Source: Argopecten irradians (Eukaryota; Mollusca; Bivalvia; Pectinida; Pectinidae). Taken from it: 64,000 bases of DNA. Each line of letters begins with the position of its first letter. Position 1 is the stretch's first letter. The notes beneath the pieces are model-generated. The model was not told where the DNA came from. It made no database searches and saw only the letters and a program-made list of their open reading frames with translations. This document shows positions 1 through 64,000 of this stretch, in pieces. The stretch is from positions 35,209,604 through 35,273,603 of the forward strand of contig NC_091138.1 in the NCBI RefSeq assembly GCF_041381155.1, written 5' to 3'. The translations under genes were made by a program, and so were the position numbers.

Positions 1-1077
1 CGTGTAGGTAATAGTTGTATTTAGATAGGGTTTGACATTTTGAGATTGAAAGTACAGAAAAAAATTTCGGATGAAATTTTATTTTTCACTTTTTCCCCAC
101 TCGGCTAATTTATTTAGGTCTTGTTAAAGGATATAGGCGTCGTGGTTAGAGCGAACAGTCAGATAAGCCATAGTATCGTCGGCAAACAGTCTTACAGTTG
201 ATGAGAGATTCAGGAGGCATCATTAATGTAATACAAAAATGAACTCGGCCCAAGGACCGATCCCTGAAGGACCCCTTACTAGACTGGTACAAAAGATACA
301 GTTCATCGTCGAGAATGACTGACTGTGATCTATCACTAAGAAAAGAATAATCCAATTTAGAATAATTTATAAAGTAAAAGATTATTTGTGGACATCTGTT
401 TGTTTGTTTGCATCATCATTTTTGGAAACATCTTCAATAAATTCTAGAAGTTGTGTCTCGCAGGATCTGAATTGCCGAAAACCATGCTGTAAAGTATAAA
501 GGATGTTGTGTTTATCAGCAAGGGACAAAATGTTGCTTACGATAAATGTTCTTAGATTTTACTACAAATACATGTTAGTGAGACTGGTCGATAATTTTCC
601 GGAATATATTTAGAACCACTTTCCAGTCTGATGGTTCAGTACCTGAATCAATTGACATGTTCGATAATGATGTAAGAAATGGTGATATCTCCTTTGCCAT
701 TTCTTTGAAAAATCTAGGCTTTATACTGTCAGGTCCTCCTGTTTTTGTGGGATTTAGGTTTTAAAGTAATTTACAAACACCTTCCTGTTTGATGTTAAAG
801 ATAGGTATTCTGTTTCTGGCATATCAATTTCCTGCTGAAACTGTTCCAGGGTGACCTGGGAAGGTTTAGAAAAGACTGATTGGAATTGTTGGTTAAGGAC
901 TTCAGATTTAAACAGTGTTTCACTAATTAATTTGTCATTTTTTCAACTAGGAGACACCATTGTGGTCAGTTTTTAGATGTTTTATATACGTCCAGAAGTT
1001 TTTCATTGGACGGTCGGTGTCTTTTTGAGGTATGATAATTTCTTCAACATGCTTCCAGTAAGGTTGCCTCAGATGTA
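1..1077 (-). pseudogene. LINE reverse transcriptase domain, broken
   Basis: Minus-strand RT blocks appear in shifting frames: PENYRPVSLTCI (about 600-565), a helix block HNILYTLQHGFR (about 510-475), a decayed VLQGSVLGP-type block near 265-235, and LFADDTMAYL near 180-150, which keeps the catalytic ADD. Upstream of these lies the linker (about 1050-940) with a K-FW-YIK pattern usual before LINE RT domains. Frameshifts and stops are frequent. It is the continuation of the endonuclease domain at 2870-3594 once the insertions are removed. Confidence 0.85.
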
Positions 1078-1601
1078 TAGGTAGGGCGTTAGAATTGTAC
1101 CTGCTGACCCTATTGCATGATCCTAAAAGACGACCAAATTAAGGATCTTATCTTTTCTCTTCTTCCTAAATGACTTTATCTTTCCTAATGCCTCCCTTGG
1201 CACCGCCTCACTTTTGGCCTTGAGTTGAGCGTTCGCCCCTGTGAGGAAGGCTCTGGGTTCTGTCCCTCGGCCGAGACACACCAAAGTCTGTAAAAGTGGT
1301 AGTTTCTGCTCCTGCTTAGCGCTCAGCATACAGGGAGTGGGACGACTGGTTCGCCCGTTGTCAGTATAATGTGACCGGGTGGGGTGTGTTGCTTGGTGTC
1401 TTCGGCGGCATGCTTCAGTGATATAGCACTCTAAAAAGGGCAACAGTTCCACTATACAAGAAGACACAACATGAACATACCGCAGTCTCCCAAAACACGC
1501 ACCTCGCACAACATACACGCAACACACCGAATACATGGGTGGCCGTCCTTACATGACCATAGCTGTTAATAGGACGTTAATAAATCAAACAAACAAACAA
1601 A
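1078..1601 (+). repeat. SINE-A copy, full length
   Basis: This copy of the window's most abundant interspersed repeat starts at the GTAGGGCGTTAG block, runs through the tRNA-like centre, and ends GTTAATAGGACGTTAATAAATC plus (CAAA)n. It interrupts the LINE linker coding region. No clear target-site duplication was found. Confidence 0.85.
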
Positions 1602-1773
1602 TTGTTTCTTATATTTTGATATAACATCTGGGTGTCCTGATTTTTTCATTAGTTTATATACCATGAATCGTTTTCGAAGGAGAGCTTTTGTATCACTAGT
1701 AACCCATGGATTTCCATCTTTGCTGTTGTATGGGGAATATGATCTTTGACAGATTGATGTATGGATTTTTTAA

Positions 1774-2853
1774 AGGGACAATTCACTCGGACTAATTCTT
1801 TTACATAACCAAGAAGCAAAATATGGCATAAATGTATTGTTCTATATTTCTTATGATTTGTTTGTTTTCTTGATTAATTAACGTCCTATTAATAGCTATG
1901 GTCATGTAAGGACGGCCTTCCATGTATGCGGTGTGTTGCGTGTTGTGCGAGGTGCATGTTTTGGGAGACTGCGGTATATTCATGTTGCCCTTTTTATAGT
2001 GCTATATCACTGAAGCATGTTGCCGAAGACACCATGCAACACAATCCACCCAGTCACATTATACTGACAACGGGCAAACCAGTCATCCCACTCCCGTTGT
2101 GCTGAGCGCTAAGCAGGAGCAGAAACTACCACTTTTATAGACGTTGGTGTGTCTCGGCCAGGGGACAGAACCAAGAGCCTTCCTCGCAGGGGCGAGCGCT
2201 CAACCAAAGGCCAAAAGTGAGGTGGTGTCAAGGGAGACTCTAGGAAGAACAAAGTAATTTAGGGAGAAAGAAAAGATAAGATCCTAAATTTAGTCGCCTC
2301 TTACGATCATGCAATAGGAGCAGCAGGTACAATTCTAACGCCCTACTTGCAGGGCCATATTTCTTATGAAACATATAGCACAAAATATTGACAAATTCCA
2401 CGTCTATGTTAAGTATAATAATTGATACCGTTGTAATCACAAATCATTGATCAATACGATTAAGCAGGTACAATATGTACGCTGTACCCATATCCGAGCC
2501 AAAGTCACGCACGTTAAACAAATGAACTACATAACCACTGTGGCGGTGATAAAATGATTTTTAGGCAAGACAATTAACCTAATACGGTAAACACACTACT
2601 GTCAGAGCGATTTGAGCAGTTCTAGACCAAAGTAGCTTTACTCTACGAGCAAGGAACAGAGATCGGCATACAGGATGTTTGACAACAATGTGTAATGGCG
2701 GACAGCGAGCGTGTTTGAACATTTCACACGCATTTTACCACTATGGGCTTTTCTGGCATATCACAGTAAAACTGACTGATCTAATTTCCATCGAACTGGA
2801 TTTTTTCTGATATATGTACAAATTTTAATGTTCTCTTAGACTGAATTGTCCCT
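1774..2853. mobile_element. MITE with TTAA duplications (carries SINE-A)
   Basis: The element is flanked by TTAA at 1770-1773 and 2854-2857. Its ends are inverted repeats AGGGACAATTCACTC and, reverse-complemented from the right, AGGGACAATTCAGTC. It sits inside the LINE and contains a 500-bp SINE-A copy with its own target duplication, so the MITE proper is about 570 bp. No coding capacity is visible. The TTAA target suggests mobilisation by a piggyBac-type transposase, but the termini do not match those of the piggyBac element at 6458-10742. Confidence 0.75.
1844..2369 (-). repeat. SINE-A copy with 13-bp target duplication
   Basis: The element body is 1857-2356. Its 3' tail (TTGTTTG on the plus strand) lies at the left and its 5' end (GCAGGGCC) at the right. 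Perfect 13-bp duplications ATATTTCTTATGA lie at 1844-1856 and 2357-2369. This defines the true family ends: 5' GGCCCTGCA..., 3' (CAAA)n. Target duplication plus a simple-repeat tail is the signature of target-primed reverse transcription. Confidence 0.92.
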
Positions 2854-2869
2854 TTAAAAAACTAGCCAG

Positions 2870-3594
2870 CTTTTCTTAAGTTGTTAAATTTGTGTCACTA
2901 GAGATCTTTTCATATGTCTCATTTAGCTCAGTTCTAATTTTATCCCATTTTGCTTTTTATATAGAGTAATTTGCCTGGGTTTTTGAGATAACTTCTCAGG
3001 AGTATACTTGTATTCAAAGAAAACAATTTCATGGTCAAGCAGGCATGATTTCTGATTTTTGGATTTGGTTGGGGAAATTTGTTAAAATCAAGACAATAAT
3101 AATATTCTGTCTAGTAGGTTCCTTGAAAATCTGGATGAGGATGGTATCGTAAAATAGATTCAAAAATTGCAACTGAATATTTGTACGGGATAAATTTGGT
3201 ATTTGTAATCAATTCCTGGGAGATTGAAATCACCTCCGATGATGAAGGAGGCGTTTTTAATGAGAGATGCTCGACGTACAGATGTTTCGAAATTTTAAGC
3301 ACTAATTCGTCAAAAATGTTTGGGTGGTAATATGAACATATGCATAGTGTTTTACTCCCTACTATGTCTATTTTAGACCAATTTTGAGTGACTAAGACAT
3401 CAACCTCTGAACTAACAAGTTCCTTAGTAATAACTATAAGGACTCCACCACGTTCTTTCGAATATTTCCTTTTAGCTCTGTTGTTCCTGTAGACATTTAA
3501 GTTTGAGGGGAAGAACTCGGAGCATTAACTGAAGGATTAAACCATGTTTCGGTACCTATGATGACATCAGGTTTTGTACTTTCTAGAATGTTAT
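2870..3594 (-). pseudogene. LINE endonuclease (APE/EEP) domain, broken
   Basis: On the minus strand the first motif reads KPDVIIGTETWF (about 3590-3555), the N-terminal metal-binding block of exonuclease-endonuclease-phosphatase domains. A block containing KERGGVLIVI follows in a shifted frame, and IIGGDFNLPGIDY lies near 3215-3250, the GDFN motif of the catalytic centre. A short stretch DHEIVFFEY (about 3030-3010) corresponds to the C-terminal SDH block. At least two frameshifts separate these motifs. In active LINEs this domain nicks the target to prime reverse transcription. A SINE-A copy abuts the domain start near 3595. Confidence 0.85.
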
Positions 3595-3595
3595 A

Positions 3596-4126
3596 ACTGT
3601 ACCTGCTGCCCCTATTGCACGATCGTAAAAGGTGACTAAATTTAGGATATCTTTTCTCTTCTTCCTAACCGACTTTATTCTTCCTAACGTCTCCACTGAC
3701 AGCGCCTCACGTTTGGTCTTTTGTGGAGCGCTCGTCCTTGTGCCCCCTGAGGTAGGCTGTGAGTTCTGTTCCCCGGGCCGAGATACACCAAAGTCCATAA
3801 TAGTGGTAATTTCTGCTTCTGCCTATCGCTTAGCAAATAGGGAGTGGGACGACTGGTTTGACCGTTGTCAGTATAATGTGACCGGGTGGTGCATGTTGCT
3901 TGGTGTCTTCGGCGGCATGCGTCAGTGATATAGCACTATTCAAGAAGACACAACACTTGTTTGTTTGTTTGATTAATTTACGTCCTATTAACAGCTAGGC
4001 GATCATACCGTAGTCTCCCAAAACACGAATCTCGCACTTCACACACGCTACACACTGTATACATGGGAGACCGTCCTTACATGACCATAGCTGTTAATAG
4101 GACGTTAATTTATCAAACAAACATAA
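3596..4126 (+). repeat. SINE-A mosaic with inverted tail inside
   Basis: A plus-strand SINE-A runs from the GTACCTGCTGCCCC block at 3596. It is interrupted at about 3957-3997 by an inverted 3' tail (TTGTTTGTTTG... to ACAGCTA), then resumes at the CCGTAGTCTCCC block and ends with the ATCAAACAAA tail. The inverted piece suggests twin priming or a later nested insertion. Confidence 0.75.
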
Positions 4127-4393
4127 ATAATCAATCAAACAGCAAGTTAGTGTTTACAGAGTACCTTGTTTTTCTCCCCTTCGATGATTCCCGGCTATTA
4201 ACTGGTATGAACAGATTAGACTGATTATTATCAAGATTGATTTATTCAATGTATGTATTCAGTAATCTAACTTGTCTGGTAATTTCCTTATCGTCCGTAG
4301 ATGCGTCATCAGGATCGTTTGGCAATCCCTTAGATTGGTTCCACGACGCGGCACTAAAGGTCGGACAGTCTTCTATATGTTTCCGTAGGGATA

Positions 4394-4426
4394 GGGGGGG
4401 GGGGTCGACGGGGGGGGGGGGGGGGG
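4394..4426. repeat. Interrupted poly-G tract
   Basis: Runs of 11 and 17 G are separated by TCGAC. This is a likely assembly-uncertain homopolymer, and it creates a spurious glycine-rich reading frame. Confidence 0.95.
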
Positions 4427-4489
4427 CTCGACGCTATCTCGAACTCCCCATATCGCTCCTGTTCAAAAGTCAACCCAGGTTCAATGGGT

Positions 4490-4827
4490 GTACTGTTTTG
4501 CTGAAGGAGAACAAGACTCAGAAACTCAATTAATGTAATTTATTACATGTAACATCAATATTTACATCGTTTAAGAACGAGACAACATCTTACAGCCAGC
4601 TGACAAGGATACAACACCTATCTAACAAACCTAACAAGAACCATTCCGCATAGTATTTACCTGTATACTAATGGCAGTCTCATGAACTTATTCCAACGTT
4701 CTGTCCCACTCTCGCCTTTACTCTCACACTTATATACTCAACACCAGACTATAGACCAATCACAACGGAGAATACCTAACAGGACAACATTGTACGAGAA
4801 ATTACAGACAGAACACGTATATTACAG
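4490..4827 (-). repeat. LTR-like block (possible solo LTR)
   Basis: On the minus strand this 338-bp block starts TGTAATATACG and ends CAGTACA, giving TG...CA ends with a short TGTA/TACA inversion. It carries GATTGG (CCAAT box) at about 4754-4763, TATATAAG at about 4729-4739, and an AATAAA-type signal near 4535-4550 in the order expected for an LTR promoter, R region and polyadenylation site. I found no convincing target duplication and no second LTR. Confidence 0.4.
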
Positions 4828-5099
4828 GTGACAGTCAAAGACAGATGACACGGAACATTGCACGGGGACTTGGCACACTGACAAATAAACACAGTCGAGC
4901 ACACTTACAGCTATCATACGCCATCCAAGCCTTGTGGAACTCGTCCACCTTTTGATTTACAACCATATCCGAGTTTGTTTCACGGAGAGGGATATATTTG
5001 CTTGATTTTAAACCAATGTCACATGTTCCAGAACACAGATTAAGTATAATAGATTGATGCCTGGACACAGCTTTCGATAGTCTTTTTTCCAATCAGGTT

Positions 5100-5500
5100 G
5101 ACAAGGTCCGTAGTCCTAGCACCAGGGATACACCTAAATCCGAAGGGAAGCGACTACCAGATTACGAAATCCTCAGGGGAAACCCCTTACTGTCAGTAAC
5201 AAGAATAGATTTAATATTGGTATCACCACCGGCCGTCAAAAACTTCTGTCCCGCAAGTTTCGGAATAGTTTGAAAAAAAATATGGTAAAATGGTATAAGT
5301 ACCACATTTATAAACTATATATTTCCGTTACATTGAAATTGCAAATACGATCAATTTACCAATAGATTAATATGAAATTAATATTTTTTCTGGACTTACC
5401 CAGCTAGTAGATATTTAGTTCAGACGTAAGTTACTAGTTCCTTGCTTTTAAAAGCTACTCTAGCAAAGGAGACGAGTCTGAGTACAAGAATATAAACTTT
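5100..5500. other. No recognisable feature
   Basis: AT-rich sequence with no coding, repeat or structural signal I can support. Confidence 0.6.
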
Positions 5501-5509
5501 ATAAATAAC

Positions 5510-6450
5510 TGGAAACACTATATTAGTGGAGGCATGGGATTAGTTTTGAATGACGCTAGATTTTTCTTTTGAAAGGAATCGAAAGAAAAGCTTTTCTTTT
5601 TCTGCAAGTATTTCTGACATCCATAATCTGGATTTAGTTCTGATAAGTTCGAAACTAATCTGAGGCACTTCTCAAGTACAAAATCTATATTTTGGAGACG
5701 CGAGATATTTTGTCTACCAATGCAAGGAGACTGTGCTGCTTCCAATGCAATCAGAAGCTTGTTTGAGATCTGCGTTGTTGTTGGTCCACAGAGAAGTTAA
5801 ATTTTCTGACGAGGAGAAGCAATGATATGTGCACCGAGTTTGGGCTCTAGGTATTATAACCAGTAGTTTCTGAATCGTCCATTTTTCTCAAAGAAAGGTC
5901 GTAGGTCTTAAACTGTAGCGGCATGTTTTTTTGTTTTTGTTTTTTGTTTTTGTTTTGGCTGAAAACTTATCCATTCTCAAAGATGGTCTTCACTATGCTT
6001 TGTTTGGACGTCGAATCAGCCCATATCTTGTTCCAGAAGTCTCCCTTTATTTTCCTTAATGTGTTTGGTACAAATAAATTATATATAATAATAGTAAAGT
6101 TTGCCTTCAGTGCATTTGTCGTCGTCAGTGTCAATGACCACATTATCGCTTTTCAAGTATAGCCCTAATATGTCCCACTTTATAGAATGCCCCTCTTTTT
6201 GTCAGTGTACCACGCCCTGGTTCTTGAAAGATGTTGGGGTAACAAAACATTTACTAAGATTGACAGTCCTATATATCCCTTTAATACTCCTCGCGTGTCC
6301 AATGCAGTTTGATTTCATATCAATAATTTATTCATCAGCGTAATGGATTACGTTTGGCAGTCTGTCCTTCCCATGTTCAATTCTTTGTATGTATGGGTCT
6401 GATCCCGATTTAATCATGATATCTATGACTTCATCTGCAGTGTTGTCTCC
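5510..6450 (-). pseudogene. Degraded ORF, possibly MULE-type transposase
   Basis: Minus-strand reading in shifting frames gives DNTADEVIDIMIKSGSDPY (about 6440-6385), NLSKCFVTPTSFKN (about 6260-6215), VVIDTDDDKC (about 6140-6110) and a helical block (5745-5518). The spacing of a conserved TPT-block followed by an acidic block recalls MULE-type transposases of bivalves, but the catalytic triad cannot be assigned. It is broken by several stops and ends just left of the piggyBac element. An unrelated degraded gene is an equally fair reading. Confidence 0.3.
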
Positions 6451-6473
6451 TATTTAACCATTTAACTGCCAAC

Positions 6474-6572
6474 GGGCCGATTTGGGCCGATCATACCAGT
6501 CCCTGACTGCCAAAGGCCGATTTGGGCCGATCGTACATATGCCCTGACTGCCAAAGGCCGATTTGGGCCGAT
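6474..6572 (+). repeat. Subterminal 41-bp repeats of piggyBac end
   Basis: Three copies of a unit built on ACTGCCAAAGGCCGA and TTTGGGCCGAT at 41-bp spacing start immediately inside the left terminal repeat. Each contains the ACTGCCAA core of the inverted repeat, as expected for multiple transposase-binding sites. Confidence 0.8.
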
Positions 6573-7384
6573 GGGGATACATTTATTTTACTATAAACAC
6601 ATATTTTAACCTAGAGATAGAAGACAAGACATAGATCATGTTTATTGATAAAATTTCATTTCCTGCAAAATAAACGGTGTACTGACGCCATCGAAATGAT
6701 GACGCCATTGACATTATGACGTCATGTATCATGACGTCAGAAATTGACGGCGTGATGGCGTGGTTCCGCGTATATCCCTCAAAAGAAAATAAGAAATGCA
6801 AGATTTCAAGGAAATCCAAGACTGCTCAACATGCCTTCAAGGGATGCCAGGCCCATTATATACTTTTTGTTTTTATTTCCCGAATGCCTGATGAAGGAGA
6901 TCGTTCGTCAAACGAACAAGTAAACAGGCAACATGATAAACTGTCTGCGTTAACAAGTGCGACGTGATTACACCTAGTACCAGTAATATTGATTTACAAA
7001 GTTGAATTGGAAAAGAATATATTTGATGATCAACCTTAGAACTATTATTTGCCATGCACTTTGTGAGTGGATCTTTTTATAAGTTTTAATAAGAAAGTGC
7101 ATTGAAAAGAAAATTATTCATCAAATGTTGTGAAATATGTAGATATAACGGAAATCAGCAAAATATGTAGCAAAATAACATTGACAAAATTATACACTCC
7201 AGCAGCCCATAATTTAATTGTCTGTGTATTACATGTTTTTATTACTTAATATCGCATAAAATAAGGAACACAGTCTTGTAAATTACATTCAAAGCTTTAC
7301 GGTAAATCCATAAAATCTTTCTTCTATTGTACCTTTCATAAACATAAATATCGTCCCACTCGTCCTACCCTGTACATGCACTTC

Positions 7385-8665
7385 TGGTAATACATGTATT
7401 CGATAATACCGATCTACTGTATACATGTATTTGATAATACCGATCTACTGTATACGTGTATTTGATAATACCGATCTATTGTATACGTGTATTTGATAAT
7501 GCCGATCTACTGTATACATGTATTCGATAATACCGATCTACTCTATACATGTATTTGATAATACCGATCTACTGTATACGTGTATTTGATAATACCGATC
7601 TACTGTATACATGTATTCGAAAATACCGATCTACTCTATACATGTATTTGATAATACCGATCTACTCTATACATGTATTTGATAATACCGATCTACTCTA
7701 TACATGTATTTGATAATACCGATCTACTGTATACATGTATTCGATAATACCGATCTACTCTATACATGTTTTTGATAATACCGATCTACTCTATACATGT
7801 ATTTGATAATACCGATCTACTCTATACATGTATTTGATAATACCGATCTACTGTATACATGTATTTGATAATACCGATCTACTGTATACATGTATTTGAT
7901 AATACCGATCTACTCTATACATGTATTTGATAATACCGATCTACTGTATACGTGTATTTGATAATACCGATCTACTCTATACATGTATTTGATAATACCG
8001 ATCTACTCTATACATGTATTTGATAATACCGATCTACTCTATACATGTATTTGATAATACCGATCTACTGTATACGTGTATTTGATAATGCCGATCTACT
8101 GTATACATGTATTTGATAATACCGATCTACTGTATACATGTATTTGATAATACCGATCTACTGTATACATGTATTTGATAATGGCGATCTACTGTATACA
8201 TGTATTTGATAATGCCGATCTACTGTATACGTGTATTTGATAATACCGATCTACTGTATACGTGTATTTGATAATGCCGATCTACTGTATACGTGTATTT
8301 GATAATGCCGATCTACTGTATACATGTATTTGATAATACCGATCTACTGTATACATGTATTTGATAATACCGATCTACTGTATACGTGTATTTGATAATA
8401 CCGATCTACTGTATACATGTTTTTGATAATACCGATCTACTGTATACGTGTATTTGATAATACCGATCTACTGTATACATGTATTTGATATTACCGATCT
8501 ATTGTATACGTGTATTTGATGATACCGATCTACTGTATACATTTATTTGATAATACCGATCTACTCTATACATGTATTTGATATTACCGATCTACTGTAT
8601 ACGTATATTTGACAATATCTATCAACTGCATACATGTATTAGATAATACCGATCTACTGTAGCAT
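7385..8665. repeat. 31-bp tandem array, about 41 copies
   Basis: The unit is CTGTATACATGTATTTGATA followed by ATACCGATCTA, 31 bp, repeated in register for about 1280 bp (for example CCGATCT at 7409 and 7440). Variable sites are CTG/CTC, ACATG/ACGTG, TTTGAT/TTCGAT and ATACC/ATGCC. The array lies wholly inside the piggyBac element, between its 5' part and the transposase. The last three units are the most diverged, as is usual at array edges. No coding potential. Confidence 0.97.
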
Positions 8666-8715
8666 GCATTACATATATTTTAAAAAACGTTATCCATTCC
8701 TTAATTGCAATTTTA

Positions 8716-10285
8716 TTGTCATTTACATGTATCTGTATTTATTATTTTGACAGATATGCGAGGAATTATCTTCGAACGACAGAAAATTTAGGCAGGTTCG
8801 CACGACTGCATAGATGGAAACTATTGACAGTACAGACGTTCAAATCCTTTTTGGCCATATTTTTTAACGTGGGAATTGTTAGAAAGACATCCATAGAAGA
8901 GTATTGGAATCCTATGTTACCGAGCCAACTTTCATCCTGGTTTAAGACAGTTTCTTCAAGGAATACATTCCAAAACATCTTAACGTTAGTTCCTGCACGT
9001 GTCTGATTATCGGAGACATGTATGTGTTATTGAGTGATAAAGCTTAGGCATAGTTTTTTGTTTGTTTTCATATAAAATAGGAAATGTGAGCATTCATTAA
9101 ATAACAGAGACTAAAGGTCTGTCATACTTCCTTCTATGAAATTGTTAAGCTAATTTGTCGTCCCTGAATGTTGTAAAACGATACGGTTTAAAAGACTTGG
9201 CAATTTTTTCAAAAATGTACGATGTATTAGAATGGTTCATTATTTTGCAGCATCCAGCATATGGTCCAGCTGCACGTTTCAAACCACTGCTAACCTTTAT
9301 CAACAGAATGTTTCAAAGGTTTTTGATACCCAATCAGGAGCTATGTGTCAACGAGACGCTAGTGCCTGCAAGAGGTCAGAGTATAATGCGTCATTATATT
9401 CCAACCAAGGCAGCCAAATTCGGTATCAAGTTCTGGATGCTGTGTGAAGCGGCAACTGGATTTACAGAGGGCGACAATTTGATCCAACACCAAGAGGAGA
9501 GTTGCAAGGAACTCATGTCATGGAAAGTCTCTTGAGATAAACCTCCCTGTTTCACAAAGGCTACCATGTATTCTTTGATAGCTATTTCTTCTTAATATAT
9601 TTCTTCTCTTAATCTTGCATCCCGTCTTTTAACATGCATTACATATGTAACGGGAACATTGCGAAAAAATCGCCCAATGCCGCGTAACATTCAGCAGGCA
9701 GACCACCAGGCTGGCACTGCCATTCACATGCGCCAGAGAGATGTTCTTTGTGTAGCGTACAAAGACGAAGTGGGTAAAAAACCAGTGCGTATGTTGAGCA
9801 CTTTCCTTCCTGCTCAGGAGATGCAGACCGGACGCCCAAACATCATTCACCAATATAATAGGTAGATGGGAGCTGTCGATTTGCCTGACGCTGTGATGAG
9901 CGCATATAGCTGCGTTCGACGTAATAAAAAGGTTTGGAAAAAAAGTAGTATTGCATCTGTTTCATCGAATCATGATGAACGCCTATATTTTATATAAGAA
10001 CAACACGTCGGATAGAGTGGTATCAAGGCTTAAGTTTATTCAGATGGTCATAGAAAATTTAGCTGGAGTTCAGCCCGATGCACAGGAAGCAAGACCGAGA
10101 CCGAGGAGATGTCATGTAGACGTCCTCCCGCAACGGAAGTAAAAAAAAGACTGTTGCGTATGCTCTAGTCGTGCTCGCGGAGAAATCAGGCGCCGAAGCC
10201 GAACTGCATGTACGCTATGCAGGAGAAGATTGCATAGAGAATGTATTCGATTACACCACTGCATAGAAATATATATAAGTTAATA
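8716..10285 (+). pseudogene. piggyBac transposase (DDE_Tnp_1_7), decayed
   Basis: Coding blocks lie in order on the plus strand. N-terminal: FKSFLAIFFNVGIVRKTSIE with WFKTVSSRNTFQNIL (8840-8985). Central: PAARFKPLLTFINRMFQRF, then LCVNETLVPARG and MRHYIPTKAAKFGIKFWMLC (9260-9450). Next come KGYHVFFDSYF (9555-9590), GNIAKK-type linker and RDVLCVAYKDEVGKKPVRML (9740-9800). Last is a C-terminal cysteine-rich finger CCVCSS...CTLCRRRLHRECIRLHH (10150-10270). That order is diagnostic of piggyBac transposases, which excise and insert at TTAA. There are several frameshifts and a stop at 9863, so it is inactive. The first catalytic Asp, expected before ETLV, is Asn (codon AAC). A possible N-terminal exon lies at 6716-6967. 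Confidence 0.9.
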
Positions 10286-10746
10286 AATATATCATTTTAT
10301 GTATGTCAAATTGACTTATGGTTGATCTGGAGAAAAAAAACTTCTCTTTGTGTTGTCAATTAGTCAATATAGCACAGTGGCGTGTATATAAGTACATACG
10401 TACGTGTATATATATACAATATAACTCAACTTTGATGGATTCATCATTATTCATATGTCATAAAATCGCCTTTGTAATATTCAAAAAATAGAAACATATG
10501 AAATGTGTAAGTATGATATAAAAAAAGTATTAGTATATTAATACAATGTATACAAATTTATTCATATTTTCTTTCTTCTAATAATCATTAAGGCGAGTAT
10601 CTGTGTCAGCGTATATGCATTAATCTCCTGAAGATATAAAGCAAAAATAAAATGACGTCATAATTGCCATAACGTCATAATTGGCAGATCGGCTATTTGA
10701 CAGTTCGAATTTGGCGACGTCAAAAACTTGGCAGTCTAAGGGTTAA

Positions 10747-10868
10747 GCCCTGCAGGTAGGGCGTTAGAATTGTACCTGCTGCCCCTAATGCATGATCGTA
10801 AAAGGCGACTAAATTTAGGATTTATCTTTTCTCTTCCTCCTAACCGACTTTATCTTTCCTAATGCCTT
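10747..10868 (+). repeat. SINE-A, 5' end only
   Basis: Starts GCCCTGCAGGTAGGGCG directly after the TTAA of the piggyBac element and stops at AATGCCTT. It therefore keeps the 5' end and lacks the 3' tail, the reverse of usual SINE truncation. Confidence 0.85.
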
Positions 10869-11000
10869 CGTTTCCAGAATGGGCGGTTAAAGCCTCTTAA
10901 GCGTTATGCGAATACCTGGCACAATTACTATAACAAATACAGACAGTATTGTACGCAATTGAATTAAGCAGATAAATATATATACATATAGAATTAAATC

Positions 11001-11092
11001 TTAGATAAATTATTGATAATTTATTCTCTGGATCAAGATATATCTATTAGATAAATTATTGATAATTTATTCTCTGGGTCAAGATATATATA
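11001..11092 (+). repeat. 46-bp direct duplication
   Basis: TTAGATAAATTATTGATAAT and the following bases to AAGATATAT occur twice at 46-bp spacing with one difference (GGATC/GGGTC). The rest of 10870-11319 is AT-rich without recognisable features. Confidence 0.9.
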
Positions 11093-11319
11093 TGATCCGG
11101 CGGTTTAAAACACGATACAAATACATTCTTATGTTGTATTACAGTACATTAACATACTACTTGATACAAAATCATGGCTAAAAACTTATTGCTTTAAAGA
11201 TACACACACCTTGAAATATAACAACAATATATGACATATTTAACAATCGCAAAATATAATCCTGTTGCATATTTATCATTAAAGGCAGATATATCAGTTA
11301 ATGTTTGTTGAGATGTTTG

Positions 11320-12405
11320 ATTGAAACTGTAGGTGGCCCTGCAGGTAGGGCGTTAGAATTGTACCTGTTGCCCCTATTGCATGATCGTAAAAGGCGACTA
11401 AATTTAGGATCTTATCTTTTCTCTTCTTCCTAACTGACTTTTCTTTCCTAATGCCTCCCTTGGCACCGCCTCACTTTTGGCCTTGAGTTGAGCGTTCGCC
11501 CCTGTGAGGAAGGCTCTGGGTTCTGTCCCCTGGCCGAGTCACACCAAAGTCCATAAAAGTGGCAGTTTCTGCTCCTGCTTAGCGTTCAGCGTACAGGGAG
11601 TTGGACGGCTGGTTTGCCCGTTGTCAGTATAATGTGACCGGGTGGGGTGTGTTGCTTGGAGTCTTCGGCGGCATGCTTCAGTGATATAGCACTTTAAAAA
11701 GGGCAACAGTTCCACTATACAAGAAGACACAACACGAACATACCGCAGTCTCCCAGTGCACTCACCTCGCACACACGCAACACACCGCATACATGGGAGG
11801 CCGTCCTTACATGACCATAGCAGGTAGGGCGTTAGAATTGTACCTGCTGCCCCTATTGCATGATCGTAAAAGGCGACTAAATTTAGGATCTTATCTTTTC
11901 TATTCTTCCTAACTGACTTTATGTTTCCTAATGCCTCCCTTGGCACCGCCTCACTTTTGGCCTTGAGTTGAGCGTTCGCCCCTGTGAGGAAGGCTCTGGG
12001 TTCTGTCCCCTGGCCGAGACAGACCAAAGTCTATAAAAGTGGTAGTTTCTACTCCTGCTTAGCGCTCAGCATACAGGGAGTGGGACGACTGGTTCGCCCG
12101 TTGTCAGTATAATGTGACCGGGTGGGGTGTGTTGCTTGGTGTCTTCGGCGGCATGCTTCAGTGATATATAGCACTTTAAAAAGGGCAACAGTTCCACTAT
12201 ACAAGAAGACATAACATGAATATACCGCAGTCTCCCAAAACACGCACCTCGCACAACATACACGCAACACACCGCATACATGGGAGGCCGTCCTTGCATG
12301 ACCATAGCTGTTAATAGGACGTTAATTAATCAAACAAACAAACAAACATGACCATAGCTGTTAATAGGACGTTAATCAATCAAACAAACAAATTGAAACT
12401 GTAGG
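11320..12405 (+). mobile_element. SINE-A head-to-tail dimer with one target duplication
   Basis: A first copy (11334-11819) lacks its 3' tail and fuses at CCATAG/CAGGTAGGGCG to a second full copy (about 11820-12345), followed by a duplicated tail (to 12391). The whole 1058-bp block is bounded by ATTGAAACTGTAGG at 11320-11333 and 12392-12405. One 14-bp duplication around the entire compound shows it inserted as a unit. Long ORFs crossing it on the minus strand are not genes. Confidence 0.9.
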
Positions 12406-12451
12406 ATTGTTAATTATTTAACTTATAAATATTTATATTGAGTAATATATC

Positions 12452-12619
12452 TTCAGCTCCATCAGGAAAGAGAAATATAAGGAATTCACAGAGTTTGGTG
12501 ACGTAGAGCCGACCAAGGCATTGAAACATTGTTCTAAGCGCTGGTTGAGCGTTGAATTAACCAAACCTTTGTGTATTACAAATGTAAAGGAACTAAATAT
12601 ACTGAGTAAATATACATAA
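12452..12619 (+). pseudogene. hAT-type transposase-derived fragment
   Basis: An open frame reads FSSIRKEKYKEF, then DVEPTKALKHCSKRWLSVEL (split here by length only). The block 'DV-x-KhLKH-x-S-x-RWLS-E' is a hallmark of the hAT-type proteins related to ZNF862/KIAA1586, just before the dimerisation region. An acceptor-like TATATCTTCAG precedes the frame. It ends in a stop after about 55 codons without the rest of the domain, so it is a fragment. Two TGACGTCA-like sites follow at 12714-12740. Confidence 0.5.
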
Positions 12620-12924
12620 AAAGAAAACACAACTATAAAACAGTTTTTCCTCTCTAGCGCTTTCTCGGCTCATGCGGGTCTTTAGGGGTTTGAATTCTTT
12701 TATTTGTAAAACATGACGTCATAGTAAGATTACGTCATGACATGGTAGATAAAGATATTGTGAATGGTTCTGGAAGAAACTAACAAAATAAAAACTAATA
12801 TGAAGTTCCTTTGTCCCGTTTTGAATTTAACACAGGTTTCATAAGTTGAATGAATTACATTTCTTTACTTTCTCTTTTTAAAAGATCTGAATTAGACATT
12901 TGATATATTGGTAAAATAAAAAAG

Positions 12925-13342
12925 TTATCATTAGCACACATATGATAATGTGCAACTCTTTCTCAATTCCATTCCTGTCTGACCAATATAAAAATCTGAG
13001 CATTTGCTACAAATAAGTGCGTATATGACATTTTTGGATGTACAATTCATATTAGTTTTAATTTTGAAATTAAAACCATTTTTGAATGTATAATTTTTAC
13101 ACTCTATAATAATATCACATGTTTTGCAACGCTTTTGCATACATTTAGTGACAGAAGTCAGAAGAAATTTTGACGCACATAAAATACGTTTAAGGTTCTT
13201 AGGTTGACGCTTGCAATTTATTATTTTCTTGTAAGATAAAATCAATTTCATTCTGTCAGTACTTTTAGTCCAAACAACTACAATATTTTTCCAATTGTAA
13301 AAGGTTGTGAAGATTACATGAACAATAGCGACAGAATGCAAC
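12925..13342 (-). pseudogene. Penelope-like element, GIY-YIG endonuclease end
   Basis: The minus-strand ORF (137 codons open) contains CMQKRCKTCDIIIECKNYTF, then a block ending NVIYALICSKCSDFYIGQTG and MELRK. The linker with paired Cys (CKTC) followed by 'VIYALIC-x2-C-x3-YIGQTG' is the GIY-YIG nuclease of Penelope-like retroelements. RT upstream is absent: the element is cut at 13343 by an inverted SINE-A fragment, and the frame is lost after ELRK. The fragment is inactive. Confidence 0.8.
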
Positions 13343-13977
13343 AAAGTGAGGTGTCAAGGGAGACGTTAGAAGAAATTAAGTTAGAAAGAAGAAAAGATAA
13401 TATCCTCAATTTAGTCGCCTTTAACGATCATGCAATATAGGAGCAGTTTACATTCTACCGTCCTGGGTTTGTTATTGCATGATTGTAAAAGGCGACTAAA
13501 TTTAGGATCTTATCTTTTCTCTTCTTCCTAACTGACTTTATCCTTCCAAATGCCTCCCTTGGCACCGCCTCACTTCTGGCCTTGAGTTGAGCGTTCGCCC
13601 CTGTGAGAAAGGCTCTGGGTTCTATCCCCTGGCCGAGACACACCAAAGTCTATAAAAGTGGTAGTTTCTGCTCCTGCTTAACGCTCAGCATACAGGGAGT
13701 GGGACGACTGGTTCGCCCGTTGTCAGTATAATGTGACCGGGTGTGTTGCTTGGTGTCTTCGGCGGCATACTTCAGTGATATAGCACTATAAAAAGGGCAA
13801 CAGTTCCACAATACAAGAAGACACAACATGAATATACCGCAGTCTCCCAAAACACGCACCTCGCACAACATACACGCAATACACTGCATACATGGGAGGC
13901 CGTCCTTACATGACCATAGCTGTTAATAGGACGTTAATTAATCAAACAAACAAACAAAAATTAATCAAACAAACAAA
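13343..13977. repeat. Inverted SINE-A pair
   Basis: A minus-strand 5' portion (13343-13459) faces a nearly full plus-strand copy (13471-13977), which begins within the TTATTGCATGATTGTAAAAG block and ends in a doubled (CAAA)n tail. The pair could form a long hairpin in RNA. Confidence 0.85.
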
Positions 13978-13979
13978 GT

Positions 13980-14840
13980 GTATGCGGTCATGGAATTCAC
14001 ATAGCCTCTGTGTAGAATATACACACACCTACTCTACATGTGTACACACTCCTCTGTCCAACTTACATAAACACTGTTAATGACAATACAATTTGGAATT
14101 ACTTAAAAGCTTACAGATCTTAGAGTTAAAAGTAAACTAATCTGAGTTTCTTTCTGTGTACATTATAGTTGTTTGAAAATGATTATTGATAAGGCTGCCC
14201 TCATGTGTGCATGGTTTCACTATACATACATTACTGTCCAATACAAGAGTCAAGAGTGTAGGACAAAAACTCATTTTTAATGAAAATAAGACTTAAATGC
14301 TTTCTTTATTTTGATTTTTTTTTATGTAGGAATTTTAATTAAGAAGAATGTCAAACAAAATATATACATTAGTTGAGTATTCTTGAAATAATTTATATCA
14401 AAGTCGGTCACCCGACCACCAGATATTAGACTGTTGAAAGATATGCAAAGCCTTCAATTAAACTTAATTTTCCAGGACCTACAGTATCTGTTTTCTGGAG
14501 AATGGGGCATCTGCCTAACAGCTTGATGTTTTTATATGGATTAGTCAAATACTCATAATTAAGAATTAATTATTTTTTTCACAAAACCAGAGTGGTGTAT
14601 CAAATGTCAAATAATTAACAGGACTTGATGGCAGTATTGAATTCATCCAATTCATTTAATTTCTTTCTAATTTTTCTGTATCTGCTGCGTTGTATTTGCA
14701 GTACTTTGAGTACTTTGATTACTAATTAAAATCCAAATACCTTATGAAGTCGGCTATTTTTACTGATTATGATATATTGTCTCTGCACACGTTATTTCTC
14801 GCACTAGTTTTCATTCTCCTTCCCCTTCTTATGCCTTTTG
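13980..14840. other. No recognisable feature
   Basis: AT-rich, non-repetitive within the window; no supported coding or structural signal. Confidence 0.6.
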
Positions 14841-14844
14841 TTCA

Positions 14845-15522
14845 TCAAACTGTCCAATTGTGTTCTTCCCTTTCTTGATTCCTCTTGATTGAGTGAAGTT
14901 CTTTAGAAATTTCCATAAGCATCTGTGTGTTGTTGGCGTCTACTTGCTGTTTCTGTTCTATGATGGTGCATAGATGTGATAAGCTTTTAAACATACTGTC
15001 CTGTTGTTCCGTATGCGTCTGAGCATCCATGGTATGTGCAACTGCCTCCACTTGCCTAACGTCTTCTAAATCGGACATTTCAAAGCAATCCAAATCGATA
15101 TCGTCTAATGTAGACATACATATGTCACCGTCACTGTTGTTCAATGCTTCAGGGAGCTCTTTAAGGGGATAAACCTTTCCTTTGTTAATCCAGTAGTCAT
15201 CTGACTCTGCCTTCGACAGCTTGACATAGTGAATACCTTAAATTGTATATACTGGATGGGAGGACTTCCTGCAGTAGTTGGTATTATCCAAGGGTGCTTC
15301 CACTATGTCCCGCGTTACCAGTTTCGCCTTATGGTCAGCATAACTTTCCAGATGGCGGGTTAGGTCATGTTCTGTAGTAGATCGAAATAAACAGAGGGAA
15401 CAGTAGAAAGTGCTATTCTCTAAAGCAATATGATGCTTGTAGATGTGACTTATCACCCGGCGTTGCTCATCTTTGAAGTGGCATACCACTTGTGACAAGA
15501 TAAGATCTTGTGTTTCTGTGAT
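14845..15522 (-). pseudogene. C2H2-like zinc-finger ORF split by one stop
   Basis: A minus-strand frame is open from about 15522 to 14845 except for one TAA at 15238-15240. The N-terminal part has FYCSLCLFRSTTEHDLTRHL with a second His six residues on (C-x2-C-x12-H-x6-H, an odd spacing). The C-terminal part is acidic (STLDDIDLDCFEMSDLEDV), then a helical Gln-rich stretch that may form a coiled coil. There is no ATG at the start of the open frame, and an AG acceptor could lie near 15523, so this may be an internal exon. The family is not recognised. Whether the single stop marks a pseudogene or a sequencing error cannot be told here. Confidence 0.5.
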
Positions 15523-16051
15523 GTGTCACGTTTATTACGATATTATTTCAATCTGGACAAATACCAGAACATCTGTTAATAATTATTGACTTGAAGATAC
15601 TAGGAAACGTAACTCAACCATTGGTAAATATATACCTGTTCTTTGATGCATCGTAATCAGCCAATATTCAGATGAAGTATGAGTGATACGTTGGGAGAAA
15701 GCATGGTTGGTTACTGGAAGTGTGAACCGGAAATGACGTAGTACACAAGTTGTGTGTGAAATATTCCTATTTTTAGTACGAGCGAGTATAGCAGAGTCTC
15801 GGATGTAAGTATAGTACGTATGCAAGTTATAACTAATGATGTAGGTTAGGATGTGTTTTACTTATTACGTATAATACAAATGTTCCAAATTGTGTACGCA
15901 ACCTTTTCCAACAAGAATCCAGCAATAGAATAGAATTCGTCCATTCTCACAGGGTCCACTCGTCACAATATTTTAATTACTTCAAATTAATTCAGATCTC
16001 ATTTGTGATAACCTACCAAAGGGAAACTTTATGCTAATTGTTTTCTTTTTT

Positions 16052-17059
16052 AGGTCATCTGACCCAAGGATGACGTATTGTCATCATGCACCGTCCGTCG
16101 TCGTGCGCCGTCCGCCGTGTGTAAACTTTTTATTCAAACGACTTCTTCTCAATAACCGGAAGGCCCAGGGTACTCATATTTGGCCTGTAGGTTGCTGGGA
16201 TGGAGGGCTACCAAGTTTGTTCAAATGAATGACCTTGATCTTCATTCAAGGTCACAGGGGTCAAAAAGGCTAAAATCTTTAAACAACTTCTTCTCAAGAA
16301 CCAGAAGGCCCAGGGTACTGATATTTGCCCTGTGGGATGAAGGGCTACCAAGTTTGTTCAAATAAATGACCTTGACCTTCATTCAAGGTCACAGAGGTCA
16401 AATAGGCTAAAATCTTTAAACGACTTCTTCTCAAGAACCAGAAGTCCCAGGGTACTGATATTGGGCCTGTGACATGCATGGATGAAGGGCTACCAAGATT
16501 GTTCAAATGAATGACCTTAACCTTCATTCAAGGTCACGGGGGTCAAAAAGGCTAAAATATTTAAACGACTTCTTCTCAAGAACCAGAAGGCCAAGGGTAC
16601 TGATGTTTGGCCGGTAGGATGCTGGGATGAAGGGCTACCAAGTTTGTTCAAATAAATGACCTTGACCTTCATTCAAGGTCACAGGGGTCAAATAGGCTAA
16701 AATCATTTAAACAAATTCTTGTGAATAACTAAGAGGCCTAGAGACCTGATATTAGGCCTGTGGCATGCTGGGATAAAGGGCTACCAAGTTTGTTCAAATG
16801 AATGACCTTGATCTTCATTCAAGGTCACAGGGGTCAAATAGGCTAAAATCTTTAAATGACTTCTTCTTAAGAACCAGAAGGCCCAGGGTACTGATATTGG
16901 GCATGTAGCATGCTGGGATGAAGGGCTACCAAGTTTGTTCAAATAAATGACCTTGACCTTCATTTAAGGTCACAGGGGTCAAATAGGCTAAAATCTTTAA
17001 ACGACTATGTTGTATTGTACTAATAGTCAGATGACCGTTAAGGCCCATGGGCCTCTTGT
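16052..17059 (+). mobile_element. Hairpin-ended tandem-repeat element E1
   Basis: End A follows a T-tract: AGGTCATCTGACCCAAGG with a CGTCCG-rich stretch (16101-16122). End B is TCAGATGACC, GTTAA, the hairpin GGCCCATGGGCC and TCTTGT (17027-17059). The core is six degenerate tandem units of 145 bp (GGGCTACCAAGTTTGTTC at 16205, 16342, 16487, 16632, 16778, 16923), each with a TGACCTTGA...TCAAGGTCA palindrome. The 10-bp arm GGTCATCTGA is shared, inverted, by the two ends. No coding capacity. Confidence 0.85.
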
Positions 17060-19093
17060 TATTCTAATAGGTCTGTCGGAAAATTCTATTGCACTGTTGT
17101 GTACAAGATGACAAAGACGTTTACATTTGAGAATCCAGTCGTCGCCCAGTTTGGTACCTTAACTCTGTTACAAGGTCCGATGGCACACCTACAGTCGTGA
17201 TGACGAGGTTCTCAGGGATTGTGCCACTGGAAGACCTGCTGAACTAGAAAATGAACTTACTGATTACTCTGCATGCCATCCGATTTTGAACTGCCTAGAT
17301 TTGTTCCTGATAGACACCGATCGACAGTTACTGGGCCAGTATAGGTAAAATAAGTAACGGCATCATAGGTGACAAGTGAGTTATGCTCTGTCTGTCGGTA
17401 GCGATGCTGACAATCTCTTGCAATTAATCTCTGTTGAATTATGTTATAGTTTATCTGATTTACCCAAGTCAAACAATATTGCATAGTATATTTGGATTTG
17501 TAAAAATTATAACTGATTTGTCGATTTATTACAATTTATATTCTTGTGCCTTTGTCAATCAATGAGATTAATTTATTAACTTACATTATATATAATAATA
17601 ATAATAAAAACACTGTAAGAGATATCTTCATAATTCCAATTGTTCTGAAATCAGAACGATTTTTTAAATGTTCCAGCAAAATTAATGTAGTGTAACTTAC
17701 TTACTTTTGGAAAAAAATCGTCTTTTTGTGTCCCTATTTCCCTGATGCAAATTTTCGCTTGGAAGGTCTTTATCACTACGGTGTTTTATTCACGTTGAAA
17801 ACAAGCGTTCTGACGCCCTTCGCGGGTTAAGTTCATTTTACGAATTTAAAATCAACAAAAGGAGCGGAATAATATCAAGAAACAATGCATTTTCAGCTCT
17901 AATATCGACATCAGTCGGGCACAAAACCCGATATCGAATAAGAATTCCCTGTAATAGTTGCAATAGGAAAATAATACGAAGTCAGTAAATAAATGTTTAA
18001 TTTCGTTCGTTTGATTCAATTTCTAAATTTGTTGACTTGATCCCCAACATTCCAGTGACGTCACTTTTAGTAGGAGTGAATGAAACGGCAGTCAGTCCCG
18101 CCAAACAGTGACGTCACAATCACCGGAATGACGTCGCTTACATAATTCCCACGGTAGTAAAAAGGAGTACACACTCATTCGGTTTAGTGAATGCAACTTT
18201 TCTTGATCATCAAAGAAGCGTTTTCGCTTTGAGCGAAATCGTGTAAATAACAGACAATTTGCTTTCGTTTTGAATACCATCTTCTGTATGTATAATGAAA
18301 AAAGTTACAGGATAAACAGAATACAAGGTCACAATCTTACAATACAAGTTTTATTTTGGTGTCGACAGGGAAAACAAAGATAATTCTGCAAAACCTCATC
18401 TAATCTCATCGCAAAAACGATAGCAGCATCGATATTAATTATAGCAAAATAAAAATGTCCAACGTTGGAAATATTGCAAGTACATTCATTATTTACATAA
18501 ACCAGTAATTAGAATTATCATTTATTTCATCTAGACTACATAATTTGCGAATCCCATACACTGCCTGCAAGGAGACGATCTTGGCCTATCGCTACCCACG
18601 ATGCTCTCGATCGTGGTCTTATATTATGTAACTTTTCATGGGATGTTAAATCTAGATATATCTGTTTTCGACAGTTAAATTTCTATGAACATGTGTAAAA
18701 CAAGCAGTCTCAACTGCTATTCCGAGGCCGTAAAATGCAATATTGATCACATCAGCCAAAACACAGGGGCACGCAAATTATGACAGAAACGTTTACTAGT
18801 AAATTGATACGTATGTCATTTAAAAGTATTGGAGACCTTTTGATATGCACGTGTATGTATCATGACGTTTCAAGTGGCTGCCCGTATTATTTTTTGTGAA
18901 AAATGAATTATATATATTATATATATGTTATAAAATTCGGTTAGCTTTTTTATTGTCATTATTAAAATACACTGTATGTGATATTTAAACGAAAACACAT
19001 ATTTTACCTAAGAAGCCAATTATATATATAATGTAAGTATCGGTTAGCTTGTAAAAGTTATAATATCTATAATGTAATGAATATATTTGTAAA
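17060..19093. other. Unassigned region with TGACGTCA inverted repeat
   Basis: Mostly unremarkable AT-rich DNA. Around 18049-18135 two GTGACGTCAC palindromes lie in an inverted arrangement bordered by CATTCC and GGAATG. These could be CREB/ATF-type promoter sites or the ends of a short MITE. No gene start is recognisable next to them. A short palindrome GTTCTGA/TCAGAAC lies near 17643. Confidence 0.4.
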
Positions 19094-19225
19094 TTTGTTT
19101 GTTTGATTAATTAACGTCATATTAACAGCTATGGTCATGCAAGGACGGCCTCCCATGTATGCGCTGTGTTGCGTGTATGTTGTGAGAGGTGCGTGTTTTG
19201 GGAGACTGTGGTATATTCATGTTGT
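19094..19225 (-). repeat. SINE-A, 5'-truncated copy
   Basis: Contains the (CAAA)n tail and about 115 bp of 3' sequence up to the TTCATGTTGT block. The truncation point is typical of incomplete target-primed reverse transcription. Confidence 0.85.
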
Positions 19226-19950
19226 CATAAAAATTGTAAGCCTAACTCAAAGTGTGAAAGAACATGATATATGGTTCGCAAACTCTAGACAGACAATCAG
19301 GCGTTCGTGAACAATTTTACCCTATGTTGTGTCATATTCTGTAAGATCAACACTGATGATACATGCTGTCCGTTACAACCCACCCACGAGGTCCTGAAGA
19401 TGGCTAAAGCTGCAACAAGGAACTACAATGTGTCACTTATCTTCAGATTTCCAAGTGGAATTGAAATAATTATTGCTTGTATGTGTGATATTTACATATG
19501 AAGCAATCTGTGATGTGACTTGATCATGAACAGTTGTTTTGTATTGATTTAGTTGAGCCAATTTTGGAATTTAACAAATTTTTGATATGTGAATATCTGG
19601 AGTCATTTGAAGCTAGCCAGCTGTATTTATTTAAAAAAAATATATATATTTATAATTGAGTTGTTTGTCTATTATATGAAATAGTTGCTATTGTTTTTAT
19701 CACGTGTATGTCAACATATAGAAAAAAAGGTTATGACAGTACATTCCACAAGAAAAAGTCACCTAATCATTGAAATATGTGATAATTCAATGAACTGAAT
19801 CCAGTTTCTGAGTGTACCTCGTTGAGATATGTATCTGTTTGAATATATAACAAAATCACACTTTAAAACCATGATATTACATAGCCGTCTATACTGTGCG
19901 CGAAATACAGAAAAAAGTATAATACAAGAAAATATCAATTTTCATCTATG
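19226..19950. other. No recognisable feature
   Basis: AT-rich stretch; no coding or repeat structure I can support. Confidence 0.55.
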
Positions 19951-20833
19951 CGACGTTAATAAATCAAACAAACAAACAATTTGTGAATCATTTTAATGTT
20001 CCGTGGGCATTTGTTTTGTTTGATTAATTAACGTCCTATTAACAGCTATGGTCATGTAAGGATGCCCTGCAGGTAGGGCGTTAGAATTGTACCTGCTGCC
20101 CTTACTGCATGATCGTAAAAGGCGACTAAATTTAGGATATTTTCTCTTCTTCCTAAGTGACTTTATCCTTCCTACCGCCTCACTTTTGGCCTTGAGTTGA
20201 GCGTTTGCCCCTGTGAGGAAGGCTCTGGGTTCTGTCCCCTGGCCAAGACACACCAAAGTCTATAACAGTGGTAGTTTCTGCTCCAACTAAGCGCTCAGCA
20301 TACATAGACTGGGACGACTGGTTCGGCCGTTGTCATTTTTTTGTTTGTTTGATTTATTAACGTCATATTAACAGCTATGGTCATGTAAGGACGGCCTCCC
20401 ATGCATGCGGTGTGTTCGTATTATGTGACCGGGTGGGGTGTGTTGCTTTGTGTCTTCGGCGGCATGCTTCAGTAGTTCCACTGTACAAGAAAACACTACA
20501 TGAATATACCGCAGTCTCCCAAAACACGCACCTCTCACAACATACACGCAACACACAGCATACATGGGAGGCCGTCCTTACATGACCATAGTTGTTAATA
20601 GGACGTTAATAAATCAAACAAGTGTGTTGCTTGGTGTCTTTTGCGGCATGCTTCAGTGATAAAGCGCTATATAATGGGCAGCAGTTCCACTATACAAGAA
20701 GACACAACATGAATATACCGCAGTCTCCCAAAACACTTCGTACTTCACACACGCTACACACTGCATACATGGGAGGCCGTCCTTACATGACCCTGGCTGT
20801 TAATGGGACGTTTAAATAATCAAACAAACAAAC
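19951..20833. repeat. SINE-A mosaic cluster
   Basis: Pieces in order: plus tail (19951-19980), minus 3' end (20011-20062), plus copy from GCCCTGCAGG (20064-20336), inserted minus 3' end (20337-20417), resumption of the plus copy (20418-20621), and a further plus 3' part (20622-20833) of a CCTGGCTG subvariant. At least three insertion events are needed. Confidence 0.85.
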
Positions 20834-21480
20834 GAAATCTCTCCTGACTTCAGCATAAAATTTACGCAGTAGGTTGTCGGAGATGGCAGTTTAACAGCTG
20901 TCAATCACATCCAAAGTTTTGCCCCTTGCCTCCAAATATACAGTTGTCGTCTACAAGTAGGCGTCGCGTTCGATATTAAGATCCGACCAGTGCGCGTCAT
21001 ATATAACTCGGTAGTAAGCTCCGCCCACTTCACTATGCGTAGTGATTGATGGCATCTTCGGAAATAAGCCCCGCACACCTCGAATTTGATTGGTTCAACA
21101 GAAATATTCGAGTGCAGGGGTGTGCTAGCTTCCAGGGGTGTGTTAGTTCGAAAGACAAACACACACGCAGCTGAGCGAGGTTTTTGGAAAAAGTAGGGAG
21201 CTAGTAAATTTAAAGAAACTTTTATATAGTGTAAATAAAGTGGAGGTATATTAATAACTTAGAACACACATCCATCCCTCTAAATTATTTATTACATTTG
21301 CCGATCATATCGCTTCTTGTACATGTACATATGTAGTTTTTGGGTTTTATGTATGTATGCCAGAAGTCACGAATATCAATAAATGGCTTTCCTACTTAAG
21401 TTCAAGTGAAATATAAAAAAAAACACCACAGAGGTACTGACAGAAATATTTATTAGTAAATTGATAAGCATGGGATTATA
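20834..21480. other. Unassigned, locally GC-richer segment
   Basis: 20900-21180 is richer in CpG than its surroundings (for example GCTCCGCCCACTT at 21018) and may be a promoter-like or MITE fragment. No start codon context or terminal repeats support either. Confidence 0.3.
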
Positions 21481-21540
21481 ATCATCTGAATGACTTTTGT
21501 TAAATGGTAATTAACATAGATTTAGTCTACCGTTTATTTA

Positions 21541-21745
21541 GAGTCATGTTATTTGTAAACCATTTTGCAATTTGATGAAAGTTGTTTTTGAGTTGACGGT
21601 TAACATTAGTATTGTCAATACCCTTTACATGCATAGTACTTTCATCTGCATGAATATCTATTTAACACTTTTCGCATCATTTGCATAAATTATAAACAGT
21701 AAAGGACCAAGTATCGATTCTTGTGGAACTCATGATTTTATCAAT
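21541..21745 (-). pseudogene. LINE reverse transcriptase fragment
   Basis: The minus strand reads VPQESILGPLLFIIYANDA (21735-21680), then after a short damaged spot HADESTMHVKGIDNTNVN, QLKNNFHQIAKWFTNNMT. This is the RT palm motif block (GVPQGSILGPLLF-type), the position of the ADD catalytic pair (here ADE) and the following helix of Jockey-like LINEs. Loss of the second catalytic Asp and absent flanking domains make it inactive. It lies just 3' of the TRIM-like gene on the same strand. Confidence 0.85.
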
Positions 21746-21951
21746 TCGGGTGATAATTATTTCCTCTGTACTAATCCCTGCCGTTATCGATTATATTGTT
21801 TGACTGGTTGGACCTAGTTGTTCGTTTCAGAATTAAAGACAGTTCTTGTGAATGTATGCTTTTTTTCAGGCGAGCCTTGACAAAGTCCTGTATGAAATCT
21901 CCAGATCCGACAGGATTTATAAACGAATGTGACCCCAGTCCCTTTAGAGCG

Positions 21952-23589
21952 TTAAAGTTCTATCACGTGTACAGACCCATCCTGACACCCGATCCATATA
22001 TGTCCACACCAATCTATACCTACGGCGGTAGGACCTGTGATTCCATGTCTTTGGTGCAGGAGACAGATAGCTTTCGTACTGTCTCCAGGTACAACATATA
22101 CCTGGTTATTGACATAATCAGGAACAAACACCCTGTCGTACGTATCATGGCATGTTTGACAAAGTAACATCTCACTGACCCTCCTACCATCGCCCAGTTC
22201 CCCGCCCCATGCATACACAGTTTTGTCAAATTGATCCTTTAATTCCAGATCATATTGAGAATTAGCCCTCTTTACAACCACAGCGACGTGTCCTGTGCTC
22301 AAACAGACGATACTCTCTCCGTTTCCTCCACAAGAAAGTTTTCGGACTTCGTGTCCGAATTTGTTCAGTATCAGTATTGTTGGTGAATTAGTACTAACAA
22401 CCACCTCGTCATTGTTACCCACACTAATACACCCAGCTTGTAACGGACTGATATCAGCAAACTTAGTGAACCGTCTGTCCTCGGACAGACTAGTTATAAG
22501 TGATGATCCACCATAACGTGTCATCAGGAGTACCCCTCTAGTGGTCAAATCCAGAGACCGCGGTAAGAATTCCAGCTTCACACTCTCTTTGACTGTTCCG
22601 TCTTTGTTAACTAGAATCAAATCCTTACTGCCAAATACGGATATCCACACGTGGTTGCTGTCTGCAGGACATATCCAGATGATGCCATTTTGTTGTGGAA
22701 CTTTGAAAATAGATATTTGTTTGACATGCGCACTATCAATATTCCTCTTGTCATAGCGTGCGACGTCATGGCCGACTTGAACATAGCCTAGCATTGATTT
22801 TAACTGGGACTTGTTAATCGTACCGGATACGAAACGTGGAGGACTAGATACCACATTTTCAGTAGATGTATCGAAAAGCGATTTAGTAGTTTTAAGTCTC
22901 TTTGTCAATTCAAAGAAGGATGATATCCTTGACGCTTCCTTCACTTCCTCCTCGATATCCCGAATCAGCACCTTCATCTCCTGGATCTTTTTCTCGTGAC
23001 GCCGGCAAAAGATATCGTCCGATTCTTTAAATTCTTTAAGAAGCGACGATAACTCTGTAATTAATGAGTCGGCCATAGAATCAACGTTGGCCTTTAGTTC
23101 TGATCTCCTAGATTCTACATCCTTAATAGCGCTATTGACGCTCTCCTCGAAGGGTATGCTATCTTGTTTAGGTTGAGTGTCATATTGACTAACATGTGAC
23201 CTCAATGTGTTTAATTCCTCTTGCATATATTTTTTCTGCAGAAACATTTCTTCTTCAATTGCTTTGAAAGCATGATGTTGATGTGTCTGTGCAAGACACA
23301 CTGCACACATTATGACGTCACATTGGCTACAGAACAAGTCGCATGGTTTGCCGGGGTGTATTTTACATACCATAGGGATTATGGCCTCGCCGTGAGTGTT
23401 CGCCTTCTGAATTGGTACGATGTCGTCGTTTCTTGTTTTCCTTCTGCGTTTGTGATCATATTTACATTTGCCACACAAATTCTCCTGACAATTTCTACAA
23501 TACCAATGTACAGTTTCAGAATTTGTACATATCCCACACATGTTAGACACCTTCCCTTGGCCATGACGCTTACCACGTTTACTTGCCAT
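21952..23589 (-). CDS. TRIM-like protein: B-box1, B-box2, coiled coil, beta-propeller
   Basis: The ORF is 545 codons in one exon. The ATG follows an in-frame TAG 12 bases upstream; TTTAATAG just before it could also be an acceptor for a 5' UTR exon. Residues 18-46 form a B-box1-type finger (Cys18, 21, 31, 34, 39, 42, His46). Residues 75-106 form B-box2 (Cys75, His78, Cys87, 90, 95, 98, His103, 106). A coiled coil spans about 110-240. From about 285 to the end lie repeated beta-strand blocks (VWISVFGSKDLILVNKDG, VFVPDYVNNQVYVV, GHIWIGCQDGSVHVIEL) typical of NHL-like propellers. There is no RING, so ligase activity is doubtful. Such B-box/NHL proteins are greatly expanded in bivalves, often linked to innate immunity or RNA regulation; the role here is inferred. 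It is the only intact host-type gene in the window. Confidence 0.93.
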   Translation of the reverse strand: MASKRGKRHGQGKVSNMCGICTNSETVHWYCRNCQENLCGKCKYDHKRRRKTRNDDIVPIQKANTHGEAIIPMVCKIHPGKPCDLFCSQCDVIMCAVCLAQTHQHHAFKAIEEEMFLQKKYMQEELNTLRSHVSQYDTQPKQDSIPFEESVNSAIKDVESRRSELKANVDSMADSLITELSSLLKEFKESDDIFCRRHEKKIQEMKVLIRDIEEEVKEASRISSFFELTKRLKTTKSLFDTSTENVVSSPPRFVSGTINKSQLKSMLGYVQVGHDVARYDKRNIDSAHVKQISIFKVPQQNGIIWICPADSNHVWISVFGSKDLILVNKDGTVKESVKLEFLPRSLDLTTRGVLLMTRYGGSSLITSLSEDRRFTKFADISPLQAGCISVGNNDEVVVSTNSPTILILNKFGHEVRKLSCGGNGESIVCLSTGHVAVVVKRANSQYDLELKDQFDKTVYAWGGELGDGRRVSEMLLCQTCHDTYDRVFVPDYVNNQVYVVPGDSTKAICLLHQRHGITGPTAVGIDWCGHIWIGCQDGSVHVIEL

Positions 23590-23599
23590 ACTCAGTTCC

Positions 23600-25370
23600 T
23601 ATTAAACACCTGTACGCCCATAAACTTTGTGTCTCGCGTTATCTATGTATATCGCTGTCCACTACTACTCAATCGGTTATCTGCAAATGTAGTTATCTTT
23701 GTTTGAAGATGCATATAAGCATTATCTGTATTGTAAATCAATCATCGCTCACCTGTATTTGATACACTAGCGTTTATCTACTATTTACACCTCAATATTA
23801 TCCGTGGTGATTCATATTAACTGCCTTATTGTATCGGTCATCGTTCAGTTATATTTTCGCCGTAACGGCCTTCAACTTTCATGTACTGGTATGTTAATCG
23901 ACAGCTTTTCAACGCGCAAAAAATTACTAAAAATACTGAAAAGCTGTTTATTTAGCCCTGTATCCCATTTCTAGAAAATGGGGTGATTAATTTTAAAATG
24001 CTCCGAATACCACAGAAATCATCCGATCTGAATATATTTTTAGCTTACATTGAAGACAATTCCTTACTGGTCACTATGGTATATGATATGATGGGATTAT
24101 GGGTGAATTTTATTTCATATCGAAAGTTGAATTACGATGATTCGTTTAAAAATCGTTAGTCGGAAAAGTACATCCCCAGGTCACGATTCCCTAATGAGCA
24201 TAGACCGAATGAAATCGCCATCCATTCAACGAATACATTCCTGAAGTGCAGATCCTCAATATAAAGTCACTCGCTTATGAAAACTGCAAATTGGTATCCA
24301 TAAGCGATCCCCAAGCTCATTTATTGTCATGCCGAACAGATGATAACCGATCGCGGCCATTTTTTGTCTGTCGTCACCGATTTGATACAAGCTCTCTGAT
24401 TGACTCATAGGAGAGAGTGGACCAATTATATAATTTTAAGTTAGTCTGTAAATTATGCAGTATTGTTTGCTTTTGAAATGATGTCTGAAATATGCGAATA
24501 CCAGTTCAGATTTCTCGACAAGGATATACCTTGGCAGTGGTTTTTTTTTTGGTCGAATCTACAGCCGAACTTCGGCTGTTTCCCTTAGCCAAAAAATGCC
24601 ATATTTTCCCAATTTTTAAGTCAAATTTCCGAATAAAAACTTATCAAATTCAGTGACTTTTGTGTTGATAATTTGTAACAGATTTTCATTCCTAAAATGT
24701 GTAAATATAGTCTTCATTACTTAAACAAACAATTTGGGGTAAGAAACAATTTTTATTTCACAAAATGAAAAAAAAAATCGAAATGAGCATAAACTAGGTC
24801 GCTAGGTGCACCTTCAGTTCAGAGACGTTTTACAGACATTCAATCTGATAAAAACAATAGTAAACTGCTTTAAAGTTATATAACAATGTTTCCAGAGTTA
24901 ACTTACATTTTAAGTCGTCTAATTATTATTTTTTCGACATAACGAAGGAGTTTTTCTGTGTAAAACGATCTCTGTTCAAGGTAGGAAGTAGCACTTGGGA
25001 TCTAATAATAGAGCCGGAATCCGGTTTCCGAAATTCAGGAATGTAGGAAAAATGTAATAGTGAAACGGAAAAAAAAAGTTATAAAAATGCAAATAGTGCT
25101 GAAAATTAATTGCTTTATTTTTCTTCTAATGATAGAAGGAAAATATCTTGTGAAATAGCATCAGAAATGTTTATTAGATAATTCTAATTTTTTTTATTTT
25201 CAATTTTCTAGTAAGTACACTACTGCGATAAAAATACAGTATTTTTGGGGGGCAATAGAATTAAATTTTGGGCAATTGCAAGGTAATTATTGGGCTCTAC
25301 TTGCCCGGGGGAAGTAGTTTTGAAATTTTTTTACACCCCTGAATTTTTTCCCAATTTCTTCCAAATTCCG
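23600..25370. other. Unassigned; contains one perfect short hairpin
   Basis: No coding signal. At about 24562-24580 ACAGCCGAACTTCGGCTGT is a perfect 9-bp stem with a one-base centre directly after a poly-T run and a short AT spacer. It resembles the end-A hairpins of the elements elsewhere in the window, but no matching end B was found. The 25235-25370 stretch (TTTTCCCAATTT-type) may belong to the same decayed element. Confidence 0.35.
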
Positions 25371-25372
25371 AG

Positions 25373-25690
25373 TTATTTTCCCAATTGAAAAGGCATGGGC
25401 TGTTGAAAAAAACACTGCTTGGTGTTTGTGGTTAGCTTAATGTTTAAACAGTAACAGTAAGTAAAAAATACGAACTCAGGAAAAAAGTCACTAGCCATCG
25501 CTTTGCCCACTGAAATAAAGTAGATAAGTCTGTTAACTGATTCATTACTAAATATGGCTGACGAGAGATATTTATCATCAGCGAATAAAATATAAGATGA
25601 GATGCCTACGTTAATATCGTTTACATAAACTATTAATAGCAAGGGTCCAAGGATCGAGCCATGAAGGACACCCGAGTTGAAAGATAAAAG
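25373..25690 (-). pseudogene. LINE reverse transcriptase fragment
   Basis: The minus strand reads GVLHGSILGPLLLIVYVNDI (about 25677-25615), then ISSYILFADDKYLSSA with the catalytic ADD intact (25600-25555), followed by a helical stretch. This is the RT palm region of a Jockey/CR1-type LINE. Its sequence differs from the RT fragments at 1-1077, 21541-21745 and 39230-39420, so several LINE lineages are present. It is truncated on both sides. Confidence 0.88.
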
Positions 25691-25904
25691 AAAGTTTGCA
25701 CGTTTAGGACAACATATTGTTTCCTATTACAAATATAGTTGTTAAGGATGTATTCTTCTGATGTTTCAGTCCCGTTGAAGTCTCGTTTCGATATAGATCA
25801 AATAAGTTACGAGATTTTCATATACAAATTATCAATATCTGTAGTATGTTTCCAGTTGCAAATTTTGTCAACAATTTACATTTCTGTTATTAGTAGAATT
25901 TTTT

Positions 25905-27171
25905 AGCTCACCTGGCCCGAAGGGCCGGTGAGCTTATGTCATGGCGCGGCGTCCGGCGTCCGTCTGTCCGTCAACATTTCCTTTAAATCGCTACTAGTCC
26001 TAGAGTTCTGCATGGAATGTAACCAAATTTGGCCACAAACATCCTTGGGGGAAGGGGAACAGAACTTGTATAAATTTTGGCTCTGACCCCCCGGGGGCAG
26101 GAGGGGTGGGGCCCAATAGGGGAAATAGAGGTAAATCCTTTAAATCACTACTAGTCATAGAGTTCTGCATGGATTGTAACCAAATTTGGCCACAAGCTTC
26201 CTTGGGGGAAGGGGAACAGAGCTTGTGTAAATTTTGGCTCTGACCCCCCCCTGGGGCAGGAGGGGTGGGGCCCAATAGGGGAAATAGAGGTAAATCCTTT
26301 AAATCGCTACTAGTCATAGAATTCTGCATGGATTGTGACCAAATTTGGCCACAAACTTCCTTGGGGGAAGGGGAACAGAACTTGTGTAAATTTTTGGCTC
26401 TGACCCCCCCTGGGGCAGGAGGGTGGGGCCCAATAGGGGAAATAGAGGTAAATCCTTAAATCACTACTTGTCATAGAGTTCTGCACGGATTGTAACCAAA
26501 TTTGGCCAGAAACATCCTTGGGGAAGGAACAGAACTTGGTAAATTTCCTGGTGGGCAAGGGGAGGGCCAATAGGTTTGAACTTGTATATTAAAGCTATGT
26601 TTTACGCCTGACGTGATGTGTGAGTGTACTGGGAGACTGCGGTATGTTCGTGTTGTGTCTTCTTGTATAGTGGAACTGTTGTCCTTTTTATAGTGCTATA
26701 TCACTGAAGCATGCCGCCGAAGACACCAAGCAACACACCCCACCCGGTCGCATTATACTGACAACGGGCAAACCAGTCGTCCCACTCCCTGTATGCTGAA
26801 CGCTAAGCAGGAGCAGAAACTTCCACTTTTATAGACTTTGGTGTGTCTCGGCCAGGGGAAAGAACCCATAGCCTTCCTCACAGGGGCGAACGCTCAACTC
26901 AAGGCCAAAAGTGAGGCGGTGCCAAGGGAGGCATTAGGAAAGATAAATTCAGTTAGGAAGAAGAGAAAAGATAAGATCCTAAATTTAGTCGCCTTTTACG
27001 ATCATGCAATAGGGGCAGCAGGTACAATTCTAACGCCCTACCTGCAGGACCAATAGGGGATTTAGAGGTAAAAATTCAAATTCCTTCAGAAAAGAAACAA
27101 TGAACCTGTATTCAGAACATTACTTGGCATTACAAACCAGGTGAGCGATACAGGCCCTCTGGGCCTCTTGT
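25905..27171 (+). mobile_element. Hairpin-ended tandem-repeat element E3
   Basis: End A (25905-25934), after TTTTTT, is a perfect stem AGCTCACCTGGCCC/GGGCCGGTGAGCT with loop GAA-type bases, then a CGTCCG-rich stretch. End B (27138-27171) is CCAGGTGAGC, GATAC, hairpin AGGCCCTCTGGGCCT, CTTGT. The core has four units of about 158 bp (CTACTAGTC at about 25990, 26148, 26309, 26463). A SINE-A copy at 26612-27048 is inserted near end B, with CCAATAGG on both sides. Confidence 0.87.
26612..27048 (-). repeat. SINE-A inside element E3
   Basis: 5' end CCTGCAGG at right; the 3' portion at left is strongly diverged. CCAATAGG occurs on both sides of the inserted region, consistent with a short target duplication. 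Confidence 0.8.
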
Positions 27172-27495
27172 TTATACAGCGAATTTATGAAATGGCCCAT
27201 ATGGCGGCCATTATAAAATTGTGTCTTTTTTCGCTTTGAGTAGAGCCACAGTTTTACCATATTTTACTTAAATTGCTTTTACTTAAACCATCACTGCGCC
27301 AGCATTTTTAGCTGTATCAAGTAATTTTTGCTGTAAATCTTTACTAGGTTCATGGTGATAAAGCAAAATTGATCATTAATGTGTGCAAGGATACACTTTT
27401 GTCACTTTATTTTTTACATTTAATGGTAATTTGAGCACTTATTTTGTTTTTGAGTAAAAAATATTTAAATGGGGCAAAAACGTAAGCCCACAGAA

Positions 27496-27521
27496 CCCCC
27501 CCCCCCCCCCCCCCCCCCCCC
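27496..27521. repeat. Poly-C tract
   Basis: About 26 consecutive C; assembly length is uncertain. Confidence 0.95.
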
Positions 27522-27607
27522 AATTTTTCTGCCTGATTTAGAAACAACAACCCCTGTCATATTGATATGCGAAATATTGACAAAAAGTTTAATACCAGAA
27601 CTTTTTT

Positions 27608-29141
27608 AGCCCACCATCATCAGCATCAGATGGTGGGCTATTCAAATCGCCCTGCGTCCGTGGTCCGTCGTCCGTCCGTAAACAGATTTTATGGCTGATC
27701 GTAAAAACAAGATGGCCGCCAGGCAGCCATCTTTGATTTTGGCAGTTGAAGTTTGTTATCGATATTTCTTGAGAACTACTGAAGGGATTTTGTTCAAACT
27801 TCACATGGAGGTTACCCTAGGTCCCTAGTTGTGCCATACAGACTTTGAGGCTGATCGGAAAAACAAAATGGCCGCCAGGCCGCCATCTTGGATTTTGATA
27901 GTTAAAGTTTGTTATCACTATTTCTCAGATAGTACTGAAGGGATCTGTCTCAAATTTTATATGTAGGTTCCCCGAGGGGCCCTAGTTGTGCATATTGTGA
28001 TTTGCGACCGATCGGTCTGGCAGCCATCTTGGATTTTTATATTCAAAGTTTGTTATCGCTATTTCTCAGAAAGTATTGAATGGATCTTTCTCAAATTTCA
28101 CATGTAGGTTCCCCTAGGGCCCTAGTTGTGCATATTGTGATTTGGGACCGATTGATCAACAAGATGGCCATGGCCGCCAAGTAATCATCTTGGATTTTGA
28201 TAGTTGAAGTTTCTTACCGGTATTTCTCAAAAGGTACTGAAACGATCTGTCTCAAATTTTATATGTAGTATGTTTGAAAAAGTTAAAAAAGTAGAGAAAA
28301 GATCCATCTTTCCTTTGTCAGATATATATCATTCTTTGGTGGGCGCCAAGATCCCTCTGGGATCTCTTGTAATAGTTAAAGTTTGTTACAGCTAATTCTC
28401 AGAAAGTACTGAAGTGATTGTTCTCAAATTTCATATGTATGTTCCTCTAGGACCCTAGTTGTGCATATTGCATTTTGGGACTGATCGGTCAACAAGATGG
28501 CCGACCAGCTGCCATCTTGAATTTTGATAGTTAAAGTTTGTTACCGCAAATTCTCAGAAAGTACTGAAGGGATTGTTCTCAAATTTCATATGTAGGTTCC
28601 CCTAGGACCCTAGTAGTGCATATTGCATTTTGGGACTGATCGGTCAACAAGATGGCCGCCAGGTAGCCATCTACGATTTTGATAGTTAAAGTTTGTTATC
28701 GCTATTTCTCAGAAAGTACTGAAGGGATCTTTCTCAAATTTCATATGAAGTGTTTCCCTAGTGGACCCAAGTTGTCCATATTGCATTTTGGGACTGATCG
28801 GTCAACAAGATGGCTGCTGGTCCATCTTGGATTTTGATAGTTAAAGTTTCTTACCGCTATTTCTCAGAAAGTATTGAAGGGATTGTTCTCAAATTTCATA
28901 TGTAGGTTCCCCTAGGACCTAGTTCTGCCTATTGCATTTTGAGACCAATTGATCAACAAGATGGCCGACCACCATCTTGGGTTTTGATAGTTTAAAGTTT
29001 GAAAAGCACAGAAAAGAATTTTCAGTTTGAAAAGCAGAAAAAAGAAGTGTAAGTTTGAAAAGCAGAGAAAAGATCCCTCTTTCATTTGTCAGACATAGAT
29101 CAATCTTTGGTGGGCGCCAAGATCCCGCTGGGATCTCTTGT
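27608..29141 (+). mobile_element. Hairpin-ended element E6 with an internal second end B
   Basis: End A (27608-27639) after TTTTTT is AGCCCACCATC/GATGGTGGGCT with a CATCAGCATCA loop region, followed by CGTCCGTGGTCCGTC. End B (about 29105-29141) is CTTTGGTGGGC, GCCA, hairpin AGATCCCGCTGGGATCT, CTTGT. Core units of about 150-158 bp each hold CAAGATGGCCG...CCATCTTGG. A second end B (GGTGGGCGCCAAGATCCCT through CTCTTGT, about 28336-28371) lies in the middle and is followed directly by more core, indicating a joined or nested pair of elements. Confidence 0.85.
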
Positions 29142-29235
29142 TTTATAAGGGTTAGATTTGGCAACAATGGCTGAAAAAGGTGCATTTTGTAGCTCCAAAT
29201 TAAGGGGTAGGGGTAGCTTATGTTGTTATTCTGAG

Positions 29236-30798
29236 ACAAGAGGCCCATGGGCCTTTACGGTCATCTGACTCATGGCACAAAACAACAAAGTCACAGTATA
29301 TAGTAGTGGTTAACAATTAATATAAATAATACAAGGAACTCCTTAGTTGAATATGTAAGTTTCTGAAATAGGTAAATGTCATTTGTTGAACAAACTTGGT
29401 TGCCCTTTATCCATATATGGTTGTAACCCATTCAAGGATTAATATAAGGAGTCAGATTTTAAAGCCAAATTTCAGCTAAGCTCCCAGTTTGGACCTCCGC
29501 CGTACTATCCCCGTGGGTCTTAGCCTGGTCCTTTATAAAATATGATTGTCCTCACCTTAAGTTCCCCCTTCTGAATCAATTAAAACCCCTATAGACCAAT
29601 TTTCATTGAGATCTGGAATGAACCTGAACACAGGAAGTGGGCCAGCAGCCATCTTGAAATACCAAAATTTTTACGACAATGTTTGCATGTTGTTCCGCAT
29701 CAATTAAAACCCCTATAGACCAATTTTCATTAAGATCAGAGACTGAAACCTTAAAACAGGAAGTGGGCCAGCGACCATCTTGGAATACAATAATCTTTAC
29801 GAAAATGTTTGCACGTTGTTCGGCGTCAATTAAAACCCCTATAGATCAATTTTCATTGAGATCAGAGAGTGAAACCTGAAAACAGGAAGTGGGCCAACTA
29901 AAATTAAGAAAATTTGCCGTTTTGGGGCCCTACCCCTCAGCCCCTAGGGGTTGGACCAGGCTCATTTATATAAAATATGATTGTCCTTTCCCAATGATGT
30001 TTCACACTAAATATAAATGAAATCCGTCCAAGGATGAAGGAGGAGTAGAATTTTAAAGCTTAAAATAAGAAAGTTTGCCCTTTTGAGGCCCAACCCCTCA
30101 GCCCCTAGGGGTCAGACCTATCTCAAATATATAAAATATGAATGTCCTTACCTAATGATGTTTCACACTAAATATGGATGAAATCCATCAAAGGATGAAG
30201 GAGGAGTAGGAATTTAAAGCTAAAGTGAGAAAATTTGCCCTTTTGGGGCCCCACCCCTCAGCCCCTAGGGGTCGGACCAGGCTCATTTATATAAAATATG
30301 ATTGTCCTTCCCCAATGATGTTTCAAACCAAATATGGATGAAATCCATCCAAGGATGAAGGAGGAGTAGGATTTTAAAGCTGAAATTAAGAAAATTTGCC
30401 CTTTTGTGGCCCCGCCACTCTGACCCTAGGGGTCGGACCAGGCTCATTTATATAAAATATGATTGTCCTTCCCTTATGAAGTTTCACACCAAATATGGAT
30501 GAAATCCATCAAAGGCTAAATGAAGGAGGAGTAGGATTTTTAAAAGCTTAAAATAAGTTTCACACAAAAATTTGCCCTTTTGGTGCCCCCCCACCCCTCA
30601 GCCCCTAGGGGTCGGACCAGGCTCATTTATATAAAATATGATTGTCATTCCCCAATTATGTTTCAAACCAAATATGGATAAAATCCATCAAAGAATGAAG
30701 GAGGAGTAGGCTTTTGTATAAATAGTCTTACGCACGGCGCACGACGAGGGACGAAACACGATGACAATAGGTCATCCTGACCTTCGGTCAGATGACCT
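29236..30798 (-). mobile_element. Hairpin-ended tandem-repeat element E2
   Basis: End B lies at left (29236-29268): ACAAGAG, GGCCCATGGGCC, TTTAC, GGTCATCTGA. End A lies at right (30769-30798): AGGTCATCCTGACC/GGTCAGATGACCT, followed by AAAAAAAA and preceded by an ACGCACGGCGCACGACG stretch. The core has two repeat types: about three units with CAGGAAGTGGGCCAGC (29590-29900) and four to five of about 161 bp with GTTTCACACTAAATATGGAT (GTTTC at 29999, 30160, 30320, 30481, 30660). No coding capacity. Confidence 0.87.
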
Positions 30799-30799
30799 A

Positions 30800-31460
30800 A
30801 AAAAAAGTCTTATTTATAATAACTGGTATATTTTTAAAGAAGGCTACTTGAAAATAAATTCTACAAACATCCATACACAGTAAACATATCATTAGGAAAT
30901 TATGGCTTTAATTTGTGTATGTGGTCAAAACGGCAAAATTCCTATAAAATCCAATATTTTGTTAATAAGGTATCTTTGAGTGACAATAGTTCAAAAAAGA
31001 GTACGCAGACACATGTTTTTTTTCTATTTTCTTTTATGGTATGAACTCCTATTTCCAAAAATAGAAAAAAAGTTAAATACAAGAAATTTTGACTTCTCAG
31101 AGTGCATCCTTAACCAACAGAGCAAACTCCCTCTTATGAATTTAAGCTACACCTTGTCAGAGACTTCGGAAACATCTAAAATACTGTACAAACATCCATT
31201 ATCTACACATTTATAAATATTGTGAGTTATTTTAGCCCCGATAATTACATGTGCCCGTGGTGTCTACCCCTTTACCTCAGCCAGCTTATTTAGTTACCGG
31301 AATATGTTATCGATGTAACACAAAGCATAATGTGCATTTATAATTTACTGGATTGTTTCACGTCATAATGTACAAGTGCATTTATAATTTACTGGATGGT
31401 TTCACGTCAGTTCAGAAATACTTGTCTGCATGCATCAGTCTTTAGATCGGTTTCATTTTA
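30800..31460. other. No recognisable feature
   Basis: AT-rich, with a duplicated ATTTATAATTTACTGGATGG-type piece near 31336 and 31379. No gene or element end recognised. Confidence 0.5.
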
Positions 31461-31464
31461 AGGG

Positions 31465-32664
31465 TGATCTTTTAGTGCAAAAAGTCGTTTATATGGAAAT
31501 AACCCCTTTTGACCCCACCCTTCAGGCCCCCGGGGGGTCAGCCCCATCATTTGCAAAATTTTGAATCCAAACCCTATAAGGATATAACCATTACATTATG
31601 AGCGTAATCCCATGTTAAGTTGCAGAGAAAAAGTCATTTATATGGAAATTGACCACTTTTGACCCCGCCCCTCAGGCCCACGGGGGTCAGCCCTATCATT
31701 TGCACAATTTGGAATCCCCATCCTATAAGGATGCTACCATTGCATTATGGGTGCTATACCATGCTTAGTTGCAGAGAAGAAGTCATTTATATGGAAATAG
31801 CCAAATTGACCCCGCCCCTCAGGCCCCCGGGGGTCAGCCCTATCATTTGCACAATTTTGAATCCCCACACTATAAGGATGCTACCATTGTATTAGTGGTT
31901 AAGATGTCCCGACATATTACCACAAGCCCTCCACCTCTGGGATGCGGGTTCGAATCCCATGTGGGGCAGTTGCCAGGTACTGACCGCTGGTCGGTGGTTT
32001 TTCTCCGGGTACTCCGGCTTTCCTCCACCAACAAACCTGGCACGTCCTTACATGACCCTGGCTGTTAATAGGACGTAAAAATAAAATAAACAAACAAAGT
32101 ATTATGGGTGCTTTACCATGCTTAGTTGCAGAGAAGAAGTCATTTATATGGAAATAGCCAAATTGACCCCGCCCCTCAGGCCCCCGGGGGTCAGCCCTAT
32201 CATTTGCACAATTTTGAATCCCCGCACTATAAGGATGCTACAATTGTATTATGGGTGCTATACCATGCTTAGTTTCAGAGAAGAAGTCGTTTATATGGAA
32301 ATAGCCAAATTGGCCCCTTTTGACCCCGCCCCTCAGGCCCCCGGGGGTCAGCCCCATCATTTGCACAATTTGGAATCCCCATCCTATAAGGATGCTAACA
32401 TTGCATTATGGGTGCTATACCACGCTTAGTTGCAGAGAAGAAGTCATTTATATGGAAAAAGCCAAATTGACCCCTTTTGGCCCCGCCCCTCAGGCACCCA
32501 GGGGATCAGCCCTATCATTTTTACAATTTTCAGTTAGTAGCCCATAAGGATGCTACCAGTCAAATTTTGTTGAAATCCGACCAGCGGTTATGGAGAAGAA
32601 GTCGATTGTTGACGGACGCTGCAGTATCCCATAAGCTCACCTCGGTCCTTTGGACCAGGTGAGC
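31465..32664 (-). mobile_element. Hairpin-ended element E4, end B missing
   Basis: End A at right (32633-32664) is AGCTCACCTCGGTCC, TTT, GGACCAGGTGAGCT, nearly the same family as E3. Core units of 147-157 bp carry GCAGAGAAGAAGTCATTTAT and CCCCCGGGGGTCAGCCC (GCAGAGAA at 31622, 31771, 32128, 32432). The left end is lost. A SINE-B copy interrupts the third unit. Confidence 0.8.
31889..32104 (+). mobile_element. SINE-B (tRNA-derived) with GTATTA duplication
   Basis: The body 31895-32098 starts GTGGTTAAGATGT (A-box region, missing about 15 leading bases). It has a perfect B box GGTTCGAATCC at 31947-31957, then a conserved middle with GGTCGGTGGTTTTTCTCCGG and TACTCCGGCTTTCCTCCACC. It ends GACCCTGGCTGTTAATAGGA, CGTAAAAATA and (CAAA)n. 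GTATTA lies on both sides (31889-31894, 32099-32104). It would be transcribed by RNA polymerase III. The tail is shared with SINE-A. Confidence 0.92.
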
Positions 32665-32845
32665 TAACAATGTTGGGGAAAAAGAAGACACTAACAAAAA
32701 GATAGTGACAAAACTATCTAAAACATATTTTTTCTAGTACATTTCATACTAATTTTAGTACATTTCATACTAATTCTAATACATTTCATACAAATTCTAG
32801 TACTGTAACATTTCATATATATTCTAGTACGTTTCCAATCTAATA

Positions 32846-33139
32846 ACAGGAGCTGTTGGAGAACAGCAATGCTCGCCTATTCAGAAGAAGTTGATGTTCA
32901 AGTATTTACTATTTAAACATGGAAATATGACAAATCAACAGACTAAAAAAAAACCTAAAGGGCCCCAAATTGGTTGTATTATCACGTTCAGCATCCATAC
33001 ACATTAGGAAAATAAAATCATAAACATTTATGATGACTTAAGCTTAAACAATTAACGAAACAGAAACTTGCTCAAAAACTTTAACGTGAAATGGGACGCC
33101 AATGCTGACGCCCACGCTATTCTTCGAATAGGCGAGCTA
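32846..33139 (-). mobile_element. Short hairpin-ended element E5
   Basis: End B at left: ACAGGAG, hairpin CTGTTGGAGAACAG, CAAT, GCTCGCCTATTC (32846-32881). End A at right: TATTCTTCGAATAGGCGAGCT followed by AAAAAT (33117-33139). The arm GCTCGCCTATTC is shared inverted between the ends, as in the larger elements. No tandem core remains. Confidence 0.7.
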
Positions 33140-33395
33140 AAAATAAGACTTGTAATTCCCTTCCCACTACGATACTCTACGTTACGCTTCAATACAAGAT
33201 ATAACCTCTCCTGGAGGTATAAACATTACTAGAACGTCCCGAGGTGTTCCGATAGAGTTAAAATATGGCAGCCCCCTTGCCAACGATGCCGCGGACGCTC
33301 CATCGGGTGTACAGTTTGTGTGTGTCTGCGGATTTTCTTTCATTGTAAAAGACATATGATAATGGGAGCACAAGGGTTAAAATTGTACAAATTGA

Positions 33396-33605
33396 AGCTT
33401 AAATTTACGAAGAAAGTGCAAATATTATGCGCAAAGTAATTTACCGTCTCGTGCAGACGGTGTATGTTCAAAATGTTTTTTTACCAAGCAGAATTTGAAA
33501 TACCAAGCAGAAGTACAGGATATCATGAAAAGTTTGAAGGAACGAGGGTTCCAGGCAAAGACTCCAGGATCATCCGCTAGAAAGCGAAAGCTTAGGTCCC
33601 CACAG
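33396..33605 (+). CDS. Candidate exon, unrecognised Cys-containing protein
   Basis: A plus-strand frame opens after a TGA at 33393 and ends exactly at a strong donor, CCACAG/GTAAGTATG (33605/33606). It encodes RRKCKYYAQSNLPSRADG, then VCSKCFFTKQNLKYQAEVQ, a basic helical stretch and ARKRKLRSPQ. The Cys pattern C-x15-C-x2-C suggests part of a small zinc-binding unit, but I do not recognise the family. No partner exon was identified, and a mobile-element origin is possible. Confidence 0.4.
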
Positions 33606-34090
33606 GTAAGTATGTGTTTCACTGCTAGATTGTCTATGATACTTTGGAATATGGGAAAGAATCGAAACGTCTTGACACGGTCAAGAGTCTACTCATTATA
33701 GAGAATGAAAATAATTTGAAATATTTGTCACCTCGATTAGTGTGTCATGGCCTCAAACAATCATGACAGTAGCTAATGAAAGTTTGAGATACAATTTTAC
33801 AATTATCCCTTAGGCTAATTACTGCAGAACAGACTCTCACAAAGTCTGTTTTCCGCGTATTGTAATAGACTGGAATACACTTCAGTCAGACCTCTCATCT
33901 TTCCATAATTATTTTTCCCCTTCCCTATACATACAGATACATGTAACCACACCTGTCATGGATGAAAATGTTCAGCCGATTGGCTGATTTCAGCCTTTTT
34001 GACTTTCAGAAAATAGGTTCCTGGCACATATAATTCCATATAATTTTCCGCCAAAGCATAATTTTCCGTTTGTTTGATTAATTAGCTGAC
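33606..34090. other. No recognisable feature
   Basis: Downstream of the exon candidate; no second exon or repeat was recognised. Confidence 0.5.
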
Positions 34091-34092
34091 AT

Positions 34093-34570
34093 CACCTCGC
34101 CTTTGGTTGAGCGCTCGCCCCTGTGAGGAAGGCTCTGGGTTCTTTCCCCTGGCCGAGACACACCAAAGTCTATAAAAGTGGTAGTTTCTGCTCCTGCTTA
34201 GCGCTCAGCATACAGGGAGTGGGCCGACTGGTTCACCCGTTGTCAGTATAATGTGACAGGGTGGAGTGTGTTGCTTGGTGTCTGCGGCGGCATGCTTCAG
34301 TGTTATAGCACTATAAACAAAGAAGATAACAGCTATGGTCATGTAAGGACGGCCCCCCCCATGTATGAGGTGTGTTGCGTGTATGTTGTGCGAGGTGCGT
34401 GTTTTGGGAGACTGCGGTATATTCATATTGTGTCTTCTTGTATAGTGGAACTGTCTTCTTGTATAGTGGAACTGTTGCCCTTTTTATAGTGCTATATTAC
34501 TGAAGCATGCCGCCGAAGACACCAAGCAACACACTCCACCCGGTCACATTATACTGACAACGGGCAAACC
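34093..34570. repeat. Head-to-head SINE-A pair
   Basis: A plus-strand piece (34093-34318) from the tRNA-like centre is followed by a minus-strand piece (34322-34570) with the matching region, including a duplicated TCTTCTTGTATAGTGGAACT stretch. Neither copy has its 5' end. Confidence 0.85.
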
Positions 34571-34804
34571 CTTTTCCAAATTTTTCTATTTTCATCTCTG
34601 CCTATCCAATATAAATGTACATTGTATATCAACATGATCTTCAAAGTCAATTACATATATATTACATATACAATATGTCTACTACAGGTTGATTACTAGG
34701 TCGATGTAGATCATCGATTTAATTTGTGATTGAAGCAATGTAACGTTTAACTTAAGAAAGTTGTATTCTCATTTAGATGTCTGGATCAATGGACATAAAT
34801 GTAA

Positions 34805-34984
34805 ATGTTTGCTTGCTTGCTTGATAACTTAAAGTCCTATTAATAGCTATGACCATTTAAGGACGGCCTCCCATGTATGCGATGTTTTAGGCGTCTGCGG
34901 TATATTTATGTTGTCTTTGAGAAAAGATAATATCCTAAATTTAGTCGCCTTTTATGATCATGCAATAGGGGCAGCAGGTACAAT
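34805..34984 (-). repeat. SINE-A with large internal deletion
   Basis: 3' tail and about 100 bp fused directly to the 5' terminal 60 bp (AGTCGCCTTTTATGATCATG to GCAGGTACAAT). The middle 300 bp is absent. Confidence 0.85.
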
Positions 34985-35174
34985 AATCACACATTCAAAG
35001 TTATGGTGAGCCGCTTAGACGGTACTCCTTGGCCTCCAGAATTATTTTCTTTATGGTACTTTCTCTCTGGGAAGGGTCTCAATGTCTACAGCGCAATATT
35101 CAGTGCGCAAGATCCGTGTTGATGAAGAGACGCCTTTCTCCAATATAGTCAATGTGTTTATCAGTTAATGCTGC

Positions 35175-35428
35175 AAATACACTCTCATTTTTTTTGTTTT
35201 ATTAGTTTAACGTCCTATTAACAGCCAGGGTCATTTAATGACGTGCCAGGTTTGTTGGTGGAGGAAAGCCGGAGAACCCGGAGAAAAAACCACCGACCAG
35301 CGGCCAGTTCCTGGCAACTGCCCCACATGGGATTTGAACTCGCGACCCAGAGGTGGAGTACATGTCGTAATATGTCGGTACATCTTAACCACTCGGCCAC
35401 CGCGACCCCGAAAATAAATACACTCTCA
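35175..35428 (-). mobile_element. SINE-B, full length, 13-bp target duplication
   Basis: The body 35188-35415 lies between AAATACACTCTCA repeats (35175-35187, 35416-35428). On the minus strand it begins GGGGTCGCGGTGGCCGAGTG with the A box running into GTTAAGATGT, then a B-box GAGTTCAAATCCC, the middle GGTCGGTGGTTTTTTCTCC, and the tail CCTGGCTGTTAATAGGACGT ending in an A-rich tail. The head resembles a type II (Ser/Leu-like) tRNA. It is intact and probably young. Confidence 0.95.
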
Positions 35429-35429
35429 G

Positions 35430-36235
35430 GATCAGCTTGTATCAATCTTGAGAATATGGCGTCTTGTTCTAGACCTTGACCTTTTGCGGGACCTGGACTT
35501 TGACTCTTACACTAACCTTGTACTTAAAAGGGGAGAGACACGCCTGCCCCGAATATGTGACTTTACACGGAATTTCTTGTCTACCGAGAAGCCTCAAGGA
35601 GCCTTTGTAAGTCCAGTGCTGTTAAAAATCTGACCCGATATGTCATTCGAGACCAAAGCTCCTCTTTACGGAATCTCTCATATCCCTTTAAGGCTTCGTC
35701 ACCTTCTCAACCATTGAGCCTATTGTAACACCTTGTTGATATAGGCTGGTCACCCCTAGTGCAGCGGCTGTGCCAGCCGTCTGCCCGTGAGTAGATATAT
35801 CCACAATAGGTGCACTTCCACTAAGTGTGTTCTGTTACGTGCCGCTCTGCTGCCGTCTTGATACTAAACACATTCTTGACTGTACAAATCCGACATTGCC
35901 ATAAGGTTTTACCTGGCGTATTCCGTTTATCCTCCAAAACCAACAATAAATGCTAATAAACAAGTTTTCGTGTATTTGATAAGATTTACATATCAGCGAA
36001 ACATTAACAGGACGCATGCGTCGCCCACGACGGTAAAAAAAGTTAAAATGGTCTAGTGGTATTCCCAGTAGCACCTTGGTTGTCATGACTGACATCCTAT
36101 GAGAAATTCATTCACATAACAAGGTTTTCTGTATCATTATCAGATGTACCCTGCTCATGCTGACTTATATCTGCAGAGAATTAGAGGTTATCCCAATTAG
36201 CATTTATGGCCTCAATATCAACAGTATTGTCAATA
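35430..36235. other. Unassigned, possibly the 3' region of the Gypsy element
   Basis: No coding match is evident. It follows the minus-strand integrase end and may hold the remains of its 3' LTR, but no TG...CA pair could be defined. Confidence 0.3.
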
Positions 36236-36833
36236 AGATGGATCTCCATACCAGGATCAATAGGCGTCTCAAAACTATTATTTACATTCAGTTAGGCATC
36301 GAACCTGGTAGGAAGATTGTCGCCCTTACAAAGTTTCAGCCAATTGTAATGAACAACCTTCGCTTCGCCCTGGACCAAGATGTCTCGTCTTCAGGGTTTC
36401 TGAAGTTTTGGACAAACTCCAATTTTCCCGACATAGTTGTGTAACCACACACTGTCTCCCTCTTGATATGCCTTGACATTTTCCCTTGCATCATAACTTT
36501 TTTCCACGGTACCACTCGCAAATTTAAGATTTTCACGTGCGAATTAATGAACCTTCTCGAGTTTTTGTGCCATATCATTGGCATGACTTGTCTGGTGTTC
36601 GTGTTTTTTCCCTCCATAATAACTATACATGAGATTTTTTGGAGGGAAATCATTATTTGAGTTGGTGAGCACCCATATGACTCTTGGACTAAAGACCTAT
36701 AAGCCATCATCAACATCGGAAGAAGGTGATCCCAATTTCTCTGATTTTCACTGACAAACAGAGCAAGCGAGTTTTCAAGAGTTCGATTGAGACGTTCTAC
36801 TATTCTACTAGATTGTGGATGCAATGGAGTGGT

Positions 36834-37386
36834 TCACCTAAAATCTGCAGGTAAGGCGTTAGAATTGTACCTGCTGGCCCTATTGCATGATCGTAAAACG
36901 CGACTAAATTTAGGATCTTATCTTTTCTATTCTTCCTAACTGACTTTATCTTTCCTAATGCCTCCCTTGGCACCGCCTCACTTTTGGCCTTGAGTTGAGC
37001 GTTCGCCCCTGTGAGGAAGGCTCTGGGTTCTGTCCCCTGGCCGAGACACACCAAAGTCTATAAAAGTGGTAGTTTCTGCACCTGCTTAGCGCTCAGCATA
37101 CAAGGAGTGGGACGACTGGTTCGCCCGTTGTCGGTATAATGTGACCGGGTGGGGTGTGTTGCTTGGTGTCTTCGGCGGCATGCTTCAGTGATATAGCACT
37201 ATAAAATGGGCAACAGTTCCACTATACAAGAAGACACAACATGGATATACCGCAGTCTCCCAAAACACGCACCCCGCACAACATACCTGCAACACATCGC
37301 ATACATGGGAGGCCGTCCTTACATGACCATTGCTGTTAATAGGACGTAAATTGATCAAACAAACAAACAAACAATCACCTAAAATC
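36834..37386 (+). mobile_element. SINE-A, full length, 12-bp target duplication
   Basis: The body 36846-37374 (529 bp) starts TGCAGGTAAGGCG and ends in four CAAA units. TCACCTAAAATC is duplicated at 36834-36845 and 37375-37386. It sits within the Gypsy integrase core, and the integrase reading resumes on both sides once the insert and one duplicate are removed. A good reference copy for the family. Confidence 0.95.
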
Positions 37387-37565
37387 AGACACATCCTAGC
37401 AAAGAGAAGGATCTCATAATTCCGGCCTTGGTCCGAATGCAGTTGTTTTGGAACATCTCCGACACGAATCTGTCTACTCAGTAAAATGGTCTGTCTGCAT
37501 CAGAGGTGATTTTAACGCGAGATGTTGATCAGGTTCGTATAAGGAGTGGATAGTGTGCCTACCAG

Positions 37566-38085
37566 TTTGTTTGTTTGAATAATTAACGTCTTATCAACAT
37601 TTATGGTCATGTAAGGACGGCCTCCCATGTATGCTTTGTTTGTTTGTTTGTTTGTCTGATTAATTATCGTCCTATTAAAGTGAACAGTCGGGCAAGGATG
37701 GCTAAAGTCGGTAAAAATGGTGTGAATGTATCCAGTATAATTTCTTATGAAATGTAAAAATACAATCACTCGCTAAAATCTGTCTGCGTGCGAAGAAATT
37801 AATTTAAAGTGTATAGGAATCCTAAAACGTCCTCCCGGCTGACTATGTCCGAGGTTACATTTACACGCGGCCTCGCTTTTAATGCTTTCAACTTTCCTTT
37901 ACTTTAATGGTCAGAACTGGGAAACGTAAGCAGAACTTGGCCGTCGTATTAATATGTGAGAACTTTTGGAAGGCCAATGAACGCATTTAGACTGGTTTTC
38001 TTTGCCCGACTATTCACTTTAACAGCTATGGTCATGTAAGGACGACCTCCCATGTATGCGGTGTGTTGCGTGTATGCTGTGGCCA
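37566..38085 (-). repeat. Two SINE-A 3' ends, one split by a MITE
   Basis: A first 3' end spans 37566-37634. A second starts at 37635, is interrupted after CCTATTAA, and continues at 38019 (TTAACAGCTATGG) to about 38085. Both are 5'-truncated copies in the same orientation. Confidence 0.85.
37675..38022. mobile_element. 340-bp MITE with TTAA duplications
   Basis: The body 37679-38018 lies between TTAA at 37675-37678 and 38019-38022. The inverted ends are AGTGAACAGTCGGGCAAGG and, reverse-complemented from the right, AGTGAATAGTCGGGCAAAG (17 of 19 matching). It splits a SINE-A tail exactly at its GTTAATAGG-type TTAA, so the empty site is known from dozens of other copies. No ORF. The TTAA target suggests piggyBac-type mobilisation. 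Confidence 0.92.
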
Positions 38086-38097
38086 ACAGAGACTACA

Positions 38098-38460
38098 CTA
38101 TTGGAAAAACAGTTTTAGTGACTATTTCAAAGATTTGTGTACTCTCAATAATTTGTGCGTTTTAAAAGAAAGATTCAAGAAGAATGAAAACAATTTACAT
38201 GTATATCACAGAAAGGGAAGTCAGTCATTGATAATGTGTTAGTAACGTGCGAACAATTAGGTCGGTTTATAGAATTAAAGTAGTAACTATTAGTGAGGTC
38301 GTTCCGCACTTACACGGAGCACCAAATTGTCTTCCCGATCACTCTATTCTGGAACCTATATGTAAATCACCCACATGTGTTGTCTCTAGCATCTTCAAAA
38401 ATTACTTGTACATATATGTTATAAATGGCTAAATATTTTTACGATGCGTGGCAATAAAAT
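38098..38460 (+). pseudogene. LINE APE-type endonuclease fragment (3' half)
   Basis: Plus-strand reading with two frameshifts: DYFKDLCTLNNLCVLKERFK, then VYHRKGSQSLIDNVLVTCEQ, then PHLHGAPNCLPDHSILEPIC. The sequence 'G-x-SLID-VLV' followed 35 residues later by DHSIL matches the end of the EEP domain in LINEs (SDH block). It finishes in GGCAATAAAATGAAATATTT and ATTGATTG, which looks like a LINE 3' tail, so the middle of the element has been deleted. Confidence 0.55.
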
Positions 38461-39229
38461 GAAATATTTATTGATTGATTTGACTAGGATATCAGTAATG
38501 GATAAGCTTCACTCACTATCAAACAAACCATATAGTGAATAATCGACCACCATAAGGATATGTTTGTTATCATTACTACTTGGTGCTAAGGGTCCTTAAA
38601 TGTCTATGGTTACCCTCTCCAGTGGTGCACCTACATTATAATTAAGTAATGGTGTTGATGTGGGTCTTTTCCTGGATGCAGTCATCGCATACTTTACACG
38701 ACATTCCTTCTTACCGCTTGCCAGTAAAACCGTAGGCGGACGCAAGCTAGGCTTTTGACTATACCTTAGTATCCTGCGGGGATGTTACTGTGCAACTGTT
38801 TCATTGCCCATGACCTTAATGATTCTGGGAGTACAATTTGCCATACTTTTTTGCGTATATCGGAACTTTCCCATGATGATTATACAGGATGGCTTTTTTT
38901 TACTTTTTAAACTGGATATAATATTCCGTGTTGCTTCAAGTTGAATAAAGGAGGTTAAATAGTTTAAATTTCAGCAATCTGAGTTTATTCTATCTGTTTA
39001 ATTTGCCAGTGAGTTGAAATATACTGCTAGTAGGTGCTTATGATGTAACATGATTTTTTTTTATATTGTTAAAAAAATAAATGTGCATGTAATAATTGGG
39101 AGTCGACTTCCATCCAGAAAAGAAGACATGCAGTTTTATCAGGATTAAAGAGTATGCCCCACATATATATTCATATATTTATCAGCCCATGAAGACAATT
39201 TTCGCATATCACTGTTTTGAATTTCCTAA

Positions 39230-39420
39230 TCTTTCCACGAGAGTAATTAAAGGAGCATTATCAGCAAATAATTTTACATTAAAAGAAAAATCAACACCTA
39301 CAAAAAAAATAAGTATGGTCCCAGGACAGATCCCTGAAATACCCCTGGCTGTATGATTTTAAAAGTAGATTTGAATCCATCGAAAACCATTCTTTGTCTC
39401 TTATTTTTCAAGATGGGAAC
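39230..39420 (-). pseudogene. LINE reverse transcriptase fragment
   Basis: The minus strand reads KNKRQRMVFDGFKSTFKIIQ (39415-39355) and PGVFQGSVLGPYLFF, then after a gap VKLFADNAPLITLVERL (39280-39225). It matches the LINE palm motifs, with the second catalytic Asp replaced by Asn (ADN). Truncated on both sides. Confidence 0.82.
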
Positions 39421-39483
39421 CATGTCAATGTATAACCACTGAGTTCATGGGAACAATGTCAATGTATAACCACTGAGTTCATG
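39416..39483 (+). repeat. Direct duplication of about 34 bp
   Basis: GTCAATGTATAACCACTGAG followed by TTCATGGGAAC occurs twice in tandem. Confidence 0.85.
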
Positions 39484-40880
39484 TTTTTTAATTCATTTCA
39501 TACGCACTTGTTCTAAAGACATGCATAAAAATGCCATAACCTAGCTAGGGACAGGATAATGACCTGTGATTGAAATACATGTATGAACATTTGTCAATTC
39601 AAATGCAGAAAATACTACGTGATAGCGACGGGGATCACTTCGAATAAGAAGCCACCCGGAAAAGAGGAAACCCAGTGACAATAATTGATAAAGCAATCGA
39701 GAAGCGAAAAATAAGTGAGATGCGTTTATATACCAAAATAGGAAGATAGATACTTCTACTTCTCACATGAGCGAACGCTCAGCTCATGGCCAAAAGTGAG
39801 GCGGTGCTTACGGAAGGAACAGCGAATAAGTGAGGCACAAGACGAATGTACACCCAAATTACAATATAGAAGGCAAGCAGAAGTTATTGAAGACAGAACA
39901 AAGGAGGAAGTAAAGAAACCGGGTAACAAAAGACCATTTGAGAACCTTACCCAGTAACAGCTGGCGTGAGCTTAATTTAGAGTAGTGCCTGCTAGACAAT
40001 TAATGCCTAGCGGACCACCAGAGAAGTCTTGACCTATTATGGTCCAAACGAAGCATTGAGCGATTACTCTTCAGATGGCACGGTATCTACACTAAATTCA
40101 TCGGAGGATACCCGAGACTACAAATTATTAACCTATAATCATCCCTGCCACAGAGGAGTCCGGATGGGTATGCGCATTACATACTTACGTTCTTACACTA
40201 GTAGAGAGACTCTCAATATGGTTAGTTGATCATTCTTGAATAACATGTTCCTTCCTAGTGTTGACAAGTACTTTATTAATACGGACCCTACACAGTTCAG
40301 AATCATTTTAAACTCGTTATGGTGGATCGATACAGTTAGTCTTTCTCCCTGACAGCAGCCTAGAACTGTGGTGTATTTTTGTCAGGACCTACCCCGATGA
40401 ACTTCGTGTCAATGAGGTGAAAAAGAAAATTGCTACCGATAACACGGAAAACTAACTTGTCTGAACATTTACAAAAACTCTTTGATGAAAAACACCTTGC
40501 ATATTCATAAAACCAAGCATAACTATTTTGACCGATATGTGGTAAATTGTGAACTTTTATTTTATCGTGAGTTATGTACAATATATTTAATACATTAAAA
40601 AGATAAAAACATTCCTGTGGCCTACATCACTTCCAATGTACACTTTATATTAGAACAGAAATAGCTTAATACTGTGCTGTATAAATCAAATAGAAAGAAA
40701 ATGTTCTGTAATTCCATCAAGTCAAGTCAATCTAATACCAAGTCCTCTTAATGATATTCAGTTCGATTTTTCTTGTAAAGCCGATGTCTATGTATTTGGA
40801 CAAAATTTGATTCTTATTAAATTCGTAATTATAATGGAAATGATAAAGAAAAACCTTAAAACTTTCTCTCGTTCACTTTA
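39484..40880. other. Mostly unassigned; SINE-A scrap at 39769-39822
   Basis: A 54-bp minus-strand SINE-A piece (GCGAACGCTCAGCTCATGG...) lies at 39769-39822. A 66-codon frame at 40029-40229 has no recognisable features. The rest shows nothing I can support. Confidence 0.5.
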
Positions 40881-40889
40881 TTCAGTCAA

Positions 40890-41345
40890 ATACAAAAATT
40901 ACGACAAAAGTCGCTTTAAAGATACAATACAAGATGTCAAAAATGGCAAGCCCATCAGACAATCCGCCAGGAAACATCAAATTAACCATATGACATTAAA
41001 ACGTCATTGCCGGGGTCAACTTAGGGCTAGTCCATTAGAGTTCTGTCACAGCAGGAAGAGGTGTATCTCATTTCGTATATGAAATATTGCCAGGAACGAT
41101 CGCTTCCCCTCACTTTTAAGATAATAACTGTTTGTGAGAGGTATAATAAAGAAAAAAGGAAGAAGCAGCAATGTGGGACGGAATGGTCCATCATACAACT
41201 GGTTTCGAAACGTCATCAAGAACTTAAAATGAGGAAGCCCACGTCGAATTCATCGCCTAAAGGAAATAAGGGACTTGGTAGTTTCAAACAAAAATTCAAG
41301 ATCAATACAGCCTCGGAAAATAGTTCGTGTCTCTGGGAACCATAA
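40890..41345 (+). pseudogene. pogo/Tigger-type transposase DNA-binding region
   Basis: A first frame encodes YDKSRFKDTIQDVKNGKPIR and QSARKHQINHMTLKRH, a pipsqueak-type helix-turn-helix. After a frameshift near 41040 comes EEVYLISYMKYCQERSLPLT and then LVSKRHQELKMRKP, matching the CENP-B-type second helix-turn-helix that ends in 'RHPEL-x-RKP'. This tandem of two HTH units is the N-terminus of pogo/Tigger transposases and of jerky-like host genes. The DDE domain is missing, so it is a remnant. Confidence 0.72.
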
Positions 41346-41871
41346 AAGTGCTATTTCCCGAATATACCCATTCAATAAGTGTTTTATTATACCTTTGCTT
41401 CATTTTCGCTATGTAAAAAGTGATGAAGATGTATCGTATTAAGTGATGAAGATGTCATCGTGATTAAATGACGCGTAAAATCAAGAACATTTTATTGGTA
41501 ATAATATGTTCGTCACCATAATACCCATACCCATGTCTGTGTTTTATAATTATAGTTCTGACAAAAAACACAACTGAAATACTGTATTAAATTAATGAAA
41601 TTTTATTGATATTCAAGAAATGCACAAACAGTAAATAAGATAACATATATAATATTCCATAACAACAGTCAGTATTTATATGATCCAGTTAATTTTACTT
41701 TGTGATATTGATGGTAATGACATTGCAATTATTGAGATGGAAATTTCCTGGAATATAGCCTGATGTACTCATTGGGATGTTATTGCAGACATTTGTCCTA
41801 GTAGCGGCTAGCTCATATGCAGTAATGTCAGCCATTATACTTTCGAATTCGTCGTCTAAAAAGTCGGGAAG
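41346..41871. other. Unassigned, 3' flank of Crypton gene
   Basis: AT-rich; includes a short duplication GTGATGAAGATGT near 41419 and 41442. No terminator signal assigned. Confidence 0.5.
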
Positions 41872-43232
41872 CTAGAGGTTGGAAGAGCATGTAGCTAGTT
41901 CATTTCCGTTGACAGAGTTGTGTAGTTTTGGAGACTTTGCTGGGACAACATTTTCACTTAGTATGTCCGAAATTTGGCGTTTCTTGTTTTCACTTAGTCT
42001 CTCACTATAAGACCTGATAGAGTTTTCCAATTTGTGCCCGCTTATGCCCATGATGTGCCTTGCTTCGACTCCCTTTTGGTCAATCATCGTGATACATGTT
42101 GCCCGTATACAATGGTTGGTGTATTTAACAGAGAGACCTGCATCTTTGCTGAGCCGTGACATGAAATTGTTCAAAGTATTTTTACCTACAGCGCAATTAT
42201 CATACCACACATCCATGCACTGATCGACAGTTTTCTTCGGCCTTTGCCAGAAGTTGTCATTGTTAGGATTTAATTTGCGTAGGTATTTCTCAATAGTAGC
42301 CACAGGACAATTAGGATTCCCTGAAACATATGAAGAGGAAGGAAAATGAAATGCATTATTTACTTGACTCATACAAATGACAAAAGTCAATGCTAATGAA
42401 AAATGAACACGACGTAATTGTAAACGAATTTGGTATTGTTTGTATAAGCTACACCTTTAAATACGCTTTTTCAAATTTGAAATATTAAAACTATCAATAA
42501 AATCAACGTTACAGTACCTGGTTGATCATACATGCGTCCCTCCTTGTCATTGTCTCTTAAATCGTCGCCTCGATGGTTTTTTGTTTGCCGACTGGTGACG
42601 GTGACGTATCGTCTCCCTGTAGCATCAGTATTGATGTTGAAATCATTTTTCTGAATATCTCTCAGGTTCTCACGGCCTCTATTACAGAAATAGTATAGAT
42701 ATTCAAATATTGTCCGGTTTTGTAATCCCTCCGAGGTATTTGTAGAAAAGATTTCACTTGCGTAAAGCTTCTCCATTTCTTTTGCATCAATTGGAGCTTT
42801 GTGTTTCGTATCCCCTAATCCCGCCTTTTTTAGGTTCACCAACACCGACTTGAACATTTCATTTGCTTTCTTAAATGCGTCGGCGTTTATAATATCATCA
42901 TCGCGCTTCTTTAAAAAGTACTTTTGCAATCCATACCTGATTGAAATCATGGATTTTTTAGTGTATCGGGATCCATCAACTTTTTTCAACTCCGCGTAAA
43001 ACTTTCGAAGAATACCGTTCACATGTTCGCTTGTTTCACCCTCAAGTTCACTGATCGTTCCAAGTGATTTTTCTCGGAGGTAATCCTTCAAGATGTTTAC
43101 CGCAGTTTTGATAACCTGTTGGGTATTTGCACTGTCTCTTTCGTTTACCAACTTTGTTAGTGTTTCCTCGTCAAAGGTGCATGTATAGCGGTAAAAGGAT
43201 AGTAAAGGTATAATAAAGAATGGATTATCTAC
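41872..43232 (-). CDS. Crypton-type tyrosine recombinase (DUF3504-like), two exons
   Basis: Exon 1 is open from 43232 to 42518 and ends CCAG/GTACTG. The intron is 42517-42321 (197 bp), ending TTTCAG. Exon 2 runs 42320-41872 to a TAG stop. The splice keeps frame (phase 1) and joins DQPG to NPNCPVATIE. The N-terminal SAM-like helical part contains VNILKDYLREKSLGTISE. Catalytic-domain residues: Arg in YYFCNRGRENLRDI, His and Arg in NHCIRATCITM, His in IMGISGHKLE, and Tyr in NSIRSYSERL. These give the R...HxxR...H...Y set of tyrosine recombinases. The best matches by motif are KIAA1958/Crypton proteins, which may be mobile or domesticated. The open frame has no ATG, so an upstream exon is expected. 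No lesion was seen in about 388 codons. Confidence 0.82.
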
Positions 43233-43449
43233 TTATTAAACAACAATTTCAGTAGTCTTTTAGCACTTTATGATCCTAAATTTGAAAATCGCCCTTTTTA
43301 CAATATACAAATTGCTATGTATTATGTTGTTATCAAACAGAATATTGGCAATGAACCTTGCCAGTATATACAATGCGGAATAAAAGTGGGTTGGGAACGA
43401 CAGGACAGGGTAGTCTGTGATCAAATTACCAACGGGATTCACATCACCT

Positions 43450-44105
43450 GTTTTGTTTGTTTATTTCCGTTTACCGTCATTAATGTTCACAGCCTATGGT
43501 ATGTAATTTGGCCTCCATCTTATGCATTTAAGTGTTGTTGCGGTCAATGTTTGTTGCGAGGTGGAGTGAACCAGCTACTTGTTTCGTGTTGTTGTCCTTT
43601 TGTAGTAGTTGGAACTGTCTGCCTTTTTATTGTGCTATATCACTGAAGATGCCGCCCGAAGACAAACGCCAGGAGACCCCAACGGACACATTATACTGAG
43701 AACCTTTTTCCCACGGGCAAACCAATACCCTATATTACAGTTTGGGTCATGTAAGGCCGGCCTCCCAATGTAGGCGATTTGGGTGGCGTGTGTTGGTGTT
43801 TGTTTGTTAGTTTGATTAATTAACGTCCTTTAATTATACGCTAGTCGGTCATGTTAGGACGGCCTCATGTCTTGCGGTGTGTTGGGTATGTTGTTGAGGT
43901 GAACATGTTTTTGGAGACTGCGGTCATATTCATGAGTGTCTTTTCGTATAGTGAACTGTTGCTTTGCGTAGTCCTTATATAACTGAAGCATGCCGGCGAA
44001 AGCACAAGCAACACCCCAGGTCACATTATACTGTCTTTCTTGTATAGTGGAAAAGTTGCCCTTTCTATAGTGCTATATCAATGAAGCATGCCGACGAAGA
44101 CACTT
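43450..44105 (-). repeat. Two decayed SINE-A copies
   Basis: 43450-43735 and 43798-44105 follow the SINE-A order (tail, TGCTATATCACTGAAG, CACATTATACTGA) with many substitutions and small deletions. They are the most diverged, so likely the oldest, copies here. Confidence 0.75.
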
Positions 44106-44119
44106 AGCATGACACCCTT

Positions 44120-44950
44120 TTTGTTTTTTTGTTTGATTAATTTACGTCCTATTAACAGCTATGGTCATGTAAGGACGGCCTCCCATGTATGCCGTGTGTT
44201 GCGTGTATGTTGTGCGAGGTGAGTGTTTCAGGAGACTGCGGTATATTCATGTTGTGTCTTCTTGTATAGTGGAACTTTTGCCCTTTTTATAGTGCTATAT
44301 CACTGAAGCATGCCGCCGAATACACCAAGCAACACACCCGACCCGGTCACATTATACTGACAACGGGCGAACCAGTCGTCCCACTCCCTGAATGCTGAGC
44401 GCTAAGCAGAAACTACCACTTTTACAGACTTTGGTGTGTCTCGGCCAGGGGACAGAACCCAGAGCCTTCCTCACAGGGGCGAACGCTCAACTCAAGGCCA
44501 AAAGTGAGGCGGTGCCAAGGGAGGCATTAGGAAAGATAAAGTCAGTTAGGAAGAATAGAAAAGATAAGATCCTAAATTTAGTCGCCTTTTACGATCATGC
44601 AATAGGGGCAGCAGGTACAATTCAAACGCCCTACCTGCACACCCAACCCGGCGAATTATAGTGACAACGGGCGAACCAGTCGTCCCACTCCCTGTATGCT
44701 GAGCGCAAAGCAGGAGCAGAAACTACCACTTTTATAGACTTTGGTGTGACTCGGCCATGGGACAGAACCCAAAGCCTTTCTCATAGGTGCTAACGCTCAC
44801 CTCAAGGCCAAAAGTGAGGCGGTGCCAAGGAAGGCATGAGGAAATATGAAAGTCAGTTAGGAAGAAGAGAAAAGATAAGATACTAAATTTAGTCGCCTTT
44901 TACGATCATGCAATAGCGGCAGCAGGTACATTTCTAACGGCCTACCTGTA
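44120..44950 (-). repeat. SINE-A head-to-tail dimer
   Basis: A full copy (44120-44638, 5' end CCCTACCTGCA) is followed directly by a second lacking its 3' half (44641-44950, to CCTACCTG). As in the dimer at 11334-12391, the partner starts at the GGCCGG/CACCC-type boundary. I could not find a duplication bounding the pair. Confidence 0.85.
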
Positions 44951-45362
44951 ACGGCCAACAATTGTGTGTCTGGAGATGGCAAGGTTCTTCCAACTTTTGT
45001 TTTTAATGCGAAAAGCTTTCCAAGTGGAGCACATAGAGATATGTGATTTCACGAAGTTTTCTAAAAGAGCAATGTTATATAAATAAATCAATTAACAGAA
45101 TCATGTATAAAGAATGCATGTACTCATTTAACACTCCCTCTACATTTACAGAAGTGTGGTAACCCATTATGAACAGAAACAAAATGTTAAAGAGGGGTAA
45201 ACAAAACTAGTGAAATTACCAATGATCACATATTTTCAAATAAGTTGTAATTAATGCTTCAGGAATTCCTGGTGATCGACTTTTTGGAACCTCTCCTAAT
45301 GGCTACATGGATGGTGAACTTTCCCGTAAATGGTTCAAACAGGTCTTTCTTGTTCATGCCAA

Positions 45363-45453
45363 CTTAAGAAACTTCACACACGCTACATACTGCATACATG
45401 GAAGGTCGTCCTTACATGACCCTGGCTGTTAATAGGACGTTAAAATTATAAAA
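45363..45453 (+). repeat. SINE-A 3' end (CCTGGCTG subvariant)
   Basis: CTTCACACACGCTACATACT to the ATAAAACAAAC tail. It shares the CCTGGCTGTTAATAGG form with SINE-B. Confidence 0.8.
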
Positions 45454-45454
45454 C

Positions 45455-46015
45455 AAACCTGGAGAAAAACCACCGATCAGCGGTCGGTAACTTGTTTGTT
45501 TGTTTGATTTATTAACGTCCTATTAACAGCTATGGTCATGTAAGGACGGCCTCCCATGTATGTGGTGTTCTGTCTTCTTGTATAGTGGAACTGTTGCCCT
45601 TTTTATAGTGATATATCACTGAAGCATGCCGCCGAAAACACCAAGCAACACACCCCACCCGGTCACAGTATACTGACAACGGGCGAACCAGTCGTCCTAC
45701 TCCCTGTATGCTGAGCGCTAAGCAGGTGCAGAAACTACCACTTTTATAGACTTTGGTGTGTCTCGGCCAGGGGACATAACCCAGAGCCTTCCTCTCAGGG
45801 GCGAACGCTCAACTCAAGGCCAAAAGTGAGGCGGTGCCAAGGGAGGAATTAGGAAAGATAAAGTTATTAAGAAGAGAAAAGATAAGATCCTAAATTTAGT
45901 CGCCTTTTACGATCATGCAATTGGGGCAGCAGGTATAATTCTAACGCCCTACCTGCAGGGCCGGGTCGGTAGCTGGCAACTACCCAACATGGAATTCGAA
46001 CTTGTGACCACTGAC
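45455..46015 (-). mobile_element. SINE-B piece split by a SINE-A insertion
   Basis: The minus-strand SINE-B middle (45455-45491, AACCACCGATCAGCGG) resumes at 45963-46015, with its B box ATTCGAACTT. Between them lies SINE-A (45492-45962). The join is bounded by CGGTCGGTAAC (45481-45491) and GGGTCGGTAGC (45963-45973), an imperfect target duplication. Confidence 0.85.
45492..45962 (-). repeat. SINE-A inserted in SINE-B
   Basis: From TTGTTTGTTTG to CCTGCAGGGCC. It has an internal deletion relative to the 529-bp form. Its insertion into SINE-B shows it is younger than that copy. Confidence 0.88.
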
Positions 46016-46077
46016 CCCATAGATACTTCTTTGATTTGTTACAATTTTATATACATAATGTGATAATGGACATGTTT

Positions 46078-46236
46078 AATACTCAAAGTAAAGGTGAATG
46101 TAGCAGTGTTTTCAGTATGGAGGAAAGTCCTAGGCAAAAGAGACAGAAAACGCGAAAAAGCAGGTCCACAATACAGCCTGAACAAGACTATTTCCAACCA
46201 GCATATGATGTTCAATATGAGGTGGTAATTGACTGA
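46078..46236 (+). CDS. Short ORF, unrecognised, possible exon
   Basis: An in-frame ATG at about 46117 starts MEESPRQKRQKTRKSRSTIQ followed by PEQDYFQPAYDVQYEVVID and a stop. The basic then acidic/aromatic composition suggests a nuclear protein, and an acceptor-like TTTTCAG lies just upstream. No domain recognised. A SINE-A inserted six bases after the stop. Confidence 0.3.
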   Translation, partial: NTQSKGECSSVFSMEESPRQKRQKTRKSRSTIQPEQDYFQPAYDVQYEVVID

Positions 46237-46241
46237 TGTGT

Positions 46242-46356
46242 ATCACCCTTCTACAAGAAGACACAACACGAACATACCGCAGTACACTCACCTCGCACAA
46301 CATACACGCAACACACCGCATACATGGAATAAATCAAACAAACAAATCACCCTTCT
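46242..46356 (+). repeat. Very short SINE-A with 11-bp target duplication
   Basis: The body 46253-46345 is 93 bp: a 5'-truncated copy with an internal deletion just before the tail. ATCACCCTTCT lies on both sides (46242-46252, 46346-46356). Confidence 0.9.
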
Positions 46357-47480
46357 TCCAGTACATGTTCAACATCTACACCGTGTGAAATCAAGTCATT
46401 TAGAAAATTTTCAGTGGATTATTTTCGTAGGTTCACTTATTTTTGCTCAGTTTGTTATTTTACAATGACTGGGTCACTGTGTTAATGAGCTGTGTCACCA
46501 AGGGTCATTGTGAGATCCTTCAGACCAATTGGTTATGGTCCTAATGAAACTACTTCAAGCAAAATAAGATGTTGAATTGTCCTTGTTTTTCAATGTATCA
46601 GAATTATTAGTTTCAAGAATAGTTGTAACCCGGATACATTTTTTATATTTTAAACTTAAAGAATTAGATATTTGGCCTTGAAAAGAAGTTGTTGAAGAAT
46701 ATAAGCCTTCAGACTTTCAAAAAAAAATCCCAATCTTGCAATTATTAAGTGTATGTGTGAATTAGTATAATGATGTTGATTGTCCATTCCTCCATTAATC
46801 TTCAAGTTTTATTTAGATTATCGAGAAACTTAAGGTAGGTTGCTAAATAATGGACCAAAAGTCTAGGGCTTAACCCATTTTGTTATGCATGTATTGCATT
46901 ATTGTCTTCATAATATACATGTATAATGAATAATCAAATAAATTTGAGCAATAGGATACCTATATGTGCGTGTTTTGGTTTGTAGAATGTTTGTAGGTGT
47001 TCTGTACAGGACTTTTTCAATTGTATCACTTCGGTGTTGATAAAATGCTGCAACATCAACAGTACTGCTGCCAAGTGTTTGCATTAATCCATGCAGCTCC
47101 TTACCTGCTGGACACTCACCGTGGGTATTTATTGAGTCCCCTGTCGGCTTATCCAGCTTCAGCTTGAAGTTGTGTGATTGATAAATGTGTGACAGATTAA
47201 AAATTATTGTATTGTTTCTTCATGTATATTGATCCAATTTGTATGTCACTTTTATTTTGTACATTGTATTACTGCGGGCGCAACGCTTCTCTACCCAAAA
47301 GTACCCGTATAGTTACTGTTTACCTAACGAAAATTATGTGGTTGACCGATGTACTTCACAGGTGAAGTGACTCAGTCTAGTGAAATATATCTTTCAGCTT
47401 GATTGAACGAATACTAACAGCTGATAGGCTGATGACATCTGTGTGGCTACCCACTGAAGCTGATTAGTATGCACACTTTC
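46357..47480. other. No recognisable feature
   Basis: AT-rich unique-looking sequence; no ORF or element end supported. Confidence 0.5.
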
Positions 47481-47633
47481 TCAATATGCACACTCACTGG
47501 GGCAATTCTGATTGTCCGAGAGGAAAGTAACAACATCATTTGCAAGTCGACCCCCATAATCATTCACATCAGTCTCGAAACATGCCACGAACCCTGCAAA
47601 ATGAAGACTTGAGAGTCTCTCGATCCAGGGATT

Positions 47634-47969
47634 TTGATTTTCAAAGACGAATTGTTTATGCAACATGTGATAAACGAGTGTGCACTGAAACACATTCGCC
47701 CCCGCGAGGTGGAGGAAATGAAATTACCACAAGTTTACAAACTGTTACTTACAGAGAAAATTTTGAATGTGCAAACACCTAGCACCAAGGCTGCGCTGAA
47801 ATCTCTTATAAGCCCATTTGTTCATCGTGTAGAGAAAACTGACGAAGAAAACCGTACTTTTCGTAAAAACTCAAAACGTTTGTTTTCGGAAATCGAAGAT
47901 AATCCTTCTCAGACTACTGACATTAGTTACAGATTTACAAGAAATAGAAAAGGTCAAAAAAAGAAATGA
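47634..47969 (+). CDS. Unrecognised 111-codon ORF, possibly mobile-element derived
   Basis: An open frame from ATG at 47634 encodes FKDELFMQHVINECALKHI, then EEMKLPQVYKLLLTEKIL, then a polar Lys-rich C-terminus ending NRKGQKKK. It is predicted mostly helical, with no known motif. The frame is open a little upstream of the ATG, so the start is uncertain. Composition is coding-like (helical heptads, basic tail), but it could be part of a decayed transposon. Confidence 0.35.
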   Translation: MIFKDELFMQHVINECALKHIRPREVEEMKLPQVYKLLLTEKILNVQTPSTKAALKSLISPFVHRVEKTDEENRTFRKNSKRLFSEIEDNPSQTTDISYRFTRNRKGQKKK

Positions 47970-48250
47970 CAGTAATGATTCTCAAAAAGAAGAATTAGCT
48001 CAAACGAGCTCCTATTCACTAAACCACTAGTGACGGTAGTAAAAGTCACCTCCGATAACTGTTATCACCATGGACACCGGGCCACGTAATAAGGGTGGAA
48101 AACCGTGTTTTTTTTTAAAAAATGTCAAGGCTTCCATTAATGTGGGCTGCTGGTAAAAACTAAGATTTCAAGGGCGAAATCAGCCAAGTTTTTGTGATGA
48201 TTGATGTTTGTCCCTAAAATCTCCCCAAACAGAAGCAACGGCATGTGCAA

Positions 48251-48830
48251 ACAAGAGGCCCAAGGGCCTTAACAGTCATCTGATTACCTTGGCAATAATC
48301 ATATAGGAAATTAATTAGATATCGTGTAATGGTAGCCATCTTCGATTTGGGATCAACCAGAGATGTAACAACACTTTGTCAGGACCATGTCAGGAACATT
48401 TCGTGCAAGTTTCAGCCAAATCGCACCGGCAGATCTTGAGAAGAAGTTCAAAATGTGTTTTCAAGATGGCGGCCATCTTGGATTTCGGATCGACCCGAAA
48501 AATAAGAACACTTTGTCGGGACCATGTCAGGATCATTTCATGCAAGCTTTAACCAAATCGCACCGGTAGAACTTGAGAAGAAGTTCAAAATGTGTTTTCA
48601 AGGTGGCGGCCATCTTGGATTTTGGATCGACCCGAAAAATAAGAACACTTTGTCGGGACCATGTCAGGATCATTTCATGCAAGCTTTAACCAAATCGCAC
48701 CGGTAGAACTTGAGAAGAATTTCAAAATGTGTTTTCAAGATGGCGGCTGTGGCGGCCATCTTGGATTTCGGATCGACCCGAAAAATTAAAACACTTTGTC
48801 CGGATCATGTAAGAATCATTTCATAACTTG
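48251..48830 (-). mobile_element. Hairpin-ended element E10, end A missing
   Basis: End B at left (48251-48283): ACAAGAG, GGCCCAAGGGCC, TTAAC, AGTCATCTGA. The core has exact 137-bp units (GGACCATGTCAGG at 48383, 48520, 48657) with GGCGGCCATCTTGGATTT. Cut off near 48830 without end A. Same subfamily as E11. Confidence 0.8.
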
Positions 48831-49619
48831 TGTGAAAATGTAGTAGGGTCATATTTTATGTGGATTTATGTAATAAATAAAAGTGGTATAAAAGTGTATT
48901 TGAAAGGTGTTTCATTATTTGCAAATATATAATTTGCAGTGAATTGTGATAGTAATATGTATCTATGCCGTGCCGTGTTTTACTCGCGTGCGTAATATAT
49001 CGTATATATTCGCGAGCGCTGCGTTTGTCTATATGTGTATGTACGTATATGTTTGTGTACCCGTTAGTAGTGTTCACTGACGGACTTTTATGACGGACAG
49101 GACATGTGACTGTTACAGACATTGACGAAGTTGTTTGATTGGTCAGTGTGGTCAGTTTAACGTATTTGATATATATCTTTTTGTATTTCGGGATATTTGA
49201 ATTTCGTCCCTGTGCTTGGTTGGACGTTTGGTTTGATCGGTCGAGAAATTCATTAATTTGGGTAAGTCTTGCTTTTCGGTTGTTCTATTATTTGTTCTTT
49301 ATCTTGGTTAATACATTATTCTATTCTCCCAGTATGAAAATGGTTTGAATGTGATTATTATTATTTAGATATTTTTAAAATATGAAATATATACGGATAA
49401 ACATGTATTGTATACATGTGATCCGATTATTGATTACGTGTTGTAAGTGTGTGTTTTTACTTTCATATATCATATCTATTTTTCAATAATACGTTTTCGG
49501 TATTGTGTGAAATGTAAAGTTCGTCTTTGCAAGTTATTCGCGTGATTCGGTGTTGAATGAATGATATATGATTTGAGAGTTGAATATTCTAATTGTGTTT
49601 TATTATAGGGCCCAATAGG
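48831..49619. other. No recognisable feature
   Basis: AT-rich, with alternating purine-pyrimidine runs. No gene or repeat end supported. Confidence 0.5.
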
Positions 49620-50000
49620 TTTGTTTGTTTGTTTGATTTATTAACGTCCTATTAACAGCTAGGGTCATGTAAGGACGGCCTCCCTTGTATGCGGTGTGTT
49701 GCGTGTATGTTGTGCGAGGTGCGTGGTTAGGGAGACTGCGGTATATTCATGTTGTGTCTTCTTGTATAGTGAAACTCTTGGCCTTTTTATAGTGCTATAT
49801 CACTGAAGCATGCCGTCGAAGACACCAAGCAACACACCCGACCCGGTCACATTATACCGACAAAGGGCGAACCAGTCGTCCCACTCACTGTTTCCTGAGC
49901 GTTTAGCACGAGCAGAAACTACCACTTTTATAGGCTTTGGTGTGTTTCGGCCAGGGGACAGAACCCAGTGCCTTCCTCAAAGGGACGAACGCTCAACTCA
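49620..50000 (-). repeat. SINE-A, 5'-truncated, beside piggyBac remnant
   Basis: Starts with a three-unit TTTG tail and breaks at GCTCAACTCA, where piggyBac coding begins. It lacks the 5' terminal 150 bp. Confidence 0.88.
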
Positions 50001-50850
50001 GGAACACTTTAACGTCGTTCAAGGTGGTCTACCTCCGTCTGAATGGAATTTCGTAGGAAACGCTGGCGTTACAAATCCTCTGGAGGAAGGTAAGGCACTG
50101 TTTCATTTGGACATTTTGCAGAGGTTTGTTTTACCGAAGACGTCACTGGAATGATGGCACTCGAGACAAATAGGTTTGCAGCCTCCTACTTAGAGAACAG
50201 GACCATGCCACAAAACTCTAGATTGAGGAAGTCGGTAACTACCACAGTTTGGGAGATGAAGGCATTCCTAGGGATGTTATAGCTATGCCGCTTGTGAGAT
50301 GGACCGACATCCAGGCATATTGGACCACAAACGAGGTAACAGTACATCACGTTTTGGAACGGTCATGTCGAGAGATAGATTTATGGCAAATATGATTTTT
50401 TCATTATGTGACAAACACTGCTATGCAGCGAGGCCTCGATGGTTATTCCCCTTTACAGAAGTTAGGTAGAGCCTACACAGAAATTCTGAATATAATTCAA
50501 ATTTGTTACAATCCTGGAAGGAACATCTCTATTAACGAAGGCATGATACAATGGAGAGGAAAGTGAAATTTTCGAGTATATAGCCCGGATAAACCAATCA
50601 AGCATAGACTAAAGATGTACATACTTTTTGGTTCTGTAAATGGATACTGCACCCGGCTCGAGATATAAACTGGTCGTGAGGGAGTACAGCCGGACTCTAG
50701 CGGGAATGATTCAACTTATGATGCAGTGATCCGGTTAATGGAGCTATACTTGCACAATGGATATCATCTATACACCGACAACTATTACAGTAGCCCTCAG
50801 TTATTTTATGATATTTATATGAACGCCATGCTAGGTTATGTAACCTTGAG
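50001..50850 (+). pseudogene. Second piggyBac-type transposase, different lineage
   Basis: Plus-strand blocks with stops and shifts: NPLEEGKALFHLDILQRFV, METNRFAASYLENR-type (about 50150-50200), WEMKAFLGML (about 50250), then YNPGRNISINEGMIQWRGK (about 50505-50565). These continue with YSPDKPIKHRLKMYILFGSV, NGYCTRLEI and YLHNGYHLYTDNYYSSPQLF (about 50745-50805). The order and spacing are those of DDE_Tnp_1_7. The first catalytic Asp (usually SIDEGM) is Asn, while the Asp in YTDNYY is kept. The sequence differs from the transposase at 8716-10285, so two lineages were present. SINE-A copies flank it at both sides. No TTAA or terminal repeats were found. Confidence 0.87.
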
Positions 50851-50890
50851 AATCAACAGGAGTTGGCACTGAAGGCGCATCCGGCGAAAG

Positions 50891-51306
50891 TTTTGTTTGT
50901 TTCTATTAATTGCCAGGATCATATAAGGACGGAATCCCATGTGTGCGGTGTGTGTAGTGCGAGGTGCTTGTTTTGTCTTGTATATTAGAACTGTTGCCCT
51001 TTATAGTTATATATTACTGACGCGAATGCTGCCGAAGCTAAACACCCCATCCGGTCATGTGATACTGACAGCGGGCGAAACAGTCGTACTACTCGCTGTA
51101 TGCTGAGCGCTAAGCAAGAGCAGAAACTACCACTTTAATAGATTTTGGTATGTCTCAGCAGATGACAGAACTCAACAGAAGGCCAAAATTGATGCGGTGT
51201 CAAGGGAGATGTTGGGAAGAATAAAGTTAGTAAGGAGGAAGAGAAAAAATAATATATTAAATTTAGTCGCCTTTTACGATCATTCAATAGGGGCAGCAGG
51301 TACAAT
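50891..51306 (-). repeat. Decayed SINE-A copy
   Basis: Runs from GTTTGTTTCTATTAATTG to GGCAGCAGGTACAAT with numerous differences from the consensus; an old copy. Confidence 0.85.
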
Positions 51307-51656
51307 CGGTGTTCAATAATGGAACTTTTCTCGCCTTGAAATATGCTTACCAGAAGGATGTGTCCTTTCTTACTACAGTTCATGAAGGTATTTTTGTGTT
51401 GTATGACATATCCACATACGTTTATGTATATAATTTTAAGCAATTTTGCAGTGATATAATGTAGTAAGATTGATCTACAGTACAATATGTTGCTGGAAGT
51501 GTTCATTTTTTAAAATTTGATTTTACAGAAGAAAATTTACATACGTGTACATTGTAATCAAAATGAGAACCAAACTCATTTTTACAAGTGTTAGAAAATA
51601 CCATACATTTTACCTTGTGCAATACATGGGTAAGTATGTTTTAAACTGAGAATATT

Positions 51657-51819
51657 CTATAAAAAGGGCAACAGTTCCACTATAGAAAAGACACGACACG
51701 AATGTACCACAGTCTCCCAAAACACGCACTTCGCACACATACACGCAACACACCGCATACATGGGAGGCTGTCCTTACATGACCCTGCCTGTTAATAGGA
51801 CGTTAATTAATCAAACAAA
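51657..51819 (+). repeat. SINE-A, 5'-truncated
   Basis: Begins within AAAAAGGGCAACAGTTCC and ends in a short AATCAAACAAA tail. Confidence 0.85.
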
Positions 51820-51852
51820 TCATTGAATCAAAGAATTGACAAAAACATAGAC

Positions 51853-52431
51853 AACAAGAGGCCCATTGGCCTTAACGGTCATCTGAGTACCTTGGCAATA
51901 ATCATATAGGAAATTAATTAGATATAGTGTCATGGTTGCCATCTTCGATTGGGGATCAACCAGAGATGTAACAACACTTTGTTGGGACCATGTCAGACTC
52001 CTTTCATGCAAGTTTCAGCCTAATCGAACCGGTAGAACTTGAGAAGAAGTTCAAAATGTGTTTTCAAGATGGCGGCTGTGGCGGCCATCTTGGATTTCGG
52101 ATCGACCCAAAAAATAACAACACTTTGTCGGGACCATGTCAGGATCATTTCATGCAAGTCTCAGCCAAATCGCACTGATAGAACTTGAGAAGAAGTTCTA
52201 AATGTGTTTTCAAGATGGCGGCTGTGGCGGCCATCTTGGATTACGGATCGACCCAAAAAATAACAACACTTTGTCGGGACCATGTCAGGATCATTTCATG
52301 TAAGTTTCAGCTCAATCCCACTGGTCAAACTTGAGAAGAAGATTGAAATGTGAAAAGTTTAAGGACGGCGCACGACGACGGACGAAGCATGATGACTATA
52401 GGTCATCCTGACCCTTCGGGTCAGATGACCT
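51853..52431 (-). mobile_element. Complete short hairpin-ended element E11
   Basis: End B (51853-51885): ACAAGAG, GGCCCATTGGCC, TTAAC, GGTCATCTGA. End A (52400-52431): AGGTCATCCTGACCC, TT, CGGGTCAGATGACCT, then AAAAAT, preceded by GACGGCGCACGACGACGG. The core has three 147-bp units (GGACCATGTCAG at 51986, 52133, 52280), 10 bp longer than E10 units through an extra GGCTGTGGC copy. The best-preserved small example in the window. Confidence 0.9.
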
Positions 52432-52461
52432 AAAAATCGGATACCAATTTTATTATTACAG

Positions 52462-52559
52462 GTGTAATGGTTGATACAGGAAAACGTTGCGATGGTGGCA
52501 ACATAATTGTCCGGCCTGACTGTTTTGAGCTTCAACAAGCACATGGGAGCAGTAGACAG
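52462..52559 (+). CDS. Candidate internal exon (98 bp)
   Basis: Bounded by TTTTATTATTACAG on the left and AGACAG/GTAAGAC on the right, with one open frame encoding VMVDTGKRCDGGNIIVRPD and CFELQQAHGSSRQ (phase 2 in, phase 0 out). Strong splice borders and coding-like content support a host exon, but no partner exon or family was recognised. It begins 30 bp after hairpin element E11. Confidence 0.42.
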
Positions 52560-53089
52560 GTAAGACAAATAGCCAGACTAAATTGAAATCTTACAGAATT
52601 AGATAAACACATTGTCATTAGATCAATTGTATGAGAACCATTCAAATTTAATAAGTTGAAAAAGACGTCACTTTTAATTAGCATGTGTAGCCGGATGGTA
52701 TCCTAAGGTTTTTTTCATGTCCTTGGCATTCCAGTCGTAAATTCCTACATAATCTACAAAGAAATGAGACAACGCCCAGTTCTTCAAAAGTTAAAAAAAA
52801 AACTTTGGATCCGTTTTGTATCAACTGTACTTCAGCACAAAGAACAAAGAATTTGAATAAAGTTCAACATATATACAGTGTCGTGCCAAAAGTCTTTCAC
52901 ATTTTCATTACGCGTCGTCGGTCAAAAATACCCGGAAGTAATAACAGTTTCTTTCCTCGTGATTCAAAAATTGGTACTAGAATCGGAACTCTTATTGTGC
53001 AAGATGTAGTGCTGGAGTTATCCCCCATATCTGTCAAATTCGCGTGGGGCTATCTTTAGTTTTGTAGCAGACGTCAACAATTATGAAGG

Positions 53090-53164
53090 ATGGTTCGCCA
53101 GGAATTGACATTGGCTGAAAAGGAACAAGTGGTACGCTTGAAAGAAGGCGTAAGAAAGTTGTAG
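53090..53164 (+). pseudogene. Start of a pogo-type transposase, truncated
   Basis: ATG then VRQELTLAEKEQVVRLKEG, the first helices of a homeodomain-like HTH as in Tigger/pogo transposases, ending in a stop after 24 codons where SINE-A begins at about 53171. Confidence 0.45.
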
Positions 53165-53170
53165 ACATTG

Positions 53171-53911
53171 TTAGAAATGTACCTGCTGCCCCTATTGTAT
53201 GATCGTAAAAGACGACTAAATTTAGGAACTTATCTTTTCTCTTCTTCCTGACTGTTTTTATCTTTCCTAATGCCTCTCATGGCACCGCCTCACTTTTGGC
53301 CTTCAGTTGAGCTTTCGCCTTTATTAGGAAGGCTCTGGGTTATGTCCCCTGACCGAGACACAATAAAGTCTATAAAAGTGGAAGTTTCTGCTCCTGCTTA
53401 GCGCTCAGCATACAGGAAGTGGGACGACTGGTTCGCCCGTTGTCAGTATAATGTGACCGGATGGGATGTGTTGCTTGGTGTCTTCGGTGGATTGCTTCAT
53501 TGATATAGCACTTTAAAAAGGGCAACAGTTTCACTATAAAATTTTTGTTTGTGTGATTAATTAACGTCCTATTAACAGTTATGGTCATGTAAGGACGTCC
53601 CCTCACGTATGCGGTGTGTTGCGTGTATGAGGAGCGTGTTTTGGGAGACTGCGGTAAGTTCGTTTGTGTCTTCTTGTATAGTGGAACTGTTGCCCTTTTT
53701 ATATTGCTATATCATGAAGCATGCCGCCTAAGACACCAAGCAACACACCCCACCCGGTCACATTATAACAAGAAGACAACACATGAATATACCGCAGTCT
53801 CCCAAACACGCATCTCTCACAACATACACGCAACACACCGCATAGATGGGAGGCCGTCCTTACATGACCATAGCTGTTAATAGGATGTTAATTAATCAAA
53901 CATACAAACAA
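53171..53911. repeat. SINE-A mosaic, three orientations
   Basis: Plus copy (53171-53540), minus piece (53542-53766) and plus 3' end (53767-53911). The middle piece interrupts what would otherwise be one plus-strand copy. Confidence 0.85.
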
Positions 53912-54240
53912 TCCTTCTACCATATTCCACTGGTAATTTGCTATTACATGTTCAAAATTTACAAAATAGGATGCTAGACGTAGAGGGAGATCTAGTAGAT
54001 ACTTTTGCAATATTAGGTCGTGTTTATAAATTGTTTAGTTTGTCTCTTTTGATGAGTTAAAAACATAACTTTTCCAATTATATAAGAATTAGGTGGGTTT
54101 TTTTTCGATTGATGGCATAATCTCCTCACATTCAACTCTTTCACACTCATTCTCGTCGTGGTTTCGTTTTGGTTTTTGAAGTCCATATTGTTTTTCATTT
54201 CATCATTTCATCAGTACAACTCTTTCCAGTCAGGTTCATT

Positions 54241-54585
54241 TTAAATGCATACTCTTAACTTCCACAATAACGCTCCGATATGGCTACATGTTTTACTTAG
54301 TCCAGCCACACACGAACACTCGCCCGTAAACACCCAGGCGTTCCGCCCATACAATACCCATGGCGAATGCCACTTTTCATTCTCTTTCTGTGATGGCTTA
54401 ACCTCTGTTTTCATTAACATTAAATCATCATCAACAATGGTCACGACCACTCTCATATCATCTTTCCACTCGCTAGCTTTTAGGAACTCTGGACGAGAAG
54501 TTGACGATTCCAATGATTTCGAAACAGACATGATGACTCTAACTTCGGTATTTTTGAAAAAAATATTGGAGTTCCATACACTCAT
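54241..54585 (-). CDS. SWIM-type zinc-finger ORF
   Basis: The 114-codon ORF has ATG at 54585. After an N-terminal strand-rich part (SEWKDDMRVVVTIVDDDLML) and a VLYGRNAWVFTG strand pair, residues near the end read ECSCVAGLSKTCSHIGALLW. This gives CxC-x7-CxH, the SWIM zinc-binding signature. In bivalves such SWIM domains often precede YqaJ-type nucleases, commonly in mobile or multicopy genes; none is seen downstream. The ORF stops soon after the finger, so it may be a first exon or truncated. CpG-containing sequence upstream (54600-54720) with GACGTCGGCCGCCATTA could be its promoter and 5' UTR. Confidence 0.6.
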   Translation of the reverse strand: MSVWNSNIFFKNTEVRVIMSVSKSLESSTSRPEFLKASEWKDDMRVVVTIVDDDLMLMKTEVKPSQKENEKWHSPWVLYGRNAWVFTGECSCVAGLSKTCSHIGALLWKLRVCI

Positions 54586-54719
54586 ACAATTATATCGACA
54601 ATGTAAAAGACGAGTTTACGGCTCTTTCACACTGACCTTCACCGCCTCAGTCACGGAGTTAATGGCGGCCGACGTCAACGTTACCTTTTGGTGTAATTTC
54701 GAACTATTCGGGAGATAAC

Positions 54720-55677
54720 TGAATAAGGTCGTCTATAGCATTTTAACATCCATATCGGTCCTGGCTTACCCCTAAGGGACCAAAGGGACGGAGTCAAATA
54801 TTCTTCTTATGAATTTCACAGGCTTGACGGAGGCAAATACTCTACGTTGATTTTAAAATCACTAACCGACTTCAAAGACCAGTACATAGTGTTTATATGT
54901 CTTTGTTACATTTTGTATCCGAACTCGAGTGACCGTTAAGGTTGTTTTAATTCAAAAATATATGTAGATTAATAAAATTGATCAAATATAGGCCGTTAAA
55001 CACAAACAAACAAACCTTTTTTTAATCTCCCGTAATTGTCAATGAATTCGATAGAACAGCAGATGGCAATCGAGTCATTCCTATGTTTCCACCAAAAGTG
55101 GGGTAATGAACCCACGTTTCCCGCCGCATTACTACGCCATTAGCTATTCACTTAACAAAATCACCGCACGTGTTGTGCTATCATTATACACTGATAGTGA
55201 TAATACTAGAAAGCATAGTTATTGAGTCCATGTCATTGAATACTGTAAATATGAAAGAATAACCCATATGCAGCCATCGTATCATAATGTCAAAATTTGT
55301 TTCGTCATACGATTATTCACGTTATATTTTGTGAAATGCCTAACCTGACAAGAATCTGAAGAGGTGGTAGCAATCACGTCCTTAGGAAATACAGGCTCAT
55401 CCTACGTAACCAAAGGAATCATCCCAAGGATAATCTTAACGATCAGAATGCAAGCAATTAACGCACACATTCTCTATTGTCTTATACAAATACTTCATCA
55501 ATCATCACATTAACCATTTAGGTTATTAGGTCAAAATTAATTGGCTTACACCAAGTTCACTGTGCTCTAAACACTACAGATTATATCACACTTCACTGGA
55601 AGTCTGAGTACCCTGTAAAATTCTTAAAAGGCAACATTTCCCTATTAAAACGCTAAAACTATCAGTTATACATTTTT
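54720..55677. other. Unassigned; end-of-element scraps
   Basis: 54750-54960 resembles decayed core and end-B sequence of the E8 type (GTGACCGTTAAGG near 54930). A short CACAAACAAACAAAC tail lies near 55000. The rest is unremarkable. Confidence 0.4.
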
Positions 55678-57717
55678 AGGTCACCTGAGACGAAGTCTCA
55701 AGTGACCTATTCTAATCGCCTTTTGTCCGGCGTCGTGCGTCGTCCGTCGTGCGTCGTCCTTCGTGCGTCGCATGTCCGTAAACAATTTACATTTTCGACT
55801 TCTTCTCCAAAACTGCTGAAGCAATTTCAATGAAATTCTGCACAAACCTTCTAAGGCATAAGGCCAATCAAAATTGTGAATTATATGGGAGGGGCCAAAA
55901 GGGGCAAAATTGAGTAAAATTTCAAAAATATTCTTCTCTACTCACAGATGTGGTAGAATCATATACTCTTCATAGATAGAAAGGTCTTAAGGTCCTTTAC
56001 AAAAATTGTGAATTATATGACCCTGGGGTCTCTAGTTTCCCCCTGGGGAGGAGGTTAAGTTTACTATACTTTATATTGAGAAAACACTTTTTTGCCCATT
56101 ATTTTGTCATTTGTAATAGGAAATGAGTCAAATGTTGTCAGAATTATCAGTATGAGATGGCCATTTAATCTTATTAACAAATTTTCTATGACTGACCCCC
56201 AGGGGCCTTAGGGGCGGGGTCAAAAGGGGTCAAATAGGCTAAAACTTCAAAAATCTTCTTCTGAAATCCTGGAAATGGTAGAATCAAATACTTTTCATAA
56301 ATAGAAAGGTCTTAAGGTCCTTTACAAAAATTGTGAATTATATGACCCTGGGGTCTCACGTTTCCCCCTGGGGAGGGGGTCAAGTTTACTATAGTTTATA
56401 TAGGGAAAACACATTTATGAGCATTTTTTGCTCAATTTTCATTGGAAACGAGTCAAACTTGGTTAAAATTATTAGCCTGAGATAGCATTTTAATATCATA
56501 TCCACATTGGTTCTGGCCGACCCCCTGGGGCTAAAAAAGGGTCAAATAGGCTAAAACTTCAAAAATCTTCTTCTGAAATTCTGGAAATGGTAGAAACAAA
56601 TACCTTTCATAAATAGAAAGGTCTTAAGGTCCTTTACAAAAATTGTGAATTATATGACCCTGGGGTCTCACATTTCCCCCTGGGGAGAGGGTCAAGTTTA
56701 CTATAGTTTATATAGGGAAAACACATTTATGAGCATTTTTTGCTCAATTTTTTTATTGGAAGCGAGTCAAACTTGGTTAGAATTATTAGCCTGAGATAGC
56801 ATTTTAATATCATATCCATATTGGTCCAGGCCGACCCCCTGGGGGCAGAGGGGCGGGGCCAAAAAAGGTCAAATAGGCTAAAACTTCAAAAATATTCTTT
56901 TAAAATTCTGGAAATGGTATAATCAAATACACTTTATAGATAAAAAGGTCTTAAAGTTTGTTTATAAAAATTGTAAATTATATGACCCTGGGATCTCCTG
57001 TTTCCCCTTGGGGAGGGGGTCAAGTTTACTATAGTTTATATATTAATGAGCATTTTTTGCTGAATTTTCATAGGAAATGAGTCAAACTTGGTTAGAATTA
57101 TTAGCCTGAGATAGCATTTTAATATCATATCCACATTGGTCCTGGCCGACCCCCTGGGGGTAGAGGGGCGGGGCTAAAAAGGGTCAAATAGGCTAAAACT
57201 TCAAAAATCTTCTAAAATTCTGGATATAGTAGAATCAAATAATTATAGATGGAAAGGTCTTCAGGTGTTTTATAAAAACTGTGAATTATATGACCTTAGG
57301 GTCTAACGTTACCCCCTGGGGAGGGGTCAAGTTTACTTTAGTTTATATAGGAAAAACATATTTGTGAACATTATTTGCCCAATTTTCGTAGGAAATTAGT
57401 CAAACTTGATTAGAATTATTAGCCTAAGATATAGCATTTTAACATCCATATCCGTCCTCGATGACCCCCTGGGGGACCAGAGGGGCAGGACCAAACAGGG
57501 TCAAATTGATTAAAATTTCAAAAAATACCTCTAAGTTCACAGGTTTGATGGAAGCAAATACTCTTCATAGTCTAAAAAGGTCAAATTTATAAATCACTGA
57601 CCAACTTCAAGGCCCAGCAATAGAGCATATAGTGTTTTTATGTCTTTCATTTGTTTTATTATTTGTTTCATTACATATTCTAACTCAGGTGACCGTTAAG
57701 GCCCATGGGTCTCTTGT
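55678..57717 (+). mobile_element. Large hairpin-ended element E8
   Basis: End A (55678-55708): AGGTCACCTGAGAC, GAA, GTCTCAAGTGACCT after TTTTT, then a CGTCGTGCGTCGTCCG stretch. End B (about 57685-57717): CTCAGGTGACC, GTTAA, GGCCCATGGGTC, TCTTGT. The core has about five units of 310-325 bp with AGAAAGGTCTTAAGGTCC and GACCCCCTGGGGG-type palindromes. It is 2040 bp, the longest of the set. No coding capacity. Confidence 0.88.
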
Positions 57718-57769
57718 CATATTGATACTTTACTTACCACGAAAATATCAATGGCTAACACTTGCATAC

Positions 57770-57812
57770 AGGCGGGTCCATATTAATAACACTAGCTATA
57801 AATAGGACGTTA
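57770..57812 (+). repeat. SINE 3'-end scrap
   Basis: AGCTATAAATAGGACGTTAT resembles the shared SINE tail; strongly diverged. Confidence 0.45.
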
Positions 57813-57951
57813 TACCAATCAACATCTATGTAATGGAGCCGCATTTGACCATTTTAGTTGTTATCTCTAGCTTCACATTTGTTAGATTTTCAGTCCACTG
57901 TTTCACATCTGACATTTTATCTCAAAAGAAAGTAGCCTGCCCTTATTTTTT

Positions 57952-58472
57952 AGCCCACCATCACCAGATGGTGGGCTGTTCAAATCGCCTTTCGTCCGTG
58001 GTCCGTCCGTCCGTCCGTCCGTTAACAATTCTTGTTACCGCTATTTCTCAGAAAGTACTGAAGGGATCTGTCTCAAATTTCATATGTAGGTTCCCCTAGA
58101 GCCCTAGTTTTGCATTTTGCTTTCGTAACTGATTGGTCAACAAGATGGCCGACCTGCCGCCATCTTGGATTTTGATAGTTATCGCTATTTGTCTGAAATT
58201 ACTGAAGGGATATCTCTCAAATTCCATGCAAAGGTTTCCCTTGGGCCCTAGTTGTGCAAAGTACCTTTGGGAATGATCGGTCAACAAGATGGCCAACCGG
58301 CCTCTATCTTGGATTTCACCGCTGTTTCTCAGAAAGTAATGAAGCGATCTGTCTTACATTTCGTATGTAGTATGTTTGAAAAAGTTTGAAAAGCAGGGAA
58401 AAGATCCCTCTTTCCATTGTCAGACATAGACCATTCTTTGGTGGGCGCCAAGATCCCTCTGGGATCTCTTGT
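57952..58472 (+). mobile_element. Hairpin-ended element E7 (same family as E6)
   Basis: End A: AGCCCACCATC, ACC, AGATGGTGGGCT (57952-57977), followed by four CCGT repeats. End B: CTTTGGTGGGC, GCCA, AGATCCCTCTGGGATCT, CTTGT, ending 58472. The core has about three degenerate units with CAACAAGATGGCC. Confidence 0.88.
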
Positions 58473-58565
58473 ATTTTCTTTCTCCGTGACCACCAGCCAC
58501 ACCATTATGAAATCGATTCATCATTACATACTTTTCAGGAACTTGGATGTAATGTGTTTGCACAC

Positions 58566-58706
58566 AATCATCAGATGGAGGGATATTCCAATCACATTTC
58601 GTCCATGGTCCATCTGTCTGCTAGTTCAATTAACAATTCTTGTTACCGCCATTTTTCAGACAAATCATTTTTGAAGGGCGCCAAGATCTCTTTGGGATCT
58701 CTTGGA
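58566..58706 (+). mobile_element. Decayed minimal E6/E7-type element
   Basis: ATCATCAGATGGAGGGATAT, a CGTCCATGGTCCATC stretch, one partial core unit, then GGGCGCCAAGATC and TTTGGGATCTCTTGG. It has the architecture of E7 with the core nearly gone. Confidence 0.6.
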
Positions 58707-59630
58707 TGATACAAGGAGTGACTCATATTCATATATGATCTTCAATTAATGTCGACTTCACGTGAACTAATGGAATTTTTCACTTTTAGAGTGTCGTATT
58801 GTTGGTAGTTAATTTTTACTAAGATAGGCTTTTACAGTTTCACCAGCGTTTCCGGATGTTCGGTGGTAAAGCTTGACGGACGGATTTTCCTAATCTGTGT
58901 TTGCTGGTTATATTCTTAAATTATTTTTCGAAAGTACTACCAAATTGTTTATTTAGTGCCATCTTATCCCGCTGCACTTAGTCAGAATTTACATAAGGCG
59001 GATTGGGTTCAATTTGAAAACTTATGCAACGATGAGCTCATTTATTTGAGAAGTCTTTTGAATAAAAAGTTTACACACGGTGGACGGCGCACGACGACTG
59101 ATGGAGCATGATGACTAAAGGTCATCCTGACCCTGTGGTGACATAAAAAGAGTTGGTTTGTATTGCCTTAATTGTTTGCCACTACTATATTCTTTGAGGC
59201 GTTGTATTATGCCAATAGTCGAAAAACCCATGGGCCTCTTGTAAATGTTGACTGGAGCGCCAACGTTGGACCCCTACAACAAGAACCATTACCTTGTGTT
59301 TTCATTGCGGAGAAATGTGGAATCTTTATTTTTCTATGGAGATTTTAGTATTTAAAAATTACAGAGCCCTGTAAGTAGATAGATTTCTGCTGGAAGATAA
59401 AAGCAGGTGCAGTTTTCCGGAGACGACAAGCTTCTAAAAGAAGTGACAGTAAATAATGCATTCAAATGCAAAACAGAATGAGAAGAAATTGCTGTCATTT
59501 TTAGTCAAGACGTGTTCTCTGTGGACAGTAGACGAGTAAGAGAAATGACCAAGCTTTCGCTATACTCCCATTTAAAAGATATGGAATTAAATATCAAACG
59601 GTAATCATGGAAAACAAACTTCAACAGAAA
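58707..59630. other. Mostly unassigned; decayed hairpin-element ends
   Basis: 59090-59145 is an end A with CACGACGACTGATGGAGCAT and AGGTCATCCTGACCC; its right arm is decayed. 59222-59243 is an end B scrap (CCCATGGGCCTCTTGT). No gene recognised. Confidence 0.5.
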
Positions 59631-59633
59631 ATA

Positions 59634-59856
59634 TTTTTTGTTTGTTTGTTTGTCTGATTCATTAACGTCCCACCAACAGCTATGGTCATGCAAGGACGGC
59701 CTCCCATGCATGCGGCGTGCTGCGTGTATGCTGTGCGAGGTGTGTTTTGGGACTCTGCGGTATATTCATGTTGTGTCTTCTTGTATAGTGGAACTGTTGC
59801 CCTTTTTATAGTGCTATATCACTGAAGTATGCCGCCGAAACACCAAGCAACACATT
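59634..59856 (-). repeat. SINE-A, 5'-truncated
   Basis: Long TTTG tail at left; breaks at ACCAAGCAACACATT. Confidence 0.88.
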
Positions 59857-59989
59857 GTAATTTCTTGTCTTGTCTTCTCTATTCTTAAAATACACAAATG
59901 GTTCTATATACTGCATTTTTTTTAATAGAACTGTCGATCCATTTCGTTCCTGTATTTTGACATATTGACATATTGACATGTACATGTAG

Positions 59990-60425
59990 GTCTGGAATAG
60001 AAGAGTATGGCGAAAAGCAGTTATTTTTAGAAGAAATAACTGAACATAGGAAGCAAACAAACAAGCTGAAAAGAGGCAAAGACAGAAAAGGAAAGGGAAG
60101 TAAAAGCCAAAAAAAATGTAAAACAGCGATGGAGTGTCTTAAGCCATCAAGTACTGGTACGTATAGATTATAATGTAATCACTCTCGTTTTTGCGATATT
60201 ACTAGGATTTAATCATTTCATTTATTTGTGTTTTATGTAGTTTCCTAATCATTCAAACTGGTAAAACTGATAAAGGTGACTTGATGTAATTATTGGATAA
60301 CACATGCTTATAACTTTAATTCATAAGTAATAGGTATGTTTACTTCTATGAATCTTCTTTCGTTTAAAGGACATGGAGCAGACAATCCAACTCCTAGAAA
60401 GAAAAAGGACCAGGGGGTTATATAA
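59990..60425 (+). CDS. Candidate two-exon gene end, Lys-rich, unrecognised
   Basis: Exon A 59990-60156, after CATGTAG and before CTG/GTACGT, encodes SGIEEYGEKQLFLEEITEHR and a Lys-rich tract. Exon B 60370-60425, after TTTAAAG, continues in frame with HGADNPTPRKKKDQGVI and a stop. The splice preserves frame. Downstream (60440-60590) a further helical Glu/Lys-rich pattern appears with stops, recalling C-termini of Myb/SANT-like proteins linked to PIF/Harbinger elements, but this is only a resemblance. Confidence 0.33.
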
Positions 60426-60631
60426 TATTTAAGGGGAAATGCAGAGAGAAACAGGATATGAAACAGGAGGAACCGGAGATAAGGAAAGAGGAAGTTAAGC
60501 TTCAATGAGAAAAAGAAGAGAGGAAACTATGACATAAATAAGAAGAAAAAAATCTTATGTTTGAAGAGTTGGGAAAATAAAGGGGCCTAACAAAATGAAT
60601 AAAAACTATCTAATATTTTTCTATCTTGCAG

Positions 60632-61036
60632 AGTAAAAGGCGACTAAATTTAGGATATCATCTTTTCTCCTAATGCCTCCCTTTGCACTTTGGCCTTGAG
60701 TTGAGCGTTCGCCCCTGTAAGGAAGGCCCTGGGTTCTGTCCTCTGGCTCCTGCATAGCGCTCAGCATACAGGGAGTGGAACGACTGGTTTGCCTGTTGTC
60801 AGTATAATTTGACCGGTTGGAGTGTGCTGATTGGTGCTTTAGGCGGCATGCTTCAGTGATATAGCACTTATTAAGGGCAACAATTCCACTATACAAGAAA
60901 AAACAACACAAACGTACCGCAGTCTCCCAAAACACCCAACTCGCACTTCAAACACGCTACACACTACTGCATGCATCGTAGGCCGTCCTTACATGACCCT
61001 GGCTGTTAATAGGACGTTAAAATAATCAAACAAAAC
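60632..61036 (+). repeat. SINE-A, CCTGGCTG subvariant
   Basis: Begins at GTAAAAGGCGACTAAATTTA, lacking the 5' hairpin, with internal deletions, and ends TTAAAATAATCAAACAAAAC. Confidence 0.88.
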
Positions 61037-61039
61037 AAC

Positions 61040-61750
61040 CTATCTTTATCACAATTGTCTATGTTTATGAATTCAGTGACATAAGAAGTATGCTATACAT
61101 TTAGTTCTTGATGGTTGTCTGAACAGTACTGTATCATAAATTCAATGACAATTCATACAATATTAATTCATAAGCTTTGCTACTTTGACTACTACTGTAT
61201 TATAAATTCAATGACAATTCATGCAATATTAATCCATAAGCTTGCGACTTTGACTATTTTGACTTACTAATAATATACATGTTCATTCAGTTCAAACAAT
61301 GAATTTTGATTTTGATGCATTCAAATCTGTCTATAATCAGTTAAAGGATTTATTCACTTACTTACTAATAGAAGATTTATGAAGATGTATGAGAAAAACT
61401 TTTGTCAATATAATTAGCAAATGTTGTCAAAACACTATAGGAGTAGTGAATGTGTCTATGTTCGCAACACGAGATAAAGTAGCAGCCGCCCCGCCAGTTG
61501 GTATAGTGACATAGACAGAGGGAACCGATTACTGTAACAATGGCGATGCCACTGTTGTTGGATCGTTAGACAAGAGATCGCCGTTCCCTGATAAAGGTAA
61601 TATAATATTTCAGATTTTCTTATATGGCCTACCGCTAAAATAAAAACTCCAACCAAAAGCTCCATAAACCTTATATAGAAAAATCAATAAAACTAGTAGT
61701 GATCATTACTTGTAACGTCCAAATACCTTTCTACAAGCTGGAGACAATTT
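61040..61750. other. No recognisable gene; 60-bp duplication
   Basis: TATAAATTCAATGACAATTC with flanking CATAAGCTT occurs twice (about 61136 and 61200). Otherwise unremarkable. Confidence 0.5.
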
Positions 61751-61754
61751 TTTT

Positions 61755-61861
61755 GAACATACCGCAGTCTCCCAAAACACTCACCACACACACACCGCAT
61801 ACTTGGAAGGCCGTCCTGTCATGACCCTGGCTGTTAAAAAGACGTTAATTAATTAAACAAG
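61755..61861 (+). repeat. SINE-A 3' end
   Basis: GAACATACCGCAGTCTCCC to AATTAATTAAACAA, 5'-truncated. Confidence 0.85.
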
Positions 61862-61868
61862 CCGTTTT

Positions 61869-62255
61869 AGGTCATGACGACCTATTGCGATAGTCTTGTC
61901 CGTCGTCGTGCGACGTCCGTTAACATTTCCTTGTAAACGCAAATACTTTAGTAAATATAAACCAAGCATAATGAAACTATGTAAACTTACATTGGATAGA
62001 TTCCGGACAAGAAAATCGACCTGATTCGACTCTAACTTATTTATAGAGTTATTGCCATTTGCAATAATAATTCTGAACCTTGTGAACACGATAATGTGAG
62101 TAAATATGCACCAATCTTTATGAAACTTTGTATGTAGACCTCTTAGATGTATGTTCCTATTTTGTGAACAAAAAATATTAGTTGCTAGAAAATTACAAAA
62201 CTAATTTGATTTATATCAAATATCGGGTGACCGTTAAGGCCCATGGGCCTCTTGT
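61869..62255 (+). mobile_element. Short hairpin-ended element E9
   Basis: End A: AGGTCATGACGACCT after TTTT, then CCGTCGTCGTGCGACGTCCG. End B: GGGTGACC, GTTAA, GGCCCATGGGCC, TCTTGT (to 62255). It is 387 bp with less than two core units, so tandem expansion is not required for mobility. Confidence 0.8.
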
Positions 62256-62648
62256 TTTATTTTTCTTACTGTCAAGAAATACTCACAATCCCAAACACCT
62301 TTCCGAAATTCCATTCCACACCGATCCGAATAGCAGACATTTTCTTGTTGAAAAGCATTTGGTTTGCTGAAAATATACCAATTCTTGTGTGCTGTGAGAG
62401 GGGGTAAGCTGGGCCCCCATAAATCACAAAGATGTTATATTGACGGGTGTTCACGTGTCGACGCATTTGCATTTCCACACTGCTTTCTCTAATGATGATA
62501 TGACAGTGCGCATGACAGAGTGGACAGGTCGGTATTCACAGAGCTGGCGATTCATACTTTTTTAATCCTTAAGAAATGACATTTTTCTAACTTTTTCCTG
62601 TGAGATTATGAATGTTACATATATGTGGTATATAGTGTCAGCTCGTTC

Positions 62649-62780
62649 ATGGGGAAATCGTCGAAAAAACGCCGCAGAAGCAAAAACTCTGCCTCAGGTG
62701 TGACCCCGCCGAGCAAAAAAGCGAATAACAACAAGATGGCTATGTCAGGTATGTCGGGTTCCTATATACGTAATGGATAA
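62649..62780 (+). CDS. Candidate first exon, Lys/Arg-rich N-terminus
   Basis: ATG at 62649 starts MGKSSKKRRRSKNSASGVTP, then PSKKANNNKMAMS, with a donor-like TCAG/GTATGT. If unspliced, the frame stops at 62780 after 43 codons. Such basic starts are seen both in nuclear host proteins and in LINE ORF1 proteins. It lies 50 bp upstream of the LINE tail on the opposite strand. Confidence 0.35.
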   Translation: MGKSSKKRRRSKNSASGVTPPSKKANNNKMAMSGMSGSYIRNG

Positions 62781-62832
62781 TTTCCGAAAACCTGTCCATT
62801 ATTAGAGAGAATGGATAGTACCGAGCCCGCAG

Positions 62833-64000
62833 TTTGTTTGTTTGTTTGTTTGAGTTTTACGGCCCATCGACAACTATGGTCATTTAGGGCCAAACTACAA
62901 GTCATGCATTAATATCAGGATAAAAGTTCAGGGTAAGAAAAAGCAAGTAAGGACTAAAACACAGATTGTAAACGTTAATTTGATAAAAAAGGTTTGCATG
63001 GGATAAAATAAATTTGGCTAAAACACATGAGAAAACTCATGCACAATGTTGATGAAACGATGAAATGTTGAGTTGTAACGATGTATGATGAGAAAACGTT
63101 CATATTTTGCTTAAAATACCGATCTCTTTGAGATAATTAAAAATACGATTATGTCTCACGGCATGAAACAAAGTGTACATGTCGGAGACATCGTAGTATA
63201 TATCTCGTATGTGTTTAAAATCAATACAATGCAATAAAATATGCTCCACTGTGAGAGGAGAATCACATGCATGGCATGTAGGAGGATCCTCCCCTCTCAA
63301 TAGATAGGAATGTGTAAAATATGTGTGTCCAGTTCGGAGCCGAGAGAGTACAACTTCCTCTCTGCGGTCTCTCCGACTGGACAGTTTAGGATTAAGTGTA
63401 GGTTGAATTTTAAACAGTTTATTGTTTGTTTCGGTAGACCACCTTTGTTGCCAATGGTGTTTGATGGCTGACTGAATTGAAGGTTTGATGTCGGTGTATG
63501 GTAGTTTCAAATCTGTTTGTGCTAGGCGAAGAGCAGTCTTAGCTGCTTCATCAGCCTGTTCATTCCCCTTTATACCCACATGACTGGGAATCCAGAGATA
63601 AGTAATTTGAGTTTTAGAAGATAATCGAAATGTTCGGATTAAAAGATTTTGGATTAGAGTATTTCTAGGGCTTCTTGATTTCAAAGCCTGAAGAACCGAA
63701 AGAGAGTCTGAACAGATGATTGCCTTTTCAATGCGGTGTTCTTCGATATGGTCAAGCGCCAGACCGATAGCACAAGCTTCCGCAGAGAAAATGGAGGCAA
63801 TATCCGGGAGTCGGATAGAGGAGCAGTGATTAGATGTACAGCATGCTGCCGCAACTTTATCACCATCTTTTGATCCGTCAGTGTAGATCTGAACATGGTC
63901 AGGGAAAGCCCTAATGCACTCCCGAAAGGAGGATTTGTGTTCTTCGGGTAATGCACTGGACTTTGCCCTCTCCTGCAAAGATAAATTGATATCAGGTGTT
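62833..64000 (-). mobile_element. LINE 3' portion with RNase H and SINE-like tail
   Basis: The minus-strand element enters from beyond the window edge, carries the ORF2 C-terminus (to 63100), has a 3' UTR of about 220 bp, and ends ATGACCATAGTTGTCGATGG, GCCGTAAAACT and (CAAA)4 at 62833. This terminal block parallels the end of SINE-A (ATGACCATAGCTGTTAATAG, GACGTTAAT, (CAAA)n). RNase H plus a CCHC-like tail points to an I-group LINE. Confidence 0.88.
63100..64000 (-). CDS. LINE ORF2 C-terminus with intact RNase H
   Basis: Open from the window edge to the stop at 63100 (about 300 codons; 5' partial, since the frame continues upstream of any start). RNase H motifs: IYTDGSKDGDKVAAA (first Asp), FSAEACAIGLAL (Glu), ICSDSLSVLQAL (second Asp) and WIPSHVGIKGNEQADEAAK (His and last Asp), all catalytic residues present. 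Downstream, PTCHACDSPLTVEHILLHC forms a Cys/His cluster common at ORF2 ends. RNase H would remove template RNA during cDNA synthesis. No stop or frameshift is visible, so this copy may be young. The RT domain must lie outside the window. Confidence 0.93.
   Translation of the reverse strand, partial: TPDINLSLQERAKSSALPEEHKSSFRECIRAFPDHVQIYTDGSKDGDKVAAACCTSNHCSSIRLPDIASIFSAEACAIGLALDHIEEHRIEKAIICSDSLSVLQALKSRSPRNTLIQNLLIRTFRLSSKTQITYLWIPSHVGIKGNEQADEAAKTALRLAQTDLKLPYTDIKPSIQSAIKHHWQQRWSTETNNKLFKIQPTLNPKLSSRRDRREEVVLSRLRTGHTYFTHSYLLRGEDPPTCHACDSPLTVEHILLHCIDFKHIRDIYYDVSDMYTLFHAVRHNRIFNYLKEIGILSKI

Follow-up and report, generated by a model that had tools for sequence, protein, structure and literature searches.

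Elements of the window and the structure of their ends

The window, that is, the whole stretch of DNA analysed (64,000 nt of the Argopecten irradians assembly GCF_041381155.1, NC_091138.1), contains eight complete elements, E1 to E8, which have the HINE (non-autonomous Helentron) architecture as published. All eight had been located by the preliminary description, with E5 now starting at 51854, and E4 and E5 were found to lie on the minus strand. Five partial copies or fragments (48251, 32665, 58560-58704, 59049-59145 and 59227-59242) were absent from that description and are included below.

16052..17059, plus strand: E1, HINE of arm family F1 (GGTCATCTGA) with a 145-bp tandem core
17027-17036 (arm), 17041-17054 (hairpin) and 17055-17059 (CTTGT), plus strand: end B of E1
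25905..27171, plus strand: E2, HINE of arm family F2 (GCTCACCTGG) with a 157-bp core; empty sites exist
27608..29141, plus strand: E3, composite HINE of arm family F3 (GCCCACC) with two end Bs; empty sites for the outer span
28336..28370, plus strand: extra, complete end B inside E3, made up of arm, hairpin and CTTGT, with more core directly after it
29236..30798, minus strand: E4, HINE of family F1; end A from 30798 downward, end B at 29268-29236; empty sites exist
32613..32665, minus strand: F2 end A for which no end B was found
48251..48824, minus strand: partial HINE, F1 end B and E5 core; no end A seen
51854..52431, minus strand: E5, HINE of family F1 with a 146-bp core; end A and core common to the C510 Helentron
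55678..57717, plus strand: E6, HINE of arm family F4 (GGTCACCTGAG) with a 325-bp core
57952..58472, plus strand: E7, HINE of arm family F3
58560..58704, plus strand: decayed F3 copy, internally deleted and shrunken
59049..59145, minus strand: decayed fragment of an F1 end A
59227..59242, plus strand: end-B fragment (half hairpin and CTTGT)
61869..62255, plus strand: E8, small decayed HINE with arms alike over only about 5 of 9 positions

End A of these elements comprises a T-tract, the hairpin of the arm and a box rich in GTCC/CGTC; end B comprises the arm in inverted form, another hairpin and CTTGT. In all eight elements, 4–8 T precede end A. A tandem core, formerly ascribed to all of them, is present in seven, with none listed for E8. 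In an intact element, a single arm sequence occurs three times: as the 5′ arm, as the complement of that arm within the end-A hairpin, and as the arm of end B. One arm of end A does recur in end B, as previously described, but in the opposite orientation to the first end-A arm. The two arms thus form subterminal inverted repeats, which extend over 8–11 bp in seven of the eight elements and do not match in E8. The end-A hairpin, earlier termed perfect, has one mismatch in E1 and E6 and is short in E8; the end-B palindrome was observed in all eight, with one mismatch in E5 and E6. The supposedly fixed TCTTGT is constant only as CTTGT, since the leading T closes the hairpin. E3 stands as one element in its outer span, but it is composite, with an extra end B that ends at 28370. 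The F4 end-A sequence is AGGTCACCTGA, and a dispersed repeat sits within the 3′ half of E2.

Arm differences between families show up at both ends, and the joint change of the arm at the two ends holds in seven elements, E8 being the exception. The shared architecture was confirmed, but the view that the elements have no sequence in common was too strong, since the arms vary around G(G/C)(T/C)CA(T/C)C, and F1, F4 and E8 have the same end-B hairpin and almost the same spacer.

Arm matching and insertion sites

For the null test, ends were located independently of the arm match, and 200 first-order Markov sequences were used. Eight end-A/end-B pairs with an 8/8 arm were found in the window (seven elements, E3 with both end Bs) versus none in each Markov sequence. 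There were 8 end-A sites against a Markov mean of 0.55 (maximum 4) and 11 end-B sites against 1.56 (maximum 5), with one end A (32719) and one end B (27707) looking like chance sites. The arm match summed over the eight own pairs was 74, versus a mean of 43 for all re-pairings, and the 12 re-pairings out of 40,320 that reached 74 equal the number of within-family swaps (3! × 2!).

In 30.4 Mb of contig C1 (below 30.39 Mb), 96 F1/F2 end As were examined for the nearest downstream exact end B among the matches listed, on the same strand and within 4 kb. Such an end B was present for 47 of the 96, and 46 of these 47 were of the same arm family (Fisher p 4e-12): F1 was followed by F1/F4 in 18 cases and by F2 in none, and F2 by F2 in 28 cases and by F1/F4 in one. 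For the other 49 end As, there was no exact end B within 4 kb among the matches listed, and the control with the strand flipped gave 1/96. The claim that own pairs match better than wrong pairings is thus borne out both in the window and on C1. A separate shuffle test of 11 pairs, with 8 end As and 26 end-B candidates unpaired, gave 89/99 against a mean of 68.8; 6 of 100,000 shuffles reached 89, the best being 90, and this test is weaker than that on C1 because related copies dominate. A random 200 kb was too sparse and contributed none of the 11 pairs.

The joined flanks of six elements (E1–E4, E6 and E7) were searched in the genome. Those of E2, E3 and E4 have junction-spanning matches elsewhere in the genome (35 of 36 match rows span the junction for E2, and 40 of 40 for E3 and E4), indicating that these are real insertions, and no empty site was obtained for E1, E6 and E7, so the earlier proposal of empty sites holds for three of the six. 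Joined flanks and empty sites are mostly 1–2 bases apart in length, and E2–E4 are insertions in T-runs without sizeable target duplication, judged by length. An empty site within the window was seen for none of the eight elements, and the fetched genome pieces spanned none of the eight joined flanks. The gapped junction pattern is uninformative, as it gave 8 matches versus 33 for its control.

Autonomous Helentrons with matching ends

For two arm families, the autonomous Rep-helicase copy that the preliminary description proposed to look for was found with matching sequences at both ends: F2 shares its ends with the C626 Helentron and F1 with the C510 Helentron. The 17-kb C626 Helentron has an F2 end A at 14473, the 157-bp core, a Rep-helicase frame of 2861 aa and an F2 end B that ends at 31577, and it matches E2 at 98% over the first 51 bp, 88% over 590 bp of core and 100% over the last 36 bp. 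The C510 Helentron has an F1 end A at 8505, a Rep-helicase frame of 3115 aa and an F1 end B that ends at 25813, and its end A and core resemble those of E5 at 84–90%. The C626 and C337 copies part just past CTTGT, and the alignment of the C510 and C9 copies ends within 1–2 bases of CTTGT. F4 is shared at end B only, with a third Helentron group (d), which carries the F4-arm end B at 3/3 places (the F4 end-B 27-mer next to Rep), and the first ten arm bases of E6 are those in this end B; elements of this group lie at C1:16387016, C2:9169657 and C644:26075. End A was located for two Helentrons, group d being known by end B alone. The F2 end-B 35-mer was co-located with Rep at 6/8 places, and 61 of 104 Rep matches entered these counts. 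The Helentron groups (a–f) were sorted by eye from the scores and model positions of the Rep matches and are rough.

The Helentron-type Rep motif RGSPHxH (signature ExQxRGSPHxH) was observed in all five groups fetched, and a PIF1-type helicase lies downstream of Rep at C626, C510, C337, C9, C1 and C644, the two being taken as one frame, as the open frames are equal in length at the same place. An accessory OTU protease occurs in groups a and e and was not seen in the scanned pieces of groups c and f. The 55-aa tail of the C626 frame has no Pfam match, and a swamped search for the C-terminal AP endonuclease (PF14529), with 150 of 1650 candidates scored, located none at C626 or C510. The search yielded no partner for F3 (E3 and E7) and none that is specific to the E1 or E4 core; C780 and C183 have no end B at the expected offset, and no HINE ends were present in the fetched pieces of groups a, c and d (C183). 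Judging from the matching ends, these long gene-carrying elements most likely move some of the window HINEs in trans. As the two parents share both the ends and the satellite-like core with the HINEs, the core can come from the parent and need not be captured by each HINE.

Relationships of the elements and the role of the arm

All substructures published for the Cg_HINEs of Crassostrea gigas were found in the scallop elements, in line with the earlier HINE/pearl assignment, which was right: in the available text of that study (PMC7492417), these are a 5′ subTIR, a complementary IR, a GTCC-type microsatellite, a tandem core (units of 100–500 bp were searched there), a 3′ subTIR and a 3′ palindrome, together with a T-rich target, no TSD and element-specific changes in subTIR, IR and palindrome. 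The scallop families differ in their host, and two of them are tied to autonomous Helentrons with the same core, whereas no autonomous partner is related to the oyster HINEs in the available text (PMC7492417), and Pacific oyster partners were not detected (PMC7992393). HINEs with satellite-like tandem cores are described as widespread in oysters in the portions available of PMC7492417 and PMC11136912. The Helentrons and HINEs of mite, Culex and Drosophila likewise have a Rep-helicase partner whose subTIRs and 3′ palindrome are common to the HINEs, with families set by at least 11 bp of identical subTIR, according to the sections available of PMC4067079; unlike HINE-Mo, which lacks the IR and has palindromic subTIRs, the scallop elements have an IR, and unlike the HINEs of that source, parent and derivative have the tandem core in common. 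Canonical Helitrons, as far as described there (PMC4067079), resemble the scallop elements in Rep-helicase, 3′ hairpin and lack of TSD, but the latter differ in having subTIRs, a Helentron-type Rep motif and a T-rich rather than an A/T target; a canonical Helitron was rejected, as 5′ TC and 3′ CTRR are absent and the ends are T-tract/AG and CTTGT. Exact copies of the end-B patterns were absent from the viral and prokaryote collections (records of the genome itself possibly being excluded), and for 222 papers with any of six end motifs, the 30 listed titles included none on bivalve repeats.

The elements are very probably HINEs, i.e., non-autonomous elements derived by deletion from Helentrons, which are rolling-circle transposons with a Rep-helicase; the HINEs would be moved in trans by their parents. 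The cognate Rep would recognise the arm and cut at the T-tract/AG end, the helicase would peel off one strand, the 3′ hairpin and CTTGT would act as the stop signal, and the freed strand would be joined into a T-rich target; read-through of the stop signal would account for the two end Bs of E3. A MITE or pearl identity, with movement by a cut-and-paste transposase, as assigned in older bivalve papers, is highly improbable. Subterminal inverted repeats, tandem core and microsatellite were formerly termed MITE-like (available text of PMC5874043), and the Pearl family (CvA, CvE, CvG; DTC84; MgE) is alike by partial description only, in subterminal inverted repeats, core repeats of about 160 bp and a tetranucleotide region. 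However, the mostly near-equal lengths of joined flanks and empty sites of E2–E4 disagree with cut-and-paste, and the MITE reading was rejected on the asymmetric ends and the location of the shared ends on Rep-helicase elements.

The best reading of the arm is as an end signal specific to its family, and it would be the family's address because HINEs retain the arms of one Helentron lineage. It is possible, if tentative, that this address is a swappable code: related Helentron lineages would have altered a short sequence concertedly at both ends and in the hairpin, three sites in all, and each Rep would read its own version only. The paired change had been taken to imply arm pairing or shared recognition, of which protein recognition fits at least as well as base pairing, and the two may act together. 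A clamp formed by pairing of the two ends on the displaced single strand, with protein-site identity secondary, is rather unlikely: the predicted end-A/end-B arm duplex reaches −12.4 to −15.6 kcal/mol in seven of the eight elements (−8.4 in E8), and the arms of E1 and E4 pair across the ends in joint folding, but such folding gives no cross-end pairing in the other six, and the end-A piece of E2–E7 (6/8) folds on its own at −10.6 to −14.5 kcal/mol. Moreover, the IR copy and the end-B arm are direct repeats of each other, so a single protein site present at each end suffices. Co-variation by descent only, with both ends of each family coming from one ancestor and neither selection nor recognition keeping the match, appears unlikely. 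The families are few, with four arms here, and their spacer and end-B hairpin differ too, which leaves only few independent changes, yet the three arm sites of an element mutate independently and still agree at positions 2, 3 and 6, as read by eye at both ends and the IR of the seven matching elements of four families. Helentrons with three different arms also exist, and decayed copies lose the match (E8, and the F3 copies on C626 and C510, which have changes at a single end), as expected once immobile.

The elements are of a known kind, and what is new is the scallop members plus autonomous partners for two families. Partners for the Pacific oyster HINEs were unresolved before, in the available text of PMC7492417, and the scallop genome supplies two parents. 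If the address code is true, a few bases would partition thousands of HINEs among their parents, and the co-existence in one genome of several arm families that have parents of their own makes end recognition directly testable.

Architecture of the elements and agreement of their arms

A re-reading of the window sequence revealed that the eight mobile elements of the preliminary description are all present at the coordinates it had assigned. These elements are listed below as HINEs (non-autonomous Helentrons) with their arm families (F1 to F4), followed by the other features detected in the window.

16052–17059: E1, family F1
25905–27171: E2, family F2
27608–29141: E3, family F3, with another complete end B inside it, at 28370, and more core beyond
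29236–30798, minus strand: E4, family F1
51854–52431, minus strand: E5, family F1
55678–57717: E6, family F4
57952–58472: E7, family F3
61869–62255: E8
7390–8661: 31-bp tandem repeat, 41 copies, 93%
9149–9535, plus strand: DDE_Tnp_1_7 transposase fragment, which we take to be piggyBac-type
21952–23598, minus strand: 548-aa B-box protein; matches at 57% in Argopecten irradians, 46% in Mizuhopecten and 44–45% in Pecten, with one at 99%
41872–43232, minus strand: weak matches to QRICH1, DUF3504 and phage integrase in two frames, none reaching the curated cut-offs; possibly a Crypton-like recombinase relic
51754–51819 and 61796–61860: 66-bp dispersed tail (GGCTGTTAATAGGACGTTAAT-like), flanking E5 and E8 and found at about 30 other places; possibly a SINE end

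If the host is Argopecten irradians itself, the 57% match of the B-box protein in that species would be a paralog. Decayed and partial copies of the elements were also observed in the window.

In element orientation, end A consists of four to eight T, AG, the arm and its complement (forming a hairpin) and a GTCC/CGTC-rich box, while end B carries the inverted arm, a spacer of 4–5 bases, a second hairpin and CTTGT. The tandem core claimed for all the elements was found in seven of the eight, with units of 126–325 bp, and none is listed for E8. This architecture equals that of the oyster HINEs described in PMC7492417, in agreement with the initial guess of HINE or pearl-type elements, so the design itself was already published. 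Covarying arms as such are also to be expected, since HINE families are, in PMC4067079, defined as sets with one subTIR.

The agreement of the arms was compared with chance by locating end A from the T-tract and hairpin alone and end B from the hairpin and CTTGT alone. Eight end-A/end-B pairs with all 8 of 8 arm bases equal were obtained in the window (seven elements, with E3 counted with both of its end Bs), while none of 200 first-order Markov sequences contained any such pair. Among all 40,320 re-pairings of the eight elements' ends, the observed arm score was reached 12 times, which is the number of within-family swaps. The arms thus change together at both ends in seven elements, as had been proposed, and in E8 they are mismatched.

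The ends are abundant in the assembly (845,758,899 bases, 1508 contigs), where the window occupies C5:35209604–35273603. Exact copies on both strands numbered 2626 for the F1/F4 end-B 25-mer, 744 for the F1 end-B 34-mer, 3712 for the F2 (HINE) end-B 35-mer, 1817 for the F2 end-A 35-mer and 949 for the F1 end-A 36-mer, with zero for the reversed pattern of every one of the five. Pairing was examined among the places listed on contig C1 below 30.39 Mb (35 F1 and 61 F2 end As; 124 F1/F4 and 99 F2 end Bs), each end A being joined to the nearest listed same-strand downstream end B within 4 kb; as the 25-mer cannot separate F1 from F4, the comparison made here is between F1 and F2. There were 18 F1 to F1/F4 pairs, none from F1 to F2, 28 from F2 to F2 and one from F2 to F1/F4 (C1:11593455), with 49 end As having no partner. 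The arm family therefore agrees in 46 of 47 pairs (Fisher p = 4e-12), and in the strand-flipped control a partner was found for 1 of 96 end As. Another 11 pairs were found independently in genome pieces, where 8 end As and 26 end-B candidates had no partner. In these pairs 89 of 99 arm positions matched, against a shuffled mean of 68.8, and 89 was reached by 6 of 100,000 shuffles. The covariation suspected from the window sequence alone is thus borne out by both the window re-pairings and the C1 pairs.

Two arrangements were also seen among these copies. Six same-strand F1/F4 end Bs lie at C1:5414617–5431392 with a spacing of about 3356 bp, a tandem array of an element or of its surroundings. 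In genome piece L001 (~1525), an F2 end A directly follows an F1 end B (CTTGT, then TAGCTCACCTGG), and it seems that one arm family inserts at the end of another.

Empty sites

A single query made up of the joined flanks of E1, E2, E3, E4, E6 and E7 gave 76 matches, with 40 of 1921 candidates scored. Both the E3 and E4 junctions were crossed by 40 matches at 76–80% identity (overlapping query flanks counted as gap), and the E2 junction by 35 of the 36 matches in the E2 part at 78–87%. Empty sites elsewhere in the genome were therefore obtained for three of the six elements queried. The E2-type and E3/E4-type matches are often about 300 bases apart, like the window flanks. E2 to E4 are thus insertions in a single copy of a host repeat that is dispersed in the genome. 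In most matches the E2 empty site falls 2 bases short of the length of its joined flanks, and that of E3 plus E4 measures 215 bases in many matches against 214 expected (26-base query-flank overlap removed); a target duplication of more than about 2 bases does not fit these sites. No empty-site match for E1, E6 or E7 was among the best 40 of 1921 candidates, which is not evidence against their insertion.

E3 has a single end A, two complete end Bs and empty sites for its outer span, so the unit interrupting the host repeat runs through the internal end B. The arrangement resembles read-through of a stop signal.

Autonomous Helentron partners

The Helitron_like_N domain (PF14214) is matched 104 times in this genome and not once in 14 control genomes. 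The RGSPHxH motif, part of the Helentron Rep signature in PMC4067079, was present in all five Rep groups sampled. An autonomous Rep-helicase copy between the same ends, of the kind proposed as a search target in the preliminary description, was found for F2 and F1. On contig C626, an F2 end A (14473) is followed by E2's 157-bp core, an open frame of 2861 aa carrying Rep and PIF1, 70-bp repeats and an F2 end B ending at 31577. E2 matches this copy at 98% over the first 51 bp, 88% over 590 bp of core and 100% over the last 36 bp. A related copy on C337 has the same end B, with flanking DNA that differs from just past CTTGT. The C626-type end-B 35-mer occurs at 8 places genome-wide, six of which lie 7.0–7.7 kb downstream of a same-strand Rep match (61 of the 104 matches were used, and none of those left out is near the other two places).

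For F1, contig C510 contains end A (8505), the E5 core (84–90%), a frame of 3115 aa in which OTU, DUF6570, Rep and PIF1 domains lie, and end B, whose last base is 25813. A copy on C9 (3067 aa) can be aligned to it at 82%, the alignment stopping within 1–2 bases of the common CTTGT. In a third Helentron group, known from end B only, all three genome-wide places of an F4-arm end-B 27-mer lie 6.03–6.04 kb downstream of a same-strand Rep match. End B was absent at the expected place on C780 and C183, and searches for an AP endonuclease in the partner Helentrons gave no confirmed domain.

No Helentron partner of F3 was found among the Rep groups sampled. In groups d, e and f, each of the six Helentron 5′ regions inspected (~27 kb; L034, L038, L039, L040, L052 and L053, including two pairs of related copies) has an F3-type core located upstream of its Rep frame, compared with two such clusters in a random 200 kb and two in the window. 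The core was absent from the 5-kb C183 piece (group d) and from the group a and c pieces. In two of the six regions the core is present as a whole F3 HINE, and the F3 insert of C626 has both junctions at T-runs which, on the C337 copy, are separated by 2.7 kb.

According to PMC7492417, none of the ten autonomous elements examined in the oyster C. gigas could be linked to the Cg_HINEs, and in PMC7992393 no evidence of autonomous elements is reported for that species. Titles and abstracts listed by our literature searches, whose coverage excludes most subscription journals, contained no link between a bivalve HINE and an autonomous Helentron.

Possible role of the arm

Two F1-type elements, in C510 (L051, ~973) and in a C1 sample (+20636), have a hairpin with CTTGT but no arm 130 bp ahead of the real end B, which suggests that hairpin and CTTGT without the arm are not sufficient as an end. 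The arm duplex has a predicted energy of −12.4 to −15.6 kcal/mol in seven of the eight elements; when both ends were folded together, cross-end arm pairing appeared in E1 and E4 only, and such predicted folding leaves arm recognition and arm base pairing undistinguished. According to PMC4067079, Helentrons move by rolling-circle transfer, with Rep and helicase supplied in trans. HINE and Helentron have ends and cores in common for two families, and the arm may be an address that is read by the cognate Rep.
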